The notes under the pieces: model-generated
The model's input: only the letters and a program-made list of their open reading frames with translations
Databases searched by the model: none
Told to the model about the DNA's origin: nothing
Made by a program: the position numbers and the translations under genes
Shown: piece after piece, positions 1-64,000 of the stretch
Layout: the number at the start of each line of letters is the position of its first letter
How positions within the stretch are numbered: position 1 is the stretch's first letter
Assembly: GCA_019828595.1 (NCBI GenBank)
Contig: JAHQRK010000009.1
Span: 2,108,001 to 2,172,000 of the forward strand
DNA length: 64,000 nucleotides
Direction of reading: 5' to 3'
Origin: Aphanomyces cochlioides
Taxonomy: Eukaryota > Oomycota > Saprolegniomycetes > Saprolegniales > Verrucalvaceae

Positions 1-5
1 GCGAC

Positions 6-814
6 CTACTGGGAGTTCTCTTTCCCCTGGCGATGGCCGTAGCCACGCCCACGCCCACGATAGGCGCCACCGCGCGAGTGGTGTGTGGAGTAATTCGGGT
101 TCTTCCTCGCCTGTGAAGGCTGAGGGCATTTTCTTGCAAAGTGACCTGTCTGGCCACAATTGAAACAGCGGCGCTCTTCATCAGAGGCCGCTTCCATTCG
201 CGAGATTTCCATGTCTGCTGAGACATCGTGGGATCCGCCGGAAGAGCGCGCCAAACCGCGCGAATGTTCCGTGTTCAGCGCGATGCTGATTGCCTCATTG
301 AACCTTTGAGGCTGCAAACGGAAAAGCTCGTCACGAGCTGGGCCTTGATTCAGGCCGTACATAAAGACCGAGACTCGACCGATCTCGTCGATCTTGTAGG
401 AGTTCTCGAAGGACCCGAGGATAGAACGAAGTTCGTTCACACTCTGGAGTCGATGAATATGTCGTCAATTCCCGGTGAGGGGTTTTCGGATCGTCTGGCT
501 AGGTCAGCCAGGTCCCTGTTGGACTCTTCAAGGCTGGCAATCTTTGCCGTGGCCTTCAACAGGTCTGCTTCGTAGAGCAACGCCGCCTCTTCTTGAGTGC
601 GTGGTGCAGCGGCATGGGCCGCAGACTGCGCGGTTGCTTCGCCATGCAGGCGGAAGCTCTCAATGACCATGATCTGGTCTTGAGGGTTCACCCCACTGAA
701 CAATCCCCGAACGATGTTCTCGGGGATCAAGCGAAGCAGCTCGGTCAGAGTAGCTTGCTGTTCGGGTGAGAAGTGGGAAACGTCGATCGTCGACGTTGCG
801 GGCGCAGCGTCCAT
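6..814 (-). pseudogene. Ty3/gypsy gag, frameshifted and cut by the window edge
   Basis: Two overlapping minus-strand reading frames make up a retrotransposon Gag. The first (814 down to 437) starts with Met just inside the LTR and is Ala/Glu-rich with a helical N-terminus. The second (440 down to 6, another frame) begins at residues VNELRSIL and carries a CCHC zinc knuckle, CFNCGQTGHFARKC, followed by an Arg/Gly-rich tail that would bind element RNA. The frame change at about 440 and the short first half suggest a deletion or indel within gag, so this copy is probably dead. Protease, reverse transcriptase and integrase would lie to the left, outside the window. Zinc knuckle and LTR position are seen; the gypsy rather than copia assignment is inferred from the overall Gag look. 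Confidence 0.7.
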
Positions 815-825
815 GGTCCTGGACG

Positions 826-841
826 AACTAGAGTGCTACCA
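826..841 (-). promoter_or_regulatory. Primer-binding-site-like sequence after the LTR
   Basis: Two bases after the LTR end the minus strand reads TGGTAGCACTCTAG. The TGGTA start resembles tRNA 3'-end complements used to prime minus-strand DNA. I could not assign the tRNA. Confidence 0.4.
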
Positions 842-843
842 GG

Positions 844-1106
844 TGTAACCGGGCGCAGAGGTTGTCAGGCGCGTGTGAACTGCGACTGAAGTGTAAGAGT
901 GAATTAAACTTAAAGCAACCTAAGTCTTGTTCCTATCTTGTTTCTCGTTGGCTATCACACAGCCTCACTAGGAGCTTCAACTTCTGTGGCCTCCCAAGGC
1001 CAGTCGTTCACACAGCAGAGCGCGGGGAACCGCTACTGCAGGGCGCCAGGTCTGTTCACAGACCGCGCCCTCATCTTATGTACCTGCCAGACATGGCACG
1101 GTTACA
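844..1106 (-). repeat. 5' LTR of the Ty3/gypsy element
   Basis: This 263-bp LTR reads TGTAACCGTGCC...GGTTACA on the minus strand, with the short inverted ends TGTAAC/GTTACA typical of LTRs. It is clearly homologous to the solo LTR at 13062-13323, which fixes both ends. Gag starts 30 bp downstream. Confidence 0.8.
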
Positions 1107-1128
1107 GATTGAGTGTTTTGGCATGCGC

Positions 1129-1554
1129 TTAAGGAATTGTAACACTTTCAAATTTGAACTGTTTGTGGTTGTTCTTCTCTGCGAACCTTTGCTTGGCTAG
1201 AGTAACATAATCCCCAAACTGCCAGCCACTGTGATATTCTCGAAGAACTGCAGAGAGAATACCAACAAACTTATTGACGTCTCCAACGTGACTGTAGTCC
1301 ACTTGCAGATCGCGTTGTTCGTGGGATATTGGACTGGAAATGTTGGAAAACTTTCTCCCACAAGGTGCCAGCGTGTTGATCAGTCGCCATTGCTGGATCA
1401 GTGGACACAGTAACGTAAGCCGACGCCAAAGCGTCGTTATCATATGCCTTCCAATTGGACGTTCCAGAGATCCGTCCTGTCGACTGTCCCAAAGGAGTCT
1501 CGCACTCCTAGAGATGAACAAGGCTTGCAGGTGAAGGCATGCTGGCTTTAGCAA
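1129..1554 (-). pseudogene. Myb/SANT-like (trihelix type) protein relic
   Basis: Two minus-strand frames together resemble the DNA-binding protein that accompanies Harbinger-type transposons and is abundant in oomycete genomes. One frame (1492-1271) has WKAYDNDALASAYVTVSTDP and ends near GLQSRWRR; the next (to 1129) continues DVNKFVGILSAVLREYHSGW and a basic end. The change of frame after SRWRR and the lack of a usable splice site indicate a broken gene. The assignment rests on the pattern of Trp/aromatic residues and the remembered family layout. Confidence 0.5.
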
Positions 1555-1969
1555 GTCTTGAAACTACGAACGGTGTGAAATCGACACAAAAAAGCTATTT
1601 TTGCCTGCCTAGAATCTAGACTTGTCTAAAATAGCCATCGAAAAGTAGCCAGCAGCGGTGGGGATGCTCTTAGATTCTTGTAGCTTGGATAAATGAATGC
1701 ATATTATTGTGTAACGTTATTGCAACTTATTCGGTTTGCATTTGAGAGGCAATTCAATTCTCCTCTAATCTTTATTAAGCTGTCTTGTGGCAAATTTGGC
1801 GAAGACGTCCAAATCATGCGACACCATCGAATACTAGCATTATCGCAACACGATAAAGTTTCAAGTGCTATATTCCTTGTGCCGCTACGCCTTTATCGGT
1901 ACAAGCAAGCTTTTTTGTTTGTGTTTTCGTGATTTGGCCATGACGTTGAGTTTGAAAGACCCCCCTCAT
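1555..1969. other. No gene seen
   Basis: AT-rich sequence with only short unsupported reading frames. Confidence 0.5.
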
Positions 1970-2531
1970 CAGACTTGCCGAAAAAATTATTCCAACAAAA
2001 TCATTTTATGTTTTCTCGAAAATAAATAAATTATTTTACAATCTGACACAAACAAAATAAATTATTGTATTTTTTCATTATGCTAAATAAATATTGATAA
2101 TTCTCCACTTGAAAAATATATGAAAAAAGAAGTTTCTTCGCAGCTTGACTACTTTGAGCAAGCCACGAAGAAACAAAAACTGGAAGTCCATCGTGGCTAT
2201 CTCAATCTTGAATTTCTCTGTCCAACCTCCAACTTGTGTGAACGATTCTTTTCTAGGACCAAGCACACGCTTGGCGATCGTCGGGGACGTATGCTGCCGA
2301 GAAACTTTGAGACTCAAATGTTCCTTTGTGTGAACAATTCGTTGTGGGATGTCTTCATGGTTGAATCGATTGTGAACCCGGAAACAGAAAAATAATTTTT
2401 TGCACTCTTCGAGAATAAAATAAATTCATGGACTTGTCTGCTAACAGGAATGAATTATTCTATTCTTTGTATGTATTAAATAAATTCTATGCGTTTTTAT
2501 TCCGTAGAAATGAATATTTTCGGCACGACTG
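1970..2531 (+). mobile_element. Decayed hAT-derived element with imperfect terminal repeats
   Basis: An imperfect inverted pair, about 24 bp each (left 1970-1993 with TGCCGAAAAAATTATTCC; right 2507-2531 with GAATATTTTCGGCA), brackets AT-rich sequence and a hAT transposase fragment. I could not find the 8-bp target duplication expected of hAT, so the element ends are uncertain. Confidence 0.4.
2120..2395 (+). pseudogene. hAT transposase C-terminal (dimerisation) fragment
   Basis: The 91-residue frame contains LCPTSNLCERFFSRTKHTL, then R..ML...FE.Q.FL..N...WDV. This is the order of the hAT-family dimerisation domain near the transposase C-terminus (P-[TS]-S followed by R-x-F-S, then an LP motif and a conserved N..W). 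Catalytic parts are absent, so this is a relic. Confidence 0.55.
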
Positions 2532-3507
2532 CCCCTCATGCCATAGACCTCTTTGACTCCAAAAAAGTTTCAGCAAAAGGGTAAATAAGGTCAAAATCGT
2601 CTTTGGCTTTGATGTTCGAGAATGGCCATGATGGTAGCAGATTGCCGTTGTCTTCTCTACATAACGACGAAGAAATGCACTTTAATTGGAACACCGAAGT
2701 CAGTGGAAAATGTATTTGACATTCAACTTATAATTGGTGAAAGGAAAGAATGGGGGTCTTGATGTGGCGTCCATCACGGAATATATCAACCCGCTGAAAA
2801 GCTAAATTAAAAGTCACATTCAATCGAGATGGTTTCTAAAGAGGTAGTTAGGAAGATTCTCGAATACTCACGGTGGTAGTGCAGTGTTGATGAAAACAAA
2901 TGAGCTCGCAATGGAGCTGGAGGTGCAAAACATGATCAACTTGTATCAGGCCCCAAAAGCAGTGCCGTAGAGCAGTGCGTTCTCCCCATGAAGACTGCAA
3001 TCAATCTACCGGTACTGGGATCGTGGCGGTGGCGGTAAGTTACCGCCACAATTACTGCCCTACTTTAAAAGTTCGTACGTATCTACTGTACATCAACCAG
3101 TCTTGTCTTTGGTCTTGCCATGGTGTAATCTTCGAGTGTCGGACAGGGACTCTTGTATCTAACCTTCCCCTCGGACACAGATATACATATTTCATGGCTT
3201 TCGCGACAGAGACTGCAATCTAGTTTTTGTAGCTCCACCACTGACCAAGCCATGGTCAACGAAAACTTGCTAGCACCACTGGCCTTGGTTATGTCGTGAG
3301 TGCGCACTTCTGAGAGCTCCAGCAGGCGCACTTATGCGGGTCCTCTCGCTGGCTCTTCTCTAGCCTCCTCATTGCACTTCTGTGCGGGCTCCTGCGTTTG
3401 GCCCTTTTCTGGGCTTGAGCCCCTGCTTCCCCTCCGTTCGTTGTCCGGTTAGTCTAGTCTAGTAACCGTCCAATCTCACTTTTGGTTTTCCCCTCTTCTG
3501 CTCTCTT
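2532..3507. other. No gene seen; probable copia 5' region at the end
   Basis: No supported reading frame. From about 3300 the base composition becomes pyrimidine-rich and C-rich like the copia coding region that follows, so the 5' LTR or leader may lie here. I could not define LTR ends because the 3' LTR is missing. Confidence 0.35.
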
Positions 3508-5257
3508 GTGTTCAGTGGTTGCTCCGCCTCCCATCTGTGCCTAGTCGCTCCAGTTCTCTTTTCCATCGCTTCCTCATTTCTGTTTCCTTCTCGCACCCTT
3601 CCTTGGTTGCCCCTCCTGACAGGTTTGAGCCCGTCTACGTCTTCCAACTCCGTTGTGCCTACTGGCTGTCCCATCCTGGACGAGATCAATTCCTCGACAT
3701 TCCCTCAGTGGAACAAGCAATTTATGCAGTATGCTAAATCTGCCGCGTTCGATCCTTTCTACTTGGAAGCGAATTATGTCCCTGAAGACCTCACTTCTCG
3801 ATTCATCGATGAATTTGAGCGCACTCTCCGTGGTGATAAAGTGACCCATGAAGCGGACTACTACGTTGACCCGTCTCTCAGTGGCAATGAGCTTGCTGCT
3901 CGACAAGCTGACCCGTTATCGGAAGGCCACTTATGATCGTCTGAGCAAGACTACTCTTGCCAACCTTCGCTCCGATGCGATCATTTTCCTCAACTCAGCG
4001 CTGTCTCCTCTGTTGCGCTCCTGCTTCTCGAATGAGAGCGATCCTTACCTCTTGTATCAAGCTATTCGTGCTCGATTTGAAGACCATCCCACTCGCACGG
4101 ATCCTTACTCTATCCTTCGTGCGGACCTCCGTGTGTCCTGGACTCCTGGCGAAGCTTGTGATAATGCTCTGGACCTACTCAAGGAGCACCAAGCGAATTA
4201 CGGCAATGTTATGCAGCCCTCCGAATGGCACAATCTCTCCGTAGATGCCTATGCTACTCACTTCTGGGATCTTCGTTATCTCGTCCGTGCTTCTGAAGTG
4301 TTTCAGCACGAAGAATCTGTCTGGGCAGCGCTGCGCAAGCTTCTGCAATCTGCGCTCAAGAATGGAACTCCTCCGTCCAACGCTGCTGTTGACGACACCA
4401 TTCGAAGCTGTTTCCAGACGCGACTCCTGCGTACCTCTGCTTTTGGGACTCCTGATTCCTACGACACGCGTGCTGCTACCATCAACGCTGCGACGTCGAA
4501 TGCTCCGCTTTCTGCTCATCCACCCTCGACCACTTCTGGGCCATCTCTCACCTATCAGCCGACTTCTCTTGCGGCCCCGACCAACTCTTTTTTGAATCCT
4601 TCTTCCTTTTTCTCTCCCCAAGCTCATGCTGCTTCTACTCAGCCTGTTCCTGCTCCTGCACCTGGCCTTGAGCTTGCTCCTCCTCCTGCTCCACCAGCTG
4701 TTCCTTCTTATGCTCATTCTGCGTGCCACTCCTATACTGGCCCTCGACCTATTTGCTATTACTGCGGCATCCCTGGCCACAACTCCAACCATTGTATGAC
4801 GCTCCTTGCGCATTACATGCGAGAACCCAAGTGCATGAACGTCGGTTTCGATCCTGACATCTTCCACCGCCCTGGCAAGCGTCTCTTGGAACAAGAACAG
4901 CGTCGATCACGGCGTTCACGACAAAGTGTTCCTCGTCACACCTCTCGTGATAATCGAGATCCACCTCCTGGCGGCGCTGGTGGCTCCTATCACCATTCTT
5001 CCAACGGTCCCTCCGATGACCGCTACTATCGCGACCGCAGCCATGATCGCGGCTACGGTGGTGGGAAGCGCAGCAGCTCGTCTCATGCTGGTCCCTCTCA
5101 TGGCGCTCCTCCTGCCAATACAGCCTCTGCGTTGACAACTTATCCTGCTCCGCTACCTCCTTATGTACCTCTTCCTCCTTCTAGTGCCTCCTCTGCACCT
5201 TCTCAACAGGATCCTACTCCATCCTTCTTTGACTCTGGACCACAATCTCCGTATTGA
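3508..5257 (+). pseudogene. copia Gag, frameshifted
   Basis: The N-terminal part (to about 3900, frame 1) includes SSTFPQWNKQFMQYAKSAAF; a frame change near 3900 leads to a long second frame (3848-5257). That frame has a helical Gag core (DPYLLYQAIRARFEDH, WTPGEACDNALDLL), a Pro/Ala-rich linker, one CCHC zinc knuckle (CYYCGIPGHNSNHC, about 4750-4795) and a basic Arg/His/Gly tail. Gag packages the element RNA. The frameshift shows the copy is inactive. Confidence 0.75.
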
Positions 5258-5873
5258 CCCCAATCCACTCCTCCTGGACCTATTGACTCTCGTTGGGCCT
5301 TACCTCCTGCCAAGTCGCCCTCTTCTCGACTGATTCCTCCGAAACGACTCTCCAACTTTGACGAAATATTATCAACACAAAGCGCGCGAAGACTGATAAC
5401 ACTTCTGTGAATCCCGCGTCTACTGATGGCGTCTCTCGCCCAACAACCCCTTCTGCCGCTCCTTTGGCACCCTCTTCTGGACAAACTTCCTCTACTACCC
5501 CTGTGTTGGCTTCAATCGACACTACCACCACCATCTCTATTACTCCGAGCCCCCATGTGCCTCACATTGCGTCCTCCAATGCGCCCAGTCGCTCCGACAC
5601 TTCTATTGTCCCTGGTCTTCCTTCCCACCTTTCGAATCCTTTTATTCCTGCCCGCAAGTCCAGGTCAATGTACCTATTTTCCCTGACAATTTGGTGGTTG
5701 CTCTTTCTTCTGAACCCACCAAAGCTGACCTTATGGCCCTTGTTACTCGAGGTTTCAATCCTCCTCCCTCTCTCCAAACCTTGGACGACTCTGATCGTGT
5801 TGACGTCATTCCTGGTCCTTTACCTACCGTGAACCTCAATGGGGTTCCTTCTCCACTTCGCTGAACGTCCTCC

Positions 5874-6677
5874 ATGACCCTGCAACCCAGTCCTATGCGC
5901 TACAGCTCAATCTTGGCCGCTGCGATCCTCTACCCGATGGGACTCCTCTTCCCCCAGTGGTTCAATATTCAACACCACTCTGATCCGCTCCGTTCGCATT
6001 GGATCATCGACTCTGGAGCTACCTGCTCGTGTACTCCTTATATTGAGTATTTTATCTCCTACGAACCTTGCGCTCTCGCTGTTACGGTTGGCAATGGCGC
6101 TACCCTTCCTGTTGTCGGCTACGGTCCTTTGTCACTCAATGTGACGATACTTGGTAATTCCTTTGCCAAGCCACCAACGCAGACTTCTTCTTCTGCAATT
6201 ACCTTCTCTTTTGGGTTACACTGTCCTCATCTGGCGTTCAATCTCCTCTCTGTCCGCCATGCTATCTCTGATAGCTACCAAATTACTTTTCCTAGCCCAT
6301 CCGTGTGCAACCTTTTGACTCCGTCGAACTCCTGTGTCGAAGCTCCTGCGAACAGCATGGGTCTTTACTCCTTCCATGCCACTCCTGGCACATTGAAGCC
6401 GGTCAACTTTGACACTCCTGGCGTTTCTACTCACAAGCCAGTGAAGCCCCAACATATCGTTGCTGCAAATCTACTCCAACACTACCGCAGTTTCCTGCGT
6501 TCTATCCTTGCTTTTCTACCCTCCAATGATCGTCTTAATGATCAATCGCACATTTATGCGTATTATCCTGAGTGTTTTCGCTTCGTGAACTCACTTCACC
6601 CTTCCACAGCTCCTCAAGTGGCATCTTCTCCTACTTTTTCTTCTACGACCAATCCTACTTATTGGCATGCTCTATAG
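5874..6677 (+). pseudogene. copia aspartic protease and pre-integrase region
   Basis: The frame carries WIIDSGATCSCTP, the D-S-G-A-T active-site motif of retroviral-type aspartic proteases as found in copia Pol, followed by VGNGATLPVVGYGPL and then FNLLSVRHAI, which matches the segment between protease and integrase. Between gag and this frame (5258-5873) the coding signal continues in several frames (for example 5407-5832), so Pol is broken by multiple indels. Confidence 0.7.
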
Positions 6678-7227
6678 CATTCTCACTCCTACTCCTTCAC
6701 GCTCCTTCGATGAGCCCTTACCCATTTCATCTGACTGTTTCTATAGTCTCATCTCTGACTCGCGACTCTCCAACCAAGACCTCGTTCGTCTTTGACATCG
6801 TCGCCTCGGTCATCCTGGCCATGGAGCAATTGATCGTTTGATCAAAGACCATCCCGAACTCCAAGTCTTTAAGCCTCGTCAACTCAAAGCCTCTGTGAGA
6901 CCTGCGCTTATGCGAAATCTCGACGCTCTCCTTTCAACTCCAGCGCTGTTTTCCGTGCGCGTACCTTTCTTTCCCTTGTCCACTCCGACATCTGGGGTCC
7001 ATGCTCTTTTCCCTCTCCTAGTGGAAGCCGATATTTTGTTGTTTTTGCAGACGACTACTCTCGCTACACCTGGACATATCCTATCCAGCGTCACTCTGAC
7101 CTTTATCAAACCTACAAGCAATTCCGTCGCGATGCCCTATCTCTTTTCAAGAGGGACATCGACGTGCTTATTCAAGCACAGCCCACAGACATTGGAACTC
7201 TTCTTAGTGACAATACTGGTGAGTTGC
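6678..7227 (+). pseudogene. copia integrase N-terminal remnant
   Basis: In shifting frames one reads GHGAIDRLI near 6825, KPRQLKASVR near 6880, HSDIWGPC near 6990 (first catalytic Asp of the DDE core), FADDYSRYTWTYP near 7050, and LLSDNTGE near 7205 (second catalytic Asp). The similarity stops soon afterwards. The zinc-binding N-terminal domain is not clean. Confidence 0.65.
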
Positions 7228-7743
7228 CTTTCCTGACAGGTCATATTCAACACTAATGATACTCAGTGTCGTGATTATTAAAATATTGCCGATTCGTCGA
7301 ATGTTTCCCATGCAGCCCACACGAAGCAAATGTCTACCACCATGAGTCTCAAGGCTCATTGACTTGAAACTGACTTTGCAAACCAATTGTAGCACTTCGG
7401 AATGTGTTGAGGTAAGGACACAGCTATTGCATTCAATTGGCCCTTCTATCGGGGGAGAAAACCACATTCCTCACAATGACCAAGTGCATTGGGCCACTCG
7501 ATAGAACTGAGGGAACAGTTTAGTCCGATAAAGTTGCGCCGCCACGGATCACCCACCTTCCTTTGTTAATGAACCCACGGCCATATCATGAGAAATTGTA
7601 AAATTGTTCCGAGGGTGCAGTGTCGTTCCTTTATTTGATTGTCGTGCACCCTGACCACCAAATGATGGGTTCACGACACGCGAATCGTATGCATCATCAC
7701 GACCAAAATACCCTCTAGGTTCATCTCTAGAGGACTATTACAC

Positions 7744-8422
7744 AGGGAACGACATCGGCGAAGGCCTATCGAAGATTTGGGCATGTACCGCATCATAAAA
7801 TCTCATATCAGCCCAATCAAAATAGCTTTATCATAAACATACATCTGATTGGCGGAATTTTTTTGCCGCGCGCGCCAAGTGAATTTAAATATTTTTATGA
7901 ATGTAATTAATCTAGTTGCGCTCTATAAATTGATATGACGTGGAGGAGTCGAACGGCTTACCCCATCTATCATATTTTTGAGTGAAAATTCAATCGCACA
8001 GGAGTACGGAGGACGTAAGGTCGCAAGACCCGTGATTCCCACCAACGCGAACCATAGGGGTACAGGCAGGCCAGTTGGTAGTCGCCATGGTACAAACACG
8101 CTGGAAGCATGATTACTCTGCTTGGCGATGGCACCACAGCCTCTCCTTTTAATTTCGAATGTTTTCCCTTTCTAACATGAAGCCTCGTAGAAGTACAGTG
8201 TAATATTCTTTGAAAGATGTTAATTTAAAGTATATCATAATGGACTTGTTTTTAAATAAATTGCAAAATATTATGATGTTTCAAAACCAATTTCAATTAA
8301 ATTACGAATGATTGGTCATATATCTGTTTCGAAGTTCGTAGCGCTTCAACCAATGGAAAGACCTCAAAGTGACCAATGTCGAAGTACCACATAGGCCTTC
8401 GCCGACATCGTTCTCTGTAGCC
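7744..8422. repeat. Possible MITE with about 28-bp terminal inverted repeats
   Basis: The left end reads ACAGGGAACGACATCGGCG then AAGGCCTAT; the reverse complement of the right end reads ACAGAGAACGATGTCGGCG then AAGGCCTAT. About 25 of 28 positions agree. No target duplication was clear and the interior is AT-rich without a gene. Confidence 0.45.
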
Positions 8423-8448
8423 CAAATAGCCATTTTCTAGCGATATTA

Positions 8449-8794
8449 GAGAGTTTTCGGAAACACAACATTTTAGATTAAGATTCAGATCCGATCTGAA
8501 ATTTGATGCGGGCCAAACGTGAATTTCGGAAGGTTTTTAGATTGGATTTCAGATTGAAAACGGGATTTTGTCATTAACAGGCAATTATCCAACCTGAAAT
8601 TTAAAATCTGGTTTCAGATCCAGACGCTGTATCTCGAAAATGTATACAAGATTCAGATCACCCATGTGTGTGTACCAACGTGTATTTGGGGCAGTTGTTG
8701 AAAACTAAATCTTGAGAACAATTTTATACAGGAAATATTATTTTACAGAGGAAATAGCTTGAATCTGAACTGAAAAACGCGTCCGAAAACTCTC
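8449..8794. repeat. MITE, TA-flanked, 12-bp terminal inverted repeats
   Basis: A 346-bp noncoding unit starts GAGAGTTTTCGG and ends CCGAAAACTCTC, a perfect 12-bp inverted repeat, and is bordered by TA on both sides (8447-8448 and 8795-8796). TA duplication is the signature of Tc1/mariner-type transposition. The interior has several ATTCAGAT/ATCTGAA motifs. Confidence 0.6.
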
Positions 8795-10319
8795 TACAGT
8801 AGTGGTGTTCAATTGTGATTGATTGTTTGATTGATGAAAGAATTAATAATTTCATTTTCGTCCAATAGTCTCTTTTCATCGAATTGTTGATGTGAAGACC
8901 AACTTGATTGATTGCATGGTGATGTTTAGATGCCGCAGAATACCGACAAGCAGCGATAGTCTGCTTTGTCCATGGACTTGAAGCTTGTTCACAATCTCCT
9001 GACACAGCTTTTCCATTAAGAGACCTGACTCCGATGCGCTTGGTTATCAATGGAAGCCGTTCATCAATCTCTCCCATCAATCACTCTTGAGCCGTCAACG
9101 ATTTTGTTGACGGTCCAACGTTTGATTGATGGAACAAAAAATATCTAGTTTCGACCAATAGAATGATTTATTTAATTTTGCCATCAGTCAAGTGCTTTCA
9201 TCAACTCACAAAATGTGACCTGATATGGCATGTTTTGGACTTTCGGACACTGCCTTCCGAACAGCTCATATACTTGTAAATTGCAGTGCAGCTGGCAACA
9301 GACCTTTGATTGGGGATAGGTCGGTGATCAAAGGATAAAGGTGGTTGTGCGTATGTCCACGTCGACCATGGCCTTTGAATGACACCAGCTTCGTCAGGAA
9401 AGTAGAAATCAAGTCTCACTTTGGATAGACTTTGGATACACCCCCTCAGTAATGCCCCAAAGGAGTTTTGTTTCATTCTCTTCCAGCTCATCGAAGTGCA
9501 AGCAATCTGTAGAAGCGGTGCATGAGACGATGTTGTACGTGGGCATGATTGAAATGGTCTAGCGCAAGTAATGATACGCAAATTGCTTGGACATGAAATG
9601 TCGAAGATATGTTCAGAACAAATTTCGACAACGAGCAACAAAAACTCGTCACCATTGCTTACTCTGCGCACCCATGGCCCAACATGCAGTTTATCGTTGG
9701 CTTGCAGACCCTAAAGACGACAAACGACTTTGCCGTTCCAACCCGCGACAAACAATTTCTGTAGAACCGACCCCCCAAATAGTTGTTTGCTATAAGCAAA
9801 CCAAGCTAGCACAGAGCACTGTGTAAAGTCATGCATTTCATTTTTTTCCCCATGCGCTCCATACTCTGCCACTTCAATGTGTTTATACAAGCGAAATAGA
9901 GACCATATCCTTGGTCTACGTGGTTCAAACTCCGCTCGTGTTGTTAGTCGATGCACCCACAATGACATGCACCTATTTCATGTCTGAATGTTCAGTGAAA
10001 TTTCCTTTCGGTCGCATATCGACTTGAGCACAACAACCTCAATGGTCGCTTACCGTCCACGAAAAGTTATAAAGATAGGGTTTTTATCAAACAATGACTA
10101 TGTTGGCATTGAGCTTAGCTGATTTATTCCTCTTGCTTGCTCGAGACTTGAGATCCAGGGCTAAAGGAACTGAATGAGCGCGTGCCACGCGACTGAACAA
10201 GCCACGAGTCATATGGTGTTTCAATTGTAATCGAATAGATTTTCTCAATCAAAATGTTGTTCATGGTGTCGTCATGTTGTGATACCCCACGAATCTTGCT
10301 TCTTCACATGTCAAGTCAT

Positions 10320-10336
10320 TCATTATTCAATTTGCC
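10320..10336 (+). promoter_or_regulatory. Inr-FPR-like core promoter of the 10348 gene
   Basis: TCATTATTCAATTTGCC sits 12 bp before the ATG. It matches the oomycete initiator (YCAYTYY) followed by the FPR element (MWTTTNC). Similar sequences stand at the same place before most secreted-protein genes here. Confidence 0.55.
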
Positions 10337-10347
10337 TCATTGAAATC

Positions 10348-10767
10348 ATGCGCGCCACCTTCCTCGGTCTAGCCCTTGCCGCTGTCGTCTTCCTCGCTGG
10401 AGAGACTGCCGCTGTCCACTCCCCTGCTGGTCATTCACTATCCCAAGAGTCGGCCTATTCTTCGCCGGTCCAACACCTCGGTGGCCGCGAGTACCCCAGC
10501 GAGCACGCGGATTCTCGCGGGTCCAAACGTCACCGTTCGTCGTCCAGCCTATTTGGTGATCGCCATGCGCCAGTCCACGAAAATGGCAACCCCTATTCGT
10601 TGTCTCGACGTTCTCGTGGTCACAATCCGTCGTCCGGCCAATTTAGTGACCACCCTCGCTCGCGTCGTGCGACCCGCCAAAAGTTCAGATTTAAAAAGCT
10701 CTTCCGTGTTGCGAGAAGCTTTATTCCAATTCGCCGTCTGAACGACATGGATGAGACGATGAATTAA
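10348..10767 (+). CDS. Small secreted cationic-helix precursor (gene A)
   Basis: A 139-residue protein. The upstream in-frame ATG at 10279 was rejected because the ATG at 10348 gives a clean signal peptide (MRATFLGLALAAVVFLAGET, cleavage near Ala22) and lies 12 bp after the core promoter. After the signal comes a Ser/His/Arg-rich pro-region (residues 23-107) containing two imperfect copies of a unit with SS(S/G)xF(G/S)D. Residues 108-111 are ATRQ, the junction motif shared with its paralogues, followed by KFRFKKLFRVARSFIPIRRL, a strongly cationic amphipathic helix, and a short acidic end. By analogy, cleavage after Arg110 would free a helix of about 20 residues. A role as antimicrobial-like peptide or effector is inferred. 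It is the only intact member in the left half. Confidence 0.8.
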   Translation: MRATFLGLALAAVVFLAGETAAVHSPAGHSLSQESAYSSPVQHLGGREYPSEHADSRGSKRHRSSSSLFGDRHAPVHENGNPYSLSRRSRGHNPSSGQFSDHPRSRRATRQKFRFKKLFRVARSFIPIRRLNDMDETMN

Positions 10768-11969
10768 CCATGACAAGAAGTCTCCATCAGTCAAATCAAC
10801 ATGGACATTCCATCCATTACGATTGCCTATAGCTGAGATGTAATTCGTTATACATGTCCTTTGAAAACGAGAGAACATTGCTCCACCTTCCAAGATTGCA
10901 TCCTTCCTGATCCGTTCTTATCAAGACATCCACGAGTCTATAGGGGTGACTGAATGGGAAACCTACAAATTGGCTTTGCTGTTCTTTGAGACAACTTTAG
11001 AGTTCCGATTCCTCTGTGTATCTTTGAAGTCGGCTGCACTTTAAGACATGCCAAGGTGGTGTCAAACATGGACCTGCAAGTCCTCAAGCATTGTCCAAAT
11101 GGCTGAAGGGCATTTGATATGCAACCTGATATTATGATAACAGCATTTGGACTTGCGAGACAGAGAATGGCACGTAAGTAGATCACGCTGAGTTCCAAAC
11201 TGAGGATCGAAACATATCTGCATCACAACGGCTAGGGATAACCAGTACGTTACCGTAGGGTCATGATAAAACTGCTGCCTTGTACGTGACTGCAATACTG
11301 TATGTTCACTGATTCTCGTAATTGGTTTCAGCTGTGCATGCAGACTAGACCGAGATGATAACACAACAGGGGCAGAGTAAGATATAGCGCTGAACACAAC
11401 AAGCGAATTCATCCAAGGAATTCTCGAATAGAGTTGTCAACTAGCCTATCATATATTTAAGCACTATAAATGCTGAGAGTTTGCGATCACAGTGGGGGTC
11501 GAGATAGCAAAGCAATCTTCGTGGAGGTTGATTCGAACACGAGAATCGTCTGCAGCATGTCTTTGAAGACCATTGTCTGGTGAAATGTAAAAATAGAAAA
11601 GAGGTTGCGCTTGCAATGTTGTCATAAATGTTATGGCAACCTCAAACGAGCAGATCATGTAAAAAAGTCGATCGAGCACAAACAGTAGTGTGGATCAGCT
11701 CAGGCAGGAAACATGGCGCCATTGTGCTTGCACGGAATAATTTGTGTTGCAGTCGTAATGTGAGATTTCAATTCAAGCTAATTGCCTGGTTTGGAGAAGA
11801 GTCGCGTGCTTACTGTTAATCAACTGAAAGCATACGTTCCTGTCTTCATGGACCAAGTTGTTTATGAATAGCCTTAATGGTAAAATCTTTTACTTCAATT
11901 GAATCATTTCAGCGGAAGATTGTGACACATTCTTGTCGACAGAAGGAGCTTGAGCTTCATAGCATCGAC
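10768..11969. other. No gene seen
   Basis: Only short overlapping frames with no recognisable motif; no repeats noticed. Confidence 0.45.
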
Positions 11970-12313
11970 CTATTCGTCATTATTTTCAAGACGACGGAAT
12001 CCGAGTAGACCTTTTCCGATTTTCGCGACGACTTGGAAACCTTTCTTGATCCCATGGCCAATCTTTTGGAAGAACTTCTTGAAACTTTGACGGGTCGCAG
12101 GACGTAGCGGCGGCTGTGCAATCTCAACAACAACTGGGCGCTCTTTATTGTCCTTTGGCGTGTACACAAGAGTTTCAGCTTCAAATTTATCCTGGCTAGC
12201 GCGGTTGGCGTCGAGAGTGCTTTGTTCACCACGAAGGTGGGGCGAATGGTTTGCCGAGACAAATCCGACAGCGAACAGAGCAATGCAGAGAAAACAAGCG
12301 TCGTTGATCGCAT
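11970..12313 (-). pseudogene. Small secreted cationic-helix precursor, frameshifted in the signal peptide (gene B)
   Basis: The start (12313) reads MRSTTLVFSALLC, a typical family signal start, but the rest of the signal peptide and the mature part continue in another frame that ends at 11970. A one-base indel at about 12275-12290 explains this; there is no room for an intron. The second frame encodes the end of a hydrophobic signal, a polar pro-region, ATRQ, then SFKKFFQKIGHGIKKGFQ and VVAKIGKGLLGFRRL, a Lys/Gly-rich amphipathic helix much like cationic host-defence peptides. The core-promoter-like TCATTTCCGAACTTTCCG lies just upstream. It may be a recent pseudogene or a sequencing error. 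Confidence 0.7.
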
Positions 12314-12320
12314 CTTGAGA

Positions 12321-12338
12321 CGGAAAGTTCGGAAATGA
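12321..12338 (-). promoter_or_regulatory. Inr-FPR-like core promoter of gene B
   Basis: On the minus strand TCATTTCCGAACTTTCCG lies 7 bp before the ATG, matching Inr then FPR. Confidence 0.45.
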
Positions 12339-12589
12339 ATCGAAAACTACGATCTCCCCGACACATCCTCGGTGTCAATTACAATGCAACAAGGAACGCT
12401 TAACGAAAAACGAAACTTGTCAAACGGAACAACCACAGAGTTTATGGTTGATAACAGCAGTTTGAAGATATCCCAGTAATAAGTTGGAGATTTCTTTGCT
12501 TGATGGAATTTCATTAGCAAGTTGAGATTGATCGGTAGGTTACATGTCAAGCTGGATATTGACAGCTTGGCATCAACGCCAGATGCAAA

Positions 12590-13400
12590 CTTTCCGCACG
12601 GCAGTGAGGTTGTTGAACCTCTCAATGCGTACGGAACTACCCAAACTAACGCCCATGATCATTCACGTGGATTTCTATTAGACGCCTCCTGACATCGCTA
12701 CGACTGAGGTGGGTTTTCTTCTTTGTCAATACTTCCAAGGAGGATTCTTTGCAGCGAGAATGAGCAGCAGTGTGCGTCAGATAGCTCAGATAAGGCCTCA
12801 TCCTCACAATGGTACAAATAAACTCTGATCGAATATCTCACGAGGGTTCATGCTAGCTCGATCAAGTTTGTTTTGCATGGTAACATCGAATGACAGAGCG
12901 GGAGAACTCCAACACCCCCAAAAGAGATCTGTGCATCGAAGACCAGGTACAAAACTTCAAGCACTGTGCTAGTCATGACAATGCCTTGCGTCAGTCCAAA
13001 CTCCCTCGCGTGGAGTAAAGCATTTCTCACTTCCTAACATTCGAACGGCGGCAGTTGCAACTGTAACCGTGCCAAGTCTGGCAGGTACATAAGATTAGGG
13101 CGCAGTCTGCGCATTGACCTTTAGCCCTGCAGTAGCTGTTCCCCCGCGCTCTGCTGTGTGAACGGCTGGCCTTGGGAGTCCACAGAAGTTGAAGCTCCTA
13201 GTGAGGCTGTGCGATAGCCAACGAGAAACAACATAGGAACAAGACTTAGGTTGCTTTAACTTTAATTCACTCTTACACTTCAGTCGCAGCTCACACGCGA
13301 CTGTCATCCTCTGCCCCGTTACAGCAACGACATCAAGCGTTGTTTCGAACCAACGAGCAAGATCGGTTAAGTAAATGACAATAAATTCGCCCCCATGAAC
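12590..13400 (-). repeat. Dispersed repeat, copy 1 (interrupted by a solo LTR)
   Basis: Read on the minus strand, this stretch aligns with 22860-23420 on the plus strand: both share CGCGAGGGAGTTTGGACT, CAAACTTGATC.AGCTAGCATGAAC, CGTGAGATATTCGA and GTGAATGATCATGGGCGTTAG in the same order, with frequent substitutions. No protein was recognised in it. Homology continues on both sides of the LTR. Confidence 0.65.
13062..13323 (+). repeat. Solo LTR of the gypsy family with 5-bp target duplication
   Basis: The 262-bp unit begins TGTAACCGTGCC and ends CCCCGTTACA and is flanked by the direct repeat GCAAC (13057-13061 and 13324-13328). It is homologous to the LTR at 844-1106. A solo LTR with intact target duplication is the product of recombination between the two LTRs of one element. 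Confidence 0.85.
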
Positions 13401-13854
13401 AAATCAGCTTGAACTTACTTGCTGGGATTCCATCAACGACAAAGATTGCAGCCAGTTCGACCCATATCCTAGTCACACCATATCATTTCACGAATCGCTG
13501 CATAAGAAACAGTCGGCTGCGGTGCCATAGTGTCACAACAGGACACGCGCGCAATTCCATTGCGTACGATGTTGTAAGGTGACTGACTATCCAATGCCTT
13601 TGCCTGATGCTGCATGTATCGCTACGAATGACACTGTCGCCAGCCAGATAGACATTCGATACACTACACTTCCTAGTCCTCTCGTTGCCTGTCGTGAGAT
13701 TGACTATCATGCAGTGAATCTATTCCAAATACTTTCCAAATGGATTACTAACCTCTTGAACTGTTTCGGGAGTCTCATCACCACATCATCGGACACATTC
13801 TAAAAATAGATTAGGCTGACCAATCAGCGACAGGTTTTGGCCGTGGATCTGACT
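13401..13854. other. No gene seen
   Basis: A 74-residue frame (13579-13803, plus) overlaps another on the minus strand; neither is recognisable. Confidence 0.4.
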
Positions 13855-14009
13855 CTCTGTTAATATACCCCACGTAAATAGGAATCATTTAATTGTTTAA
13901 TTAATTGGAACGGAGTGAACTACTAGTACTTGATGGGAAGTCTGTGTTATTCACACAGACTTCCCATCAAGTATATTCATTTTCAGTGAAGGCTCTGTTA
14001 ATATACCCC
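13855..14009. repeat. Direct repeats bracketing a perfect 21-bp hairpin
   Basis: CTCTGTTAATATACCCC occurs at 13855-13871 and 13993-14009. Between them, 13927-13947 and 13953-13973 form a perfect 21-bp inverted repeat (TACTTGATGGGAAGTCTGTG plus T) with a 5-base loop. The unit abuts the Tc1 element that follows. Confidence 0.7.
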
Positions 14010-14018
14010 CGGCACATA

Positions 14019-15570
14019 CAGTGCGGGCAGTGGCTATACGGCCACACCAATAATCAAACGTTTCTTTCCAATATCAACAGCTCATGCATGCCTGCTTGGA
14101 CATAACAAAGGGATAGAGGATAGACTGCAGCTGCAGCTCAAGGGTGCCAATATGGAGCATTTCAACAAGGATAAAAGACCATCTTTCTAGATTCTACAGT
14201 GCAGACACTGCGAAGCATATATACCGCCACATTGATTATCGCGTTAATGGGACTATCTACAGTCCAACTAATACTTTGTCTTGCCTCCCCTTTCTCGAGA
14301 ACGTCAACGCATCAGTCTGGCATTGATTTGACCAATTTAGTGATGAGTTCGGAGGATATCTGTCCCCAAGCAAGTCGAATTGCAGACTTCAACGCTTCGC
14401 GGCTATCAAATTGCCGTCCACCTTCATAAACGGTGCGGGCAAGACACCCCCAGAGGTTCTCAATTAGGTTCAAGTCCAGCGATTTTGCTGGCCATGGCAT
14501 AAGCGCAACATTTTCACGATTCAAGAACTCCACAGTGTTCCTTGCGCAATGGATTGGGGCGTTATCGTGCTGGAATGTGCAGTCACGACCGTAAATTCGG
14601 TCGATAAACGGCAGAAGGTGCTCAGATAGAGTGTAAATGTAAGCATGGCTATCCTGCTTACTCTAAAAAAATACAATTTCAGACTTACCCAAGGCAGAGA
14701 AAGCTGCCCAGACCATGACACTGCCACCCCCATTTTGGCGCTTAGAGTTGAGCTGTTTTTCACGCCGCAAATCATGCCAATAATACTGGAGGCAATCTGG
14801 GCCGTCCAGATTAAACTTCTTCTCGTCAGAAAAGTCAACAGAGTCCCATTTTTCGTCACTTCACTTGACTTTTTCTCGCGCCCAGTCTAGCCGATTTTTT
14901 GTGTTTCTTTGTCAAGAAAGGAGTCGATTTTCGCTTGGCATACACCAAATCGGGGCTTCCTTAAGCACTTTTTGGATGCGACGATGGCCAAGATGCAGGT
15001 CCAATTTTGTCTTGAGTTTCTTAGCACTCAACTTTCCTTTTGAAGCTTCACGAAGCAGTAGTCAATTGGCACATGGGGTGATTGTTTCTGGAGGTCCAGG
15101 TCTTTTAACAGTGTTGTAGCCTTCAGGATCCATAATATATGATCTTGATCGTTTAAGGCGCTGAGCTATCTTTCTTTCGCTTAGGCCTTCCTCATGCAAC
15201 GCCAAAATGACAGCTCGCTGGCTCGTGGTCAATGTGGTACCTCTCGGCTTGACTTGCTCCTTCGATGAACTGATTAATTAGGTTCGTCGTGACTTGACCA
15301 TACCTCGATGTTTAAGACGCTTTAAAGGGTCCAAGCGCTACTTCTAGCAAGAACTTGGAGGTGGTGGTATATCGATTTCGCGCCGTAGCAGACTAGCCAA
15401 GAGTCTTTTGACTGTTGTTTGCGAAGTTGTGGTCTGATTTGAATGGGGAAAACGTCAAACGACTTCATTTCTTAGCGTCTTTCATTGGCTATAATTATTA
15501 TCGTTTACTTCAGCTATTGGATATATTTGGATAAAATATGGAAGTGGCCGTATAGCCACTGCGCGCACTG
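14019..15570 (-). mobile_element. Tc1-like element, decayed
   Basis: Terminal inverted repeats of 27 bp (left CAGTGCGGGCAGTGGCTATA then CGGCCAC; one mismatch on the right) with TA on both sides (14017-14018, 15571-15572). It spans 1,552 bp, a normal Tc1 length, and encodes a broken transposase on the minus strand. Its repeat start CAGTGCGCGC is shared with the next element. Confidence 0.8.
14312..15119 (-). pseudogene. Tc1 transposase, frameshifted
   Basis: Pieces in different frames are collinear with the intact transposase at 15873-16868. At 14312-14533 one reads LNLIENLWGCLARTVYEGG (end of the catalytic core with its Glu). Frames between 14521 and 14900 contain the SDEKKF..DGPD and YYWHDLR region. 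At least two frame changes are needed, so it is inactive. Confidence 0.7.
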
Positions 15571-15624
15571 TATTTTTTTCCTCCCGCTTATTGCTGAGCC
15601 TGACAGATAATTATCCGAAATGTA

Positions 15625-17182
15625 CAGTGCGCGCCACAGCATTGCAGCCACCATGATTGCCGTGATTAGGATAGGCCGATGCAGCTTTGAGTAATCTGCG
15701 ACTATTTGAAGCTGAATGAAACATCACTACAACATACAAACTCGCGACCAAAGAGTCATTCAACAACGCATGAGTGATTTACTGCAAATTTAGATGAATA
15801 ACATGCGACGGAGCATTGCAGCCACTGAAAATTTTGATGCAAGACAAATGTAAATTGTATTCAAATTATCATCTAATAGTTGATTACACTACCTTTGCCC
15901 TTGAGGACTGCCACACAACGCTTAGGCATTGATGAAATCAATTTGTCGAGATAGTTTTGGTCGATTTGAGACCACGCAAATTTCACTGCTCGAATAAGCT
16001 CGTTTCTCGACGAGTACTGTTTACCATTCTCGTAAACTTTCCTCGCCATCAATCCCCAGACATTTTCGATTGGATTCAAGTCTGGGGAGAGTGCGGGATG
16101 GTCAAATAGCTCAACGCCTTGGTCGTTCAAAAACTTGATAGTGGTCTTGGCGCGGTGGATCGAGGCTCCATCTTGCTTAAACACAAAATTACGACCATAT
16201 ACTGAATGACCAAATGGAAATAAGTGGTCACTCAGTGTATGGACGTAATCGTCAGCGTCTTGGTTGCCTTCCAAAATCGCCAATTCGGCTTTTCCATGGC
16301 CCGAAAAGGCACCCCATACCATCACACTCTGTCCACCGTTGGCACGGGAGAAAAACGACTCCGGGGCCTTCCGAAGATCATGCCAATAGTACTTTAGACC
16401 ATCGGGTCCGTCGAGATTGAACTTTTTCTCGTCAGACCAGATGATCTGAGTCCAATTGACATGATCCTCGAGGTTGCGGCTGGCATAGTTGACTCGTTCA
16501 ATCTTGTGTCTTGGGAGTAGACTTGGTGTGCTCTTGCGCTTCAAGTACTTGAGGAACCCTGCCGCCAGCATCCGACGCTGGCACGTCCGCACCGATCCCT
16601 CCAACTTAAGAGTTGAGTGAAGGCTCCGTGCAGACGCGCCAGTGTTGGATGCTTCGCGGTACAGCTTCCGGCACTCTCGACCGACAATTTTTGTGAGCTT
16701 TCTTCCTTGAAACTTGCGCCCATATCGCTCAGGATTCTTCAAATATGCTCGAATCGTGTCCTTGTTACGGCCCATCTCTTTGGCGATGGCCCGATAGGAC
16801 ATTCCAAAGCGATGAAACGTCGCAATCGAGGCTCGCTCTTCAACGGTCAGTCTTGGCTGGCTTCCCATTCTAGTGATGCCGTTGTAGTGTTTGACAGTCA
16901 GAGTAGATCTTACTGTAGCTATTGCAACACCTTTGAGTTCACAACGAGGTGTATTATCGCGATATGACGCTGATTTTGAAGTGACCTGCAATGCTCTGAC
17001 GCACGGTATTGCCTGCAAATATTCATTTTCATGACACTCCGCCATGATTGGGGGGATATTTGAAGCTCAAACTATTCCGCCAATCATGTACATGCATTTC
17101 GCGATCATTGCGAGGGGCGACATAGGAGTGGTGGAATTTTTGTGTCGAATATAAGGTGGCTGCAATGCTGTGGCGCGCACTG
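15625..17182 (-). mobile_element. Tc1-like element with perfect terminal repeats
   Basis: A 1,558-bp element with identical 28-bp terminal inverted repeats (CAGTGCGCGCCACAGCATTG then CAGCCACC) and TA on both sides (15623-15624, 17183-17184). It carries one uninterrupted transposase. Perfect ends and an open frame indicate recent, possibly still competent, insertion. It lies 55 bp from the neighbouring Tc1 copy. Confidence 0.9.
15873..16868 (-). CDS. Tc1-family transposase, intact DD34E
   Basis: A 331-residue transposase, the usual Tc1 length, which cuts and re-joins element ends at TA sites. I start it at 16868 (MGSQPRLTVEERASIATFHR), because the 59 residues before it in the open frame are outside the family pattern. 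Residues 8-45 form the first paired-like helix-turn-helix (RFGMSYRAIAKEMGRNKDTI); a second DNA-binding helix set follows to about 120. The catalytic triad is Asp146 (IIWSDEKKF), Asp233 (FKQDGASIH) and Glu268 (SPDLNPIENVWG), with 34 residues between the second Asp and Glu, hence DD34E. The usual QDNA is QDGA here, which may lower activity. No frameshift or stop is seen. Confidence 0.9.
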   Translation of the reverse strand: MGSQPRLTVEERASIATFHRFGMSYRAIAKEMGRNKDTIRAYLKNPERYGRKFQGRKLTKIVGRECRKLYREASNTGASARSLHSTLKLEGSVRTCQRRMLAAGFLKYLKRKSTPSLLPRHKIERVNYASRNLEDHVNWTQIIWSDEKKFNLDGPDGLKYYWHDLRKAPESFFSRANGGQSVMVWGAFSGHGKAELAILEGNQDADDYVHTLSDHLFPFGHSVYGRNFVFKQDGASIHRAKTTIKFLNDQGVELFDHPALSPDLNPIENVWGLMARKVYENGKQYSSRNELIRAVKFAWSQIDQNYLDKLISSMPKRCVAVLKGKGSVINY

Positions 17183-17184
17183 TA

Positions 17185-19716
17185 TTATCTGTCACAGTGT
17201 TCACCTTTGGACTAAACCTCGCAATGTTTATACTATTTGATAGTCAAATTATTAAAATAACTGAATTTCACTTACTAAATATTGATTTATACATGATATA
17301 TAATAACAAAGTAAGTTTTAGCTGTAATTTTACATCATTCTCAACTAAATACAACAGTCTATCGGTTTTTACAGGCATTGATTAATGCAGGCGTGTTCAG
17401 CAAATCAAGACTGGCACATCAAAAAAGAATTTTTGCAAACGGGTTGCGGGATCAGAAGTTAGAGGGTCCAGTCGATGGTGTCCTCCACTATCAGTTGCAT
17501 CATCGCTCGCTCAGCGCGCTGAATTCTAGCTGTCATGTCAGGCGTTGATCAAACTCGTGGCGTTGATCCATCCTTGTCCTCTCTAGATGCTCAGCTGAAA
17601 TTTGCGATAGCACGTCAAGGAGCTCACTTTGACGTGGGTTTGCCATTGAACGAATGTCTTGTCAAACGGACTCGGGGTCGCCGCTTGTACACGTTTATCC
17701 GCTCAACTTTTTCGATGCAGTCGGAACGATTTGAGGCAGTTGGGTCGGCCCCGTCATGGCATTGCAGATTGTGTCTTTGATAGACTGTTGATGTTGTTCA
17801 ATGAGCGTGGTCGTGGCTTCTTCTACGGCTGATTGTTTCCCCGAATGGTCGAGGTTAGCCTATTTCGGAATTCTGGATTACTCAAAAATGTAAACCTCGA
17901 CAGACTCTCCATACTTGTTTGATGTATCTTGCGGTTGTGGAGGCGTGCCTGTCCACGCATCTTCCATAGCCCAAGCCTGTCGACAAAGACTCGTCCAGTG
18001 AGGTCGTTGAGTTGTTGCTCATTTCATCTCTTGAGTCCTGGAGTGGTGGCGCTTTGGAGGTTTAGTGCAAGGCTAAATTTAGTAAAACGGTTTGGGATGC
18101 CTGGACGAATCATAACTCCTGACAGGGCAAGCCACTGACGCCCCAGGTCCACAAAGTTGAGCCAACGAAAATCTTAAAGCAAAGGTGGTCGGTCGACTAG
18201 AAATATGGTTGATCTCGTTGCCTTTTCTTGTGTTTTATAGCAAGTGCGATGATAGCGCAATGCAGAAACGTCGTCGCTTGACCGAAGTGTTGAACACCAA
18301 CACGTCGGTTATTCCAAAAGAGCAGTTACATGAAACTAGCCTAGTTGCAAGCGACCTCCACGATTCCAAAGGTCGAACGAGGCCAAGGAACCGCAAACAT
18401 TGAGGAAATATTGAGGATCCTCCTCGCAAGTCACGAACGGCAGGGAACACGATACATGTACGTTAGTGCGTTTTCCAACTTGAGAGGTGGAAATAGCATA
18501 CTAGTACACGGTGCCTATGTTTACCGTGCAGCCCCCATGGCTGGAAATGGTCGTTTTGGTTTGCCATTTCAGACATTTCGCCACTTGAAACTGGTGATTT
18601 TGAATTTGTCGGTACAAATTCTTGTTGACTAGCAGAACTCTGTCGAGTCTGCGTCGACACAGCTGTCAGGACATAATGAAATTGATGCATGTACGAAATT
18701 CGTATTGAAAAGGCTTCTGGACCACACCGCCATGTTTTTTGTTGCCAAAGTTGGATTAATTTGTCGAGCATATTGTCTAAGTTTCTTCTTTCTTACTTTA
18801 AAGAGCTTTACTCCAACTTCGGTTTGTCATTCTCTCTGACGACGCAGTGACAATGGGCAGCCTGTCTCGCTTGTCTTTCTTCACTCACTTTCCTCAAGGG
18901 CCTTCGGGACAACTTTGACATGGACGAGTCTTTTTGCTGGTAGTCTTTGTTTTCTTCCCCTGTCGAGTGAGGGTCTGTCGTGTCATACTCGTCTGAGGCA
19001 ATCGCTGAGGTTTCGTCGTCAATTGCCACGAGCATTCCGCGGAAAAGTGACCGAATGCGAATTGATTGAATGCTTGCTTTGAGGTGTAATCGTTTATCTT
19101 GTAGTGACATTCGAGAGACTTTTTCATCCGACATGAGAATGATTGGAGTGTATGGTTGAGTTGTCGGTCGCATTGGCGCTAGAAGTTGGTCGCAATTTTC
19201 ACAATGATGACTTGTGTGATGTTGGCATCTAGGGACATTACAACCATCACAACAATTGACAAACTCTTCTCACAGTCCCATGTCACAAGGTACCCAATAC
19301 AGTCTACTCCTGCGTAGACGAAAAAAATCAAGGAGCACCCAAAGTGGCAACACGCAGTCGAGGGTTGTCGGTTGGACGCACATTGTTAGTTCATGGGGGG
19401 TCTTGAATGAGCAGAGTTGGTTTCGCCAGCTCAATGATGTGTTCACAAGCTGGAACTTAATTGCATCTGGCGAGACAACCAGCTAGAGATAATTGGTCGT
19501 CTCTTTAACTTTTCACTCTTTGAAAAGAACATCCATGACTTCTAATATTTCGTCACATGTCCTGATCTTAAACCAGCTCATTCTTAATACTGTATTCATG
19601 CCTTCCACGGCGTGAGTCTTCCATTCAATTCAGGGGCAAGAACTGTAAGGCATGTAAGAAACATCCCAGCAGGATGCTTTTCTCAAACAACCCAATACTG
19701 TACACGCGTAAAGAAA
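17185..19716. other. No supported gene
   Basis: Short frames only (for example 121 residues at 18808-19173, minus, hydrophilic, no motif). Codon-like stretches occur near 17930-18060, but no family was recognised. Probably old decayed sequence. Confidence 0.4.
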
Positions 19717-19976
19717 TTTGCAAGACGCACCCTAAGGGTGCGTCAAAATTTCAAAGTCAATATGCCATTTTCAGCTAAATTGGGATCCACGATTTATGGC
19801 ATATTCAAAATGGAGGTAAAACTTCCATTTCGCAATATGGCGTTTTGGGAGCCTCCAGTGAGTATATCCCAACCAAAAATATTGGATTTGGCGCAAAACT
19901 CTTTGAGATAGACAAGTTCATATTTTGACCTTTTGGGCCTATTTATTGTAATATTTTCGGTTGCCAGACGGGCCCT
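19717..19976 (-). repeat. Dispersed noncoding repeat, copy 1
   Basis: On the minus strand this aligns with 49966-50238: shared landmarks include GGGCCCGTCTGGCAACCGAA, TTTTTGGTTGGGATATACTC, ATGGAGGTTTTACCTCCATTT and a final GGGTGCGTC/GACTCACCCTTA end. The first 12 bases, GGGCCCGTCTGG, also occur at 60668-60679. It is likely a non-autonomous transposon family. Confidence 0.65.
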
Positions 19977-19989
19977 AAACTGAGAGATC

Positions 19990-20290
19990 TTACCCAAGGT
20001 GTCGAAGATCTTGCCAGAGTGGACACTTTGCTGGATGCGGCTTGGAAATACGGGTTGTCCATCAAGGAAGTCCAGTTCATGGTCTTAGTGCACGACGGGT
20101 ATGGCAAAATTCATTCTTGTGGAGAATTTGAGACCACAATGCACGCCGTAATGAGTTTGTGCTGAAAGATGGTGAATTTTGCTTGACGGAGGTCGCCCAC
20201 AACAGGACGATTGTAATCTGTCCAAAATGTACAATCTCATGGAGCTTGAGGTGGCTACGAGATGCATCTACCTGTCCATTTGGTAATCTG
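19990..20290 (+). pseudogene. Coding relic of unknown family
   Basis: Two adjacent plus-strand frames look translated: GVEDLARVDTLLDAAWKYG near 20000-20060, then, after a frame change, EFVLKDGEFCLTEVAHNRT and ICPKCTISWSLRWLRDASTC near 20150-20280 with a possible CxxC zinc site. I do not recognise the family; frame changes and stops suggest decay. Confidence 0.3.
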
Positions 20291-22619
20291 TTACTCACAA
20301 GCCGCGTGTTTTCTGGCAAGCCGATGCATTGAGAGCACAGAGTACCTGAAAAGCCAGGGTTGAGTACGCCGTCTCGAGCTTGTTTACCTGCTTGTTCTAC
20401 TTCCGTTGAGCTTTCGGCTACAGATTGTCGGTATTGGCTGCTCAAGGCCGAGGCTCATCATAAACCGCCGATAAGAGATGGCCAGGGCTGCAAAACTTGT
20501 AGTACCAGCCAACTCTAGGTAGTGGTCTTGCATGTCCTTTTGCTTTTCTTCAGGAATCGCATTTTATACTCTGTGTGCTTTCTACACGGAATTGTAGACT
20601 CCATTCTCCTTGGTCAACTTGTGCTGGAAAGAGAAAGCATCGCTGCCTTCTTGTAACCAGCCTCGGCATCTTACTATGCGATTCAAACACCAGCTCGTGT
20701 TGCGATGGTCTTTGAGAGAAGACTTGGATTGGTCGCAGTCGGACTCGGCCTCGTTCAATCGAAGACGACGAATCATGATCATGTTGTAGGCAGTCAAGCT
20801 GGCGCTCACAGCTGGTCCAGTGTACTTTTTGCCTTTAATAAATGCGTGCCCTAGGTGCAGCTTGTAGATTTGTTCCTGGTCTTAGTGTTCTACTCAAAAT
20901 TTCCTCCGGCGATTGGTTGAATCAAGCACCGGCAAATCGCCTGACCTCCAAAACATAATAAAGATATCAATTTTAGAAGGTTATTTTGACCTTTGGTTGA
21001 AGTCTTGATCGGAATGGTACACGAAATCGACGAAGCTTTGTCGCTGCGCTGGCGAGGCCAGAGGCCTCACCACTCGTTTTACGCTCAACTTGAGGAGCGC
21101 TGAATTACGTGGAATTCTCTTCAGAGTCATAGAGATAACCTGAGATTTGTAGGTCATTTTTCAGCCAATCAATTGATAGTAAAATTATTTTTAGCCAATC
21201 ATATTGTCATTTTCAACCAAATTTGTGGTTTTGACCAAAAAGCGAATTCATTTCAAATCGATTTCATCATACTGAAGTGGTGTGTGTCAGTGTGTGTTTT
21301 GCGTGAGTCAGGTGGCTGATCGATTCTGATTGGCTGAATAATTTTAATTTTTAATTCTAGCCAATCAGAGAAGCCCGTTCGATTCGGAATCGATTCCAAA
21401 CCTCGGTCGATTCAAACCGTTCCTCACAATTTTGTGTCAAAAGCACAATAATATCGTCCGGTCGATTTGGAAATATCGCCTGAAATTGGCAAATTTGGAC
21501 GGAATTCACAATACAAGTCTCTTTTGGTGGTGTAGGAATTCTACGGCATGGTGTTATTCGGTGTTATCACGAACTTCAACTCATTCGAGCTAGCACAAGA
21601 GAGTGACGATCTCTTGAAGATGTGTACAAGATGACTCAAGTTGTGCATTGATAGATTTTTGACGCTAGGCAGTCTTTTGATCGAGGCGACGTAAGCTCTA
21701 CAGAGGCGAACAATAAATGGTACCTCAGTCGTAGAGTTGACGCTTTGCAACTAATGGAAATAACTTCAGCACTCGTCATGATCTTGTGAGTCGTATCGTC
21801 TCTGTGTCTGTCTGTGGTATTTGCGTTGGCTCATCATTTTCATTGAGTTTTGGCGTCGCCATGGTGTCTAGAGATCGTTACAACGGATTCAGCCCACCAC
21901 AGAGCTTCCCATGACGCAAATCTCTTCCATGTCCTGATATTTCCGAATGGACCATGGAATGAGTGGCCCCATTATTCACAGCCGTGATGGGGGATGCAGT
22001 CTCATCATCTTGTATTCTAATTGCCACGTATGCAGCTTCTGTCAAACGAGAATCTGCACTGTCTCCAATCGGTTTATATTGATATTTGAATGAATTAGCC
22101 AATCAGACGGCATATTGTTGTATTTTCCACCAATCATATACCCTTAATTCTGCTACAACTTCCACAACCGCAATCACAAATTACGCATCTTTGGCATGAC
22201 GAGTAGAAAGCATCCATGTCGTCTTCATTGCAATATTTCATCGAATGCACTGATTTGAATCGATTTGAGACTTACTCATGGGAAACATTCGTGCCATCCA
22301 CGACGCCATTTTTGAAAATTCATTGAACACGTGTGCATTGAATCCATTCCATGGTGGTGCAAAAATGTAAGTGTCTCGTTTGAAACATCCGTGAAAGATG
22401 CTATTCTAATACAAACGCTGCAGCAAAGCGGGGAGAGATCCCTTGCCGATCCTACATGTCGCCAATCTTGCCGGAGTAAACACTTGATGTGGCTGGAACT
22501 CGGGTTTTCGATTAACAAATCAAGCCGGCGCTCAAAACAGGTCTAGCGTACTCGTCGGTTTTGTTCGAGGGCACCCTTGGTCCACCGTAGTAGACGTGAT
22601 GCATTGTGCTTGCTGCTGC
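20291..22619. other. No supported gene; degraded repeat at 21150-21500
   Basis: The part at about 21230-21440 resembles, in inverse orientation, the family at 49900-50400 and 57470-57700 (shared TTTTGCGTGA, CTGATTGGCTG, AAATCGATTT). A 32-base stretch near 21513-21545 (CAAGTCTCTTTTGGTGGTG...GGAATTCTA) repeats at 23091-23120. No gene was recognised. Confidence 0.4.
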
Positions 22620-22856
22620 TCATGCGCGTGAGATGCTAAGCGCTTCAGAGTCCGAAGCACTTACTAGATCCGCTTGTTTCAGCCCAAGCGCATGCTTTCT
22701 CGACAGAGGTTCGTAGGTCGCTCCGTTGGTCGAATGGTCATCGTTCACGCAATGACGATGGCCCTTGGCCGACTTGGGCAAGACTTTGCCGTTTGAATAC
22801 GTTTTGTACGCCTCGATACCAAGACCGACCGACCTGCGGCGGCTCAGCATTAACAC
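22620..22856 (-). pseudogene. Relic of the secreted WAGPVIG/GAYKVYSNGK family (locus C)
   Basis: The frame contains VGLGIEAYKTYSNGKVLP, matching the GxGMGAYKVYSNGK core of the paralogues at 25.6, 27.2 and 35.6 kb. Signal peptide, junction motif and pro-region are gone, and the rest of the frame is unrelated. It shows the family reached further left than the present cluster. Confidence 0.5.
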
Positions 22857-22859
22857 TCA

Positions 22860-23420
22860 GTAAGTCAAACTGGCTAAGAAACTGGTTCACTCAGGCGAGG
22901 ATGCATTCATTTAACAGCTGTAAGTCAATCTCGCTCGTTGGTACCAAACAGCTCTTGTCCAACCGCCGCTGTTGTTGGAATGTTAGGAACTAAAAAATGC
23001 TGCAGTCCGCGCGAGGGAGTTTGGACTGGTGCTATGGCACTGTCATGACGAGCACAGAGCTTGTAGTTTTGCACCTTGCCTTTGACGCACAAGTCTCTTT
23101 TGGTGGTGCAGGAATTCTATGGCACTGTCATCAAAGTTTGCCACACAATACAAACTTGATCAAGCTAGCATGAACAATCGTGAGATATTCGACCAGCATC
23201 TACCTGTACCACGGAGAGGATGAGACCTTGTCTGAGCTATCTGGTGCCTTCTGCGGCTTATTCTCGTCGCTAAGGATCTAAGTTAAAAGAATGGACAAAC
23301 GAAAGAAGCCACGTTAGATGTAGCGATGCAAAGAGGCGTCTACGACAATCCACGTGAATGATCATGGGCGTTAGTCCAAGTAGTTCCGTACGGGTTGAGA
23401 GGCTCCATGGCCACATCGAT
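22860..23420 (+). repeat. Dispersed repeat, copy 2 (no LTR)
   Basis: Homologous to the reverse of 12590-13400 but without the solo LTR, so it shows the pre-insertion structure around CTCGTTGGT and GAATGTTAGGAA. Confidence 0.6.
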
Positions 23421-25467
23421 ATTTGAGCCAATTTGAGCCAGTGGCAGGCTTGTTTCGTGTGCTTTATGGAGCTGCGGGGGGTTGGGAACTGTAGGGATGG
23501 ATTGTTGTTCAATGAAAGATCGAGTCGATTCCGGCGTCTCCCGCGAGCCAATTCTTTTCCGTACCATTGTGCTCCTCAACGAGTCACGAAGAGATTGATT
23601 CCATTTCGCACACGCTGAGAGAAATAAAGATTCATCGTCGGGGGTCCTAAACCACAATTAAGCAGCAGCATAGCCATTCCCAGCGCGCACTGAATTTGAG
23701 CCATCGTGCGTGGGGATGACCTGTGGCGTGATTCCTGCTTGTTCTCTCTAAAAGGACAGTGAATATAAGGAATGTCATGGCACGGATCTCACTCGGACAT
23801 TGTTTGGCCATGCAACGAGCGTCTTCTCAACAGCGCGAGGGACAAGTTGGGGAATATTCCTTGCTCTCTAAGAGGAGCATGTTAAGTAAAGGAACTGCAG
23901 AATCGTCGCACAAGGTATTCGCGCTGTTCAGCTGTCGAGCGCAGCGCGTGCGACTGTACTTCCAATCGCTTTTTGAACGTTGTTGCCTCCTGCAAAGTTT
24001 ACTTTGCTCAATTTTCGCAACAAAATCTGCAATGGTTTGAACCACTTGAGTTTGGTCAACCTTGGCGTCAACTTGATCTCTGATGCATTCTTCTTGTCGT
24101 TGCTTGGACAGTGGTGGCGCTATACTCGTTGAATTGAAAGGTTCTTGCTCGCTCATGTGGTCCGAAGCTGCCTATTTTGCAATGCTCTGTGAGCCACTCA
24201 GCTAGAGCATTGAATACTTTGAAAGATTCGTCGGGCTTCTTGGATTTTTCTGGCGCAGGTGTGTCTGTAAGGCACTCTTTGTATTGTGGCTTGTCTCGCT
24301 TCTCAGTGCGAGGTGCGAGTATATTTGGAGATTGATGAGACAACGAAAGGTCGCCTACAGAAGTCTAAGTTGTGATCTAAAACGGTCTCCAATCCATTGC
24401 TCAGGTTGGACGTCCAGTAACTGCTTCAAGTAGGAGGCCGCCGCCGATGCCAGGCTCTCCCTAAGCTTATCGTGAAGTGAATGCATCAATGGGGCGATGA
24501 TTCGTCAAGGCTAACCTCGTTTGCAAGCTAGACCTCAATGTGTTTCCTTGAAATGCATTGCTTATATCATGATTACGCGATGGAGTCGCGTCATCGTCCT
24601 TGACGAGCAGTTGAATAAGAACGAGGCGGTTACGCAAACCTCGCTGCCAACGAAACGTTCACCGCCGAAGAATGGAAAAAAGACGAATCAACATCGCTGA
24701 GTCCTCGTCGTGATCACATAAAACAGGAAAGGCGTCCACGAGGTTTGTTGGTGGGGTGCCTGACACGGTATTGCCATGGTTAGAGAACATATTCGACGTG
24801 CTCCTCGTTGTCCAACCCATGGAGATCGTACCGCTCTTTGAACGTCGACAAGATTCACCTGCAGCTCTTGTATAAGTACGTTTCGACCTCTCCATTGAGG
24901 AAACAGGATCAAGTCGCTTGCTGTGCTTGTGTTTCCCTCACGAGCGGCGCGAAGGTCGATTTCAAGATGGAAGAACTCGTCCGTAAGCCTCTAGTGCCTT
25001 CGTCGGCGGGTGTGTAATTGCCTTCTTCTCATGTGGTGGGCTTCGAATGGCAAGGACCCGCTCCCAACAACTACGTCACTGAAGTCCGCTGCTCCATTTC
25101 AACCCGCTGACTTTGTCATTCTCGCTGAGCTTGGGCTCCTCAAGGCGTTAGATCAATCGTCTGAAGCTTCTTTGCATCATATTCTAGCGCAGGCTCAATT
25201 TGGCGCTTATCGGGTAATTTGACGGCAAAGATCGATGGATTGGCATGGTCCATAACCACCCGCACTCTATTGCTCCGATGGAATCGTCTTGTCGTTAGTT
25301 GACTGGTTCGTACGCAGATTGCGGCTTTTGGTGAGATCGACGATCTTCTTGGCATTAGAATACTTTGCTTTGGCCACATCTCCCATGTCATACACAGGTG
25401 CAATGCATGTACGGCATGTATTTATTGAATGCATTTTTCACCCAGCCTTGGCGCTTTGCTTTGCGAT
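23421..25467. other. No supported gene; possible coding traces on the minus strand
   Basis: Minus-strand frames at 23827-24343 (SFKVFNALAEWLTEHCKIGS; QTIADFVAKIEQSK) and 25140-25240 (IFAVKLPDKRQIEPALEYDA) look protein-like but could not be joined or identified. They may be remnants of one or more old genes. Confidence 0.35.
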
Positions 25468-25860
25468 TCAAGCGCGTGTTCTCGTTGCGCCGACTGCTAC
25501 CACGGACTGGATGACGACGCATCTTGGGGAAGACTCGGTTTGCTGTTTGTCGGTCTCAGTCTCTTTCCCATGAAGGCAACGACCTTTCACCAAATTATAC
25601 AAGTCCTTGCCGTTCGAGTACACCTTGTAGGCTCCCATACCAAGACCAAGAGCAGAAGCCACGTACGGCTTAACTTTGCTGTAGGCGTCCTTGATCCAGC
25701 CTTAACGTTTAGCTTCCTTGAGGCTCAAGAACTTGCAGTCAGCGTGGAGGTTATCTAGTTGGTCGTACGTATCGATTTCTTGGGAGTGGTGTCCGTGGTG
25801 CTTGGCAAAGACGGTGGCGAAGAGCGCCAAGCAGACAAGAAGCAGCGATGTCGATCGCAT
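25468..25860 (-). pseudogene. Secreted cationic-helix precursor with premature stop (gene D)
   Basis: Starting at 25860 the frame encodes MRSTSLLLVCLALFATVFA, a clear signal peptide, then a His-rich segment and an Asp/Leu pro-region ending LSLKEAKR. A TAA stop at 25702-25704 follows. In the same frame the family core continues: GWIKDAYSKVKPYVASALGL then GMGAYKVYSNGKDLYNLVKG, to a stop at 25468. The stop falls exactly where all paralogues have the conserved Gln after the basic junction, so a single C-to-T change in a Gln codon explains it. Without readthrough only the pro-region is made. Confidence 0.8.
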
Positions 25861-26095
25861 TCGCGTTGGAAGTGGACTGCAAATATACCAACTTCTCAAC
25901 CATTTTTCACCAACAGAGTCAAAGAACCTTCCAACTCTGTCATTCAACGTCGTTCAGCGAGATCTTTCGTGGTGCTTCCATCCATTCCCACTGACGATTC
26001 CATTGATAAAGCATTTCGCTCGAACCACTTCGTCTGCAATAGAAATTCGCTAGAATACAAGGTTGACATGTGCTTTCTCTCTCGACGGAAACTAG

Positions 26096-26398
26096 ATGGC
26101 GATCATATTTGGTTTCGTAACGCCCGACATGGATATCGAGCTTGTCCCGCGCAGTGCTCGTCGTCAGAACTGGTTCAAGAATGCCTACAACAAGGTCAGT
26201 CCGTGGGCTGGTCCAGTCATTGGAGCTGGCATGGGAGCCTACAACGTGTACAAGAACGGCAAGACCCTCTATGGCTTGGCGACGGGTCGCAAGCTCCGCG
26301 AGATGGCAAACACGAAGACCATCCAGCAGGTCGACGATTCGCCAGTTGTTGCTGATGGAGCTGCTCGCCAACTTCGTGGTGCCAACTACGTGGAATAG
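26096..26398 (+). pseudogene. Promoterless, signal-less duplicate of gene K C-terminus (locus E)
   Basis: The open frame begins in unrelated sequence (MAIIFGFVTPDMDIELVP) and enters the duplicated segment at RSARRQNWFKNAYNKV, then continues to RQLRGANYVE as in genes F and K. There is no signal peptide, no pro-region and no core-promoter motif, so it is most likely a partial duplicate rather than a working gene. A cytosolic fusion product cannot be excluded. Confidence 0.65.
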
Positions 26399-26478
26399 CT
26401 TCCTCAGGTGAATCGTGTGTGTTTGCATAACTCTGGTGGAGAGATAATCCATTTTCTTTTGTGTTAAGCTGAGTTGAC
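26149..26478 (+). repeat. 330-bp extra copy of the 3' part of gene K
   Basis: Identical over 330 bp to 35485-35814 and to the reverse complement of 33363-33692. It covers the second helix module, the C-terminus and about 80 bp of 3' flank. Confidence 0.9.
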
Positions 26479-26826
26479 ATCGCAAGTACAGCAGAGTTGA
26501 AACACAGCTTGTCGTATCAAGCGTTACTGAAGCATTGGGGTCAAGCTTTCTTGACCGTGCTCTGACGAGTCTCAGTGAACTCAACAGCTCTGGAAGAGTG
26601 GCGTTGCTTTGGATTGTCGCCCACGTTCCTCGAAGAGAGACGCGGGAGGCAAAGACAGAGATCCCGGACGTCAAGCCGTCCATTCATTGAACAGGGCTGG
26701 AGATCAGTCGCACAGTCAGCCCAGCACTCCTTCGACATGTATACTGCAGATTGTCTACTTCCAAAGTTTCCACGGAGTCAATCATTATGCATGGATTATC
26801 AAACGAATACACAGCTGAGTATGCCT
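26479..26826. other. No gene seen
   Basis: Intergenic sequence between locus E and gene F; no motif noticed. Confidence 0.4.
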
Positions 26827-27561
26827 CTATTCGACGTAGTTGGCTCCACGGAGCTGACGCGACGTTTCACTCATCACGGGCGCATCTTGGAGCTGCTTGA
26901 TGTTCGTCGTCATCGTTCCTTCCATCTCGCGGAGCTTACGACCCTTGGCGAGGTCGTAGATCGCCTTGCCGTTCTTGTAGACGTTGTAGGCTCCCATGCC
27001 AGCACCAATGACTGGTCCAGCCCACGGACTGACCTTGTTGTAGGCATTCTTGAACCAGTTCTGACGACGGGCACTACGCTTGCTCAAACCATTCTTGTAT
27101 CGACGACGGTTGCGGCGATTGCTACGAATGCGGCGAGGACGGGGAGCGACTTGTTCGTTGGTTTGGGGATGTTCCCCGTCGGTGAGTTCCTTCTCACGGA
27201 GACCGCGTCCCTTGACCATGTTGTAAATCGTCTTGCCGTTCGAGTACACCTTGTAGGCTCCCATACTCGCACCGATGACTGGTCCAGCCCAGGGTTTGAC
27301 CTTGTCGTAGGTATTCTTGAACCAATTTTGACGACGAGCGTACTTGGCAGCGTATCGATTGTATCGTCGGTTGGATCGACGACGACGGGGGACAACTTGG
27401 CCGTAGGTTTCATGTGGTTGGGCTGAGTCAATGTCTTGATTGTCGACTTGGTCGTTGGATTCGTCGGTGGAGGCAGCAGCTTTTTCATGTTGTTGATTCG
27501 CCGACACGGAGGTGGCCGCGAGGAGGGCAAGGAAGGGAAGGACGAGGGTCGTGAATCGCAT
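26827..27561 (-). CDS. Secreted two-module cationic-helix precursor (gene F)
   Basis: A 244-residue protein: signal peptide 1-21 (MRFTTLVLPFLALLAATSVS), acidic/Gln-rich pro-region 22-58, an Arg-rich stretch 59-72, junction AKYARRQ (Arg77-Gln78), helix module 1 (NWFKNTYDKVKPWAGPVIGA then a Gly/Tyr segment SMGAYKVYSNGK) ending GRGLRE at about 123; acidic linker 124-138; second Arg-rich stretch 141-156; junction KRSARRQ (Arg166-Gln167); module 2 with the same order ending GRKLREM; C-terminus RQLRGANYVE. Acidic spacers alternate with basic modules as in multi-peptide precursors. Processing after the Arg pairs and a membrane-active role are inferences. Its leader has TCATTCTCGAATT close to the ATG. 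Intact. Confidence 0.85.
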   Translation of the reverse strand: MRFTTLVLPFLALLAATSVSANQQHEKAAASTDESNDQVDNQDIDSAQPHETYGQVVPRRRRSNRRYNRYAAKYARRQNWFKNTYDKVKPWAGPVIGASMGAYKVYSNGKTIYNMVKGRGLREKELTDGEHPQTNEQVAPRPRRIRSNRRNRRRYKNGLSKRSARRQNWFKNAYNKVSPWAGPVIGAGMGAYNVYKNGKAIYDLAKGRKLREMEGTMTTNIKQLQDAPVMSETSRQLRGANYVE

Positions 27562-27722
27562 TGAGCTTTGAAGGACGAGTCTAATTCGAGAATGAAGATA
27601 AGAATACGCCTTGCATGAAGATAGAAGGACTGCAGTTCGCGTGATATCCTCTTCGTGACCAAAAAGTAGTATTCGAATCTTTCAACTGCTTCAAACTTGA
27701 AGACGTTCGCGGATTGTTTTCT

Positions 27723-28554
27723 CCACCAGGCTTCCCATTCACAATAAAGAGGATGGGCAACTTTCTTCCTATATAATTGTCAGGCTAACTTCACGAACAT
27801 CTCACAATCAGCTCGAATTGTCAGCACAGCAGTCAGGCGATCCGAATGCTTCTCGGATTTGTCCACCTTCGATGAGCCACCAACTTCTAACCAGATTCGA
27901 CGTGGCGGCATGTCATAGTAATAAAGTTGTATCCTGTAGTCTCAGATTTCTTGTTCGACATGTATCGTTCCAACCATTCATTATGATGACATTTGATCCA
28001 GTTCGCCATGTGGGCAGACGTCAGGATGTGCTCGCCACGGCGGGTATCTTTCATGAATGTCAAAAGATCGGGTCCAAAGGGGATGGATTCACTGCGTCCT
28101 TGCCCGCCCAAAGTGAGAGCCCGACGAGATACCGGTCGTGACGTGTAGGCGTCATACTTTTTGAGCCAACCCATGAAGGTTTGTCGCGGGACATATTGTT
28201 CGAGACAGAAGCGCTTGGCATTTGGGACGGCCATGGCGCGGTATAGATCCATGAGATGAATAGTCGGTCGCGTATAAAGTAGCGTCGATAAGAGGTAGGT
28301 CGAAGGATGGGAGAACGCTTTGGCTTCATTACAAAGTTAACCATACCATCTTGAAGAATGATATCCTGTATGGACTCCTCCAAAATGTACTGATCGGCAC
28401 AATGCTTTGAGCAGCACGCTTGGTCGTAGGGCGGTTGAACGGATACCTGGTCGAGATATTCGTTCGAGCACAGGTGATGGGCTAAGTCATCGCACATCAG
28501 GCAGCATCGACTCGTCGTTATTGAAGGACAGTTGGCAAATCCACACAGCATCAT
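27723..28554 (-). pseudogene. pogo-type transposase, 5' half only (left arm)
   Basis: Mirror of 40623-41454. It has the Cys-rich N-terminal frame (28554-28060), the helix-turn-helix frame (28252-27887) and the start of the catalytic part, and is cut off at the arm edge after the GKPGG motif. It lacks the catalytic Asp residues. Confidence 0.7.
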
Positions 28555-28782
28555 GGAATATTGGATAATGTTTCGCTAACACTGAACGAGCGTCGAGATT
28601 GCGCGGGAAACTGCATCCAGTAAGATTGCTTAGATTTGTGTCACTTGTTTCTCCAATCAAAATGTTTTGCCCAATTTTCTTTGCATATTGATTGGCGGGA
28701 TTTTTCTCCTCTAGGATTGGATAATATTCGTATAAAATTGAATGATTAATGTGCTTGGAGAATTTAAAAAATATGCGATGTC

Positions 28783-28816
28783 CTACTGTGCCGAATTTTC
28801 ACGGCGTTATCTGTAG
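28783..28816 (-). repeat. 34-bp repeat, pogo-end-like (left arm)
   Basis: Mirror of 40361-40394; see that entry. Confidence 0.5.
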
Positions 28817-28987
28817 TCTCCATATTGCCATTACCTGGTATTCCCAATGTCAAGGAACCGCTAACGTTACCCTTTCTTGAGCTCGCATAAGATAAAAATA
28901 TTGAGCTGGTGGCTCGACTACGGCCATGTGAGCATACTATAAGCAAAATGAAGGAAAACAGTGTCAGAGCACGAAGTTACTTTAATA

Positions 28988-29384
28988 CTTCCTCTGTTCC
29001 ACATTACTGTGTACAAATCACTTTACATCGACCCCAAAAATCTATTTCTTTTCTAAATTCGATGGCGGATATCATTTTTTAAAGACCATAAAAAACTGCA
29101 GGAAATTGCCTTGGCTGGCAGGAGCAGAAAGTGAGTTTTCGTGGTCAAAATCGGCGGCGAATGCATCCATGTAGCCAGGCTAAGGATTTATGACCAATGA
29201 AATCTAATAAACCATATTTCGAGCCAATCATAACTTAAGAATTTATGACCAATGAAAGAAATCATAATGATTTATGACCAATGAAATCAAATGAAAAATA
29301 TTTCGAGCCAATCATAACTATTTGTACATAGGTTGTGGAAAAGTGTGTTTTCGATTTGTACACAGTAATGTGGAACAGAGGAAG
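28988..29384. repeat. Stowaway-like MITE (left arm)
   Basis: A 397-bp noncoding unit with inverted ends of about 32 bp (CTTCCTCTGTTCCACATTAC then TGTGTACAAATC) and TA on each side. The CTTCCTCTGTTCC start resembles Stowaway/mariner MITE ends. Inside, ATTTATGACCAATGAAA and TATTTCGAGCCAATCATAAC are repeated two or three times. Confidence 0.75.
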
Positions 29385-29676
29385 TACTTGCTTAAAGGTC
29401 ACACGAAAAATGGATTACTCGATAGAAAAGCACCCAATATATGGTGATCGTTATCAATCCTTCCGATTATTCAAAGCTGGAGGCTCCCTAAACTGCTCTC
29501 GATAAAGTCGTTAAAGGCGATATGAGTCACTTCACTCTGCGAGGCTGAGGTCGTCAGAGGTTTTGCACGTGTATGGATCCTATGAATGCGATCTATAACC
29601 ACGAACTCATGAAGTTTCAATAAAAACAAGCAAATTTGCATTATAACTGTGGGTAAGTCATCCAAATAGACAAAGT

Positions 29677-30186
29677 TTATTCGTCGTCGTCGTCATGGTT
29701 GCGCAGACCACGGCCAAAGAATCCACGGGCTTGGCTCACGAGGCCTTGACCTTGTTGGATCACTCCAGCTGCTTCTTGGCCCATACCAACGACTCGTTGG
29801 GCGACGTTGAGTCCCTTTTGGACGTGGTGGCCCACTCGCTGTCCAACTTGCTTGACACGTTGCCATCCCGAACGAAGGCGATTTCCAAGCTTCTTGAAAA
29901 AGTTCTGGCGAGTTGCCTTTCGCTGACTTCCAAGTCCCTTGCCATGATGTCTCTTGGATGCAATTCCATGGCTTGCAAAGGCCTTGCTTCCCAATGCATA
30001 GCCTCCATGTCCCTTCAAGCCTCCCTTGCGTTTAGGACGGCGGGGGACTGGTTGGTGTTCGCTGGATTCGTCACCACCGTGGGCCGCGATGGCAGCTCGG
30101 CGGGCATATTGAGGATGCAAACTGGCTTCCGTCGTCACAAAGACTGCTGCAAGCAAGACAAGGAGGGCAAACACAATCGATCGCAT
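29677..30186 (-). CDS. Secreted cationic-helix precursor (gene G, left copy)
   Basis: A 169-residue protein identical to that at 38991-39500. Signal peptide 1-21 (MRSIVFALLVLLAAVFVTTE); pro-region rich in His, Gly and Lys (22-89) with further basic pairs at 29-30, 49-50 and 79; junction KATRQ (Arg93-Gln94); then a long amphipathic segment, NFFKKLGNRLRSGWQRVKQV and onward through VGHHVQKGLNVAQRVVGMGQ, ending GFFGRGLRN and an Asp/Glu tail. The mature part (about 75 residues) has hydrophobic residues at 3-4 spacing and is Gln/Gly/Arg-rich. Inr-FPR motif at 30197-30212. Function inferred from the family layout. Confidence 0.85.
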   Translation of the reverse strand: MRSIVFALLVLLAAVFVTTEASLHPQYARRAAIAAHGGDESSEHQPVPRRPKRKGGLKGHGGYALGSKAFASHGIASKRHHGKGLGSQRKATRQNFFKKLGNRLRSGWQRVKQVGQRVGHHVQKGLNVAQRVVGMGQEAAGVIQQGQGLVSQARGFFGRGLRNHDDDDE

Positions 30187-30196
30187 TGTTCAAGTC

Positions 30197-30212
30197 GCCA
30201 ATTTGAAAATGA
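30197..30212 (-). promoter_or_regulatory. Inr-FPR-like core promoter of gene G (left copy)
   Basis: TCATTTTCAAATTGGC, 10 bp before the ATG; an exact mirror of the right copy. Confidence 0.55.
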
Positions 30213-31167
30213 GATCGTGGACAGCAGCAAGTTCCATAGGGGGGATCACGAGAGGCAACCAAGACGATGCGCGAATTCGGACCAAAGGTAGAGGAAGCAG
30301 CATATAAAGTCTAAATCTTTTATGCCCTTAGTCTTGTCGTCGTTGTCTGTTCGAAATGGTGAGACTTGAACCATGGATAACATTATATAATATATTTTAT
30401 TTTTCATACAAATAGCAAGATATAACATCACATTTATTATAATATTTTCACCTGACCTTTTGATTGTCTCGTCGCTCCTGCGTTGTCGTCGCAGTTGTCA
30501 CGTGGTAAAGTCACTAAGTACGACTTGTCTCGCCTTCTATCCTTCATTCAGACACTGAAGTTCAAGATTGTCCAGCCCTCGTGGCAATATGCCGTCATTG
30601 CACGCCCCTTTCAAACGTCTTTTGTATATTTTGAAGTGTTTTGAAGCAAATTCTAGCCTTGAAAATGGCGTTGAGCGACGATGTTATGTAGTTTTACTCG
30701 AAAGCAGAGAATATCGAGCGCGAACTTTTCCGCACTCACTGGCGAGGGCAAGATATGGAGTCGCCAGTGGAGAAAGGACTCTTTTGTCGTGAATCGTTTC
30801 GTCTGTCGTGGCATCGGGAACAACTTTGAATCTGTATATGGGAACGAACAGACAACTCGACCAAGAGTTGAAAACCTTTTTCGGAAAAATGTGCAGTTGG
30901 TCCAAACGTATCAACCAGAAAGGCTGCCTTCTCGGGCGAAACTCAGTCGCACCGCAATGCCAAATTGATTGCAGAATGACTCGACTACGGGCGTTTGGAG
31001 TGGATAAGTCTGCACTTCTTGGGTCGATTCTCAATGATGAGGTGGTTGCAGTCAAACTGGTGTGGAGCGTCATGATGTTCACAATGGAATTTCCACTCAC
31101 TCGACGACATGATCTGTGAAATAGACGGTAGATTACTCTCGCTTTAGCCAAGTTGTCCTATCTTTGT
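30213..31167. other. Intergenic region in left arm
   Basis: No gene; the 155-residue frame at 30684-31151 lacks any supporting feature. The mirror is 38010-38964. Confidence 0.45.
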
Positions 31168-31425
31168 CTACTCGGCATCGATTTGAATGAGTTTGCGGTG
31201 GCCCCAGTGATTCTTGGCCATGCCATAGATGGCTGTACCGACTTTGATCGCACCGAGGGCGGTTCCAACGGAAAACATTTGCTTCTTGGCTTTCTTGCCC
31301 TTTTGGACGTAGACGACTTCGCCTTCAGGCTGTTCTTTGTCGTCGCATTGGCGGTGATGCTTGGCCTCGGAGAAAACCAACAAGACGACGAGGAGGCAGG
31401 CAACGAAGACGGAAGTGGCGCGCAT
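31168..31425 (-). CDS. Small secreted KAKKQ peptide precursor (gene H, left copy)
   Basis: An 85-residue protein identical to 37752-38009. I start at the second Met (MRATSVFVACLLVVLLVFSE), which begins the signal peptide and follows the core promoter; the first Met would put 12 polar residues in front. After the signal come KHHRQ, an acidic pro-region with PEGEVVYVQ, basic GKKAKK, then Gln49 and a Gly-rich hydrophobic helix (MFSVGTALGAIKVGTAIYGM), ending NHWGHRKL and an acidic tail. Its layout matches genes I and J. It has one Cys (residue 27), so no internal disulfide. Confidence 0.85.
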   Translation of the reverse strand: MRATSVFVACLLVVLLVFSEAKHHRQCDDKEQPEGEVVYVQKGKKAKKQMFSVGTALGAIKVGTAIYGMAKNHWGHRKLIQIDAE

Positions 31426-31432
31426 CGCGTTT

Positions 31433-31449
31433 GGTAAATTGGAAAATGG
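31433..31449 (-). promoter_or_regulatory. Inr-FPR-like core promoter of gene H (left copy)
   Basis: CCATTTTCCAATTTACC, 7 bp before the ATG. Confidence 0.5.
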
Positions 31450-31950
31450 TTTGCCGGGCACTAGACCCGTTCTAGCTCAATCTACAACCAAACAGCTCAT
31501 TGTGAGCGCCATCCGCGGCGTCGTGGAATGGCAGGGTTGCGCTTCTTGACATTTGAATTACGTCAACGGTTGTCGATCGTTGGAAAAAACTAGCCAAGCA
31601 ACAGTCAATCCTTGACGACAGCACCAACTTGCGGATGCACTGCAGTGATCAAGTGCCTCTATAGATCGACAATGCCACGTCTTGTCGTGACGAAGATAGC
31701 TTGATTCGATGTACTGCTCCTGGAGTGTACCCGGAGTTTGTTGAAAGATTTCAACGAAAATAGTATCACAGGAGGTCTCGGTCAATGGCTTGTGATATTC
31801 CATTGTCTGGACTGCGCTACTGTCGTTTTGGAATCATCGCGTTCGCGCTTTCCTCTCCACTCCTTATGATACCAAAGTTGATGGGATATCAACGACAACT
31901 TGGCAGTCAAACCTCCCTTCTTTATTGGACCGCCCGGCATCCTAAACTAA

Positions 31951-32205
31951 CTACTCTTCATTGATTTCGACAAGCTTGCGCTTGCCCCAGTTCTTTGCCA
32001 TGCCGTAGATGGCAGTGCCAACCTTAACGGCGCCGAGAGCTGCTCCAATTGGAAACATTTCACGCTTGGCTTTCTTGCCTCGTTGGACATAGACGGCTTC
32101 ACCTTCAGGTTGCTCTCGCTCGTCCTATTGGGGATGATGCTTAGCTTCAGTGACGATGAAGAAGACGACAAGAAGACATGCTAACAAGACAGACGTGGCG
32201 CGCAT
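31951..32205 (-). pseudogene. Small secreted peptide precursor with premature stop (gene I, left copy)
   Basis: Exact mirror of 36972-37226. The signal peptide is intact, but a TAG at 32125-32127 (codon 27) ends translation just after HHPQ. The same frame then continues through the family pro-region, KKAKRE, the Gly-rich helix and GKRKL. The junction Gln of the paralogues is Glu here. Confidence 0.8.
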
Positions 32206-32767
32206 CAATTGATGGAAAATTCTCTGACTTTACACCAGACTTTTAAGTTAATGTGGCTTTCTGCTCCTAACAAGCCCATGACGATTGTTAACTGCATCCT
32301 TACGACGTCGAGGTATGCATCGACGAGCTCCTTACTTGCCCCATTCTACTGTGGTTGATTGTGGACTTGGGCAAGTGACAGTCGGACTGGAATTGTCGTT
32401 GTATTGTGCCACGGCCAAGACGTCGCAGTTGTGGACAAAGTTGATCGCAGTTCATGCATTTTTCACGACTTGAGCGGATCTGGAGACTAGATGAACTCGC
32501 TACGACAGTAATTTCAAAGTAATCGCTGCAGTGATACATTGGAACTTATGTACTTGGAGAGTTGATCATGCGCTACAATCTTCCTCCTGAACAATCAACA
32601 ACGCATAGGACTATCTGCTCATTCAACAACACATTCCACGACGCTGGGACTTTTACTCGAAATGTTGCCAGAGTTCAATTTGCTTGCGCATTGTAACATG
32701 ATGAGATATGCTAATCGCGATAGTTTCTGTTGATAACTACGTCGCAGTATTCAATTTACAAAGTCTC
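32206..32767. other. Intergenic region in left arm
   Basis: No gene seen; the mirror is 36410-36971. Confidence 0.45.
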
Positions 32768-33025
32768 ATGCGCGGTGCTTCAATCTTCTTTGCGTACCTC
32801 ATCGTCCTCGTCTTTGTCTTCACTGAGGCCAAGCACCACCGTCAAGATGACGACCAAGAAAAACCTGAAGGCGAAGTCGTCTACGTCCAACGGGGAAAGA
32901 AAGCCAAGCGTCAAATGTTCCCGATTGGAGCGGTGCTTGGAGGAATCAAGGTCGGCACTGCTCTCTATGGCCTCGCCAAGAACTACTGGGGGAAGCGCAA
33001 ACTCGTGGAAATCGATGGGGAATAG
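32768..33025 (+). CDS. Small secreted KAKRQ peptide precursor (gene J, left copy)
   Basis: An 85-residue protein identical to 36152-36409. The start at 32768 gives signal peptide MRGASIFFAYLIVLVFVFTE; the 20 residues before it in the open frame are not signal-like. Then KHHRQ, acidic pro-region (DDDQEKPEGEVVYVQ), RGKKAKR, Gln49, and a Gly-rich helix MFPIGAVLGGIKVGTALYGL ending NYWGKRKL with an acidic tail. It is transcribed towards gene K in the same arm. Its leader has only a weak ATTCAATTTAC motif. Confidence 0.85.
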   Translation: MRGASIFFAYLIVLVFVFTEAKHHRQDDDQEKPEGEVVYVQRGKKAKRQMFPIGAVLGGIKVGTALYGLAKNYWGKRKLVEIDGE

Positions 33026-33442
33026 ACAGATACCCATTAATCTGTTAATTCGATGCATGTTATGATCAAAACTTGGATTGCTCAAGCACTGGCAAGTCCT
33101 GAAGATTTGTCCCCCAACATGTTGGTGGTGCGTCAAGTTTTCCTCTTTGTGTTTCAGATGACGAGTACAGCAATGCAATTGTCTTTTGATGGAGCAGGAC
33201 ATTGCAAACAACTCTAACATGCAACCAAAGACAGGAGTGCGGAGTTCATAGCCCACCAATCTTGGAGTGGTTGGGATATGATTTATGCCCATTGGTGCTT
33301 CAACACGGTCTAGCTGCCATTCATTCGCATCGATAAGTTGTGCTTTGTAACACAAACTGTCAGTCAACTCAGCTTAACACAAAAGAAAATGGATTATCTC
33401 TCCACCAGAGTTATGCAAACACACACGATTCACCTGAGGAAG
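33026..33442. other. Intergenic region between convergent genes J and K (left arm)
   Basis: Holds the 3' flanks of both genes; the overlapping 195-residue frame on the minus strand is a shadow. The mirror is 35735-36151. Confidence 0.5.
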
Positions 33443-34105
33443 CTATTCCACGTAGTTGGCACCACGAAGTTGGCGAGCAGCTCCATCAGCAACAACTGGC
33501 GAATCGTCGACCTGCTGGATGGTCTTCGTGTTTGCCATCTCGCGGAGCTTGCGACCCGTCGCCAAGCCATAGAGGGTCTTGCCGTTCTTGTACACGTTGT
33601 AGGCTCCCATGCCAGCTCCAATGACTGGACCAGCCCACGGACTGACCTTGTTGTAGGCATTCTTGAACCAGTTCTGACGACGAGCACTGCGCTTGTTCAG
33701 TCCGTACTGGTTGCCACGACGACGGCGGTGGCGGCGCGGACGAGGAGCCACTTCGTCGGTGGATTCAGGTTGCTCGGACATCTGCGATTGTTCCTTCAAG
33801 CGACGACCTCGAAGCCACTTGGAGGCTCTGTATGCTCCCAAGCCAAGACTGATCGCCGTCTGGACGCCAGGCTTTTGGGCAAAGTTCTTGACCGTATTGA
33901 ATGTATTCTTGAGCCAATTTTGTCGACGGGCGTACTTGGGTGGGTAGCGAGCAGTGCGAGGATCATATTGGCCATACTCTTGGCTGTCGAGAGGTTGGTC
34001 CGACTGCTCGTATGAGGCGACGTGTTGGCGATGGTGTTTTTTCGCCGACGCACAGGTGGCAGCAAAGAGAGCAAAGCAGACGAGCACGAAGGATGTGAAT
34101 CGCAT
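33443..34105 (-). CDS. Secreted two-module cationic-helix precursor (gene K, left copy)
   Basis: A 220-residue protein identical to 35072-35734 and about the same layout as gene F. Signal peptide 1-21 (MRFTSFVLVCFALFAATCAS); His/Gln/Asp pro-region; junction KYARRQ (Arg61-Gln62); module 1 NWLKNTFNTVKNFAQKPGVQ then TAISLGLGAYRASKWLRGRR; acidic linker; Arg-rich 122-130; junction KRSARRQ (Arg143-Gln144); module 2 NWFKNAYNKVSPWAGPVIGA then GMGAYNVYKNGK, ending GRKLREM; C-terminus RQLRGANYVE. This copy keeps only 27 bp of the original upstream sequence, so its Inr is replaced by spacer sequence and expression may differ from the right copy. Confidence 0.85.
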   Translation of the reverse strand: MRFTSFVLVCFALFAATCASAKKHHRQHVASYEQSDQPLDSQEYGQYDPRTARYPPKYARRQNWLKNTFNTVKNFAQKPGVQTAISLGLGAYRASKWLRGRRLKEQSQMSEQPESTDEVAPRPRRHRRRRGNQYGLNKRSARRQNWFKNAYNKVSPWAGPVIGAGMGAYNVYKNGKTLYGLATGRKLREMANTKTIQQVDDSPVVADGAARQLRGANYVE

Positions 34106-34132
34106 GCGGACTTGGAGCTCGAGGGCAAATTC

Positions 34133-35044
34133 GACAATGGAGTGAACCTAGCTCGTTGAACTTTTCTTGGGAAGAAGGAAGCAGACGCCTTCATATCCGT
34201 TGTTGTCACGAAGTTGAGTGTGTGTAACTGATGGTTGAGATTGAACATCGGCTGTTGATTGTTCATGGAGATCGTGGTCGGTTTTGACTTCGAAAGAGAA
34301 GTCAAGACGTCGACAAGTCGCAATGAAAAGACGTGAGAGGGAGAGGAAGCCTCTCGTGGTCATCGAAATGTGCTCTCTCAAACGATGCCGTGTTGGGGCG
34401 AAATATTTTGAGCATTCTTGATAGAAGATATGAATAAACGAACGAGGGTGGTCATGGATAGACGATCAAACTAGCGATGGAGGTAGCTGTGTAATGAACA
34501 ATGAACTAAAAGAGGATGCTCCTTGGTAGGTTGTCTGCTGCTCAATTGTAAGGTTATGTAGGTTCAAAATATACATGGCCATACCAAATCACGATTCACC
34601 ACCAAAATGCGTGAATCTGTAGGCGTCAGACATTTCCACAGAAACTCTTTTCTTTGTATCGAGATAAAAGAGGCTCCAGCATCCATTTCATGAAGCACAT
34701 GTCTGGTTCGTCCAAGGTGACAAACAGCGGGATTGAACAATTGTCCGTTGTATTCCACGAAGGTTCTTCTTCAGAGTCCTTGAGATGTTGTCCATGGCGT
34801 TTTTGTCAACTCCAAGACCAGAGTGCGATACACTACTGCACAATCAATGATTCTATCTTCGAGTTTGTATGGCCTTAAAGTTGAAAATTGACCAGAACAC
34901 GCGGTACAATCACAAAGCACGCACTTGACGCTCAATTTTCAACCATCGAAACGGAAAACATGGACTCTTCAGCCTCTTCGTAAGAGTCTCTCCTATGATC
35001 GTAATCGATAAAGCATGCTCATGAGGTTGAGTTTTCTCATTCTT
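34133..35044. other. 912-bp unique spacer between the arms
   Basis: No supported gene. It contains the 5' flanks of the two divergent copies of gene K, which therefore differ in upstream sequence. The right copy keeps a complete Inr-FPR motif (35037-35053). Confidence 0.7.
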
Positions 35045-35053
35045 GAATTTGCC
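35037..35053 (+). promoter_or_regulatory. Inr-FPR-like core promoter of gene K (right copy)
   Basis: TCATTCTTGAATTTGCC, 18 bp before the ATG. The Inr part (35037-35043) lies outside the duplicated arm, so the left copy of K lacks it. Confidence 0.55.
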
Positions 35054-35071
35054 CTCGAGCTCCAAGTCCGC

Positions 35072-35734
35072 ATGCGATTCACATCCTTCGTGCTCGTCTG
35101 CTTTGCTCTCTTTGCTGCCACCTGTGCGTCGGCGAAAAAACACCATCGCCAACACGTCGCCTCATACGAGCAGTCGGACCAACCTCTCGACAGCCAAGAG
35201 TATGGCCAATATGATCCTCGCACTGCTCGCTACCCACCCAAGTACGCCCGTCGACAAAATTGGCTCAAGAATACATTCAATACGGTCAAGAACTTTGCCC
35301 AAAAGCCTGGCGTCCAGACGGCGATCAGTCTTGGCTTGGGAGCATACAGAGCCTCCAAGTGGCTTCGAGGTCGTCGCTTGAAGGAACAATCGCAGATGTC
35401 CGAGCAACCTGAATCCACCGACGAAGTGGCTCCTCGTCCGCGCCGCCACCGCCGTCGTCGTGGCAACCAGTACGGACTGAACAAGCGCAGTGCTCGTCGT
35501 CAGAACTGGTTCAAGAATGCCTACAACAAGGTCAGTCCGTGGGCTGGTCCAGTCATTGGAGCTGGCATGGGAGCCTACAACGTGTACAAGAACGGCAAGA
35601 CCCTCTATGGCTTGGCGACGGGTCGCAAGCTCCGCGAGATGGCAAACACGAAGACCATCCAGCAGGTCGACGATTCGCCAGTTGTTGCTGATGGAGCTGC
35701 TCGCCAACTTCGTGGTGCCAACTACGTGGAATAG
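35072..35734 (+). CDS. Secreted two-module cationic-helix precursor (gene K, right copy)
   Basis: The protein is identical to the left copy (see 33443-34105 for domains). The start at 35072 follows a complete Inr-FPR motif; the open frame extends 19 codons further up, but that part (MLMRLSFLILEFALELQVR) lies before the promoter motif and crosses the arm boundary. This copy is the better candidate for the ancestral, expressed gene. The second module also occurs at 26149-26398. Confidence 0.85.
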   Translation: MRFTSFVLVCFALFAATCASAKKHHRQHVASYEQSDQPLDSQEYGQYDPRTARYPPKYARRQNWLKNTFNTVKNFAQKPGVQTAISLGLGAYRASKWLRGRRLKEQSQMSEQPESTDEVAPRPRRHRRRRGNQYGLNKRSARRQNWFKNAYNKVSPWAGPVIGAGMGAYNVYKNGKTLYGLATGRKLREMANTKTIQQVDDSPVVADGAARQLRGANYVE

Positions 35735-36151
35735 CTTCCTCAGGTGAATCGTGTGTGTTTGCATAACTCTGGTGGAGAGATAATCCATTTTCTTTTGTGT
35801 TAAGCTGAGTTGACTGACAGTTTGTGTTACAAAGCACAACTTATCGATGCGAATGAATGGCAGCTAGACCGTGTTGAAGCACCAATGGGCATAAATCATA
35901 TCCCAACCACTCCAAGATTGGTGGGCTATGAACTCCGCACTCCTGTCTTTGGTTGCATGTTAGAGTTGTTTGCAATGTCCTGCTCCATCAAAAGACAATT
36001 GCATTGCTGTACTCGTCATCTGAAACACAAAGAGGAAAACTTGACGCACCACCAACATGTTGGGGGACAAATCTTCAGGACTTGCCAGTGCTTGAGCAAT
36101 CCAAGTTTTGATCATAACATGCATCGAATTAACAGATTAATGGGTATCTGT
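35735..36151. other. Intergenic region between convergent genes K and J (right arm)
   Basis: Mirror of 33026-33442; no gene. Confidence 0.5.
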
Positions 36152-36409
36152 CTATTCCCCATCGATTTCCACGAGTTTGCGCTTCCCCCAGTAGTTCTTG
36201 GCGAGGCCATAGAGAGCAGTGCCGACCTTGATTCCTCCAAGCACCGCTCCAATCGGGAACATTTGACGCTTGGCTTTCTTTCCCCGTTGGACGTAGACGA
36301 CTTCGCCTTCAGGTTTTTCTTGGTCGTCATCTTGACGGTGGTGCTTGGCCTCAGTGAAGACAAAGACGAGGACGATGAGGTACGCAAAGAAGATTGAAGC
36401 ACCGCGCAT
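36152..36409 (-). CDS. Small secreted KAKRQ peptide precursor (gene J, right copy)
   Basis: The 85-residue protein is identical to 32768-33025: signal peptide 1-21, acidic PEGEVVYVQ pro-region, GKKAKR then Gln49, Gly-rich helix, GKRKL and acidic tail. It converges on gene K of the same arm. Being wholly inside the arm, both copies have the same promoter region. Confidence 0.85.
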   Translation of the reverse strand: MRGASIFFAYLIVLVFVFTEAKHHRQDDDQEKPEGEVVYVQRGKKAKRQMFPIGAVLGGIKVGTALYGLAKNYWGKRKLVEIDGE

Positions 36410-36971
36410 GAGACTTTGTAAATTGAATACTGCGACGTAGTTATCAACAGAAACTATCGCGATTAGCATATCTCATCATGTTACAATGCGCAAGCAAATT
36501 GAACTCTGGCAACATTTCGAGTAAAAGTCCCAGCGTCGTGGAATGTGTTGTTGAATGAGCAGATAGTCCTATGCGTTGTTGATTGTTCAGGAGGAAGATT
36601 GTAGCGCATGATCAACTCTCCAAGTACATAAGTTCCAATGTATCACTGCAGCGATTACTTTGAAATTACTGTCGTAGCGAGTTCATCTAGTCTCCAGATC
36701 CGCTCAAGTCGTGAAAAATGCATGAACTGCGATCAACTTTGTCCACAACTGCGACGTCTTGGCCGTGGCACAATACAACGACAATTCCAGTCCGACTGTC
36801 ACTTGCCCAAGTCCACAATCAACCACAGTAGAATGGGGCAAGTAAGGAGCTCGTCGATGCATACCTCGACGTCGTAAGGATGCAGTTAACAATCGTCATG
36901 GGCTTGTTAGGAGCAGAAAGCCACATTAACTTAAAAGTCTGGTGTAAAGTCAGAGAATTTTCCATCAATTG
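36410..36971. other. Intergenic region in right arm
   Basis: Mirror of 32206-32767; no gene seen. Confidence 0.45.
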
Positions 36972-37226
36972 ATGCGCGCCACGTCTGTCTTGTTAGCATG
37001 TCTTCTTGTCGTCTTCTTCATCGTCACTGAAGCTAAGCATCATCCCCAATAGGACGAGCGAGAGCAACCTGAAGGTGAAGCCGTCTATGTCCAACGAGGC
37101 AAGAAAGCCAAGCGTGAAATGTTTCCAATTGGAGCAGCTCTCGGCGCCGTTAAGGTTGGCACTGCCATCTACGGCATGGCAAAGAACTGGGGCAAGCGCA
37201 AGCTTGTCGAAATCAATGAAGAGTAG
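36972..37226 (+). pseudogene. Small secreted peptide precursor with premature stop (gene I, right copy)
   Basis: Starts MRATSVLLACLLVVFFIVTE, a good signal peptide, then KHHPQ and a TAG stop at 37050-37052. The same frame continues to 37226 with EQPEGEAVYVQ, RGKKAKRE, MFPIGAALGAVKVGTAIYGM and NWGKRKL, all family features. Length (85 codons) is exactly that of genes H and J. Only the nonsense codon breaks it. The conserved junction Gln is Glu. Confidence 0.8.
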
Positions 37227-37727
37227 TTAGTTTAGGATGCCGGGCGGTCCAATAAAGAAGGGAGGTTTGACTGCCAAGTTGTCGTTGATATCCCATCAAC
37301 TTTGGTATCATAAGGAGTGGAGAGGAAAGCGCGAACGCGATGATTCCAAAACGACAGTAGCGCAGTCCAGACAATGGAATATCACAAGCCATTGACCGAG
37401 ACCTCCTGTGATACTATTTTCGTTGAAATCTTTCAACAAACTCCGGGTACACTCCAGGAGCAGTACATCGAATCAAGCTATCTTCGTCACGACAAGACGT
37501 GGCATTGTCGATCTATAGAGGCACTTGATCACTGCAGTGCATCCGCAAGTTGGTGCTGTCGTCAAGGATTGACTGTTGCTTGGCTAGTTTTTTCCAACGA
37601 TCGACAACCGTTGACGTAATTCAAATGTCAAGAAGCGCAACCCTGCCATTCCACGACGCCGCGGATGGCGCTCACAATGAGCTGTTTGGTTGTAGATTGA
37701 GCTAGAACGGGTCTAGTGCCCGGCAAA

Positions 37728-37744
37728 CCATTTTCCAATTTACC
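37728..37744 (+). promoter_or_regulatory. Inr-FPR-like core promoter of gene H (right copy)
   Basis: CCATTTTCCAATTTACC, 7 bp before the ATG. Confidence 0.5.
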
Positions 37745-37751
37745 AAACGCG

Positions 37752-38009
37752 ATGCGCGCCACTTCCGTCTTCGTTGCCTGCCTCCTCGTCGTCTTGTTGG
37801 TTTTCTCCGAGGCCAAGCATCACCGCCAATGCGACGACAAAGAACAGCCTGAAGGCGAAGTCGTCTACGTCCAAAAGGGCAAGAAAGCCAAGAAGCAAAT
37901 GTTTTCCGTTGGAACCGCCCTCGGTGCGATCAAAGTCGGTACAGCCATCTATGGCATGGCCAAGAATCACTGGGGCCACCGCAAACTCATTCAAATCGAT
38001 GCCGAGTAG
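37752..38009 (+). CDS. Small secreted KAKKQ peptide precursor (gene H, right copy)
   Basis: Identical to 31168-31425. An 85-residue preproprotein with signal peptide, acidic pro-region, GKKAKK then Gln49, Gly-rich hydrophobic helix and GHRKL end. It follows pseudogene I in the same direction, about 525 bp downstream, and the two look like a tandem duplication older than the inverted one. Confidence 0.85.
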   Translation: MRATSVFVACLLVVLLVFSEAKHHRQCDDKEQPEGEVVYVQKGKKAKKQMFSVGTALGAIKVGTAIYGMAKNHWGHRKLIQIDAE

Positions 38010-38964
38010 ACAAAGATAGGACAACTTGGCTAAAGCGAGAGTAATCTACCGTCTATTTCACAGATCATGTCGTCGAGTGAGTGGAAATTCCATTGTGAAC
38101 ATCATGACGCTCCACACCAGTTTGACTGCAACCACCTCATCATTGAGAATCGACCCAAGAAGTGCAGACTTATCCACTCCAAACGCCCGTAGTCGAGTCA
38201 TTCTGCAATCAATTTGGCATTGCGGTGCGACTGAGTTTCGCCCGAGAAGGCAGCCTTTCTGGTTGATACGTTTGGACCAACTGCACATTTTTCCGAAAAA
38301 GGTTTTCAACTCTTGGTCGAGTTGTCTGTTCGTTCCCATATACAGATTCAAAGTTGTTCCCGATGCCACGACAGACGAAACGATTCACGACAAAAGAGTC
38401 CTTTCTCCACTGGCGACTCCATATCTTGCCCTCGCCAGTGAGTGCGGAAAAGTTCGCGCTCGATATTCTCTGCTTTCGAGTAAAACTACATAACATCGTC
38501 GCTCAACGCCATTTTCAAGGCTAGAATTTGCTTCAAAACACTTCAAAATATACAAAAGACGTTTGAAAGGGGCGTGCAATGACGGCATATTGCCACGAGG
38601 GCTGGACAATCTTGAACTTCAGTGTCTGAATGAAGGATAGAAGGCGAGACAAGTCGTACTTAGTGACTTTACCACGTGACAACTGCGACGACAACGCAGG
38701 AGCGACGAGACAATCAAAAGGTCAGGTGAAAATATTATAATAAATGTGATGTTATATCTTGCTATTTGTATGAAAAATAAAATATATTATATAATGTTAT
38801 CCATGGTTCAAGTCTCACCATTTCGAACAGACAACGACGACAAGACTAAGGGCATAAAAGATTTAGACTTTATATGCTGCTTCCTCTACCTTTGGTCCGA
38901 ATTCGCGCATCGTCTTGGTTGCCTCTCGTGATCCCCCCTATGGAACTTGCTGCTGTCCACGATC
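38010..38964. other. Intergenic region in right arm
   Basis: Mirror of 30213-31167; no gene recognised. Confidence 0.45.
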
Positions 38965-38980
38965 TCATTTTCAAATTGGC
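38965..38980 (+). promoter_or_regulatory. Inr-FPR-like core promoter of gene G (right copy)
   Basis: TCATTTTCAAATTGGC, 10 bp before the ATG. Confidence 0.55.
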
Positions 38981-38990
38981 GACTTGAACA

Positions 38991-39500
38991 ATGCGATCGA
39001 TTGTGTTTGCCCTCCTTGTCTTGCTTGCAGCAGTCTTTGTGACGACGGAAGCCAGTTTGCATCCTCAATATGCCCGCCGAGCTGCCATCGCGGCCCACGG
39101 TGGTGACGAATCCAGCGAACACCAACCAGTCCCCCGCCGTCCTAAACGCAAGGGAGGCTTGAAGGGACATGGAGGCTATGCATTGGGAAGCAAGGCCTTT
39201 GCAAGCCATGGAATTGCATCCAAGAGACATCATGGCAAGGGACTTGGAAGTCAGCGAAAGGCAACTCGCCAGAACTTTTTCAAGAAGCTTGGAAATCGCC
39301 TTCGTTCGGGATGGCAACGTGTCAAGCAAGTTGGACAGCGAGTGGGCCACCACGTCCAAAAGGGACTCAACGTCGCCCAACGAGTCGTTGGTATGGGCCA
39401 AGAAGCAGCTGGAGTGATCCAACAAGGTCAAGGCCTCGTGAGCCAAGCCCGTGGATTCTTTGGCCGTGGTCTGCGCAACCATGACGACGACGACGAATAA
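38991..39500 (+). CDS. Secreted cationic-helix precursor (gene G, right copy)
   Basis: The protein is identical to 29677-30186: signal peptide, His/Gly/Lys pro-region, KATRQ junction at 90-94, about 75-residue amphipathic cationic segment and Asp-rich tail. The stop is followed by AT-rich sequence and a MITE 290 bp downstream. Confidence 0.85.
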   Translation: MRSIVFALLVLLAAVFVTTEASLHPQYARRAAIAAHGGDESSEHQPVPRRPKRKGGLKGHGGYALGSKAFASHGIASKRHHGKGLGSQRKATRQNFFKKLGNRLRSGWQRVKQVGQRVGHHVQKGLNVAQRVVGMGQEAAGVIQQGQGLVSQARGFFGRGLRNHDDDDE

Positions 39501-39792
39501 ACTTTGTCTATTTGGATGACTTACCCACAGTTATAATGCAAATTTGCTTGTTTTTATTGAAACTTCATGAGTTCGTGGTTATAGATCGCATTCATAGGAT
39601 CCATACACGTGCAAAACCTCTGACGACCTCAGCCTCGCAGAGTGAAGTGACTCATATCGCCTTTAACGACTTTATCGAGAGCAGTTTAGGGAGCCTCCAG
39701 CTTTGAATAATCGGAAGGATTGATAACGATCACCATATATTGGGTGCTTTTCTATCGAGTAATCCATTTTTCGTGTGACCTTTAAGCAAGTA

Positions 39793-40189
39793 CTTCCTCT
39801 GTTCCACATTACTGTGTACAAATCGAAAACACACTTTTCCACAACCTATGTACAAATAGTTATGATTGGCTCGAAATATTTTTCATTTGATTTCATTGGT
39901 CATAAATCATTATGATTTCTTTCATTGGTCATAAATTCTTAAGTTATGATTGGCTCGAAATATGGTTTATTAGATTTCATTGGTCATAAATCCTTAGCCT
40001 GGCTACATGGATGCATTCGCCGCCGATTTTGACCACGAAAACTCACTTTCTGCTCCTGCCAGCCAAGGCAATTTCCTGCAGTTTTTTATGGTCTTTAAAA
40101 AATGATATCCGCCATCGAATTTAGAAAAGAAATAGATTTTTGGGGTCGATGTAAAGTGATTTGTACACAGTAATGTGGAACAGAGGAAG
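39793..40189. repeat. Stowaway-like MITE (right arm)
   Basis: Mirror of 28988-29384, with the same inverted ends and TA borders. It is part of the duplicated arm, not a second insertion. Confidence 0.75.
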
Positions 40190-40360
40190 TATTAAAGTAA
40201 CTTCGTGCTCTGACACTGTTTTCCTTCATTTTGCTTATAGTATGCTCACATGGCCGTAGTCGAGCCACCAGCTCAATATTTTTATCTTATGCGAGCTCAA
40301 GAAAGGGTAACGTTAGCGGTTCCTTGACATTGGGAATACCAGGTAATGGCAATATGGAGA

Positions 40361-40394
40361 CTACAGATAACGCCGTGAAAATTCGGCACAGTAG
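40361..40394 (+). repeat. 34-bp repeat, pogo-end-like
   Basis: CTACAGATAACGCCGTGAAA followed by ATTCGGCACAGTAG. The inner 33 bases recur at 42561-42593 in the same orientation. The two copies flank the pogo transposase and start TA-CAG, as pogo ends do, but true ends should be inverted. Confidence 0.5.
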
Positions 40395-40622
40395 GACATC
40401 GCATATTTTTTAAATTCTCCAAGCACATTAATCATTCAATTTTATACGAATATTATCCAATCCTAGAGGAGAAAAATCCCGCCAATCAATATGCAAAGAA
40501 AATTGGGCAAAACATTTTGATTGGAGAAACAAGTGACACAAATCTAAGCAATCTTACTGGATGCAGTTTCCCGCGCAATCTCGACGCTCGTTCAGTGTTA
40601 GCGAAACATTATCCAATATTCC

Positions 40623-41890
40623 ATGATGCTGTGTGGATTTGCCAACTGTCCTTCAATAACGACGAGTCGATGCTGCCTGATGTGCGATGACTTAGCCCAT
40701 CACCTGTGCTCGAACGAATATCTCGACCAGGTATCCGTTCAACCGCCCTACGACCAAGCGTGCTGCTCAAAGCATTGTGCCGATCAGTACATTTTGGAGG
40801 AGTCCATACAGGATATCATTCTTCAAGATGGTATGGTTAACTTTGTAATGAAGCCAAAGCGTTCTCCCATCCTTCGACCTACCTCTTATCGACGCTACTT
40901 TATACGCGACCGACTATTCATCTCATGGATCTATACCGCGCCATGGCCGTCCCAAATGCCAAGCGCTTCTGTCTCGAACAATATGTCCCGCGACAAACCT
41001 TCATGGGTTGGCTCAAAAAGTATGACGCCTACACGTCACGACCGGTATCTCGTCGGGCTCTCACTTTGGGCGGGCAAGGACGCAGTGAATCCATCCCCTT
41101 TGGACCCGATCTTTTGACATTCATGAAAGATACCCGCCGTGGCGAGCACATCCTGACGTCTGCCCACATGGCGAACTGGATCAAATGTCATCATAATGAA
41201 TGGTTGGAACGATACATGTCGAACAAGAAATCTGAGACTACAGGATACAACTTTATTACTATGACATGCCGCCACGTCGAATCTGGTTAGAAGTTGGTGG
41301 CTCATCGAAGGTGGACAAATCCGAGAAGCATTCGGATCGCCTGACTGCTGTGCTGACAATTCGAGCTGATTGTGAGATGTTCGTGAAGTTAGCCTGACAA
41401 TTATATAGGAAGAAAGTTGCCCATCCTCTTTATTGTGAATGGGAAGCCTGGTGGCAACATCGAAACTTTTGAAGCCCCATCCTACCCTACAGAGCACTTC
41501 TATGCGGTGCAAGAAGAAGCCTGGATGGACGATAGGGTGTGGCAAATGTATCTCAACCATGTCCTCGTGAGTGAACTTGTGCCTGATACGACATCAGTCA
41601 TATTAGCTGACAATTTGGCGTCTCATGTGAGCAATGCCTCAGCCGAAACAATATGTTTTGAGCTGTGTGCCAGCTTGGAGCCGCTGCCTCCAAACTCAAC
41701 GAGCGCGTGCCAACCCCTCGATGTTGGTGTCATGGGTCCATTGAAAGCGAAAATGCGCTCACTGTGGTTGCGAGAGAAGCCAGTGACAAGTGCGGCAGAG
41801 AAGAGATTGGCGATGATACATCGCACCATCTAGGCGTGGGATTCATTGTCCGAAGATGTTGTCATGAACTCTTTTTTTAAAGCTATTCCC
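40623..41890 (+). pseudogene. pogo-type (DDE_1) transposase, internally deleted
   Basis: The N-terminal frame (40623-41117) is Cys-rich (CCLMCDDLAHHLCS, CCSKHC), possibly zinc-binding. The next (40925-41290) is the DNA-binding region (RFCLEQYVPRQTFMGWLKKY; WIKCHHNEWLERYMSNKKSE). A frame change follows to SSKVDKSEKHSDRLTAVL and then 41417-41833 with ILFIVNGKPGG, VILADNLASHVS (second Asp) and LPPNSTSACQPLDVGVMGPL (third Asp). The expected first catalytic Asp (DET motif) is missing through an internal deletion, and a TAG at 41831-41833 interrupts RTI-AWDSL before the frame ends near 41890. Only the part up to 41454 is duplicated in the left arm. Confidence 0.75.
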
Positions 41891-41982
41891 CAAGTATTTG
41901 AGTTTTAGTAATAAAGCATTTCTGAACTTTTTTATTAAAGCTTGGTAATGGTCGGGTGAAATTCTTTGATCTTGCCAAATGA

Positions 41983-42174
41983 TTATGGTGAGGATCTCAT
42001 TTGCCTATCCCTGTAGAGACTCTTTATCGCACTTCTGTAGCCACTGAGGGTACCAGGTTGAATATTAGGCTTGTTTTTAACTGTCCGAATAATAAATTTA
42101 AGGAAGTCACTGCAAACAAAGGTGTTAAGATCTGTCGAGCACACAGTAGACGAGCTTGAATGTTGTAGGAGCAA
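41983..42174 (-). pseudogene. Tyrosine-recombinase N-terminal domain fragment
   Basis: The frame ends FLKFIIRTVKNKPNIQPGTL then SGYRSAIKSLYRDRQM. The G-T-L-x-G-Y-R-S-A-x-x-x-L-Y pattern resembles the SAM-like N-terminal domain of Crypton-type recombinases in oomycetes. No catalytic part follows. Confidence 0.35.
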
Positions 42175-42560
42175 GTGTGGGCGACCTAAAAGGGATGCTC
42201 ATTTCACAATCTGACTATTTTCCAAACGTATATCTTGCACGAGTGTCCGAGCTTATCCTGCTTATTCTATTTCTGCGTGCGTCTTCCACGGTGAAGTTGT
42301 CGCTGCTGCTTGACATTGCGAGCATATCTCTTATTTTTATTCCATAGAAACATAAAGATAAAATATTTGAAATGTTAAAATTCTCAAATACATTTATGGA
42401 ATTTGCAAGGCACCACACCTTGCTTCAGTACTGAAACATACTATATTGCCTTACTAATTCTGGAAAATGCAAGAATTTTCAAAGATGTTCTCCTGTCGAC
42501 TGTTGACAATTTGTCAGCGTCGTCGACAAAGTCCTGAGGAGCTTGATGACTAGTCGAGAT

Positions 42561-42593
42561 TACAGATAACGCCGTGAAAATTCGGCACAGTAG
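42561..42593 (+). repeat. 33-bp repeat, second copy
   Basis: Identical to 40362-40394 (TACAGATAACGCCGTGAAAA then TTCGGCACAGTAG). Confidence 0.7.
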
Positions 42594-44106
42594 TAGTCTG
42601 TACTATATGGAAATTTGTATAGTGACTTGATTTGTATTTTAATAAAATATGACCGTGCCATTCATCCAAAGAGTTCTGATTGGCTGTGCCATCTTGTAAA
42701 ATGACCAATAAAAGCTGCTCATTATTGGCTGGGATAAACTCGTTTTGAGCGGGACTGATTTTGCACATGGGACATTTGATACTGTAGCTAAACAAAGTTG
42801 TCGATACAGTGTCGAAGTATCGTCGGTTCACACATGATCATTACTTCTTACCGATAGGATTGCAGAGGTATTTGACTTCTAGTAATATAAGCACTTTCTT
42901 CAAACTACTTGTTCGCCGTTTCTCGAGAAGGGGGTGTGGTCAGATAGTTCGTCATTCGCTGACTTCGATTAGTTTGGCACGCGGGAAACATCATAATGGG
43001 TCCCTGTCCTCTAAGGCTAATACAGTCCAACTGCGTCTAATTCGGACTAATGACATAGAACTAAGTTATTCAGGATTTACTGGTCTGTTGTTAATCTTTA
43101 CTTGTTGATTGAGAGATACACAAAGAGACACACAAAATGGAATTCTCAATCAACAGATTTGACAATGAATTCTTGTCTTGAGCCTGGTCTTCTCAAATGC
43201 AAACAATCCACGAACATTTCGTTGTGATCTACACAATGAGAGGAGGCAATCCTACGCACGTCGTTGTCTTGAACGGCCTTCCTTGTCTCGAAAGCAACAT
43301 GCTTGTTTTCACAGAAAAAGACAACCAATTGTACTACAAGTTATTTTCAATTGGACAATATTCATAAGCAAGGTTGATCGCCTTGCAAATTCCATCAACA
43401 AGTCATCGATTGTCACCTTCGCATGAAATTACAGAGGGCTGGTAAATATACACGTACAGTGGTACTTGCAGTTTTGGCCTCACTCTTTTGCACTGTATAA
43501 AATAATGCCATAAAATTCAAAAGGTATAATATTTTGAAGGAAACATGGATCCTGCAATCTCATTACACACGACTTGGAAACTTTATTCGATCATAAGGCA
43601 AAATTTACATTGTTAAGCAATCGATGAATATAAGGCAAAGACAAATTGTTATTGAAAAGGTATAGATTATATTTCACACTTAATCAAAATTCAAGAATTT
43701 TGAGCATAATATGCTCAAATATCCTAAGTACGATATTTGTTATCAAAGAATATTATTTGATACAAGTACCGTTAACCTCTCTATACATGGGTGATCTCAA
43801 GATTTAGCCAATCAAAACTTAGTAACACTATACATGTATGTAACTCGAAAAGGTCGATTTGTATACTGTACCGTATCGGTCATATTATTTCGGCCTGGTG
43901 AGTGAACGAATGGCTCGGCTCTGGTGAACCATTTTGAACGATCCTCATTTGCCTGGTGAATACTAGTGAACGATGGCTTTGATCAACCTTAGAATATCTA
44001 GAGATATTTTATGCGAAAATTATCCAATGGTGAGCTATTTTGACCGAAATATTGACTAATAATATAACCATATATCTTATCAAGCCAATATCTCGATTGT
44101 CTTCCT

Positions 44107-45509
44107 TGTCCAATGCGTTTGGCATCCCGCCGACGAACCCACAGAAATTGGCTCAGTGGTAGAGCACACGCTTCGGAAGCGAGAGGTCACCGGTTCGATC
44201 CGGGCTAGGACGAGGGATTTGCAACCCCTCCGCCCCCCCTGTCCGAAAGCACGGTATTTAATGGGATGTATGTGATCGGGAAATTTAAGTGCGCCTCGAA
44301 CTTACAAGAGAACTCAATTAACCGACGAACCCACAGGTTGCGGGTTCGAGTCCCGCTGAAGCCTTTTTGGTAAAAAATTTAAAATATCTGATTGTTCAAT
44401 CTCCAACTGCCATTGATTGCTCTTTCTTACTTCACACGCACAAGTAAACCCATAGATCTCATTCCTTTAACGTGCATTAAGGCTATAACTAGCATTCCAA
44501 CGTATGCCGCAGCACCATTGAGCACAGGCAGGAAACTCAAAACCTGTGTACAGCAGCAGTCTCTTGGTGATTCTGTTGCTGTACACAGACTTCCAATTCA
44601 TGTCAATGCTCAATCATGCCTTGATATACCGCTGCTTGCAACCACAGAGCCTCATGTTTCATGGCTTGGTGGTTGCGAATAGACTGTATGCCACAGTGTC
44701 ATTGAGGACTGGTTTGAATCCGAAGCCTGTTTACACCAACAGTCACTTGTGATTCTGCAGGTGTGCACAAACTTTAGGTAGCATGCCAATTCTCAATAAA
44801 GCCTAGACATACGTCTACTTGCAGCCACAGAGCCATCACACATGCAGGCTATGTGGCTGCAAGTAGACTTTGCAATGCACCACTATGCATTGACATGAAT
44901 CCCATAACCTGCTTACAACATCAGTCTTTTGATGTATCTGTTGCTATAAACTGATTGTATAGTTCATGTCAAAGCTCTCGCGTTCGAATTGACATACGTC
45001 TAGACTCCATTTAGTATTGACATGAATTGGAAAGTCTGTGTACAGCAACAGAATCATCAAGAGACTGCTGCTGTACACAGGTTTTGAGATTCATGTCAAT
45101 GCTCAATCATGCTATGGCATACGGTCTGCGTACAGCCACCAAGCCATGAAACATGAGGCTCTGTGGTTGCAAGCAGCGGTATATCAAGGCATGATTGAGC
45201 ATTGACATGAATTGGAAGTCTGTGTACAGCAACAGAATCACCAAGAGACTGCTGCTGTACACAGGTTTTGAGTTTCCTGCCTGTGCTCAATGGTGCTGCG
45301 GCATACGTTGGAATGCTAGTTATAGCCTTAATGCACGTTAAAGGAATGAGATCTATGGGTTTACTTGTGCGTGTGAAGTAAGAAAGAGCAATCAATGGCA
45401 GTTGGAGATTGAACAATCAGATATTTTAAATTTTTTACCAAAAAGGCTTCAGCGGGACTCGAGCCCGCAACCTGTGGGTTCGTCGGCGGGATGCCTAACG
45501 CATTTGACA
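44107..45509. repeat. Imperfect inverted repeat with hairpin array
   Basis: The outer parts (44337-44670 and 45110-45470) are inverse copies of each other. Inside, units of the type CTGTGTACAGCAGCAG...CTGTTGCTGTACACAG recur at least four times (44540-44600, 45030-45085, 45215-45265, weaker at 44725 and 44910), plus a perfect stem GTCTACTTGCAGCCACA at about 44812-44877. No protein is predicted. Confidence 0.7.
44145..44321 (+). mobile_element. tRNA-derived SINE with 15-bp target duplication
   Basis: A 177-bp insert flanked by CCGACGAACCCACAG (44130-44144 and 44322-44336). Its head has a pol III A box (TGGCTCAGTGG, 44149-44159) and a B-box-like GGTTCGATCC about 38 bp later, in a tRNA-like context (CACGCTTCGGAAGCGAG between them), then a tRNA-unrelated body ending AACTCAATTAA. 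The other arm of the inverted repeat has the same site without the insert (45472-45486), which confirms the boundaries. The tRNA acceptor 5' strand is missing, so this is not a working tRNA. Confidence 0.75.
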
Positions 45510-45922
45510 AGACGTAGCAGTTCTTTTGATAAAAATGAGATAAATACTACTAGTACAATAATTACAATGAATATATTTTGACCAAGTTTCACCTACCCCT
45601 GGTGAATAGATATGACCGATGACCTCTATTGTGGTGAGTAGATATGAACGAATCCACTCAGCCTGGTGAATAGATATGAACTTTTGCCTCGCGGTGAGAC
45701 ATGAATGCTGGTGAGATAATATGACCGATACGGTACTTGAGCTAACAGTGTAAGGTCATTACATTTTTCTTAACTTTTGGGATTAATTATGAGCTGAGAC
45801 AAAGCCGTAAACTTTTTGTTCTGGCCATGTGGATGCACTTGGCCACAAGTATTGCTCCGGAGTATTGAGGAAAAGCTCTGTTGCGCTTTGTCGTCGTCAA
45901 ATTGTGACGTCTTGACTTGTGA

Positions 45923-45939
45923 TCATTTTCACATTTTCC
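45923..45939 (+). promoter_or_regulatory. Inr-FPR-like core promoter of the 45946 gene
   Basis: TCATTTTCACATTTTCC, 6 bp before the ATG. Confidence 0.5.
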
Positions 45940-45945
45940 ACCATC

Positions 45946-46293
45946 ATGCGAGTTGCTGCCGCGATCCTTGCCTCCCTCTGCACCATTGCACTCTTGAACC
46001 AGGCTGATGCCGAGACAAACCTTCGCCATGTGCGTCTTCACGATGGATCATCGGCTTTGCAAAGCGCTGCCGAGTCGCGTGAACTCCGAGAAGCGTACAT
46101 AATCAAGCAAAAAACCGACGATGACGATGATGATGACGATGACGACGATGATGACGACGATGACGATGACGACGATGACGATGACGACGATGACGATGAC
46201 GATGATGACTTTGCAGGCGATGAATCAGACTCTATCGTGAGCACGACCTCGACTGGAGAATTGGGCTCGAAGTTTGTTGCCCGACCGGAATAA
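45946..46293 (+). CDS. Secreted poly-Asp protein (gene M)
   Basis: A 115-residue protein started at 45946 (MRVAAAILASLCTIALLNQA, cleavage near Ala22), the Met that follows the promoter motif; an upstream in-frame Met at 45919 would precede the Inr. After the signal, ETNLRHVRLHDGSSALQ and SRELREAYI form a short charged part, then about 30 uninterrupted Asp residues encoded by mixed GAT/GAC codons (46119-46208), and a short Ser/Thr tail. An Asp run of this kind could bind cations or basic peptides; the neighbouring secreted proteins are very basic. Slippage probably makes the run variable. Confidence 0.75.
   Translation: MRVAAAILASLCTIALLNQADAETNLRHVRLHDGSSALQSAAESRELREAYIIKQKTDDDDDDDDDDDDDDDDDDDDDDDDDDDDDDDFAGDESDSIVSTTSTGELGSKFVARPE
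46119..46208 (+). repeat. GAY trinucleotide microsatellite
   Basis: About 30 GAT/GAC codons in a row within the poly-Asp gene. Confidence 0.9.
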
Positions 46294-46512
46294 CATTGCT
46301 TTTACTTCCATGACAAACCATTTGCTTTGAATGCTTGAGAGATAAAACGATATTGCTGCTTTACTCAGTGTGAGGCATTTCACGTCGCCGTGTGTTGATA
46401 GAAGGGAATACTCGACGAAACCAAGATATACAGAGCACAAGATAGTCTACGTCCCTCGTCGTAAATTTGGCGATAAGATGGTTTTATAGTTCATTCGTGA
46501 ATTGGATTCGCC

Positions 46513-46652
46513 ATGCGCACAACTCTCTTGCCCGTCGTCCTCATGGCTGCTGCTGAGGACGTGACCGCAAGTACATCGAGAAGATGCGGGCAGAACGGGC
46601 TGCTCAGGAGAAGAAACAAGGGAAACGCAAAGGCAAGAAATGTTGCATCTAG
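46513..46652 (+). pseudogene. Deleted paralogue of the KKCCI-ending secreted protein
   Basis: It begins MRTTLLPVVLMAAAEDV like the signal of the 47159 gene and, in another frame, ends RKYIEKMRAERAAQEKKQGK then RKGKKCCI and a stop. The central region is missing and the two ends are out of frame, so this is a deletion derivative. Confidence 0.6.
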
Positions 46653-47137
46653 ATCTAAGGAGTCCAACATAGCTACGACTATAAAATTTCTTTGCAATTG
46701 GCATTTTCATCTGAATCAAGATGTACTTTGGACTTTCACAGCATTGACGACATCGACTACCGATAGACTACCTACAGCCACTGGATGTCTTGACGCAACT
46801 ACACCACAACTAGAATGAAAGACGATAGTTCTAACGACGACAAATATCAAAGGAGAACACTTTCCTCTTTTCTCACTATGCAGTCACGATTTACAAACTT
46901 AAAATTTCAGCATGCGCAGTGCAAGATGAGGTCAACGCCTCTGGCTGGGCTTCATTCAAGGTCGTTAAGTTACAAATGCGTGGTTGTGGGCACACTCAGA
47001 GCTACACGAGGGGGGATTGAGATGGCTTTGGTCATTTCACGACCCAAAACTGAAGACCCCCATGGATCTAGACCAATCAGTGAACCTACAGGGCGACTTT
47101 AGTTTCAGCCATGAAAAATCGAGAGCCACGCTTTGCT

Positions 47138-47152
47138 TCATTTCACATTTGG
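47138..47152 (+). promoter_or_regulatory. Inr-FPR-like core promoter of the 47159 gene
   Basis: TCATTTCACATTTGG, 6 bp before the ATG. Confidence 0.45.
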
Positions 47153-47158
47153 ATCTCC

Positions 47159-47538
47159 ATGCGCACTACAGCCTTGTCTCTCGCCCTCTTTGCTGTTCTG
47201 GCTGCTGGGTATCATGCCGCCGATGAAGGTTCCATTAAACTTGTCAACGCTCTTGATCAAGCAGTCGCCGATAAGCTTCATGTGGACTCAGCAACATTCT
47301 CGAAGCTTAACAGTGAGGACAGCAACCGCAATTTGATTGACATCAAGAACGCGGTGCAGCACGTGATGGCGATAAAGAGAGAGAAGGATGAACAACTTGG
47401 GAGTGACCAGTGAAGGAGCGCGCCGAGTCCAACAAAAATGGTATCCAAGAATTTCGCGATAAACTGAAGGAGTTGAAAGAGGAGCGAGAAAAAGCTCGTA
47501 AGAAGCGAAAGGCCCAAGGCAAGAAATGTTGCATCTAA
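47159..47538 (+). pseudogene. Secreted helical protein ending GKKCCI, frameshifted (gene N)
   Basis: Start MRTTALSLALFAVLAAGYHA is a signal peptide; the upstream Met at 47111 precedes the promoter motif and was rejected. Residues 24-50 (KLVNALDQAVADKLHVDSAT) align with the N-terminal part of the 49095 protein. The first frame stops at 47413 after LGSDQ; the coding pattern goes on in the next frame as KERAESNKNGIQEFRDKLKE then a Lys/Arg/Glu coiled coil ending AQGKKCCI at 47538. No GT-AG pair of suitable size restores the frame, so a one-base indel near 47405 is likely. The paired Cys near the C-terminus is shared with the relic at 46652. Confidence 0.65.
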
Positions 47539-49072
47539 CGGGATCGACGAACCAGAGATCTCTTCATGTTCCTATTGAACAGCCAAGAATCCTCATAAAT
47601 CTACAATTTCGCATTCCCCGTTTTTACTCCATCGATGACGCTGACTCAGTAAAGTCTACGCGAATTTTATCCCCTCCGTCCGATCGAAGCTCATTATGTG
47701 AACAACGCAGTGCGATTGAGGATGGAGTTTGTCATGGCGAATTCATTTTGCGGCATATCTTGTGGGTTACCAAACGGAAGTTCCGCCGTTGATCGAAATG
47801 TCAACTTTATCGTTCCAAGTGCTGGCGCTCGGATAGTCGACCCCACTTTTCTACCTTGCAGTCAACAACTAAATCCTTAAGCTGAATGTGCTCGTTGAGG
47901 TAGACGAGCTGTGTTGACAGGTGGGATCTTCATCGGCGTCATCGAAGAAATTTCTTCGTTAACTCTTCTCCAAGAAGGTGAGACTCCCAACCTCGTTGGA
48001 AGGAGCAAAATACTCCAGCCTCTTTAAAGTACACGGGAGGCCAATGATGCCGTCGCTTGCTCCTTCAAGCTCCGTCGTCACGTCGTCTTTTCGCCAGATG
48101 GACTCTTTCAAACGAAAAGAGATCGTCTCGTTGTGAAAGTGTCGAGAATGAACTGAAACGAAGGCCAATTGCAGAGGAATTCATTTCCCCAGTAAAGCAT
48201 AGTCGACCGACGCGACTCTCGATGAGGTTGATCATTCAATTCTCGCTACGACTGTGTTGCTGTCGTGTCAGAGTGCCTTCAGCGAGTTCTTTCCAATGCA
48301 ACTAAAACGGCCAGAGTGGAGTTCCGTCGACAGATTGTTCCCTCCGGCAAGAAGAAAGTCTTGGAAGGGGAATGGTCCTTGCTTCGAGTGGATTCATTTA
48401 CAATCTGTCTACCGAACGCACAACCAAATTCTCACCTTCCAAAAAGTTGGTCCTGCAGGAGAATACTTATCCAAGTTTATGCTAGTAATACCGTATTCCT
48501 TTTGGGTAGACGAACGGTTTGGGTAGACGGACAGAGTTTGTACTTTGAAAAGGACAATACTGTAAAATTAATATCTCTACAAATTTAATTTCAAGTAAAA
48601 TATAAGTTTTCATAGTAGTGACTGGTTGGTTGTCATTTGTTGATTCTGGCGACAATGTCCGACACAGACAAGCCTGCAACCCGGCCCACAGGGGGTCCCA
48701 ATTGTCTTGGAATTGGTCGCAATCCCAATCAACTCAAAATCACAGCGATATCGTACCGAGATAGAACACAGTGTTGATTGGCTGGTTTTGATACTATGTA
48801 GCCTGTAACATTCAATATATCCTCTTTAAAATGATATTTTAAAAATTACTTGAAATTTGTAAAGGCCTCTTAATCCGGATGAATTTCTGTTATCCGGTGT
48901 ACATGGGATACGGTATTAACATTGTAAGCTTAACTATTTTGTGGTTTAACATTGTGGTGACTAAGATGACATTGCCGCACGTCCAGACGACCACCGACTG
49001 TCGTCCAATTGCTTCATGATTTGTTCGCCGATTGGCTCCACGACTGACAAGTGTATCGAATCGTTCTTCCTC
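47539..49072. other. No gene seen
   Basis: Short frames on both strands (for example 48265-48588) without motifs. Confidence 0.45.
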
Positions 49073-49089
49073 TCATTGCAAAATTGGCC
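49073..49089 (+). promoter_or_regulatory. Inr-FPR-like core promoter of the 49095 gene
   Basis: TCATTGCAAAATTGGCC, 5 bp before the ATG. Confidence 0.5.
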
Positions 49090-49094
49090 TCGCC

Positions 49095-49685
49095 ATGCGC
49101 AGTACTGCCTTTACTCTCCTGCTCTTGGCGATCTTCGCCGCCGTGATCGCGGGCTTCCAAACCACCGAAGACCGTATTGCTCAATTTGACAATGCTCGCG
49201 ATGCCACCATTGCCCGCAAGCTCAATGTCGATGCCGTCACATACGCTCAACTCAAGGAAGAACTTGAAGATCGCAAGTTGTTCTTGAGCGAAGAAACCCG
49301 TGAGAAGCTCAAGGCTGCCGTCGGCAAAGTGAGCTCGAAAGTCAAAGAAGTCGTCGGCAAGGTCAAGGACAAAGTCAAGTCGGCCTATGGCAAGATTAAG
49401 GAACGTGTCAAGGGCGTTGGCAAGAAGATTAAGGAACGAGTCAAGGGCGCCGGCAAGAAGATCAAGGGAGCTTACCACCGCGTGAAGAACCGCGTCAAGG
49501 GTGGGGCTAAGAAATTCAAGAACCGCGTCAAGGATGCTTATGGCAAGGCGAAGAATCGTGTCAAGCGAGCTTACGGCAAGGCCAAGGACCGTGTCAAGAA
49601 CTTTGCCAAGCGTGTCCGCAGCAAGTTCTCCAAGAAGAAGAAGGACGAAGAAGCGTCGACTTCGGAATCCACTGAAGACAACTAA
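49095..49685 (+). CDS. Secreted Lys-rich 11-residue-repeat protein (gene O)
   Basis: A 196-residue protein started at the Met after the promoter motif (MRSTAFTLLLLAIFAAVIAG, signal peptide to about 20; a Met 21 codons upstream was rejected). Residues 21-76 are acidic and related to gene N. From residue 77 come about nine tandem 11-residue units of the form GKxKxRVKxxY/A (GKVKDKVKSAY, GKIKERVKGVG, KKFKNRVKDAY, GKAKNRVKRAY, GKAKDRVKNFA), one with a 7-residue insertion, then a Lys run and an acidic Ser/Glu tail. Eleven-residue periodicity is known from apolipoprotein, synuclein and LEA helices that lie on membranes; this one is extremely cationic. A membrane- or nucleic-acid-binding effector is possible. 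Intact. Confidence 0.85.
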   Translation: MRSTAFTLLLLAIFAAVIAGFQTTEDRIAQFDNARDATIARKLNVDAVTYAQLKEELEDRKLFLSEETREKLKAAVGKVSSKVKEVVGKVKDKVKSAYGKIKERVKGVGKKIKERVKGAGKKIKGAYHRVKNRVKGGAKKFKNRVKDAYGKAKNRVKRAYGKAKDRVKNFAKRVRSKFSKKKKDEEASTSESTEDN

Positions 49686-49715
49686 AGTGCTAACTACGTG
49701 ATTTAATTCTCTCAT

Positions 49716-50400
49716 TCCGTCATGATGAACTTTGTCGTTTGTCGTTCCATCGCAGGACTTTTAGGAAAATTTAGACAGAAGTGGGACACGTCTGACAAAA
49801 GTGGGGCTTTTGCCAAATGTGGGGGACAAATCCATAAAATAGTGTTAATAGGGTGGTTGCGCAACTTTATTGTGAGATTCATTCTAAATAGTGAGATGGG
49901 CTGGAAATGTATCGATTTTTGAATCGATGTCCCAACCTCGCAGCCAATCAGAATCGAGTATTTAGGGCCCGTCTGGCAACCGAAAATATACAATAAATTG
50001 GCCCAAAATGCCATTTTGAGGCCAAATTCAATAATTGAGGTCAAAATTTGAACCTGTTTATCTCCAAGAGTTTTGCACCAAGTCCAATATTTTTGGTTGG
50101 GATATACTCAGTGGAGGCTCCCAAAATGCCTTTTTACGAAATGGAGGTTTTACCTCCATTTTGAATATGCCATAAATCGTTGATCCCATTTTGGCTGAAA
50201 ATGGCATATTCATTTTGAAATTTTGCCAGACTCACCCTTAGCTAATTCACGCAAAACACACCCTAACACACCCTAATACACATGCAATTAATTTGGGCAA
50301 TATTCGGTTCAACTTGGCTTCAGTATGGTCAAATCGATTTGGAAATGTATTTGATATTTGGTCGAAAATACAAATTTGACTGAAATTGACAATGTGAAAT
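49716..50400. repeat. Dispersed noncoding repeats (two families nested)
   Basis: 49755-49965 resembles 57240-57540 (AAATTTAGACAGAAGTGG inverted there; AATGTATCGATTTTT, CAATCAGAATCGAGTATTTA). 49966-50238 is copy 2 of the GGGCCCGTCTGG family (compare 19717-19976), apparently inserted into the first repeat, because CTAATTCACGCAAAACACAC resumes directly after GAGTATTTA in the 57.5-kb copy. Confidence 0.65.
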
Positions 50401-50574
50401 TTGAATTTCATCAAACTTGCTGCAATCACGACGCCAATATATTGGATTGCGCTTCTTATAGTCGGCTATAAGAGTGTCGTAGCATTTGGCATGCAACTTG
50501 TGCTCGCAATTGGTAGAATGCACCCATTTTCTTGCAATGCCGGCGCAAATACCACAACGTCCTAGTTCGTGCAC
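50329..50574 (-). pseudogene. RING-like zinc-binding fragment
   Basis: The frame has CGICAGIARKWVHSTNCEHK followed by LHAKCYDTLI, giving a C-x2-C-x12-C-x-H-x4-C order like the first part of a RING finger; the last Cys pair is not found as expected (a lone Cys in RRDCSKFDE). It overlaps repeat sequence, so it is probably a mobile-element relic. Confidence 0.35.
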
Positions 50575-50919
50575 ATAGCTTTGGCGCTTGCTCTCAACAT
50601 CTCGTTTTTTAAGAGCCGCCTTGGCAGCATCCAGGCGTTTTCTCGTAACTTGTGATCACGAGTTTATTTGCAGATTCGTCTCTGCTGATGCGCTTTCAAA
50701 TTGCGCGAGCAAGAGAAATCTGAGCGACACTTGGTGCATACGAGTCGTGATCTTTCCATCACAGACAACACTGGACTTGCTGGACATTGATTTGATACAT
50801 TTTATTGGCTGCAGATGTAATCCCTACTAAGTTCAATAATCATCAAGTCCATGTGGAGTTGATCATTCCAACCATTACTTCAGCCACTCAAGCATGACGC
50901 ACGTATCAGTCAGTGGTCA
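50575..50919. other. No gene seen
   Basis: Short frames only. Confidence 0.4.
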
Positions 50920-50990
50920 CAGGGAGATCGGGTGAACTTGGATGCGATGAAGGGGGTCTTCAACGCATCCAAGCTCACCCGATCTCCCTG
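50920..50990. repeat. 27-bp near-perfect hairpin
   Basis: 50920-50946 and 50964-50990 are inverse copies with one mismatch (CAGGGAGATCGGGTGA-x-CTTGGATGCG), separated by 17 bases. It is GC-richer than the flanks. It could be a small-RNA precursor or a foldback end. Confidence 0.7.
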
Positions 50991-51141
50991 TCAATGTTTT
51001 GGCCTCGCCAGGCGTCTCATATCGACTTCATCCAAAGGCATTCGCAGTAAACAACCCATTATAAAGAAAAAGAGGTTACAATCGTTCATAAAAATATAAA
51101 GTTTGAACAAGACCATGCCAAATCATCGAAGGCGAATAGAA

Positions 51142-51371
51142 GCGACTGGCGAGACAATGGTAAGCGCTCTCTCTATTTGCATGTCTAATAAATCAAGTAG
51201 AGTCAAAACAATGCTACGATTCGTTTGCGGTGTGTGCGGTGCTCATGTCGTGGTGGTTGGCCGTCGAGCGTCGAAAAGGAATGAAATGACGGCCAGCCAC
51301 CGCGACCGACGAGACAAAGGTAAGCGCTCTCTCTATTTGCATGTTTAATAAATCAAATAGAGTCAAAACAT
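51142..51371 (+). repeat. Two 70-bp direct repeats 160 bp apart
   Basis: 51142-51211 and 51302-51371 match at nearly all positions (GGTAAGCGCTCTCTCTATTT, AATAAATCAA.TAGAGTCAAA). The segment between includes an inverted pair around GTGGTTGGCCGTC / GACGGCCAGCCAC. It lies at the 3' edge of the Ulp1-like gene and may be an element end. Confidence 0.7.
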
Positions 51372-51388
51372 TGTTAGGGGGCAATTGT

Positions 51389-52372
51389 CTAAGTTTCTAC
51401 TGACCCGCTGACGATGCAAGACAGGATGTGAGCTCGCTTTGCCTTTATAACATCGGAGTTGATCAGTCCAGGGCTCTCGTTGCCGAGGATTTTTTCGGCA
51501 AGCCAACACACGAAGATTCCAGAGTCCTTTGGATTGCTCAATCTGGGACTTCTGTTGTGGTTTCTCTCGACGAACCACTTTGTCTTGGGCACGGCTGCCT
51601 TGAAGTCGTCATCTTGGACAGCATGCATAACATCGAGAATTTTAACAACAAAATCGGCATAATCAAATTGTTTGTCGTCGCGAAGAGGGTCAAACACGCG
51701 AACGGACTTTCTTGATGGCACACATACGATCAATGACCAGTGGGAGCCATTTATGCTGCATGGGACTATGATTTTATCGGATTGTAGGGCACGCTCCCCA
51801 GTGTCTTTCAGAGAACCAACGTCGAGTAACCGTTTGTTGAAAGTCCACATTTGTTGCAGCCAGGTAGGCTCAAGCAGACAGCTATCAAAGAAATAGTCAG
51901 TAGGATTTCTAGCTTTGTGGACCATGGTCAGCCAGGCACCGACGACGATTTCATTGACATTTTCGTTTGGACGCAGGCAAACCAAATCACGGCGGCATAA
52001 TTCCATACCATCCAGAATGCCCAGAACTTGTTCAGGCTTCCCGCGCAAGATAGTAAAAATGCTGGGTTCCTCGATCGCCTTCGACAAACTTGTGCGTGTA
52101 CCCCGCGCCGTAGATTTTTTCACAGTCGAGCTCTGTGGGTCGGCTGTCTCCATGTCAATTTCAAACGCAGTTTCATTGCAACCTTCTCTTTCGGACTCAT
52201 CAAAAATAGTCAAAAATGCAGATAGCGGCTTTCTCTTCTCCTCAATTGCTGGCATTTCTTGTTGGCTCCCATTTTTCAATTCATTCAACATGTTGAAGGT
52301 CGTTCGCTGAAATGATGCCATTTCAGCCTGCAATTTTTGTAAATCGGACACTTTGCTCATCAACGCTTTCAA
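51389..52372 (-). pseudogene. Ulp1/C48-type protease domain of a MULE-like element, catalytic Cys replaced
   Basis: 327 residues: N-terminal coiled coil (1-35, LQKLQAEMASFQRTTFNMLN), acidic linker, then a C48 fold from about 128. Visible landmarks are NENVNEIVVGAWLTM, IIVPCSINGSHWSLIV (catalytic His211), VRVFDPLRDD (Asp228) and NPKDSGIFVCWLAEKIL. In active SUMO-type proteases the last motif reads D-C-G; here the Cys is Ser284, and the Gln normally six residues before it is Leu278. The enzyme is therefore predicted inactive as a cysteine protease. The Met at 52372 is probably not the true start: the open frame continues upstream through VHNHSVPYCREHVDDVSAQL and joins the next entry by a one-base frameshift. 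Confidence 0.7.
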
Positions 52373-52421
52373 TTGAGCTGAAACATCGTCGACGTGCTCT
52401 CGGCAATAAGGAACGCTGTGG

Positions 52422-52700
52422 TTATGAACAGGATTTCACGGTGACCTTGGCATCATCTATATGAAGCTGCTCTAGCTTCAAGACAGCGCCGCACTGTTTT
52501 TTCTTGAAAGCAAAGCACACATACGATTTCTTGCCTCGCACGTAAGAGTCTCTTTTATAAAATTCAATGCAGAAACTTGTTTCGAACTCTTCGCGGCAGA
52601 CATCGACGTCTTCCCAGGAGTTAAAGGACGAGCCAAATACTTCGACAAAGGTGACATTGCATTCTTGCATGATAATACGAAATGCTTCATCACCGAACAA
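52422..52700 (-). pseudogene. FAR1/FLYWCH-like DNA-binding N-terminus of the same element gene
   Basis: The frame has FNSWEDVDVCREEFETSFCI, then basic/aromatic SYVRGKKSYVCFAFKKKQCG and a stop after VTVKSCS. In the adjacent frame the expected HNH of a C...HxH zinc site follows immediately, so a one-base indel near 52437 separates it from the Ulp1 part. Such fusions of a zinc DNA-binding domain and Ulp1 are typical of Mutator-like elements. Confidence 0.5.
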
Positions 52701-52880
52701 ATGTCAGCAACCACATAATTCGCTTTTAATGCTCATTGGACAATACAATACAGTATATATATGTCACAATTTATGACCGTTTAATATAATATCAGGATAA
52801 CATACAAAATCATACAGGAAATTTTGTGCATCTATTTCACACAAATGACACAGAAGTACCTGTCGTGTGATCTTACGACT

Positions 52881-53274
52881 CCACGTATGAAGGGCAAAGG
52901 CGTGTCGTGTAATCAAACGAGCGAACTGCGGTTATCGAGTATGTCGTACGATCATACGACGTCATAGTCCTTGAGCCGTTGAACTTTTAGTGGGAGCTTC
53001 ATTCGTACAACAACTTCATGACAACGGCTTTGGCGTCGCACACGCGTTGTCAGATATGATCAGCATGCATAACGTGTCCACGTATGAAGGACAAAGGCGT
53101 GTCGTGTAATCAAATGAGCGAACTGCGGTTATAGAGTATATCGTACGATCGTACGACGTCATAGTGCTTGAGCCGTTGAACTCTTAGTGGGAGCTTCATT
53201 CTTTCAACAACTTCATGGCAACGGCTTTGGCCTCGCACACGCGTTGTCAGATATGATCTGCATGCATAACATGA
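52881..53274 (+). repeat. Two tandem copies of a 197-bp unit
   Basis: Units at 52881-53077 and 53078-53274 are nearly identical (both begin CCACGTATGAAGG.CAAAGGC and end GCATGCATAAC). Each contains one strong and one weak GTCGT-N8-ACGAC motif. Confidence 0.85.
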
Positions 53275-53392
53275 CTTAAGGTGGTCAGCTATGTATCGTA
53301 AGCACATGCGAAACCTTGCAAGTGGTCGCTGTGTAATTGACGAAGCATCGTAAGATTGAACGACATTGTAATAAAAGATTGTACTATGTATA

Positions 53393-56192
53393 TTACGCAG
53401 TTGTTGTCTTGCGCTTCTTACTCACAGAGTTTTTGCGCTTGTATTCTTGTTCAAAGAAGAGTTCACCTTGCTCAGCATTTGGTCCAAGAGGGAGTCGCTT
53501 TAAGTCTTCAGCAGTCAGCTTGGAGAACACTTGTACGAAAGACGTAACAGTGATATGACCATCAGCCACCCAACCGTTTGCAAGTATGCTGCACATTGCC
53601 TCATTCGCTATTGTTTGAAGGCATTTCAGGTAATCTCGATTGAGTTCAGCGTTCATAGGGCGTGTGGGCACATTTTCCTTCAGAAAGAGCTGAAAATTCT
53701 CCATGGCTCGTTTCATGTTTGAAAACACTTTCACGTTTTTCTCAGAGGCACTCTGATACTGACTATGGTAGTTGTGAATGTGCCAACCTTGAAAAAGTTG
53801 AATCATACGAAGCCCTTGGAGATTTCTGGGGAGGTTAATCACGTTCTCAATAGTAACCATGGTTGACGGTGGATGACTTCCACGATCATCGATATTGGGC
53901 ACAGAAGTGAGAGTGGCAAGGAGTTTATCTACTTTGGCTTCAAGGCGTCGGTAGCATGCTGTCGAGTTGCGAACCGACTCTTTCAAAGCGCGTACATCCG
54001 TACAGTATATGCATCATTGAGAAAATGCAAGCTACCTAAGTAAAGTTCAAGCAAAGTATCTTTTACATCTTGCCATGGAGATTTCGAGTATCTACGGCAA
54101 CAGTACGCGTGACTTGTTTTGAACGAAGATAATTCCAGCTCAAGTAGCTGTAATTGGCATTGATAAAGTCTTCGTTGACAATATCGCAAATTTGCTCAAG
54201 ATTCTCTTTAGTCAAGCCACTTTTTGCTTTTTTGCTGCATAGTAGTGAATAGTTGAAACAAAAGGGTGAACTGTATCCAACCACCTTCCTTGAGGCTCTA
54301 AAGACACTTCGTGGATAAAGTCTTTATAGTATCTAAATGAGCTTAAGCGGTAGGGGGCTCCATTGTAGAATTTTACCTCAGAACAGATGACGTTAATAGT
54401 TCTCTCACCCGTTCGTCTAGTATGAACGGTGGATTGGGTGAATATTTGTCGTACTTGCAAAAGAGATATCGAGATAACTCATTGATCAGTTTGCCTACGT
54501 ATAGTTATAGTCTACAGCATGAACCACACGAGGTACGCTTCTCTATGACCATTTGCAGACTAGGAGAAACGCCCCCTGCGATTTCTCCCCGACAGTAAGT
54601 TATGGTCCAGCCACTCAAACTTTCCCAACATTCTTGTTTCGTTGGAAGTCGTACCAGTAAGGTAGTCAAATATTGTGTGCAAATTCCGAGTTACCCATCC
54701 TAACAAATCAAGAACATTTGATAGAAACAATAGTTGCACCTGCTCTAAAGCACGTCCATGTTGGATTTATAGCAGGTGAATCATTCGACAACTCAACACC
54801 CAGTTTCTTCCAGCTATGACCTGAACACGGTCATAAATCTTACATCCTTACAATCTTACCGCCAAGGTTGGAGTTTAAGCGTTCAAAAACAGAACGATCT
54901 CCAAATTCTTCGTCCAAAGCAGCATAGTCAGAAACAATCACACTGTACTTACGGAGTAATCGTTCTACTCCTTTTGATACTCCTGTCGTATTCAATTGTT
55001 GCTACAGTGTACAATGATGGACGACAGAAATTTCTACAAACCGTCTTCTTGTCAATTTTCACTGTCTCAAATAGATCAGGAAATAGATAGGGCGAAGAAA
55101 ACGTCTTCACGATAAGCCCATACGCATATGCAATGTACCAATCTCTTAGAAAGCTTTCAGCATGAACGAATACTGCCAATTCCTACAAAATTCTAAAGTG
55201 GCGGACTATGCACTGTAAGCCAGGTACCTGCTCATTGCTAGTTTTCTGTCGCCACAACCTGATCTTCAAAATGTTCCACTGTTGGGTTTCTTGAACAGTG
55301 GCGAGGCGAATATCTTCGTGTTTGATCATAGCAACTTCGGACCCCCGACCAACACACTGAACAAGAGATTGGAGGAACAAGATTGCATTGGCAGCATTTT
55401 CGTCACCTGCCCAGTAGCACACCTTACTCAAAGCAATCAAATCGTCTGCAGAAGCCGCAGCATGTGGCGTCATCATTGGCAAGCCAGCTGAAATGTTGCG
55501 AATGGTAAAAACTGATTTCATGGACGATCGAATCCTGGCCCACGATGAACCTTCGAGAAATAAAAGGTTTTCATGTACTCCGTAGTGCATTTGAATAGAA
55601 ACTTTAACCTATTCAATACATAGCTTTTACTCATATTTGAACCACAACTACTTACCTGACTCAAAATTGTGTCTGGTGTGTTGTACGATATCAAAGGTGA
55701 ACCAGATTTCATACCTTGAGTGGCGAAATGATCCAAATAAGTAGCAAACTGCTGAATAAGACTCTCTGTCATGTCTTTCAATGACAGATCCTTCCAATCC
55801 TCAGCTCGAACTGAGCCACAATACTTTTGCACAAAGAATGTCAAGTGCTTACAAGCAGCATTTCGGCATTTTTGAGTCCCGTCATAGGTAGCAACTTCAA
55901 CAATCGATCCCAATTGTACTCCCAATTCGTCATCAACTGTGCTTGTCAGTGCTTTAGGTGCACTTCCACCAGTAGGCTGATCCTTGCCAACTTCGAGTGA
56001 TTCATCTTCTACAGCATTTGACAGTATGCCACAGCTTTCACACCGATGCTCTTGCACTTTGCTACAAGAATCGCAATCCTGAACAACCTGAATAGGAGCG
56101 CATGCCCCACTTGACTCGTTGCAAAGTCGTGGAGGCTCGGAGGATCCGCAGTTTGTGCAGTTGGCACTGGACATAGCTCTTGGAAATGGCAA
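53393..56192 (-). pseudogene. Crypton tyrosine recombinase, multi-exon and decayed
   Basis: Read from 56192: a Cys-rich N-terminus (CTNCGSSEPPRLC, CDSC, CESCG), then a SAM-like domain (FVQKYCGSVRAEDWKDLSL to PLISYNTPDTILSQ). A 47-bp GTAAGT...ATAG intron (about 55611-55657) joins it in frame to 55183-55635 with the first catalytic Arg in LVQCVGRGSEVAMIKH. A frame change follows to FLRDWYIAYAYGLIVK (55179-54949). Further on, LSNDSPAINPTWTCFRAGAT (near 54750) corresponds to the H-x-x-R box, with the His apparently lost, and NLHTIFDYLTGT (near 54680) supplies the nucleophilic Tyr. C-terminal frames (54460-54063 and 53986-53393, basic end KKRKTTTA) follow. Stops and shifts in the middle indicate an inactive copy. 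Confidence 0.6.
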
Positions 56193-56355
56193 TGTAAACA
56201 GTTTCAGACACGGGCGTTTATTCTATAAATAGCTTAACGGCCCTTCTGTACCTTTCAAACACAAACACGTTTTGATTTTTAAACCAGAATGAGAGGTGAT
56301 GCAAAATACTGACGTGGTAACAAGTAAACTTGTGGGCAATATTGATTCCAGGACT

Positions 56356-56427
56356 GTCGTAAGATTGTACGACGTGGATATTGTCGTAAGAATGGACGAC
56401 GTGGATATTGTCGTAAGAATGGACGAC
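56356..56427 (+). repeat. Three GTCGT-N8-ACGAC motifs with 27-bp period
   Basis: Copies at 56356-56373, 56383-56400 and 56410-56427; the spacers are AAGATTGT, AAGAATGG and AAGAATGG. The linker GTGGATATT is repeated. Confidence 0.85.
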
Positions 56428-57229
56428 AACTCAAATTATCCCGCTCAAAGTAAAGCTACAAATACGTCTAAGCTATTTTGTCCCCTGGACCTATTGGATA
56501 TCTCATGTCCAGGGACAAGAATTGATGCTCGCTCGAAGGGCCCAAAATATTCTGATATACAAAATTTCAAATTAATGTTCATATTATTTTGTTAGGTGAT
56601 GCCATTGACTGGATGACGTCATTCAAAATTTGTATGCAATTGGATGGCATATTCTGCTTTCCGGATTCAAAGATGTTGACCTGACCGTGTGAACTGCACC
56701 ATTTTGTTCGTTTGGACAATGAAGCAGTTGAACAGTTGAGACACAACAAGGATGCAAGGTCGAGACGAGGTTTAACAGAGGGAACAATATGTTGTATTCC
56801 TTCCATGCTTCATGCAACGCAATTTTTAGGATTGAAATGCTCTAACGTTAGGGATGTAAGAAAGCTTTTCCTCTTTGTCCCGACGTTAATTCCGCCGAGA
56901 AGTAAAAAAAATTGAGAAATATTTCAGGTTTGCCATCGCATGTGTTGCTGTCATTCACAGATTCTTTTGTTTATCATTCTGCAAGACTGAAGAAGCATAA
57001 TATAGTACGAGTAAAAAGCAGCATTCACACACGGAAAATGACCAAAGGAGAGCCTACTGCAAGCATATTTCTGTCGCTGATGAATATTTCACTCATCGGT
57101 TTCAATGGCTGGAGTGGTTCAGATGTTGAATCCCTCATTCTACATTTATCCACTTAAGTTCGCTTGGTGCTCATTGGCTGCTGGATTGCGTTGTCCAGCA
57201 GAGGGGACTGATCGTACCATTTCAGGAGA
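56428..57229. other. No gene seen
   Basis: Only short frames; no motif recognised. Confidence 0.4.
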
Positions 57230-57700
57230 CCAACTAATGGCAATGTGACAAATGTGGGGGCCAGTGAAAACATCCATGAAAGGCCCCCCACTTCCTGTCA
57301 CATAGCCCCCACTTTTGTTAGAGGTGTCCACTTCTGTCTAAATTTTCCTAAAAGCCCCCACTTTTGTCAAAAGTCCTCCATCGCACCTGGGTTGGGATCA
57401 CCAGCGATGGATATGAGCCACTATAAAATTATGAAGGATTATGTATTGTCGATTTCATTCGAAATTGTGAGGGGGTCCGAAATGTATCGATTTTTCAAAT
57501 CGATCTGCAAATCGCTCAGGCAATCAGAATCGAGTATTTACCTAATTCACGCAAAACACACCCAGACACACGTGTAATTAATTTGGGACGTTTGCCATAC
57601 TTTCCCATTACCAAATCGATTCGATCATGCTGAAGTCAAGTAGAATAGAATTCGATTTTGGTAAAAAATACAAATTTGGGTAAAAAAGACAATATTATAA
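57230..57700 (+). repeat. Dispersed noncoding repeat, further copy
   Basis: Shares AAATGTATCGATTTTT, CAATCAGAATCGAGTATTTA, CTAATTCACGCAAAACACAC and TAATTAATTTGGG-like segments with 49755-50400 in the same order, and lacks the 49966-50238 insertion. Confidence 0.6.
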
Positions 57701-58211
57701 TACGTTATAAAGTTATAAGAGGTATCAATCGAGAGTTGGGAGTTGTCACCCAATCGCCGCCATCGTCATGGCAAGCAAACACCAAATGGGTTATCCTTGT
57801 GATTTTCCAGCGCGATTCGACCTCAATGAATGTGGTAATCGCCAGCACCTTGAAGAACAATGGCATGAAGTATAAATTGCGGGCATACTGGATCGATCTA
57901 CTCTATTTACCAACCGGCCAGATAGTTCAAAGTCTGCGGTCACCGAATAGAAGCTCATCACGCGCTCATATTCAGCGAATTAAGACAAGATGCTATGGAT
58001 TCCAAGCAGGTGAGGGATTTGTGTGCGTTTGTGCTTGTAGTCAAACCTTTTGAGGAGCTCTCTTGTGGAATTTTTAGTCTTACCTGTTGAATTAGATCGT
58101 GACATTGTTATAATATTATACAGGTATTTAGTTTTCGCGATACATTGCGATGCATTTGCTCCATGTGGATGGTGCACTCAACTAAGAGACGCCGATCATC
58201 ACTTGTTTATC
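57701..58211. other. No supported gene
   Basis: A 131-residue frame at 57658-58053 (plus) is not recognisable and starts inside the repeat. Confidence 0.4.
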
Positions 58212-60055
58212 TTAACGAGTAGGAAGACCCACAACGCCATTTACCGAGGATTTGCATTCAACGCCAGGGCCATCGCGGGACTTGTGAATAAACCAGCAAT
58301 GGCCACGTGCAATGCCACCTGGGGTAACATCCCCCGAAGTGAAACCATTGAACTGCCACGACTTGTCAAAACTGACAAATTGGACTTTCATCCATTCCTT
58401 GGTAAAACTGAGCTCCATGAAGCCATAAGGCTGTCCGGCCGCGACCCAGACACTGCACAAGAAAAATTAGTAAAATTCAATTGAGCAGGGAAGGACGTAC
58501 GGTTTAATGCCATCAACGCCAACGACAGAACCTGAACTCTGACTGACAATACCACCACCGGCACCATTTTGGAAGAAGTGAGTGTTCCAATCGGTCAAAT
58601 CGTGGTTGAAACCATGGGTATGGCCATTGAACCAAGCGTGGACTCCCATGTTCTTGGTCAAATTGAACCATTTTTCAATGCGCGGCGCATTCATGTGATA
58701 CTGAGGCGAATAATGCGTGTTGATAATCTTGAAATCCGCTTTCGAGGCTTCCAAATCTTTCAACGCACCTTTGTACGACTGATCCGCCCACGATTGGATC
58801 TTTTCCATGCAAGCCTGGGCGACATTTTCAATAAATCAAGGCCAGAGATACCACAGGACTTACATTAAACATTCCCATGTCGCCACCAGCACAGAGCGGA
58901 TCACCAGGCATGATATTGTCACACTGAGAAGCTGAGCCACCAGCGCCAAAGCACTGGCAACAGACTTGTTGGGCACCATGCGTTGTGGCTTCGTTTGTAT
59001 CCAAGTTGTAGATGTCGACAGTCACGCCGCCTTGAGTAACGCGCTCAACGTAGTAGTGATCTTTCATGATCCATCTACAACAAATTCCGTCAAACGTGAC
59101 CAGGATTTGTTCCAGTACCGATTTCCGTTTGGCGAGACGTATTGCGCTTGGAGAGTAAACTTCTTTTCCAAGTACGTCAACATTTCGGCTGTGCTAGTAC
59201 ACTTGCGGAACGTGGAGTCTGAATCGCCGCAAATATAAGCCGAACCGCCAATGTCGTGGTTTCCGGCGACGTTGAGCCACGGCACGCCTTGCAATGCAGG
59301 GGCCGAGTACATCTTTTCGAATGTTTCTTGCATGCGGTATAGAATATCTTTCTCGCCGACGCCATTCCAGTAAATGTTGTCGCCGTGGGAAATCACACGG
59401 GCTGGTTTCAGTTGAGCGGCAGACATACCAAGGAGTTTTCCGACGGATTCTTGAGCTCGATAATCCACTTTGTAGCGTGGCAAGCTCGTATCGACTTGGT
59501 TCTTATTCGCTCCTGACTTGTACAAGACGCAGCACGAGCCTGGGTTCGTTCCGTCATCTCCTCGACCTAAATATTCGATCGGTTGAGCGACGAGATATCA
59601 AGGAGTTCGATTCCAACCTGTAGTACTGCCCCAATCACCAATTGCAAGCATAGTCAGGACAACTGGGTCCGTTTCTGGGTCGCTCTTGACTGGAGGTGGA
59701 GCTGTCGTCGCTCCAGCCGATGTTGGTGGGGGAGGTGCCGTCGTCACGGAGCTGTAATCGTTGGTCGGGCTTGGAGTCGAAGCGTTGGCGTTGCTCGAAG
59801 AGTCTGAAGCTGTGTTTGACTTGGACTTTCCAGTGGAGAGAACCACGGCAGCGGCAATGCCGCCTGCGACAACGAGCACACCAAGTCCGATCAACAGAAT
59901 GCGCTTACTATTGCGCTTGGGGGGCATGGGTACATCGTCCGACATTGGAAGCATGGCCGTTTCGCCAAAGCTGGAGTCACGTCGAAAGTTATCCGAGTCT
60001 ACGCATATCCTGTCAGGCCGACGTCAAGCCAAGGAGACTTACCAATACGCTTCAT
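58212..60055 (-). CDS. Purple acid phosphatase-like metallophosphoesterase, six exons, membrane-anchored
   Basis: Exons (minus strand): 60055-60043, 59998-59618, 59566-59119, 59074-58864, 58814-58500, 58451-58212; the five introns are 44, 51, 44, 49 and 48 bp, all GT-AG. The joined length is 1,608 bases, an exact 535 codons plus stop, which supports the model. A cytoplasmic N-terminus is followed by one transmembrane helix (ILLIGLGVLVVAGGIAAAVV, about residues 37-57), a Ser/Thr/Pro linker and an external catalytic domain. Metal-binding motifs appear in order: AIGDWGS, SHGDNIYW, AGNHDIGG, NTHYSPQYH and NGHTHGFNHD, the five-block pattern of purple acid phosphatases that hydrolyse phosphate esters with a dinuclear metal centre. 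The tiny first exon (13 bases) is the least certain part. It is the only ordinary intact gene in the window. Confidence 0.85.
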
Positions 60056-61320
60056 GGTGGCGGCAGAACAAGTTGTCGTTGGGACCAGAATGGAATTTGT
60101 TCGAGTTTTTCGATACAAATTTCAAGTTTCATGTTGTCGACCTGTCTTTTGAACGAGCGAATCATCGTCGAGCAAAAATTTGTTACAAGTATGACTTGAA
60201 AATTCAGATGGAGAAAGCAACAACGATGCAAACAATCCCAATGGCAGGTTGGGAAGCAATGGGTGCGTTGCCTCTCGACTTTGAAATCTCTTCCCATCGA
60301 GAGCATTCCAAGTGATAAAAGCACGAATTCTACATGAAACTGGTTGGTGCAAACGAAACTGCAAGTCATTGACCCAAAAGTGAGAGATCGTAAAGTTCTC
60401 GTGTGTGCTGTCAAAATTTAACAGCATGTGACTAACTTGTTATTGTGGGAGGACCAAGCAGGATGTGACAATCTGCGCAGCCAATTGTGGACCCGGCATG
60501 ATATTCTCCATCGTGGAAACTGAGGTCCACGAAAAATTTGGGATAACTCACGATTGTGCCAGCTCACCCCCACTGCATTACAATCAGGGCCACTGACAAT
60601 ATTAGGGGGAAAAAATAACTTGAAATAAATTATTTCAATATTTATCACAAAAATAATTTATTTCTTAGGGCCCGTCTGGATACCATTAATTATCATGATA
60701 ATTCGCAATAATTTGAGCATTATGGCATAATTTTAAATATTGTATAACTCCCTGTATTCAATAAATTTTATTGCATAAGTCGGAAAATGTAGGAGTTATA
60801 TTTGATATTTTGACGAATCGTAGGAACAATATTCTGATATTTTCCATTTTTTCAAAAAAATACCTCACACATTAACTTTATTAAAGTATGAATTTCGTTT
60901 TGACTGAAATTTTTGCTAAAATTGTAGGACCGAAATTCCTACGTTTCATTGACCAATCATACATCTATAAAATCTCTTTATATTGACCAATCATGTTGTT
61001 GGTATCATCTATCGAGTGTTTTGAAAAGATCAAAAGATCACGAGCGGCACGGCATGCATGCGCACTTTCTACTTATGTAATGCGAAGTCGCAAGAAACTT
61101 TAGGCGACAGCTAAAGCTCGATATAGAGAGAAAGACTTGAATATACGATCATGGTCTTGATACCCTCAAACAAAGGACACTTGCCGTATCTCGCTTCCGA
61201 CCTTAACATTCATCAATAACTAAATAACCAAACATTACATAGGATACCGTAGCTCCACCTTTGTTGTAGGTGTATAATCTACCTACTGTTTAACTTGGTT
61301 CATATGACGGGAAAACACAA
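60056..61320. other. No gene; AT-rich repeat-like sequence
   Basis: Contains GGGCCCGTCTGG at 60668-60679 (end of the family seen at 19.9 and 49.9 kb) and a perfect 16-bp palindrome AATTATCATGATAATT at 60688-60703. Confidence 0.45.
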
Positions 61321-62690
61321 GTGAAAGCGATGGTTGTTGGTGGCAAGATTGACAAGACCGAGTACGAGATGATGTGCGGCGACGTTGTCAAGGCACGTCA
61401 AAGATCCCTCACAGTCGAATAGCATTGGGACATCGTACGTCTTCAGGCTCAGTTGCGGTACGAGAGAGAAAGAGACAAGTCTGCTGGAATCGTTGTCGAC
61501 AAAACTCCTGTCAGCGATATGGTTACAGTCTTCCTTGGTCGCTCAAGCAAGACATGTACGCTAGTTTGGAGTCAATACATCAAGAATGGTTCCGTCTCGT
61601 CTGTTTCCCCTCCCGCAAATCGACATGTGCGCCCGCATCGTATTTCAAACGACGCAGATGTTGAAAGTGGCGTTCAAAAATTTGTCCGCGACCGAAGGTT
61701 GACAAGGACAAGAACAGTCGCCAAAGACGTAATGGCATATTTGTTGGAAAATGGCCATCTATCGTACGACCGGTGATTCCAGGTCCACCCACGCAGCTCT
61801 TCGTTGTGTTCGTCGATACTTGCTACGTTTGGGATATCAAAGGGGTACCAAGAAGGGCACAAAATCGCTGGCACTGTCAACAAAGAATCGTCTGCATCGA
61901 GATGCATACACAGTCAAGATGTGCAAGAGATATGTGTTGTCAACGTGAATACTAAGCGAACAATGGTCTATTTGGATGAAAGCTATATTCACAAGAATTA
62001 CTCGCGGCATCAAGTCTCTTTATTCGACCCGAACGACACTTTGGATGTACAAGTGAAACCCCAGCACAAAGGGAGACGATATTGCTTTATAGCAGCGATT
62101 GTTGATCAAGGTCCCCATGGATCATTTCTTTGTGGAAGGGATATTTTTGAAGGTGGCAAACAGAAAAAGGATTATCATGGAATGTTCACGCATGGCTATT
62201 TCGTTGCGTGGTTTGAGAAGCTGTTGGTTGAATTGGACAATGCCGGTGTGAGAAACGTTATCTTTGCCATGGATAATGCCAAATATCATAAAGGTTTGTC
62301 GTCAACCACGCCGAAAAAGATGAATAAAAAGTCTTATCTTCAGGAAGCGTGTCGTCTTTGGAATAATGACTTTGAAGAATGTGATGTCAAAGCCATTCTT
62401 TGGGATAAGTTATCGGACTATATATCAAGAAATGTTGCGCCAGTTGTTGTCAGCATGGCTCGCGCTGCTGGTCATGAAGTCGTATACACGCCACCTCATC
62501 ACTCCGATTTGCAGCCGATTGAGCTGATTTGGGCAAATGTGAAAGGCCATGTTGGACGGCAATATGACACAAAAACAACTTCGCCGACCTCTTGACTCGT
62601 TTGGAAGAAGCTTTCAGCAATTTAACCAGCCATGATCTACAGATGCATATTGAAATCGGAGGCACATCTACTAGACTTGAATAAGTTCCT
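61321..62690 (+). pseudogene. IS630/Tc1-like DDE transposase, several frameshifts
   Basis: An N-terminal DNA-binding part is spread over frames at 61374-61776 (MVTVFLGRSSKTCTLVWSQY helix-turn-helix; a TAG near 61422 interrupts it). The catalytic part is at 61930-62595: MVYLDESYIHKNY (first Asp-Glu block), KGRRYCFIAAIV, HGMFTHGYFVAWFEKLL, VIFAMDNAKYHKG (second Asp) and HHSDLQPIELIWANVKG (Glu). The end continues in a third frame as DLLTRLEEAF. At least three frame changes and one stop make it inactive. Confidence 0.75.
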
Positions 62691-62850
62691 TCGAGCGACG
62701 GACGTATAAGAGTCAGAGAACGACTCTGCTGATAGTAGCGCAAACAGCAGTGGAGATGAAGACGAACAATCAATGGATATGTGATAAGTATTTGATTTGC
62801 CTTCACAATTTAATAACTATGTCTGAGAGTTCTCATTTTCACTCAAACCT
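62691..62850. other. No gene seen
   Basis: Short intergenic stretch. Confidence 0.3.
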
Positions 62851-63102
62851 CTATAATCTTTTTTCGGTTTCTGATTCGGTCCTCGATGATGTCCTCCACT
62901 GTAAGTTGAGATCTTGTAACAGCAGTTCTTGGCGCCACATTGACATGTAAAACCACAAGTCATCACCGTAGTTTACTGAATGCTCTGTATTCGGAGGGAT
63001 GCTCTTTATGGCTACAATATCGACCGTCATTTGTCGTGACTTAAAAAAACCACACTTGGCATCACAAGAGTGACTTAGGGCTTGTTCCAAGGAAAGACTC
63101 AA
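62851..63102 (-). pseudogene. SET-domain C-terminal fragment
   Basis: The frame contains LSHSCDAKCGFFKSRQMTVD followed by IVAIKSIPPNTEHSVNYGDD and LWFY. In SET methyltransferases the catalytic core has N-H-S-C-x-P-N near the cofactor and later an E-[IL]-x-x-[ND]-Y-G strand; both are recognisable though altered (NHSC to SHSC). The front of the domain is missing, so this is a fragment. Confidence 0.5.
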
Positions 63103-63631
63103 AAATGAGCAAGAACGACTTGAAATAAAATTCGCCTAGTTCGCTTGCTCGTTCTTGTTTCAGCAACAAAACTTGATTGGATGAAATAATATCAAATCAA
63201 AACACATCGAAGACCATTTCGGAGTTTGGACCATGCCGCCCAAGACGCAGCCATTGAAGATGACCAAGGCGCAACTGATTGAGCAGTTCTAGCTTCTGAA
63301 GCAGCATGTTTCAACTGGCGGCGTCATCTCAATCTCAAGGCTTGCAAATCGACACACCAGCCATCAACACCACAATCTCGATGATTGGACCGACCGACGC
63401 CGTCGATTCAATCGTCGAGCCTCCTGTTGGGTATACTCACGAGATGGTATCGACGCTACCGGAGCTCCCCGATACACATTATTTTGAGCTGCTTTCAATG
63501 GAAATCTATCCAGCACACAGCTTAGCGTTCTCTGGGCAAAGCTGGAACTGCGCTTCCATATTATCACTGATCAACTGTGCAAAGTTCTGCAAATGACTTG
63601 AAGATATAGCTTAACATGTTGCGACTGCTAG
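63103..63631. other. No supported gene; possible degraded start of the next gene
   Basis: A plus-strand MPPKTQPLKMTKAQLIEQ at 63233 followed by a stop looks like a broken N-terminus; the next 300 bases are open in one frame without motif. Confidence 0.3.
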
Positions 63632-63889
63632 GTGTCAGTAGATTCGTTGAAAACGAAGTTGAGAAAGTTGCGTGCTGAATATGTTGCCATTCAAAATGGA
63701 TTAAAAGCAACTGGAAACGATGAAATGGCATCCCCCAAGCTACCAGATTACTATAGCGATATGCTTGTGGCCTACGCCGACTTGCATGATATCGGTGATA
63801 TTGAATATGGAATGGAACGTAATGCAACAAGTGATAATGCAGAAGAGCACACTAATGGTAAGGAACGGAGTAAAATGGATTTAATATGA
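63632..63889 (+). pseudogene. Myb/SANT-like domain fragment
   Basis: The frame reads VDSLKTKLRKLRAEYVAIQN, then SPKLPDYYSDMLVAYADLHD and IGDIEYGMERNA. This is the second half of a Myb/SANT-like domain common in oomycete element-associated proteins (L-K-T-K-L-R-x-L-x-x-E-Y, P-x-Y-[WY]-x-D-M). The first half is not in frame, although an upstream CAG splice site could add it. The remainder may continue past the window. Confidence 0.45.
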
Positions 63890-64000
63890 TAGTCTAGAAT
63901 CGCTATCAGCTTCAACTAGCGCACAGACAGCCAAGCGGAAGAGTGAAATTGAACGAGAAATCCAAACTCAAAGACAGGGAAGGAAGAAGCATCAACCAGA

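Follow-up and report, generated by a model that had tools for sequence, protein, structure and literature searches.

A duplicated family of putative secreted peptide precursors with a conserved A-x-R-Q junction in Aphanomyces cochlioides

Our data reveal a duplicated family of small proteins on a single contig (C89) of the root-pathogenic oomycete Aphanomyces cochlioides, in which a Met-Arg hydrophobic N-terminus is followed by a variable polar region, the junction A-x-[RK]/Q (the slash marks the putative cut), a cationic Cys-free module and an R-x-L motif near the end. We recognized 16 intact, non-mirrored precursors of 74-244 aa, six in the window (the whole stretch of 64,000 nucleotides that was analysed) and ten upstream of it; 14 carry a single module and only F and K carry two, and all module-level counts refer to the 18 modules of these 16 precursors. 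The architecture is largely as an earlier sequence-only reading of this DNA had described it: an oomycete source and the layout of secreted precursors with a cut-like junction are borne out. As the best explanation of the whole we propose, with somewhat more confidence than doubt, that the family encodes precursors of secreted peptides that are cut at A-x-R/Q.

The loci in the window are the following (assigning the letters of the earlier reading to loci was our own decision):

10348-10767, plus strand: A, 139 aa; SRRATR/QKFR, ATRQ at residues 108-111; module QKFR...IRRL; tail NDMDETMN
11957-12313, minus strand: B, broken; Met-Arg start, with an ATRQ-helix segment at about 11973-12200 in another frame
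25525-25860, minus strand: D, broken; the open frame 25702-25860 is cut off by a stop where the junction Gln would stand
26096-26398, plus strand: E, an orphan second K module (ARRQ) with an unrelated N-terminus
26827-27561, minus strand: F, 244 aa; two ARRQ modules
29677-30186, minus strand: G, 169 aa; ATRQ at residues 91-94; long predicted cationic helix; tail RNHDDDDE
31168-31425, minus strand: H, 85 aa; AKKQ; Gly-rich module with RKL end; tail IQIDAE
31954-32205, minus strand: I, broken; in-frame TAG after the signal, AKRE junction
32768-33025, plus strand: J, 85 aa; AKRQ; module with RKL end; tail VEIDGE
33443-34105, minus strand: K (AC1031_021605), 220 aa; two ARRQ modules; C-terminus ...AARQLRGANYVE

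Eight of these loci had been credited with a shared architecture, of which six (A, F, G, H, J and K) are intact and two (B and D) are broken. The junction forms named before all recur in intact ORFs (ATRQ in A and G, ARRQ twice each in F and K, AKRQ in J, AKKQ in H), and the stop in D indeed lies at the P1' Gln position. Gene I does have Glu for Gln, with an in-frame TAG further upstream as well. E shares 330 identical nt with K (26149-26478 versus 33363-33692) and is part of the annotated protein P0007. The two modules of F and K were likewise found, yet the linker, described as acidic, is in K acidic and then strongly arginine-rich. We considered whether the C-terminus of K holds a third short peptide, AAR/QLRGANYVE; its last residues are well conserved, but F has SRQ at this place, and we therefore only mention it.

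The junction is present in 15 of the 16 intact precursors, in contrast to a mean of 0.40 and a maximum of 4 in 5000 shuffles, where members outside the window had been picked visually from listed ORFs with a signal, a listing in which the junction could be seen, and signal peptides had been scored only by a home-made hydrophobicity measure (a basic start and a hydrophobic stretch). With one representative for each of nine subgroups it is found in 9/9 (shuffle mean 0.23, maximum 4 in 20000). An open frame near C89:2066296 that resembles the N-terminal third of the upstream member c12 (E 0.0074) is without a junction and stands outside this count, which would become 15/17 if it were included. 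P3 is Ala in 18/18 modules, P1 is Arg in 17 and Lys in one, and P1' is Gln in 17 and Leu in one (the ARRL member); P2 is basic, which makes the site dibasic, in 13/18 and T or Q in the other five. In an alignment of 16 rows, comprising 14 of the 16 precursors (all except F and K) and two A. euteiches proteins, mean column identity is 27%. M1, R2, the Ala of the junction and a Phe behind it are invariant, and at least 90% of the rows keep the Arg and Gln of the junction, the terminal R..L and a single signal Val.

With the junction masked, BLASTP still connects the precursors as groups of 13 and 3. Pfam gave no credible match, and none over the cut-off, for the 16 alignment members and the six intact window precursors; NCBIfam gave nothing over the cut-off for the proteins scanned, a set without F and K; and among PDB sequences no credible relative appeared, the only rows, from single queries (E 0.33 and 0.81), being taken as chance. 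Searching the DNA with the pattern was uninformative (997 matches versus 839 for a reversed-pattern control), and titles and abstract beginnings of the open-licence literature did not point to any publication about the motif or the family.

So far the family is found in two species, both plant-pathogenic Aphanomyces. The relatives in A. euteiches are:

A: P0020-P0022
F: P0006
G: P0014
H: P0017 and P0019
J: P0013 and P0015

Orthologues that keep the helix and lose the junction had been named in the earlier reading as a refutation; we found the opposite. All ten A. euteiches pairs (six genes) preserve P3, P1, P1' and R-x-L, while P2 differs in four of them. Even in gene A, in which only 5-7 of 17 core residues are kept in A. 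euteiches, junction and R-x-L persist. K stands outside these ten pairs, and one A. euteiches gene model of it (P0002) is without the first junction.

Five of the loci lie in a perfect inverted repeat with a spacer of 898 nt, through which G, H, I, J and K each have an identical second copy up to 39500; these copies are not independent.

27723-34139: left arm, 6417 nt, 100% identity
35038-41454: right arm, 6417 nt, 100% identity
35072-35734, plus strand: mirror copy of K, right arm
36152-36409, minus strand: mirror copy of J, right arm
36972-37223, plus strand: mirror copy of broken I, right arm
37752-38009, plus strand: mirror copy of H, right arm
38991-39500, plus strand: mirror copy of G, right arm

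It is conceivable, though we lean against it, that the palindrome is an assembly artefact and that the window holds a single G-K set of a real family. The contig carries two such perfect inverted repeats of 6.4 kb, separated by about 100 kb and with spacers of 898 and 672 nt, and their arms show no mismatch; this points towards an artefact, as do the A. euteiches locus numbers LEN26_001746-001748, which apparently represent one G-H-J set; non-mirrored sequence flanking both arms speaks against it, and a recent duplication or gene conversion would look identical to an artefact. The question touches copy number only and is compatible with every other explanation considered here.

At the other end of the module, R-x-L is present in 18/18 modules, a wider pattern than the R-[KR]-L ending previously ascribed to most of them. 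It lies 4-8 residues before the C-terminus in 14/16 precursors (shuffle mean 0.65) and is followed by R, K or N in 15/18 modules and then by acidic residues, except that the tails of c10 and c12 are long and basic. This R-x-L with acidic residues behind it, together with the UniRef label 'RxLR effector protein' given to two proteins (P0010 and P0019), might suggest host-translocated effectors of the RXLR type. We consider this highly improbable: unlike the R-x-L-R of RXLR effectors, often accompanied by EER, the motif is not placed soon after the signal peptide; no RXLR-type Pfam profile matched the proteins scanned; and RXLR effectors went undetected in A. euteiches and A. astaci according to the accessible text of one study (PMC5907361), and in A. 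euteiches according to that of another (PMC8780586). RXLR membership is ruled out by motif position, in agreement with the earlier remark that the family does not obviously match RxLR.

Between the two marks, all 18 modules are without Cys and have a net charge of +4 to +15. The hydrophobic moment exceeds that of shuffles (p<0.05) in 8/18 modules but not in A, F, H, J, K, c6, c10 and c12, so that of the membrane-active helices proposed earlier the cationic composition holds for all and amphipathicity is uneven; membrane action is plausible from composition. The structure model of G (mean pLDDT 61, modest) predicts a helix at residues 87-162 that spans the junction (91-94) to R-x-L (159-161), while that of K (mean pLDDT 43) is too poor to use. 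For the part after the junction dN is lower than dS in 7/7 paralog pairs; the pro-region, which is not clearly acidic, has the higher dN of the two parts in 5/7. These ratios derive from few sites and in one pair from saturated dS.

Some of these properties could also be read as those of proteins that work uncut, with Arg/Lys-rich stretches serving as nuclear-localisation or nucleic-acid-binding signals and A-x-R-Q as a helix N-cap or docking site. Long basic runs do occur in K, F, c10 and c12; in G a predicted helix lies next to the family's best-conserved block past the signal; and AeSSP1254 and AeSSP1256 of A. euteiches are reported to be nuclear in plant cells, where AeSSP1256 increases susceptibility (PMC5907361). 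We nevertheless regard this as rather unlikely, because H, J and A have no long basic runs past the junction, and a helix cap poorly explains why A-x-R-Q opens both modules in F and K, or why P3, P1 and P1' are strict with P2 free.

Cleavage at the junction, the explanation we prefer, raises the question of the enzyme. The Kex2/furin-type protease named in the sequence-only reading is doubtful because P2 is free (non-basic in 5/18), P4 is basic in just 5/18 modules and no P domain was detected: PF01483 had 0 matches in the genome versus 48 for subtilisin (PF00082), although an intron-split domain could escape and the control genomes were prokaryotic. We therefore do not take Kex2/furin to be the probable enzyme; a trypsin- or subtilisin-like protease with Arg specificity would be a better fit. 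In infected roots, A. euteiches is reported to secrete both trypsins and subtilases (PMC10084794). Two glutaminyl-cyclase-family loci are present in the genome, which makes pyroglutamate at the junction Gln possible.

We infer the following course of events. The signal peptide would bring the prepropeptide into the secretory pathway, where an Arg-specific endoprotease would read A-x-[RK]/Q by P3 Ala, P1 Arg and P1' Gln irrespective of P2, and its cut would remove the polar pro-region. The freed peptide (two from F and K each) would be cationic, cysteine-free, mostly helix-forming and about 20-70 residues long, with an N-terminal Gln that can cyclise to pyroglutamate. As the second conserved mark, R-x-L with its short, usually acidic tail would bound the module, and trimming may take place here as well. 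The most likely role would be that of a secreted peptide arsenal against the membranes of root microbes or host cells.

The same steps could yield signalling or mating peptides akin to those of fungal Kex2-processed repeat proteins: F and K would be repeat precursors with basic cut sites, and pyroglutamate-capped peptides are common among signalling molecules. This seems improbable to us, given that repeats occur in F and K only, that no P domain was detected, and that 16 diverse members whose cationic modules are long, accompanied by broken copies, would better fit an antimicrobial or arms-race role.

A more far-reaching, quite doubtful variant holds that both marks are cleavage sites: a cut at A-x-R/Q would open the module and a cut at R-x-L/ would close it, the second made by a protease of the RXLR/Plasmodium PEXEL type that cuts after Leu. 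If true, a lineage in which RXLR effectors are reported absent would excise pyroglutamate-capped membrane-active peptides by R-x-L processing, which would hint that R-x-L cleavage belongs to a more ancient system of secretory processing and is more than a host-delivery tag.

Precursors of animal cationic helical antimicrobial peptides consist of a signal, a pro-region, a basic cut site and a cationic helix, an order that our family is predicted to share; a sequence relation to them was not found, and unlike them it has a post-junction part that evolves more slowly in 5/7 pairs, a pro-region that is not clearly acidic, and a retained R-x-L. Candidalysin, in turn, is a membrane-active helix. With fungal Kex2-processed repeat proteins and Candida Ece1/candidalysin (PMC7329392) the present proteins share, by prediction, a secreted precursor, basic cut sites and short released peptides, but they belong to an oomycete in which no P domain was detected, 14/16 have a single module, and A-x-R/Q with free P2 takes the place of KR/RR/KK. 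RXLR effectors, which in Phytophthora infestans are reported to be cleaved after Leu, resemble them in R-x-L followed by acidic residues, yet their motif is described in a disordered region after the signal peptide and ours lies near the C-terminus after the module (PMC11754927); the two-part motif is a possible link to R-x-L cleavage of Phytophthora and Plasmodium. The closest studied relative is A. euteiches, for which 568 small secreted proteins without functional domain are reported and RXLR effectors are reported absent (PMC8780586). Like these AeSSPs (PMC5907361, PMC8780586), our proteins have fewer than 300 aa, a signal-like N-terminus, no domain and clustered paralogs, and direct A. 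euteiches relatives were found. They differ from the AeSSPs as surveyed, for which the accessible part of the survey defines no conserved pattern (PMC8780586), in their two-part motif, which, as the mark of one family of putative processed peptides, would give a search rule for the A. euteiches small secreted protein set.

The precursor genes form a family that is real, duplicating and, so far, lineage-restricted. Its layout (a Met-Arg hydrophobic N-terminus, a polar pro-region, an A-x-[RK]|Q junction, a cationic module and an R-x-L near the end) is that of a prepropeptide. Eight loci with particular junctions had been listed in the sequence-only reading, and six of them (A, F, G, H, J and K) are intact single open reading frames with those junctions, whereas B and D are broken: in B a frame change separates the start from the ATRQ segment, and D indeed ends at the junction Gln. 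The Glu noted in place of Gln in a further copy, I, was seen again as AKRE, and I also stops ahead of it. These three copies were read as they stand, with no frame repair applied; broken copies next to intact ones suggest birth-and-death evolution.

Gene K corresponds to AC1031_021605 (100% identity in a protein search) of Aphanomyces cochlioides, an oomycete described as the cause of sugar beet root rot (PMC11653986). All named homologs from three protein searches belong to A. cochlioides or A. euteiches. The search method requires shared 5-residue words, and one of the searches scored only the 8000 candidates with most shared words, so that absence outside these two Aphanomyces species is unproven.

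The cluster includes a perfect inverted repeat (27723-41454; ~6.4 kb per arm, 898 nt spacer), and therefore G, H, I, J and K are each present twice in identical form. A second perfect inverted repeat lies ~100 kb downstream on the same contig, C89 (C89:2243672-2257251; 6454 nt arms, 672 nt spacer), and both of its arms contain stretches akin to the F/K module in a different open frame. Both palindromes may be young duplications whose arms have stayed free of differences, or may stem from the assembly. Two perfect inverted repeats with ~6.4 kb arms thus occur inside ~122 kb of C89, with secreted-looking genes in both. The downstream one also holds a second clustered secreted-looking family (C89:2243858-2257065; MSRSSLLLC..., four Cys past the signal and a Gly/Ala-rich middle). 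The window contains the following further features, the last of which is possibly a small hairpin element:

5874-6677, plus strand: match to a Pol polyprotein beta-barrel domain, part of a retrotransposon close to the cluster
15873-17045, minus strand: 390 aa open frame with Tc3/DDE_3 transposase domains
44322-44720 and 45088-45486: 399 nt inverted repeat, copies 96% complementary and 367 nt apart

ORFs whose N-terminus is basic and hydrophobic were listed from 262 kb of C89 (positions 1910001-2172000) plus 20 kb surrounding the second palindrome, and ten further intact members (c1-c4, c6-c10 and c12; C89 1.940-2.075 Mb) were chosen from this list by eye. At least the matches listed in searches of the 76.2 Mb genome with K, G, H, c7, c2 and c12 fall on C89 only, at 1.940-2.256 Mb. 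Our counts refer to 16 intact non-mirrored proteins with 18 modules; excluded are an orphan K module (E), the broken B, D and I, broken copies near 2024240 and 2026077, a frame near 2066296, the pair 2245661/2254801 and mirror copies. The open frame near C89:2066296 is related to the N-terminal part of c12 and has no junction; if it is a true member, it is the second one without a junction.

Around the putative cut (P4-P3-P2-P1|P1'), P3 is Ala in all 18 modules, P1 is Arg in 17 and Lys in one, and P1' is Gln in 17 and Leu in one; P2 varies (R in 8, K in 5, T in 4 and Q in 1), and 5/18 have a basic P4. Fifteen of the 16 proteins have the junction followed shortly by F, W or M; permuting the residues beyond position 20 yields 0.40 on average and never more than 4 (5000 trials). 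With each of nine subgroups represented by one member, the figure is 9/9 (0.23 by shuffling). A visible junction had guided the choice of members, and for this reason relatedness was retested with the junction masked. BLASTP within the 16-protein set (E<=0.01) then still recovered one group of 13 proteins and a separate one made up of A, c10 and c12, unconnected to the first; many links depend on the signal peptide.

The second mark, R-x-L, lies at least 15 residues past the junction in 18/18 modules (4.0 on average by shuffling, at most 10). In 14/16 proteins an R-x-L stands 4-8 residues before the C-terminus (0.65 on average by shuffling, at most 4), and 13 of these 14 have Glu as last residue. 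The only exceptions to the terminal position are c10 and c12, which have long basic tails; in F and K the terminal R-x-L is a separate RQL after a linker tail. K ends (33443-33475, minus strand) in RQLRGANYVE, which F and two of four aligned A. euteiches relatives match exactly and the other two nearly so, though the linker ahead of it varies. A further short Gln-started product from this end of K is conceivable.

All ten A. cochlioides/A. euteiches pairs agree in P3, P1, P1' and R-x-L. They come from six genes, namely A, F (scored in its first module only), G, H, J and c7, some of which were paired with two or three A. euteiches copies. P2 differs in four pairs, three involving A and one involving c7. 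For A, the core retains 5-7 of its 17 residues and R-x-L 3 of 3. K was omitted, its A. euteiches counterparts being fragmentary sequences or altered models; among them, P0003-P0005 keep both junctions and P0002 is without the first. Beyond the junction, with the tail counted in, dN is below dS in 7/7 paralog pairs (dS saturated in one), and pro-region dN exceeds after-junction dN in five of seven, with the reverse in H/J and c2/c3. By locus number, the relatives of G, H and J apparently adjoin in A. euteiches (LEN26_001746, _001747, _001748), and therefore this arrangement would predate the species split.

The modules lack Cys and carry a net charge of +4 to +15, and Gly, Ala and aromatics abound in H, J, F and K. 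In 8/18 modules (c1, c2, c3, c4, c7, c8, c9 and G) the maximum hydrophobic moment is higher than in shuffled versions (p<0.05), a level not reached by A, F, H, J, K, c6, c10 and c12. An AlphaFold2 model of G, built from two sequences, predicts a single helix (87-162) from junction to R-x-L, with block pLDDT of 65-81 across residues 91-160; the model of K was unusable. Judged by composition, membrane activity is the likeliest use. Another signal-bearing protein in the window (49095-49685, plus strand; 196 aa) has lysine-rich repeats (KVKDKVKSAYGKIKERVKG...), no A-x-R-Q junction and a sub-threshold likeness to apolipoprotein and apolipophorin profiles, and a shorter protein (47159-47413) is similar to it in its N-terminal part.

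The Kex2/furin-type cutting first proposed is doubtful, and the mark is not a classical site of either. A genome search found no P-domain, which is moderate evidence only, and returned 48 subtilisin-domain and 19 pepsin-type matches, several being pieces of one gene. A. euteiches is reported to secrete trypsins and subtilases in infected roots, with most trypsin S1 genes induced from day 1 to day 9 (PMC10084794), which makes a serine protease with Arg specificity a plausible candidate for the putative enzyme. Cutting at A-x-R|Q would free a cationic segment from most members. An N-terminal Gln is able to cyclise, and the genome holds two glutaminyl-cyclase-family loci.

RXLR effectors of Phytophthora infestans are reported to be cleaved before secretion, in the one mapped case after Leu, and the authors liken this to PEXEL R-x-L-x-E/D/Q (PMC11754927). 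R-x-L-x-[DEQ] is fitted by 10/18 modules, and a cut after the Leu of R-x-L would take off the C-terminal tail. A double cut, at A-x-R|Q in front and after this Leu at the back, nevertheless seems unlikely to us: a second RXLR within a structured region stayed uncut in the P. infestans study (PMC11754927). Moreover, RXLR effectors are reported to be absent from both A. euteiches and A. astaci. R-x-L might equally serve for sorting, as a C-terminal tag, or as a tail that neutralises charge.

Membership in the RXLR effector family is rejected on layout. A neighbouring secreted-looking protein (45946-46293, plus strand; 115 aa, with a run of ~31 Asp) has RELR at residues 45-48, the usual RXLR-effector position.

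The junction is unusually strict, the C-terminal mark was not found described in open-licence literature, and no paper on the A-x-R-Q/R-x-L motif was found in that literature as searched. A survey of five A. euteiches strains reports no conserved pattern defined among the small secreted proteins of that species, the AeSSPs (PMC8780586). By size and absence of domains the present family falls into the AeSSP class, and what it looks most like is a set of peptide precursors with putative processing.
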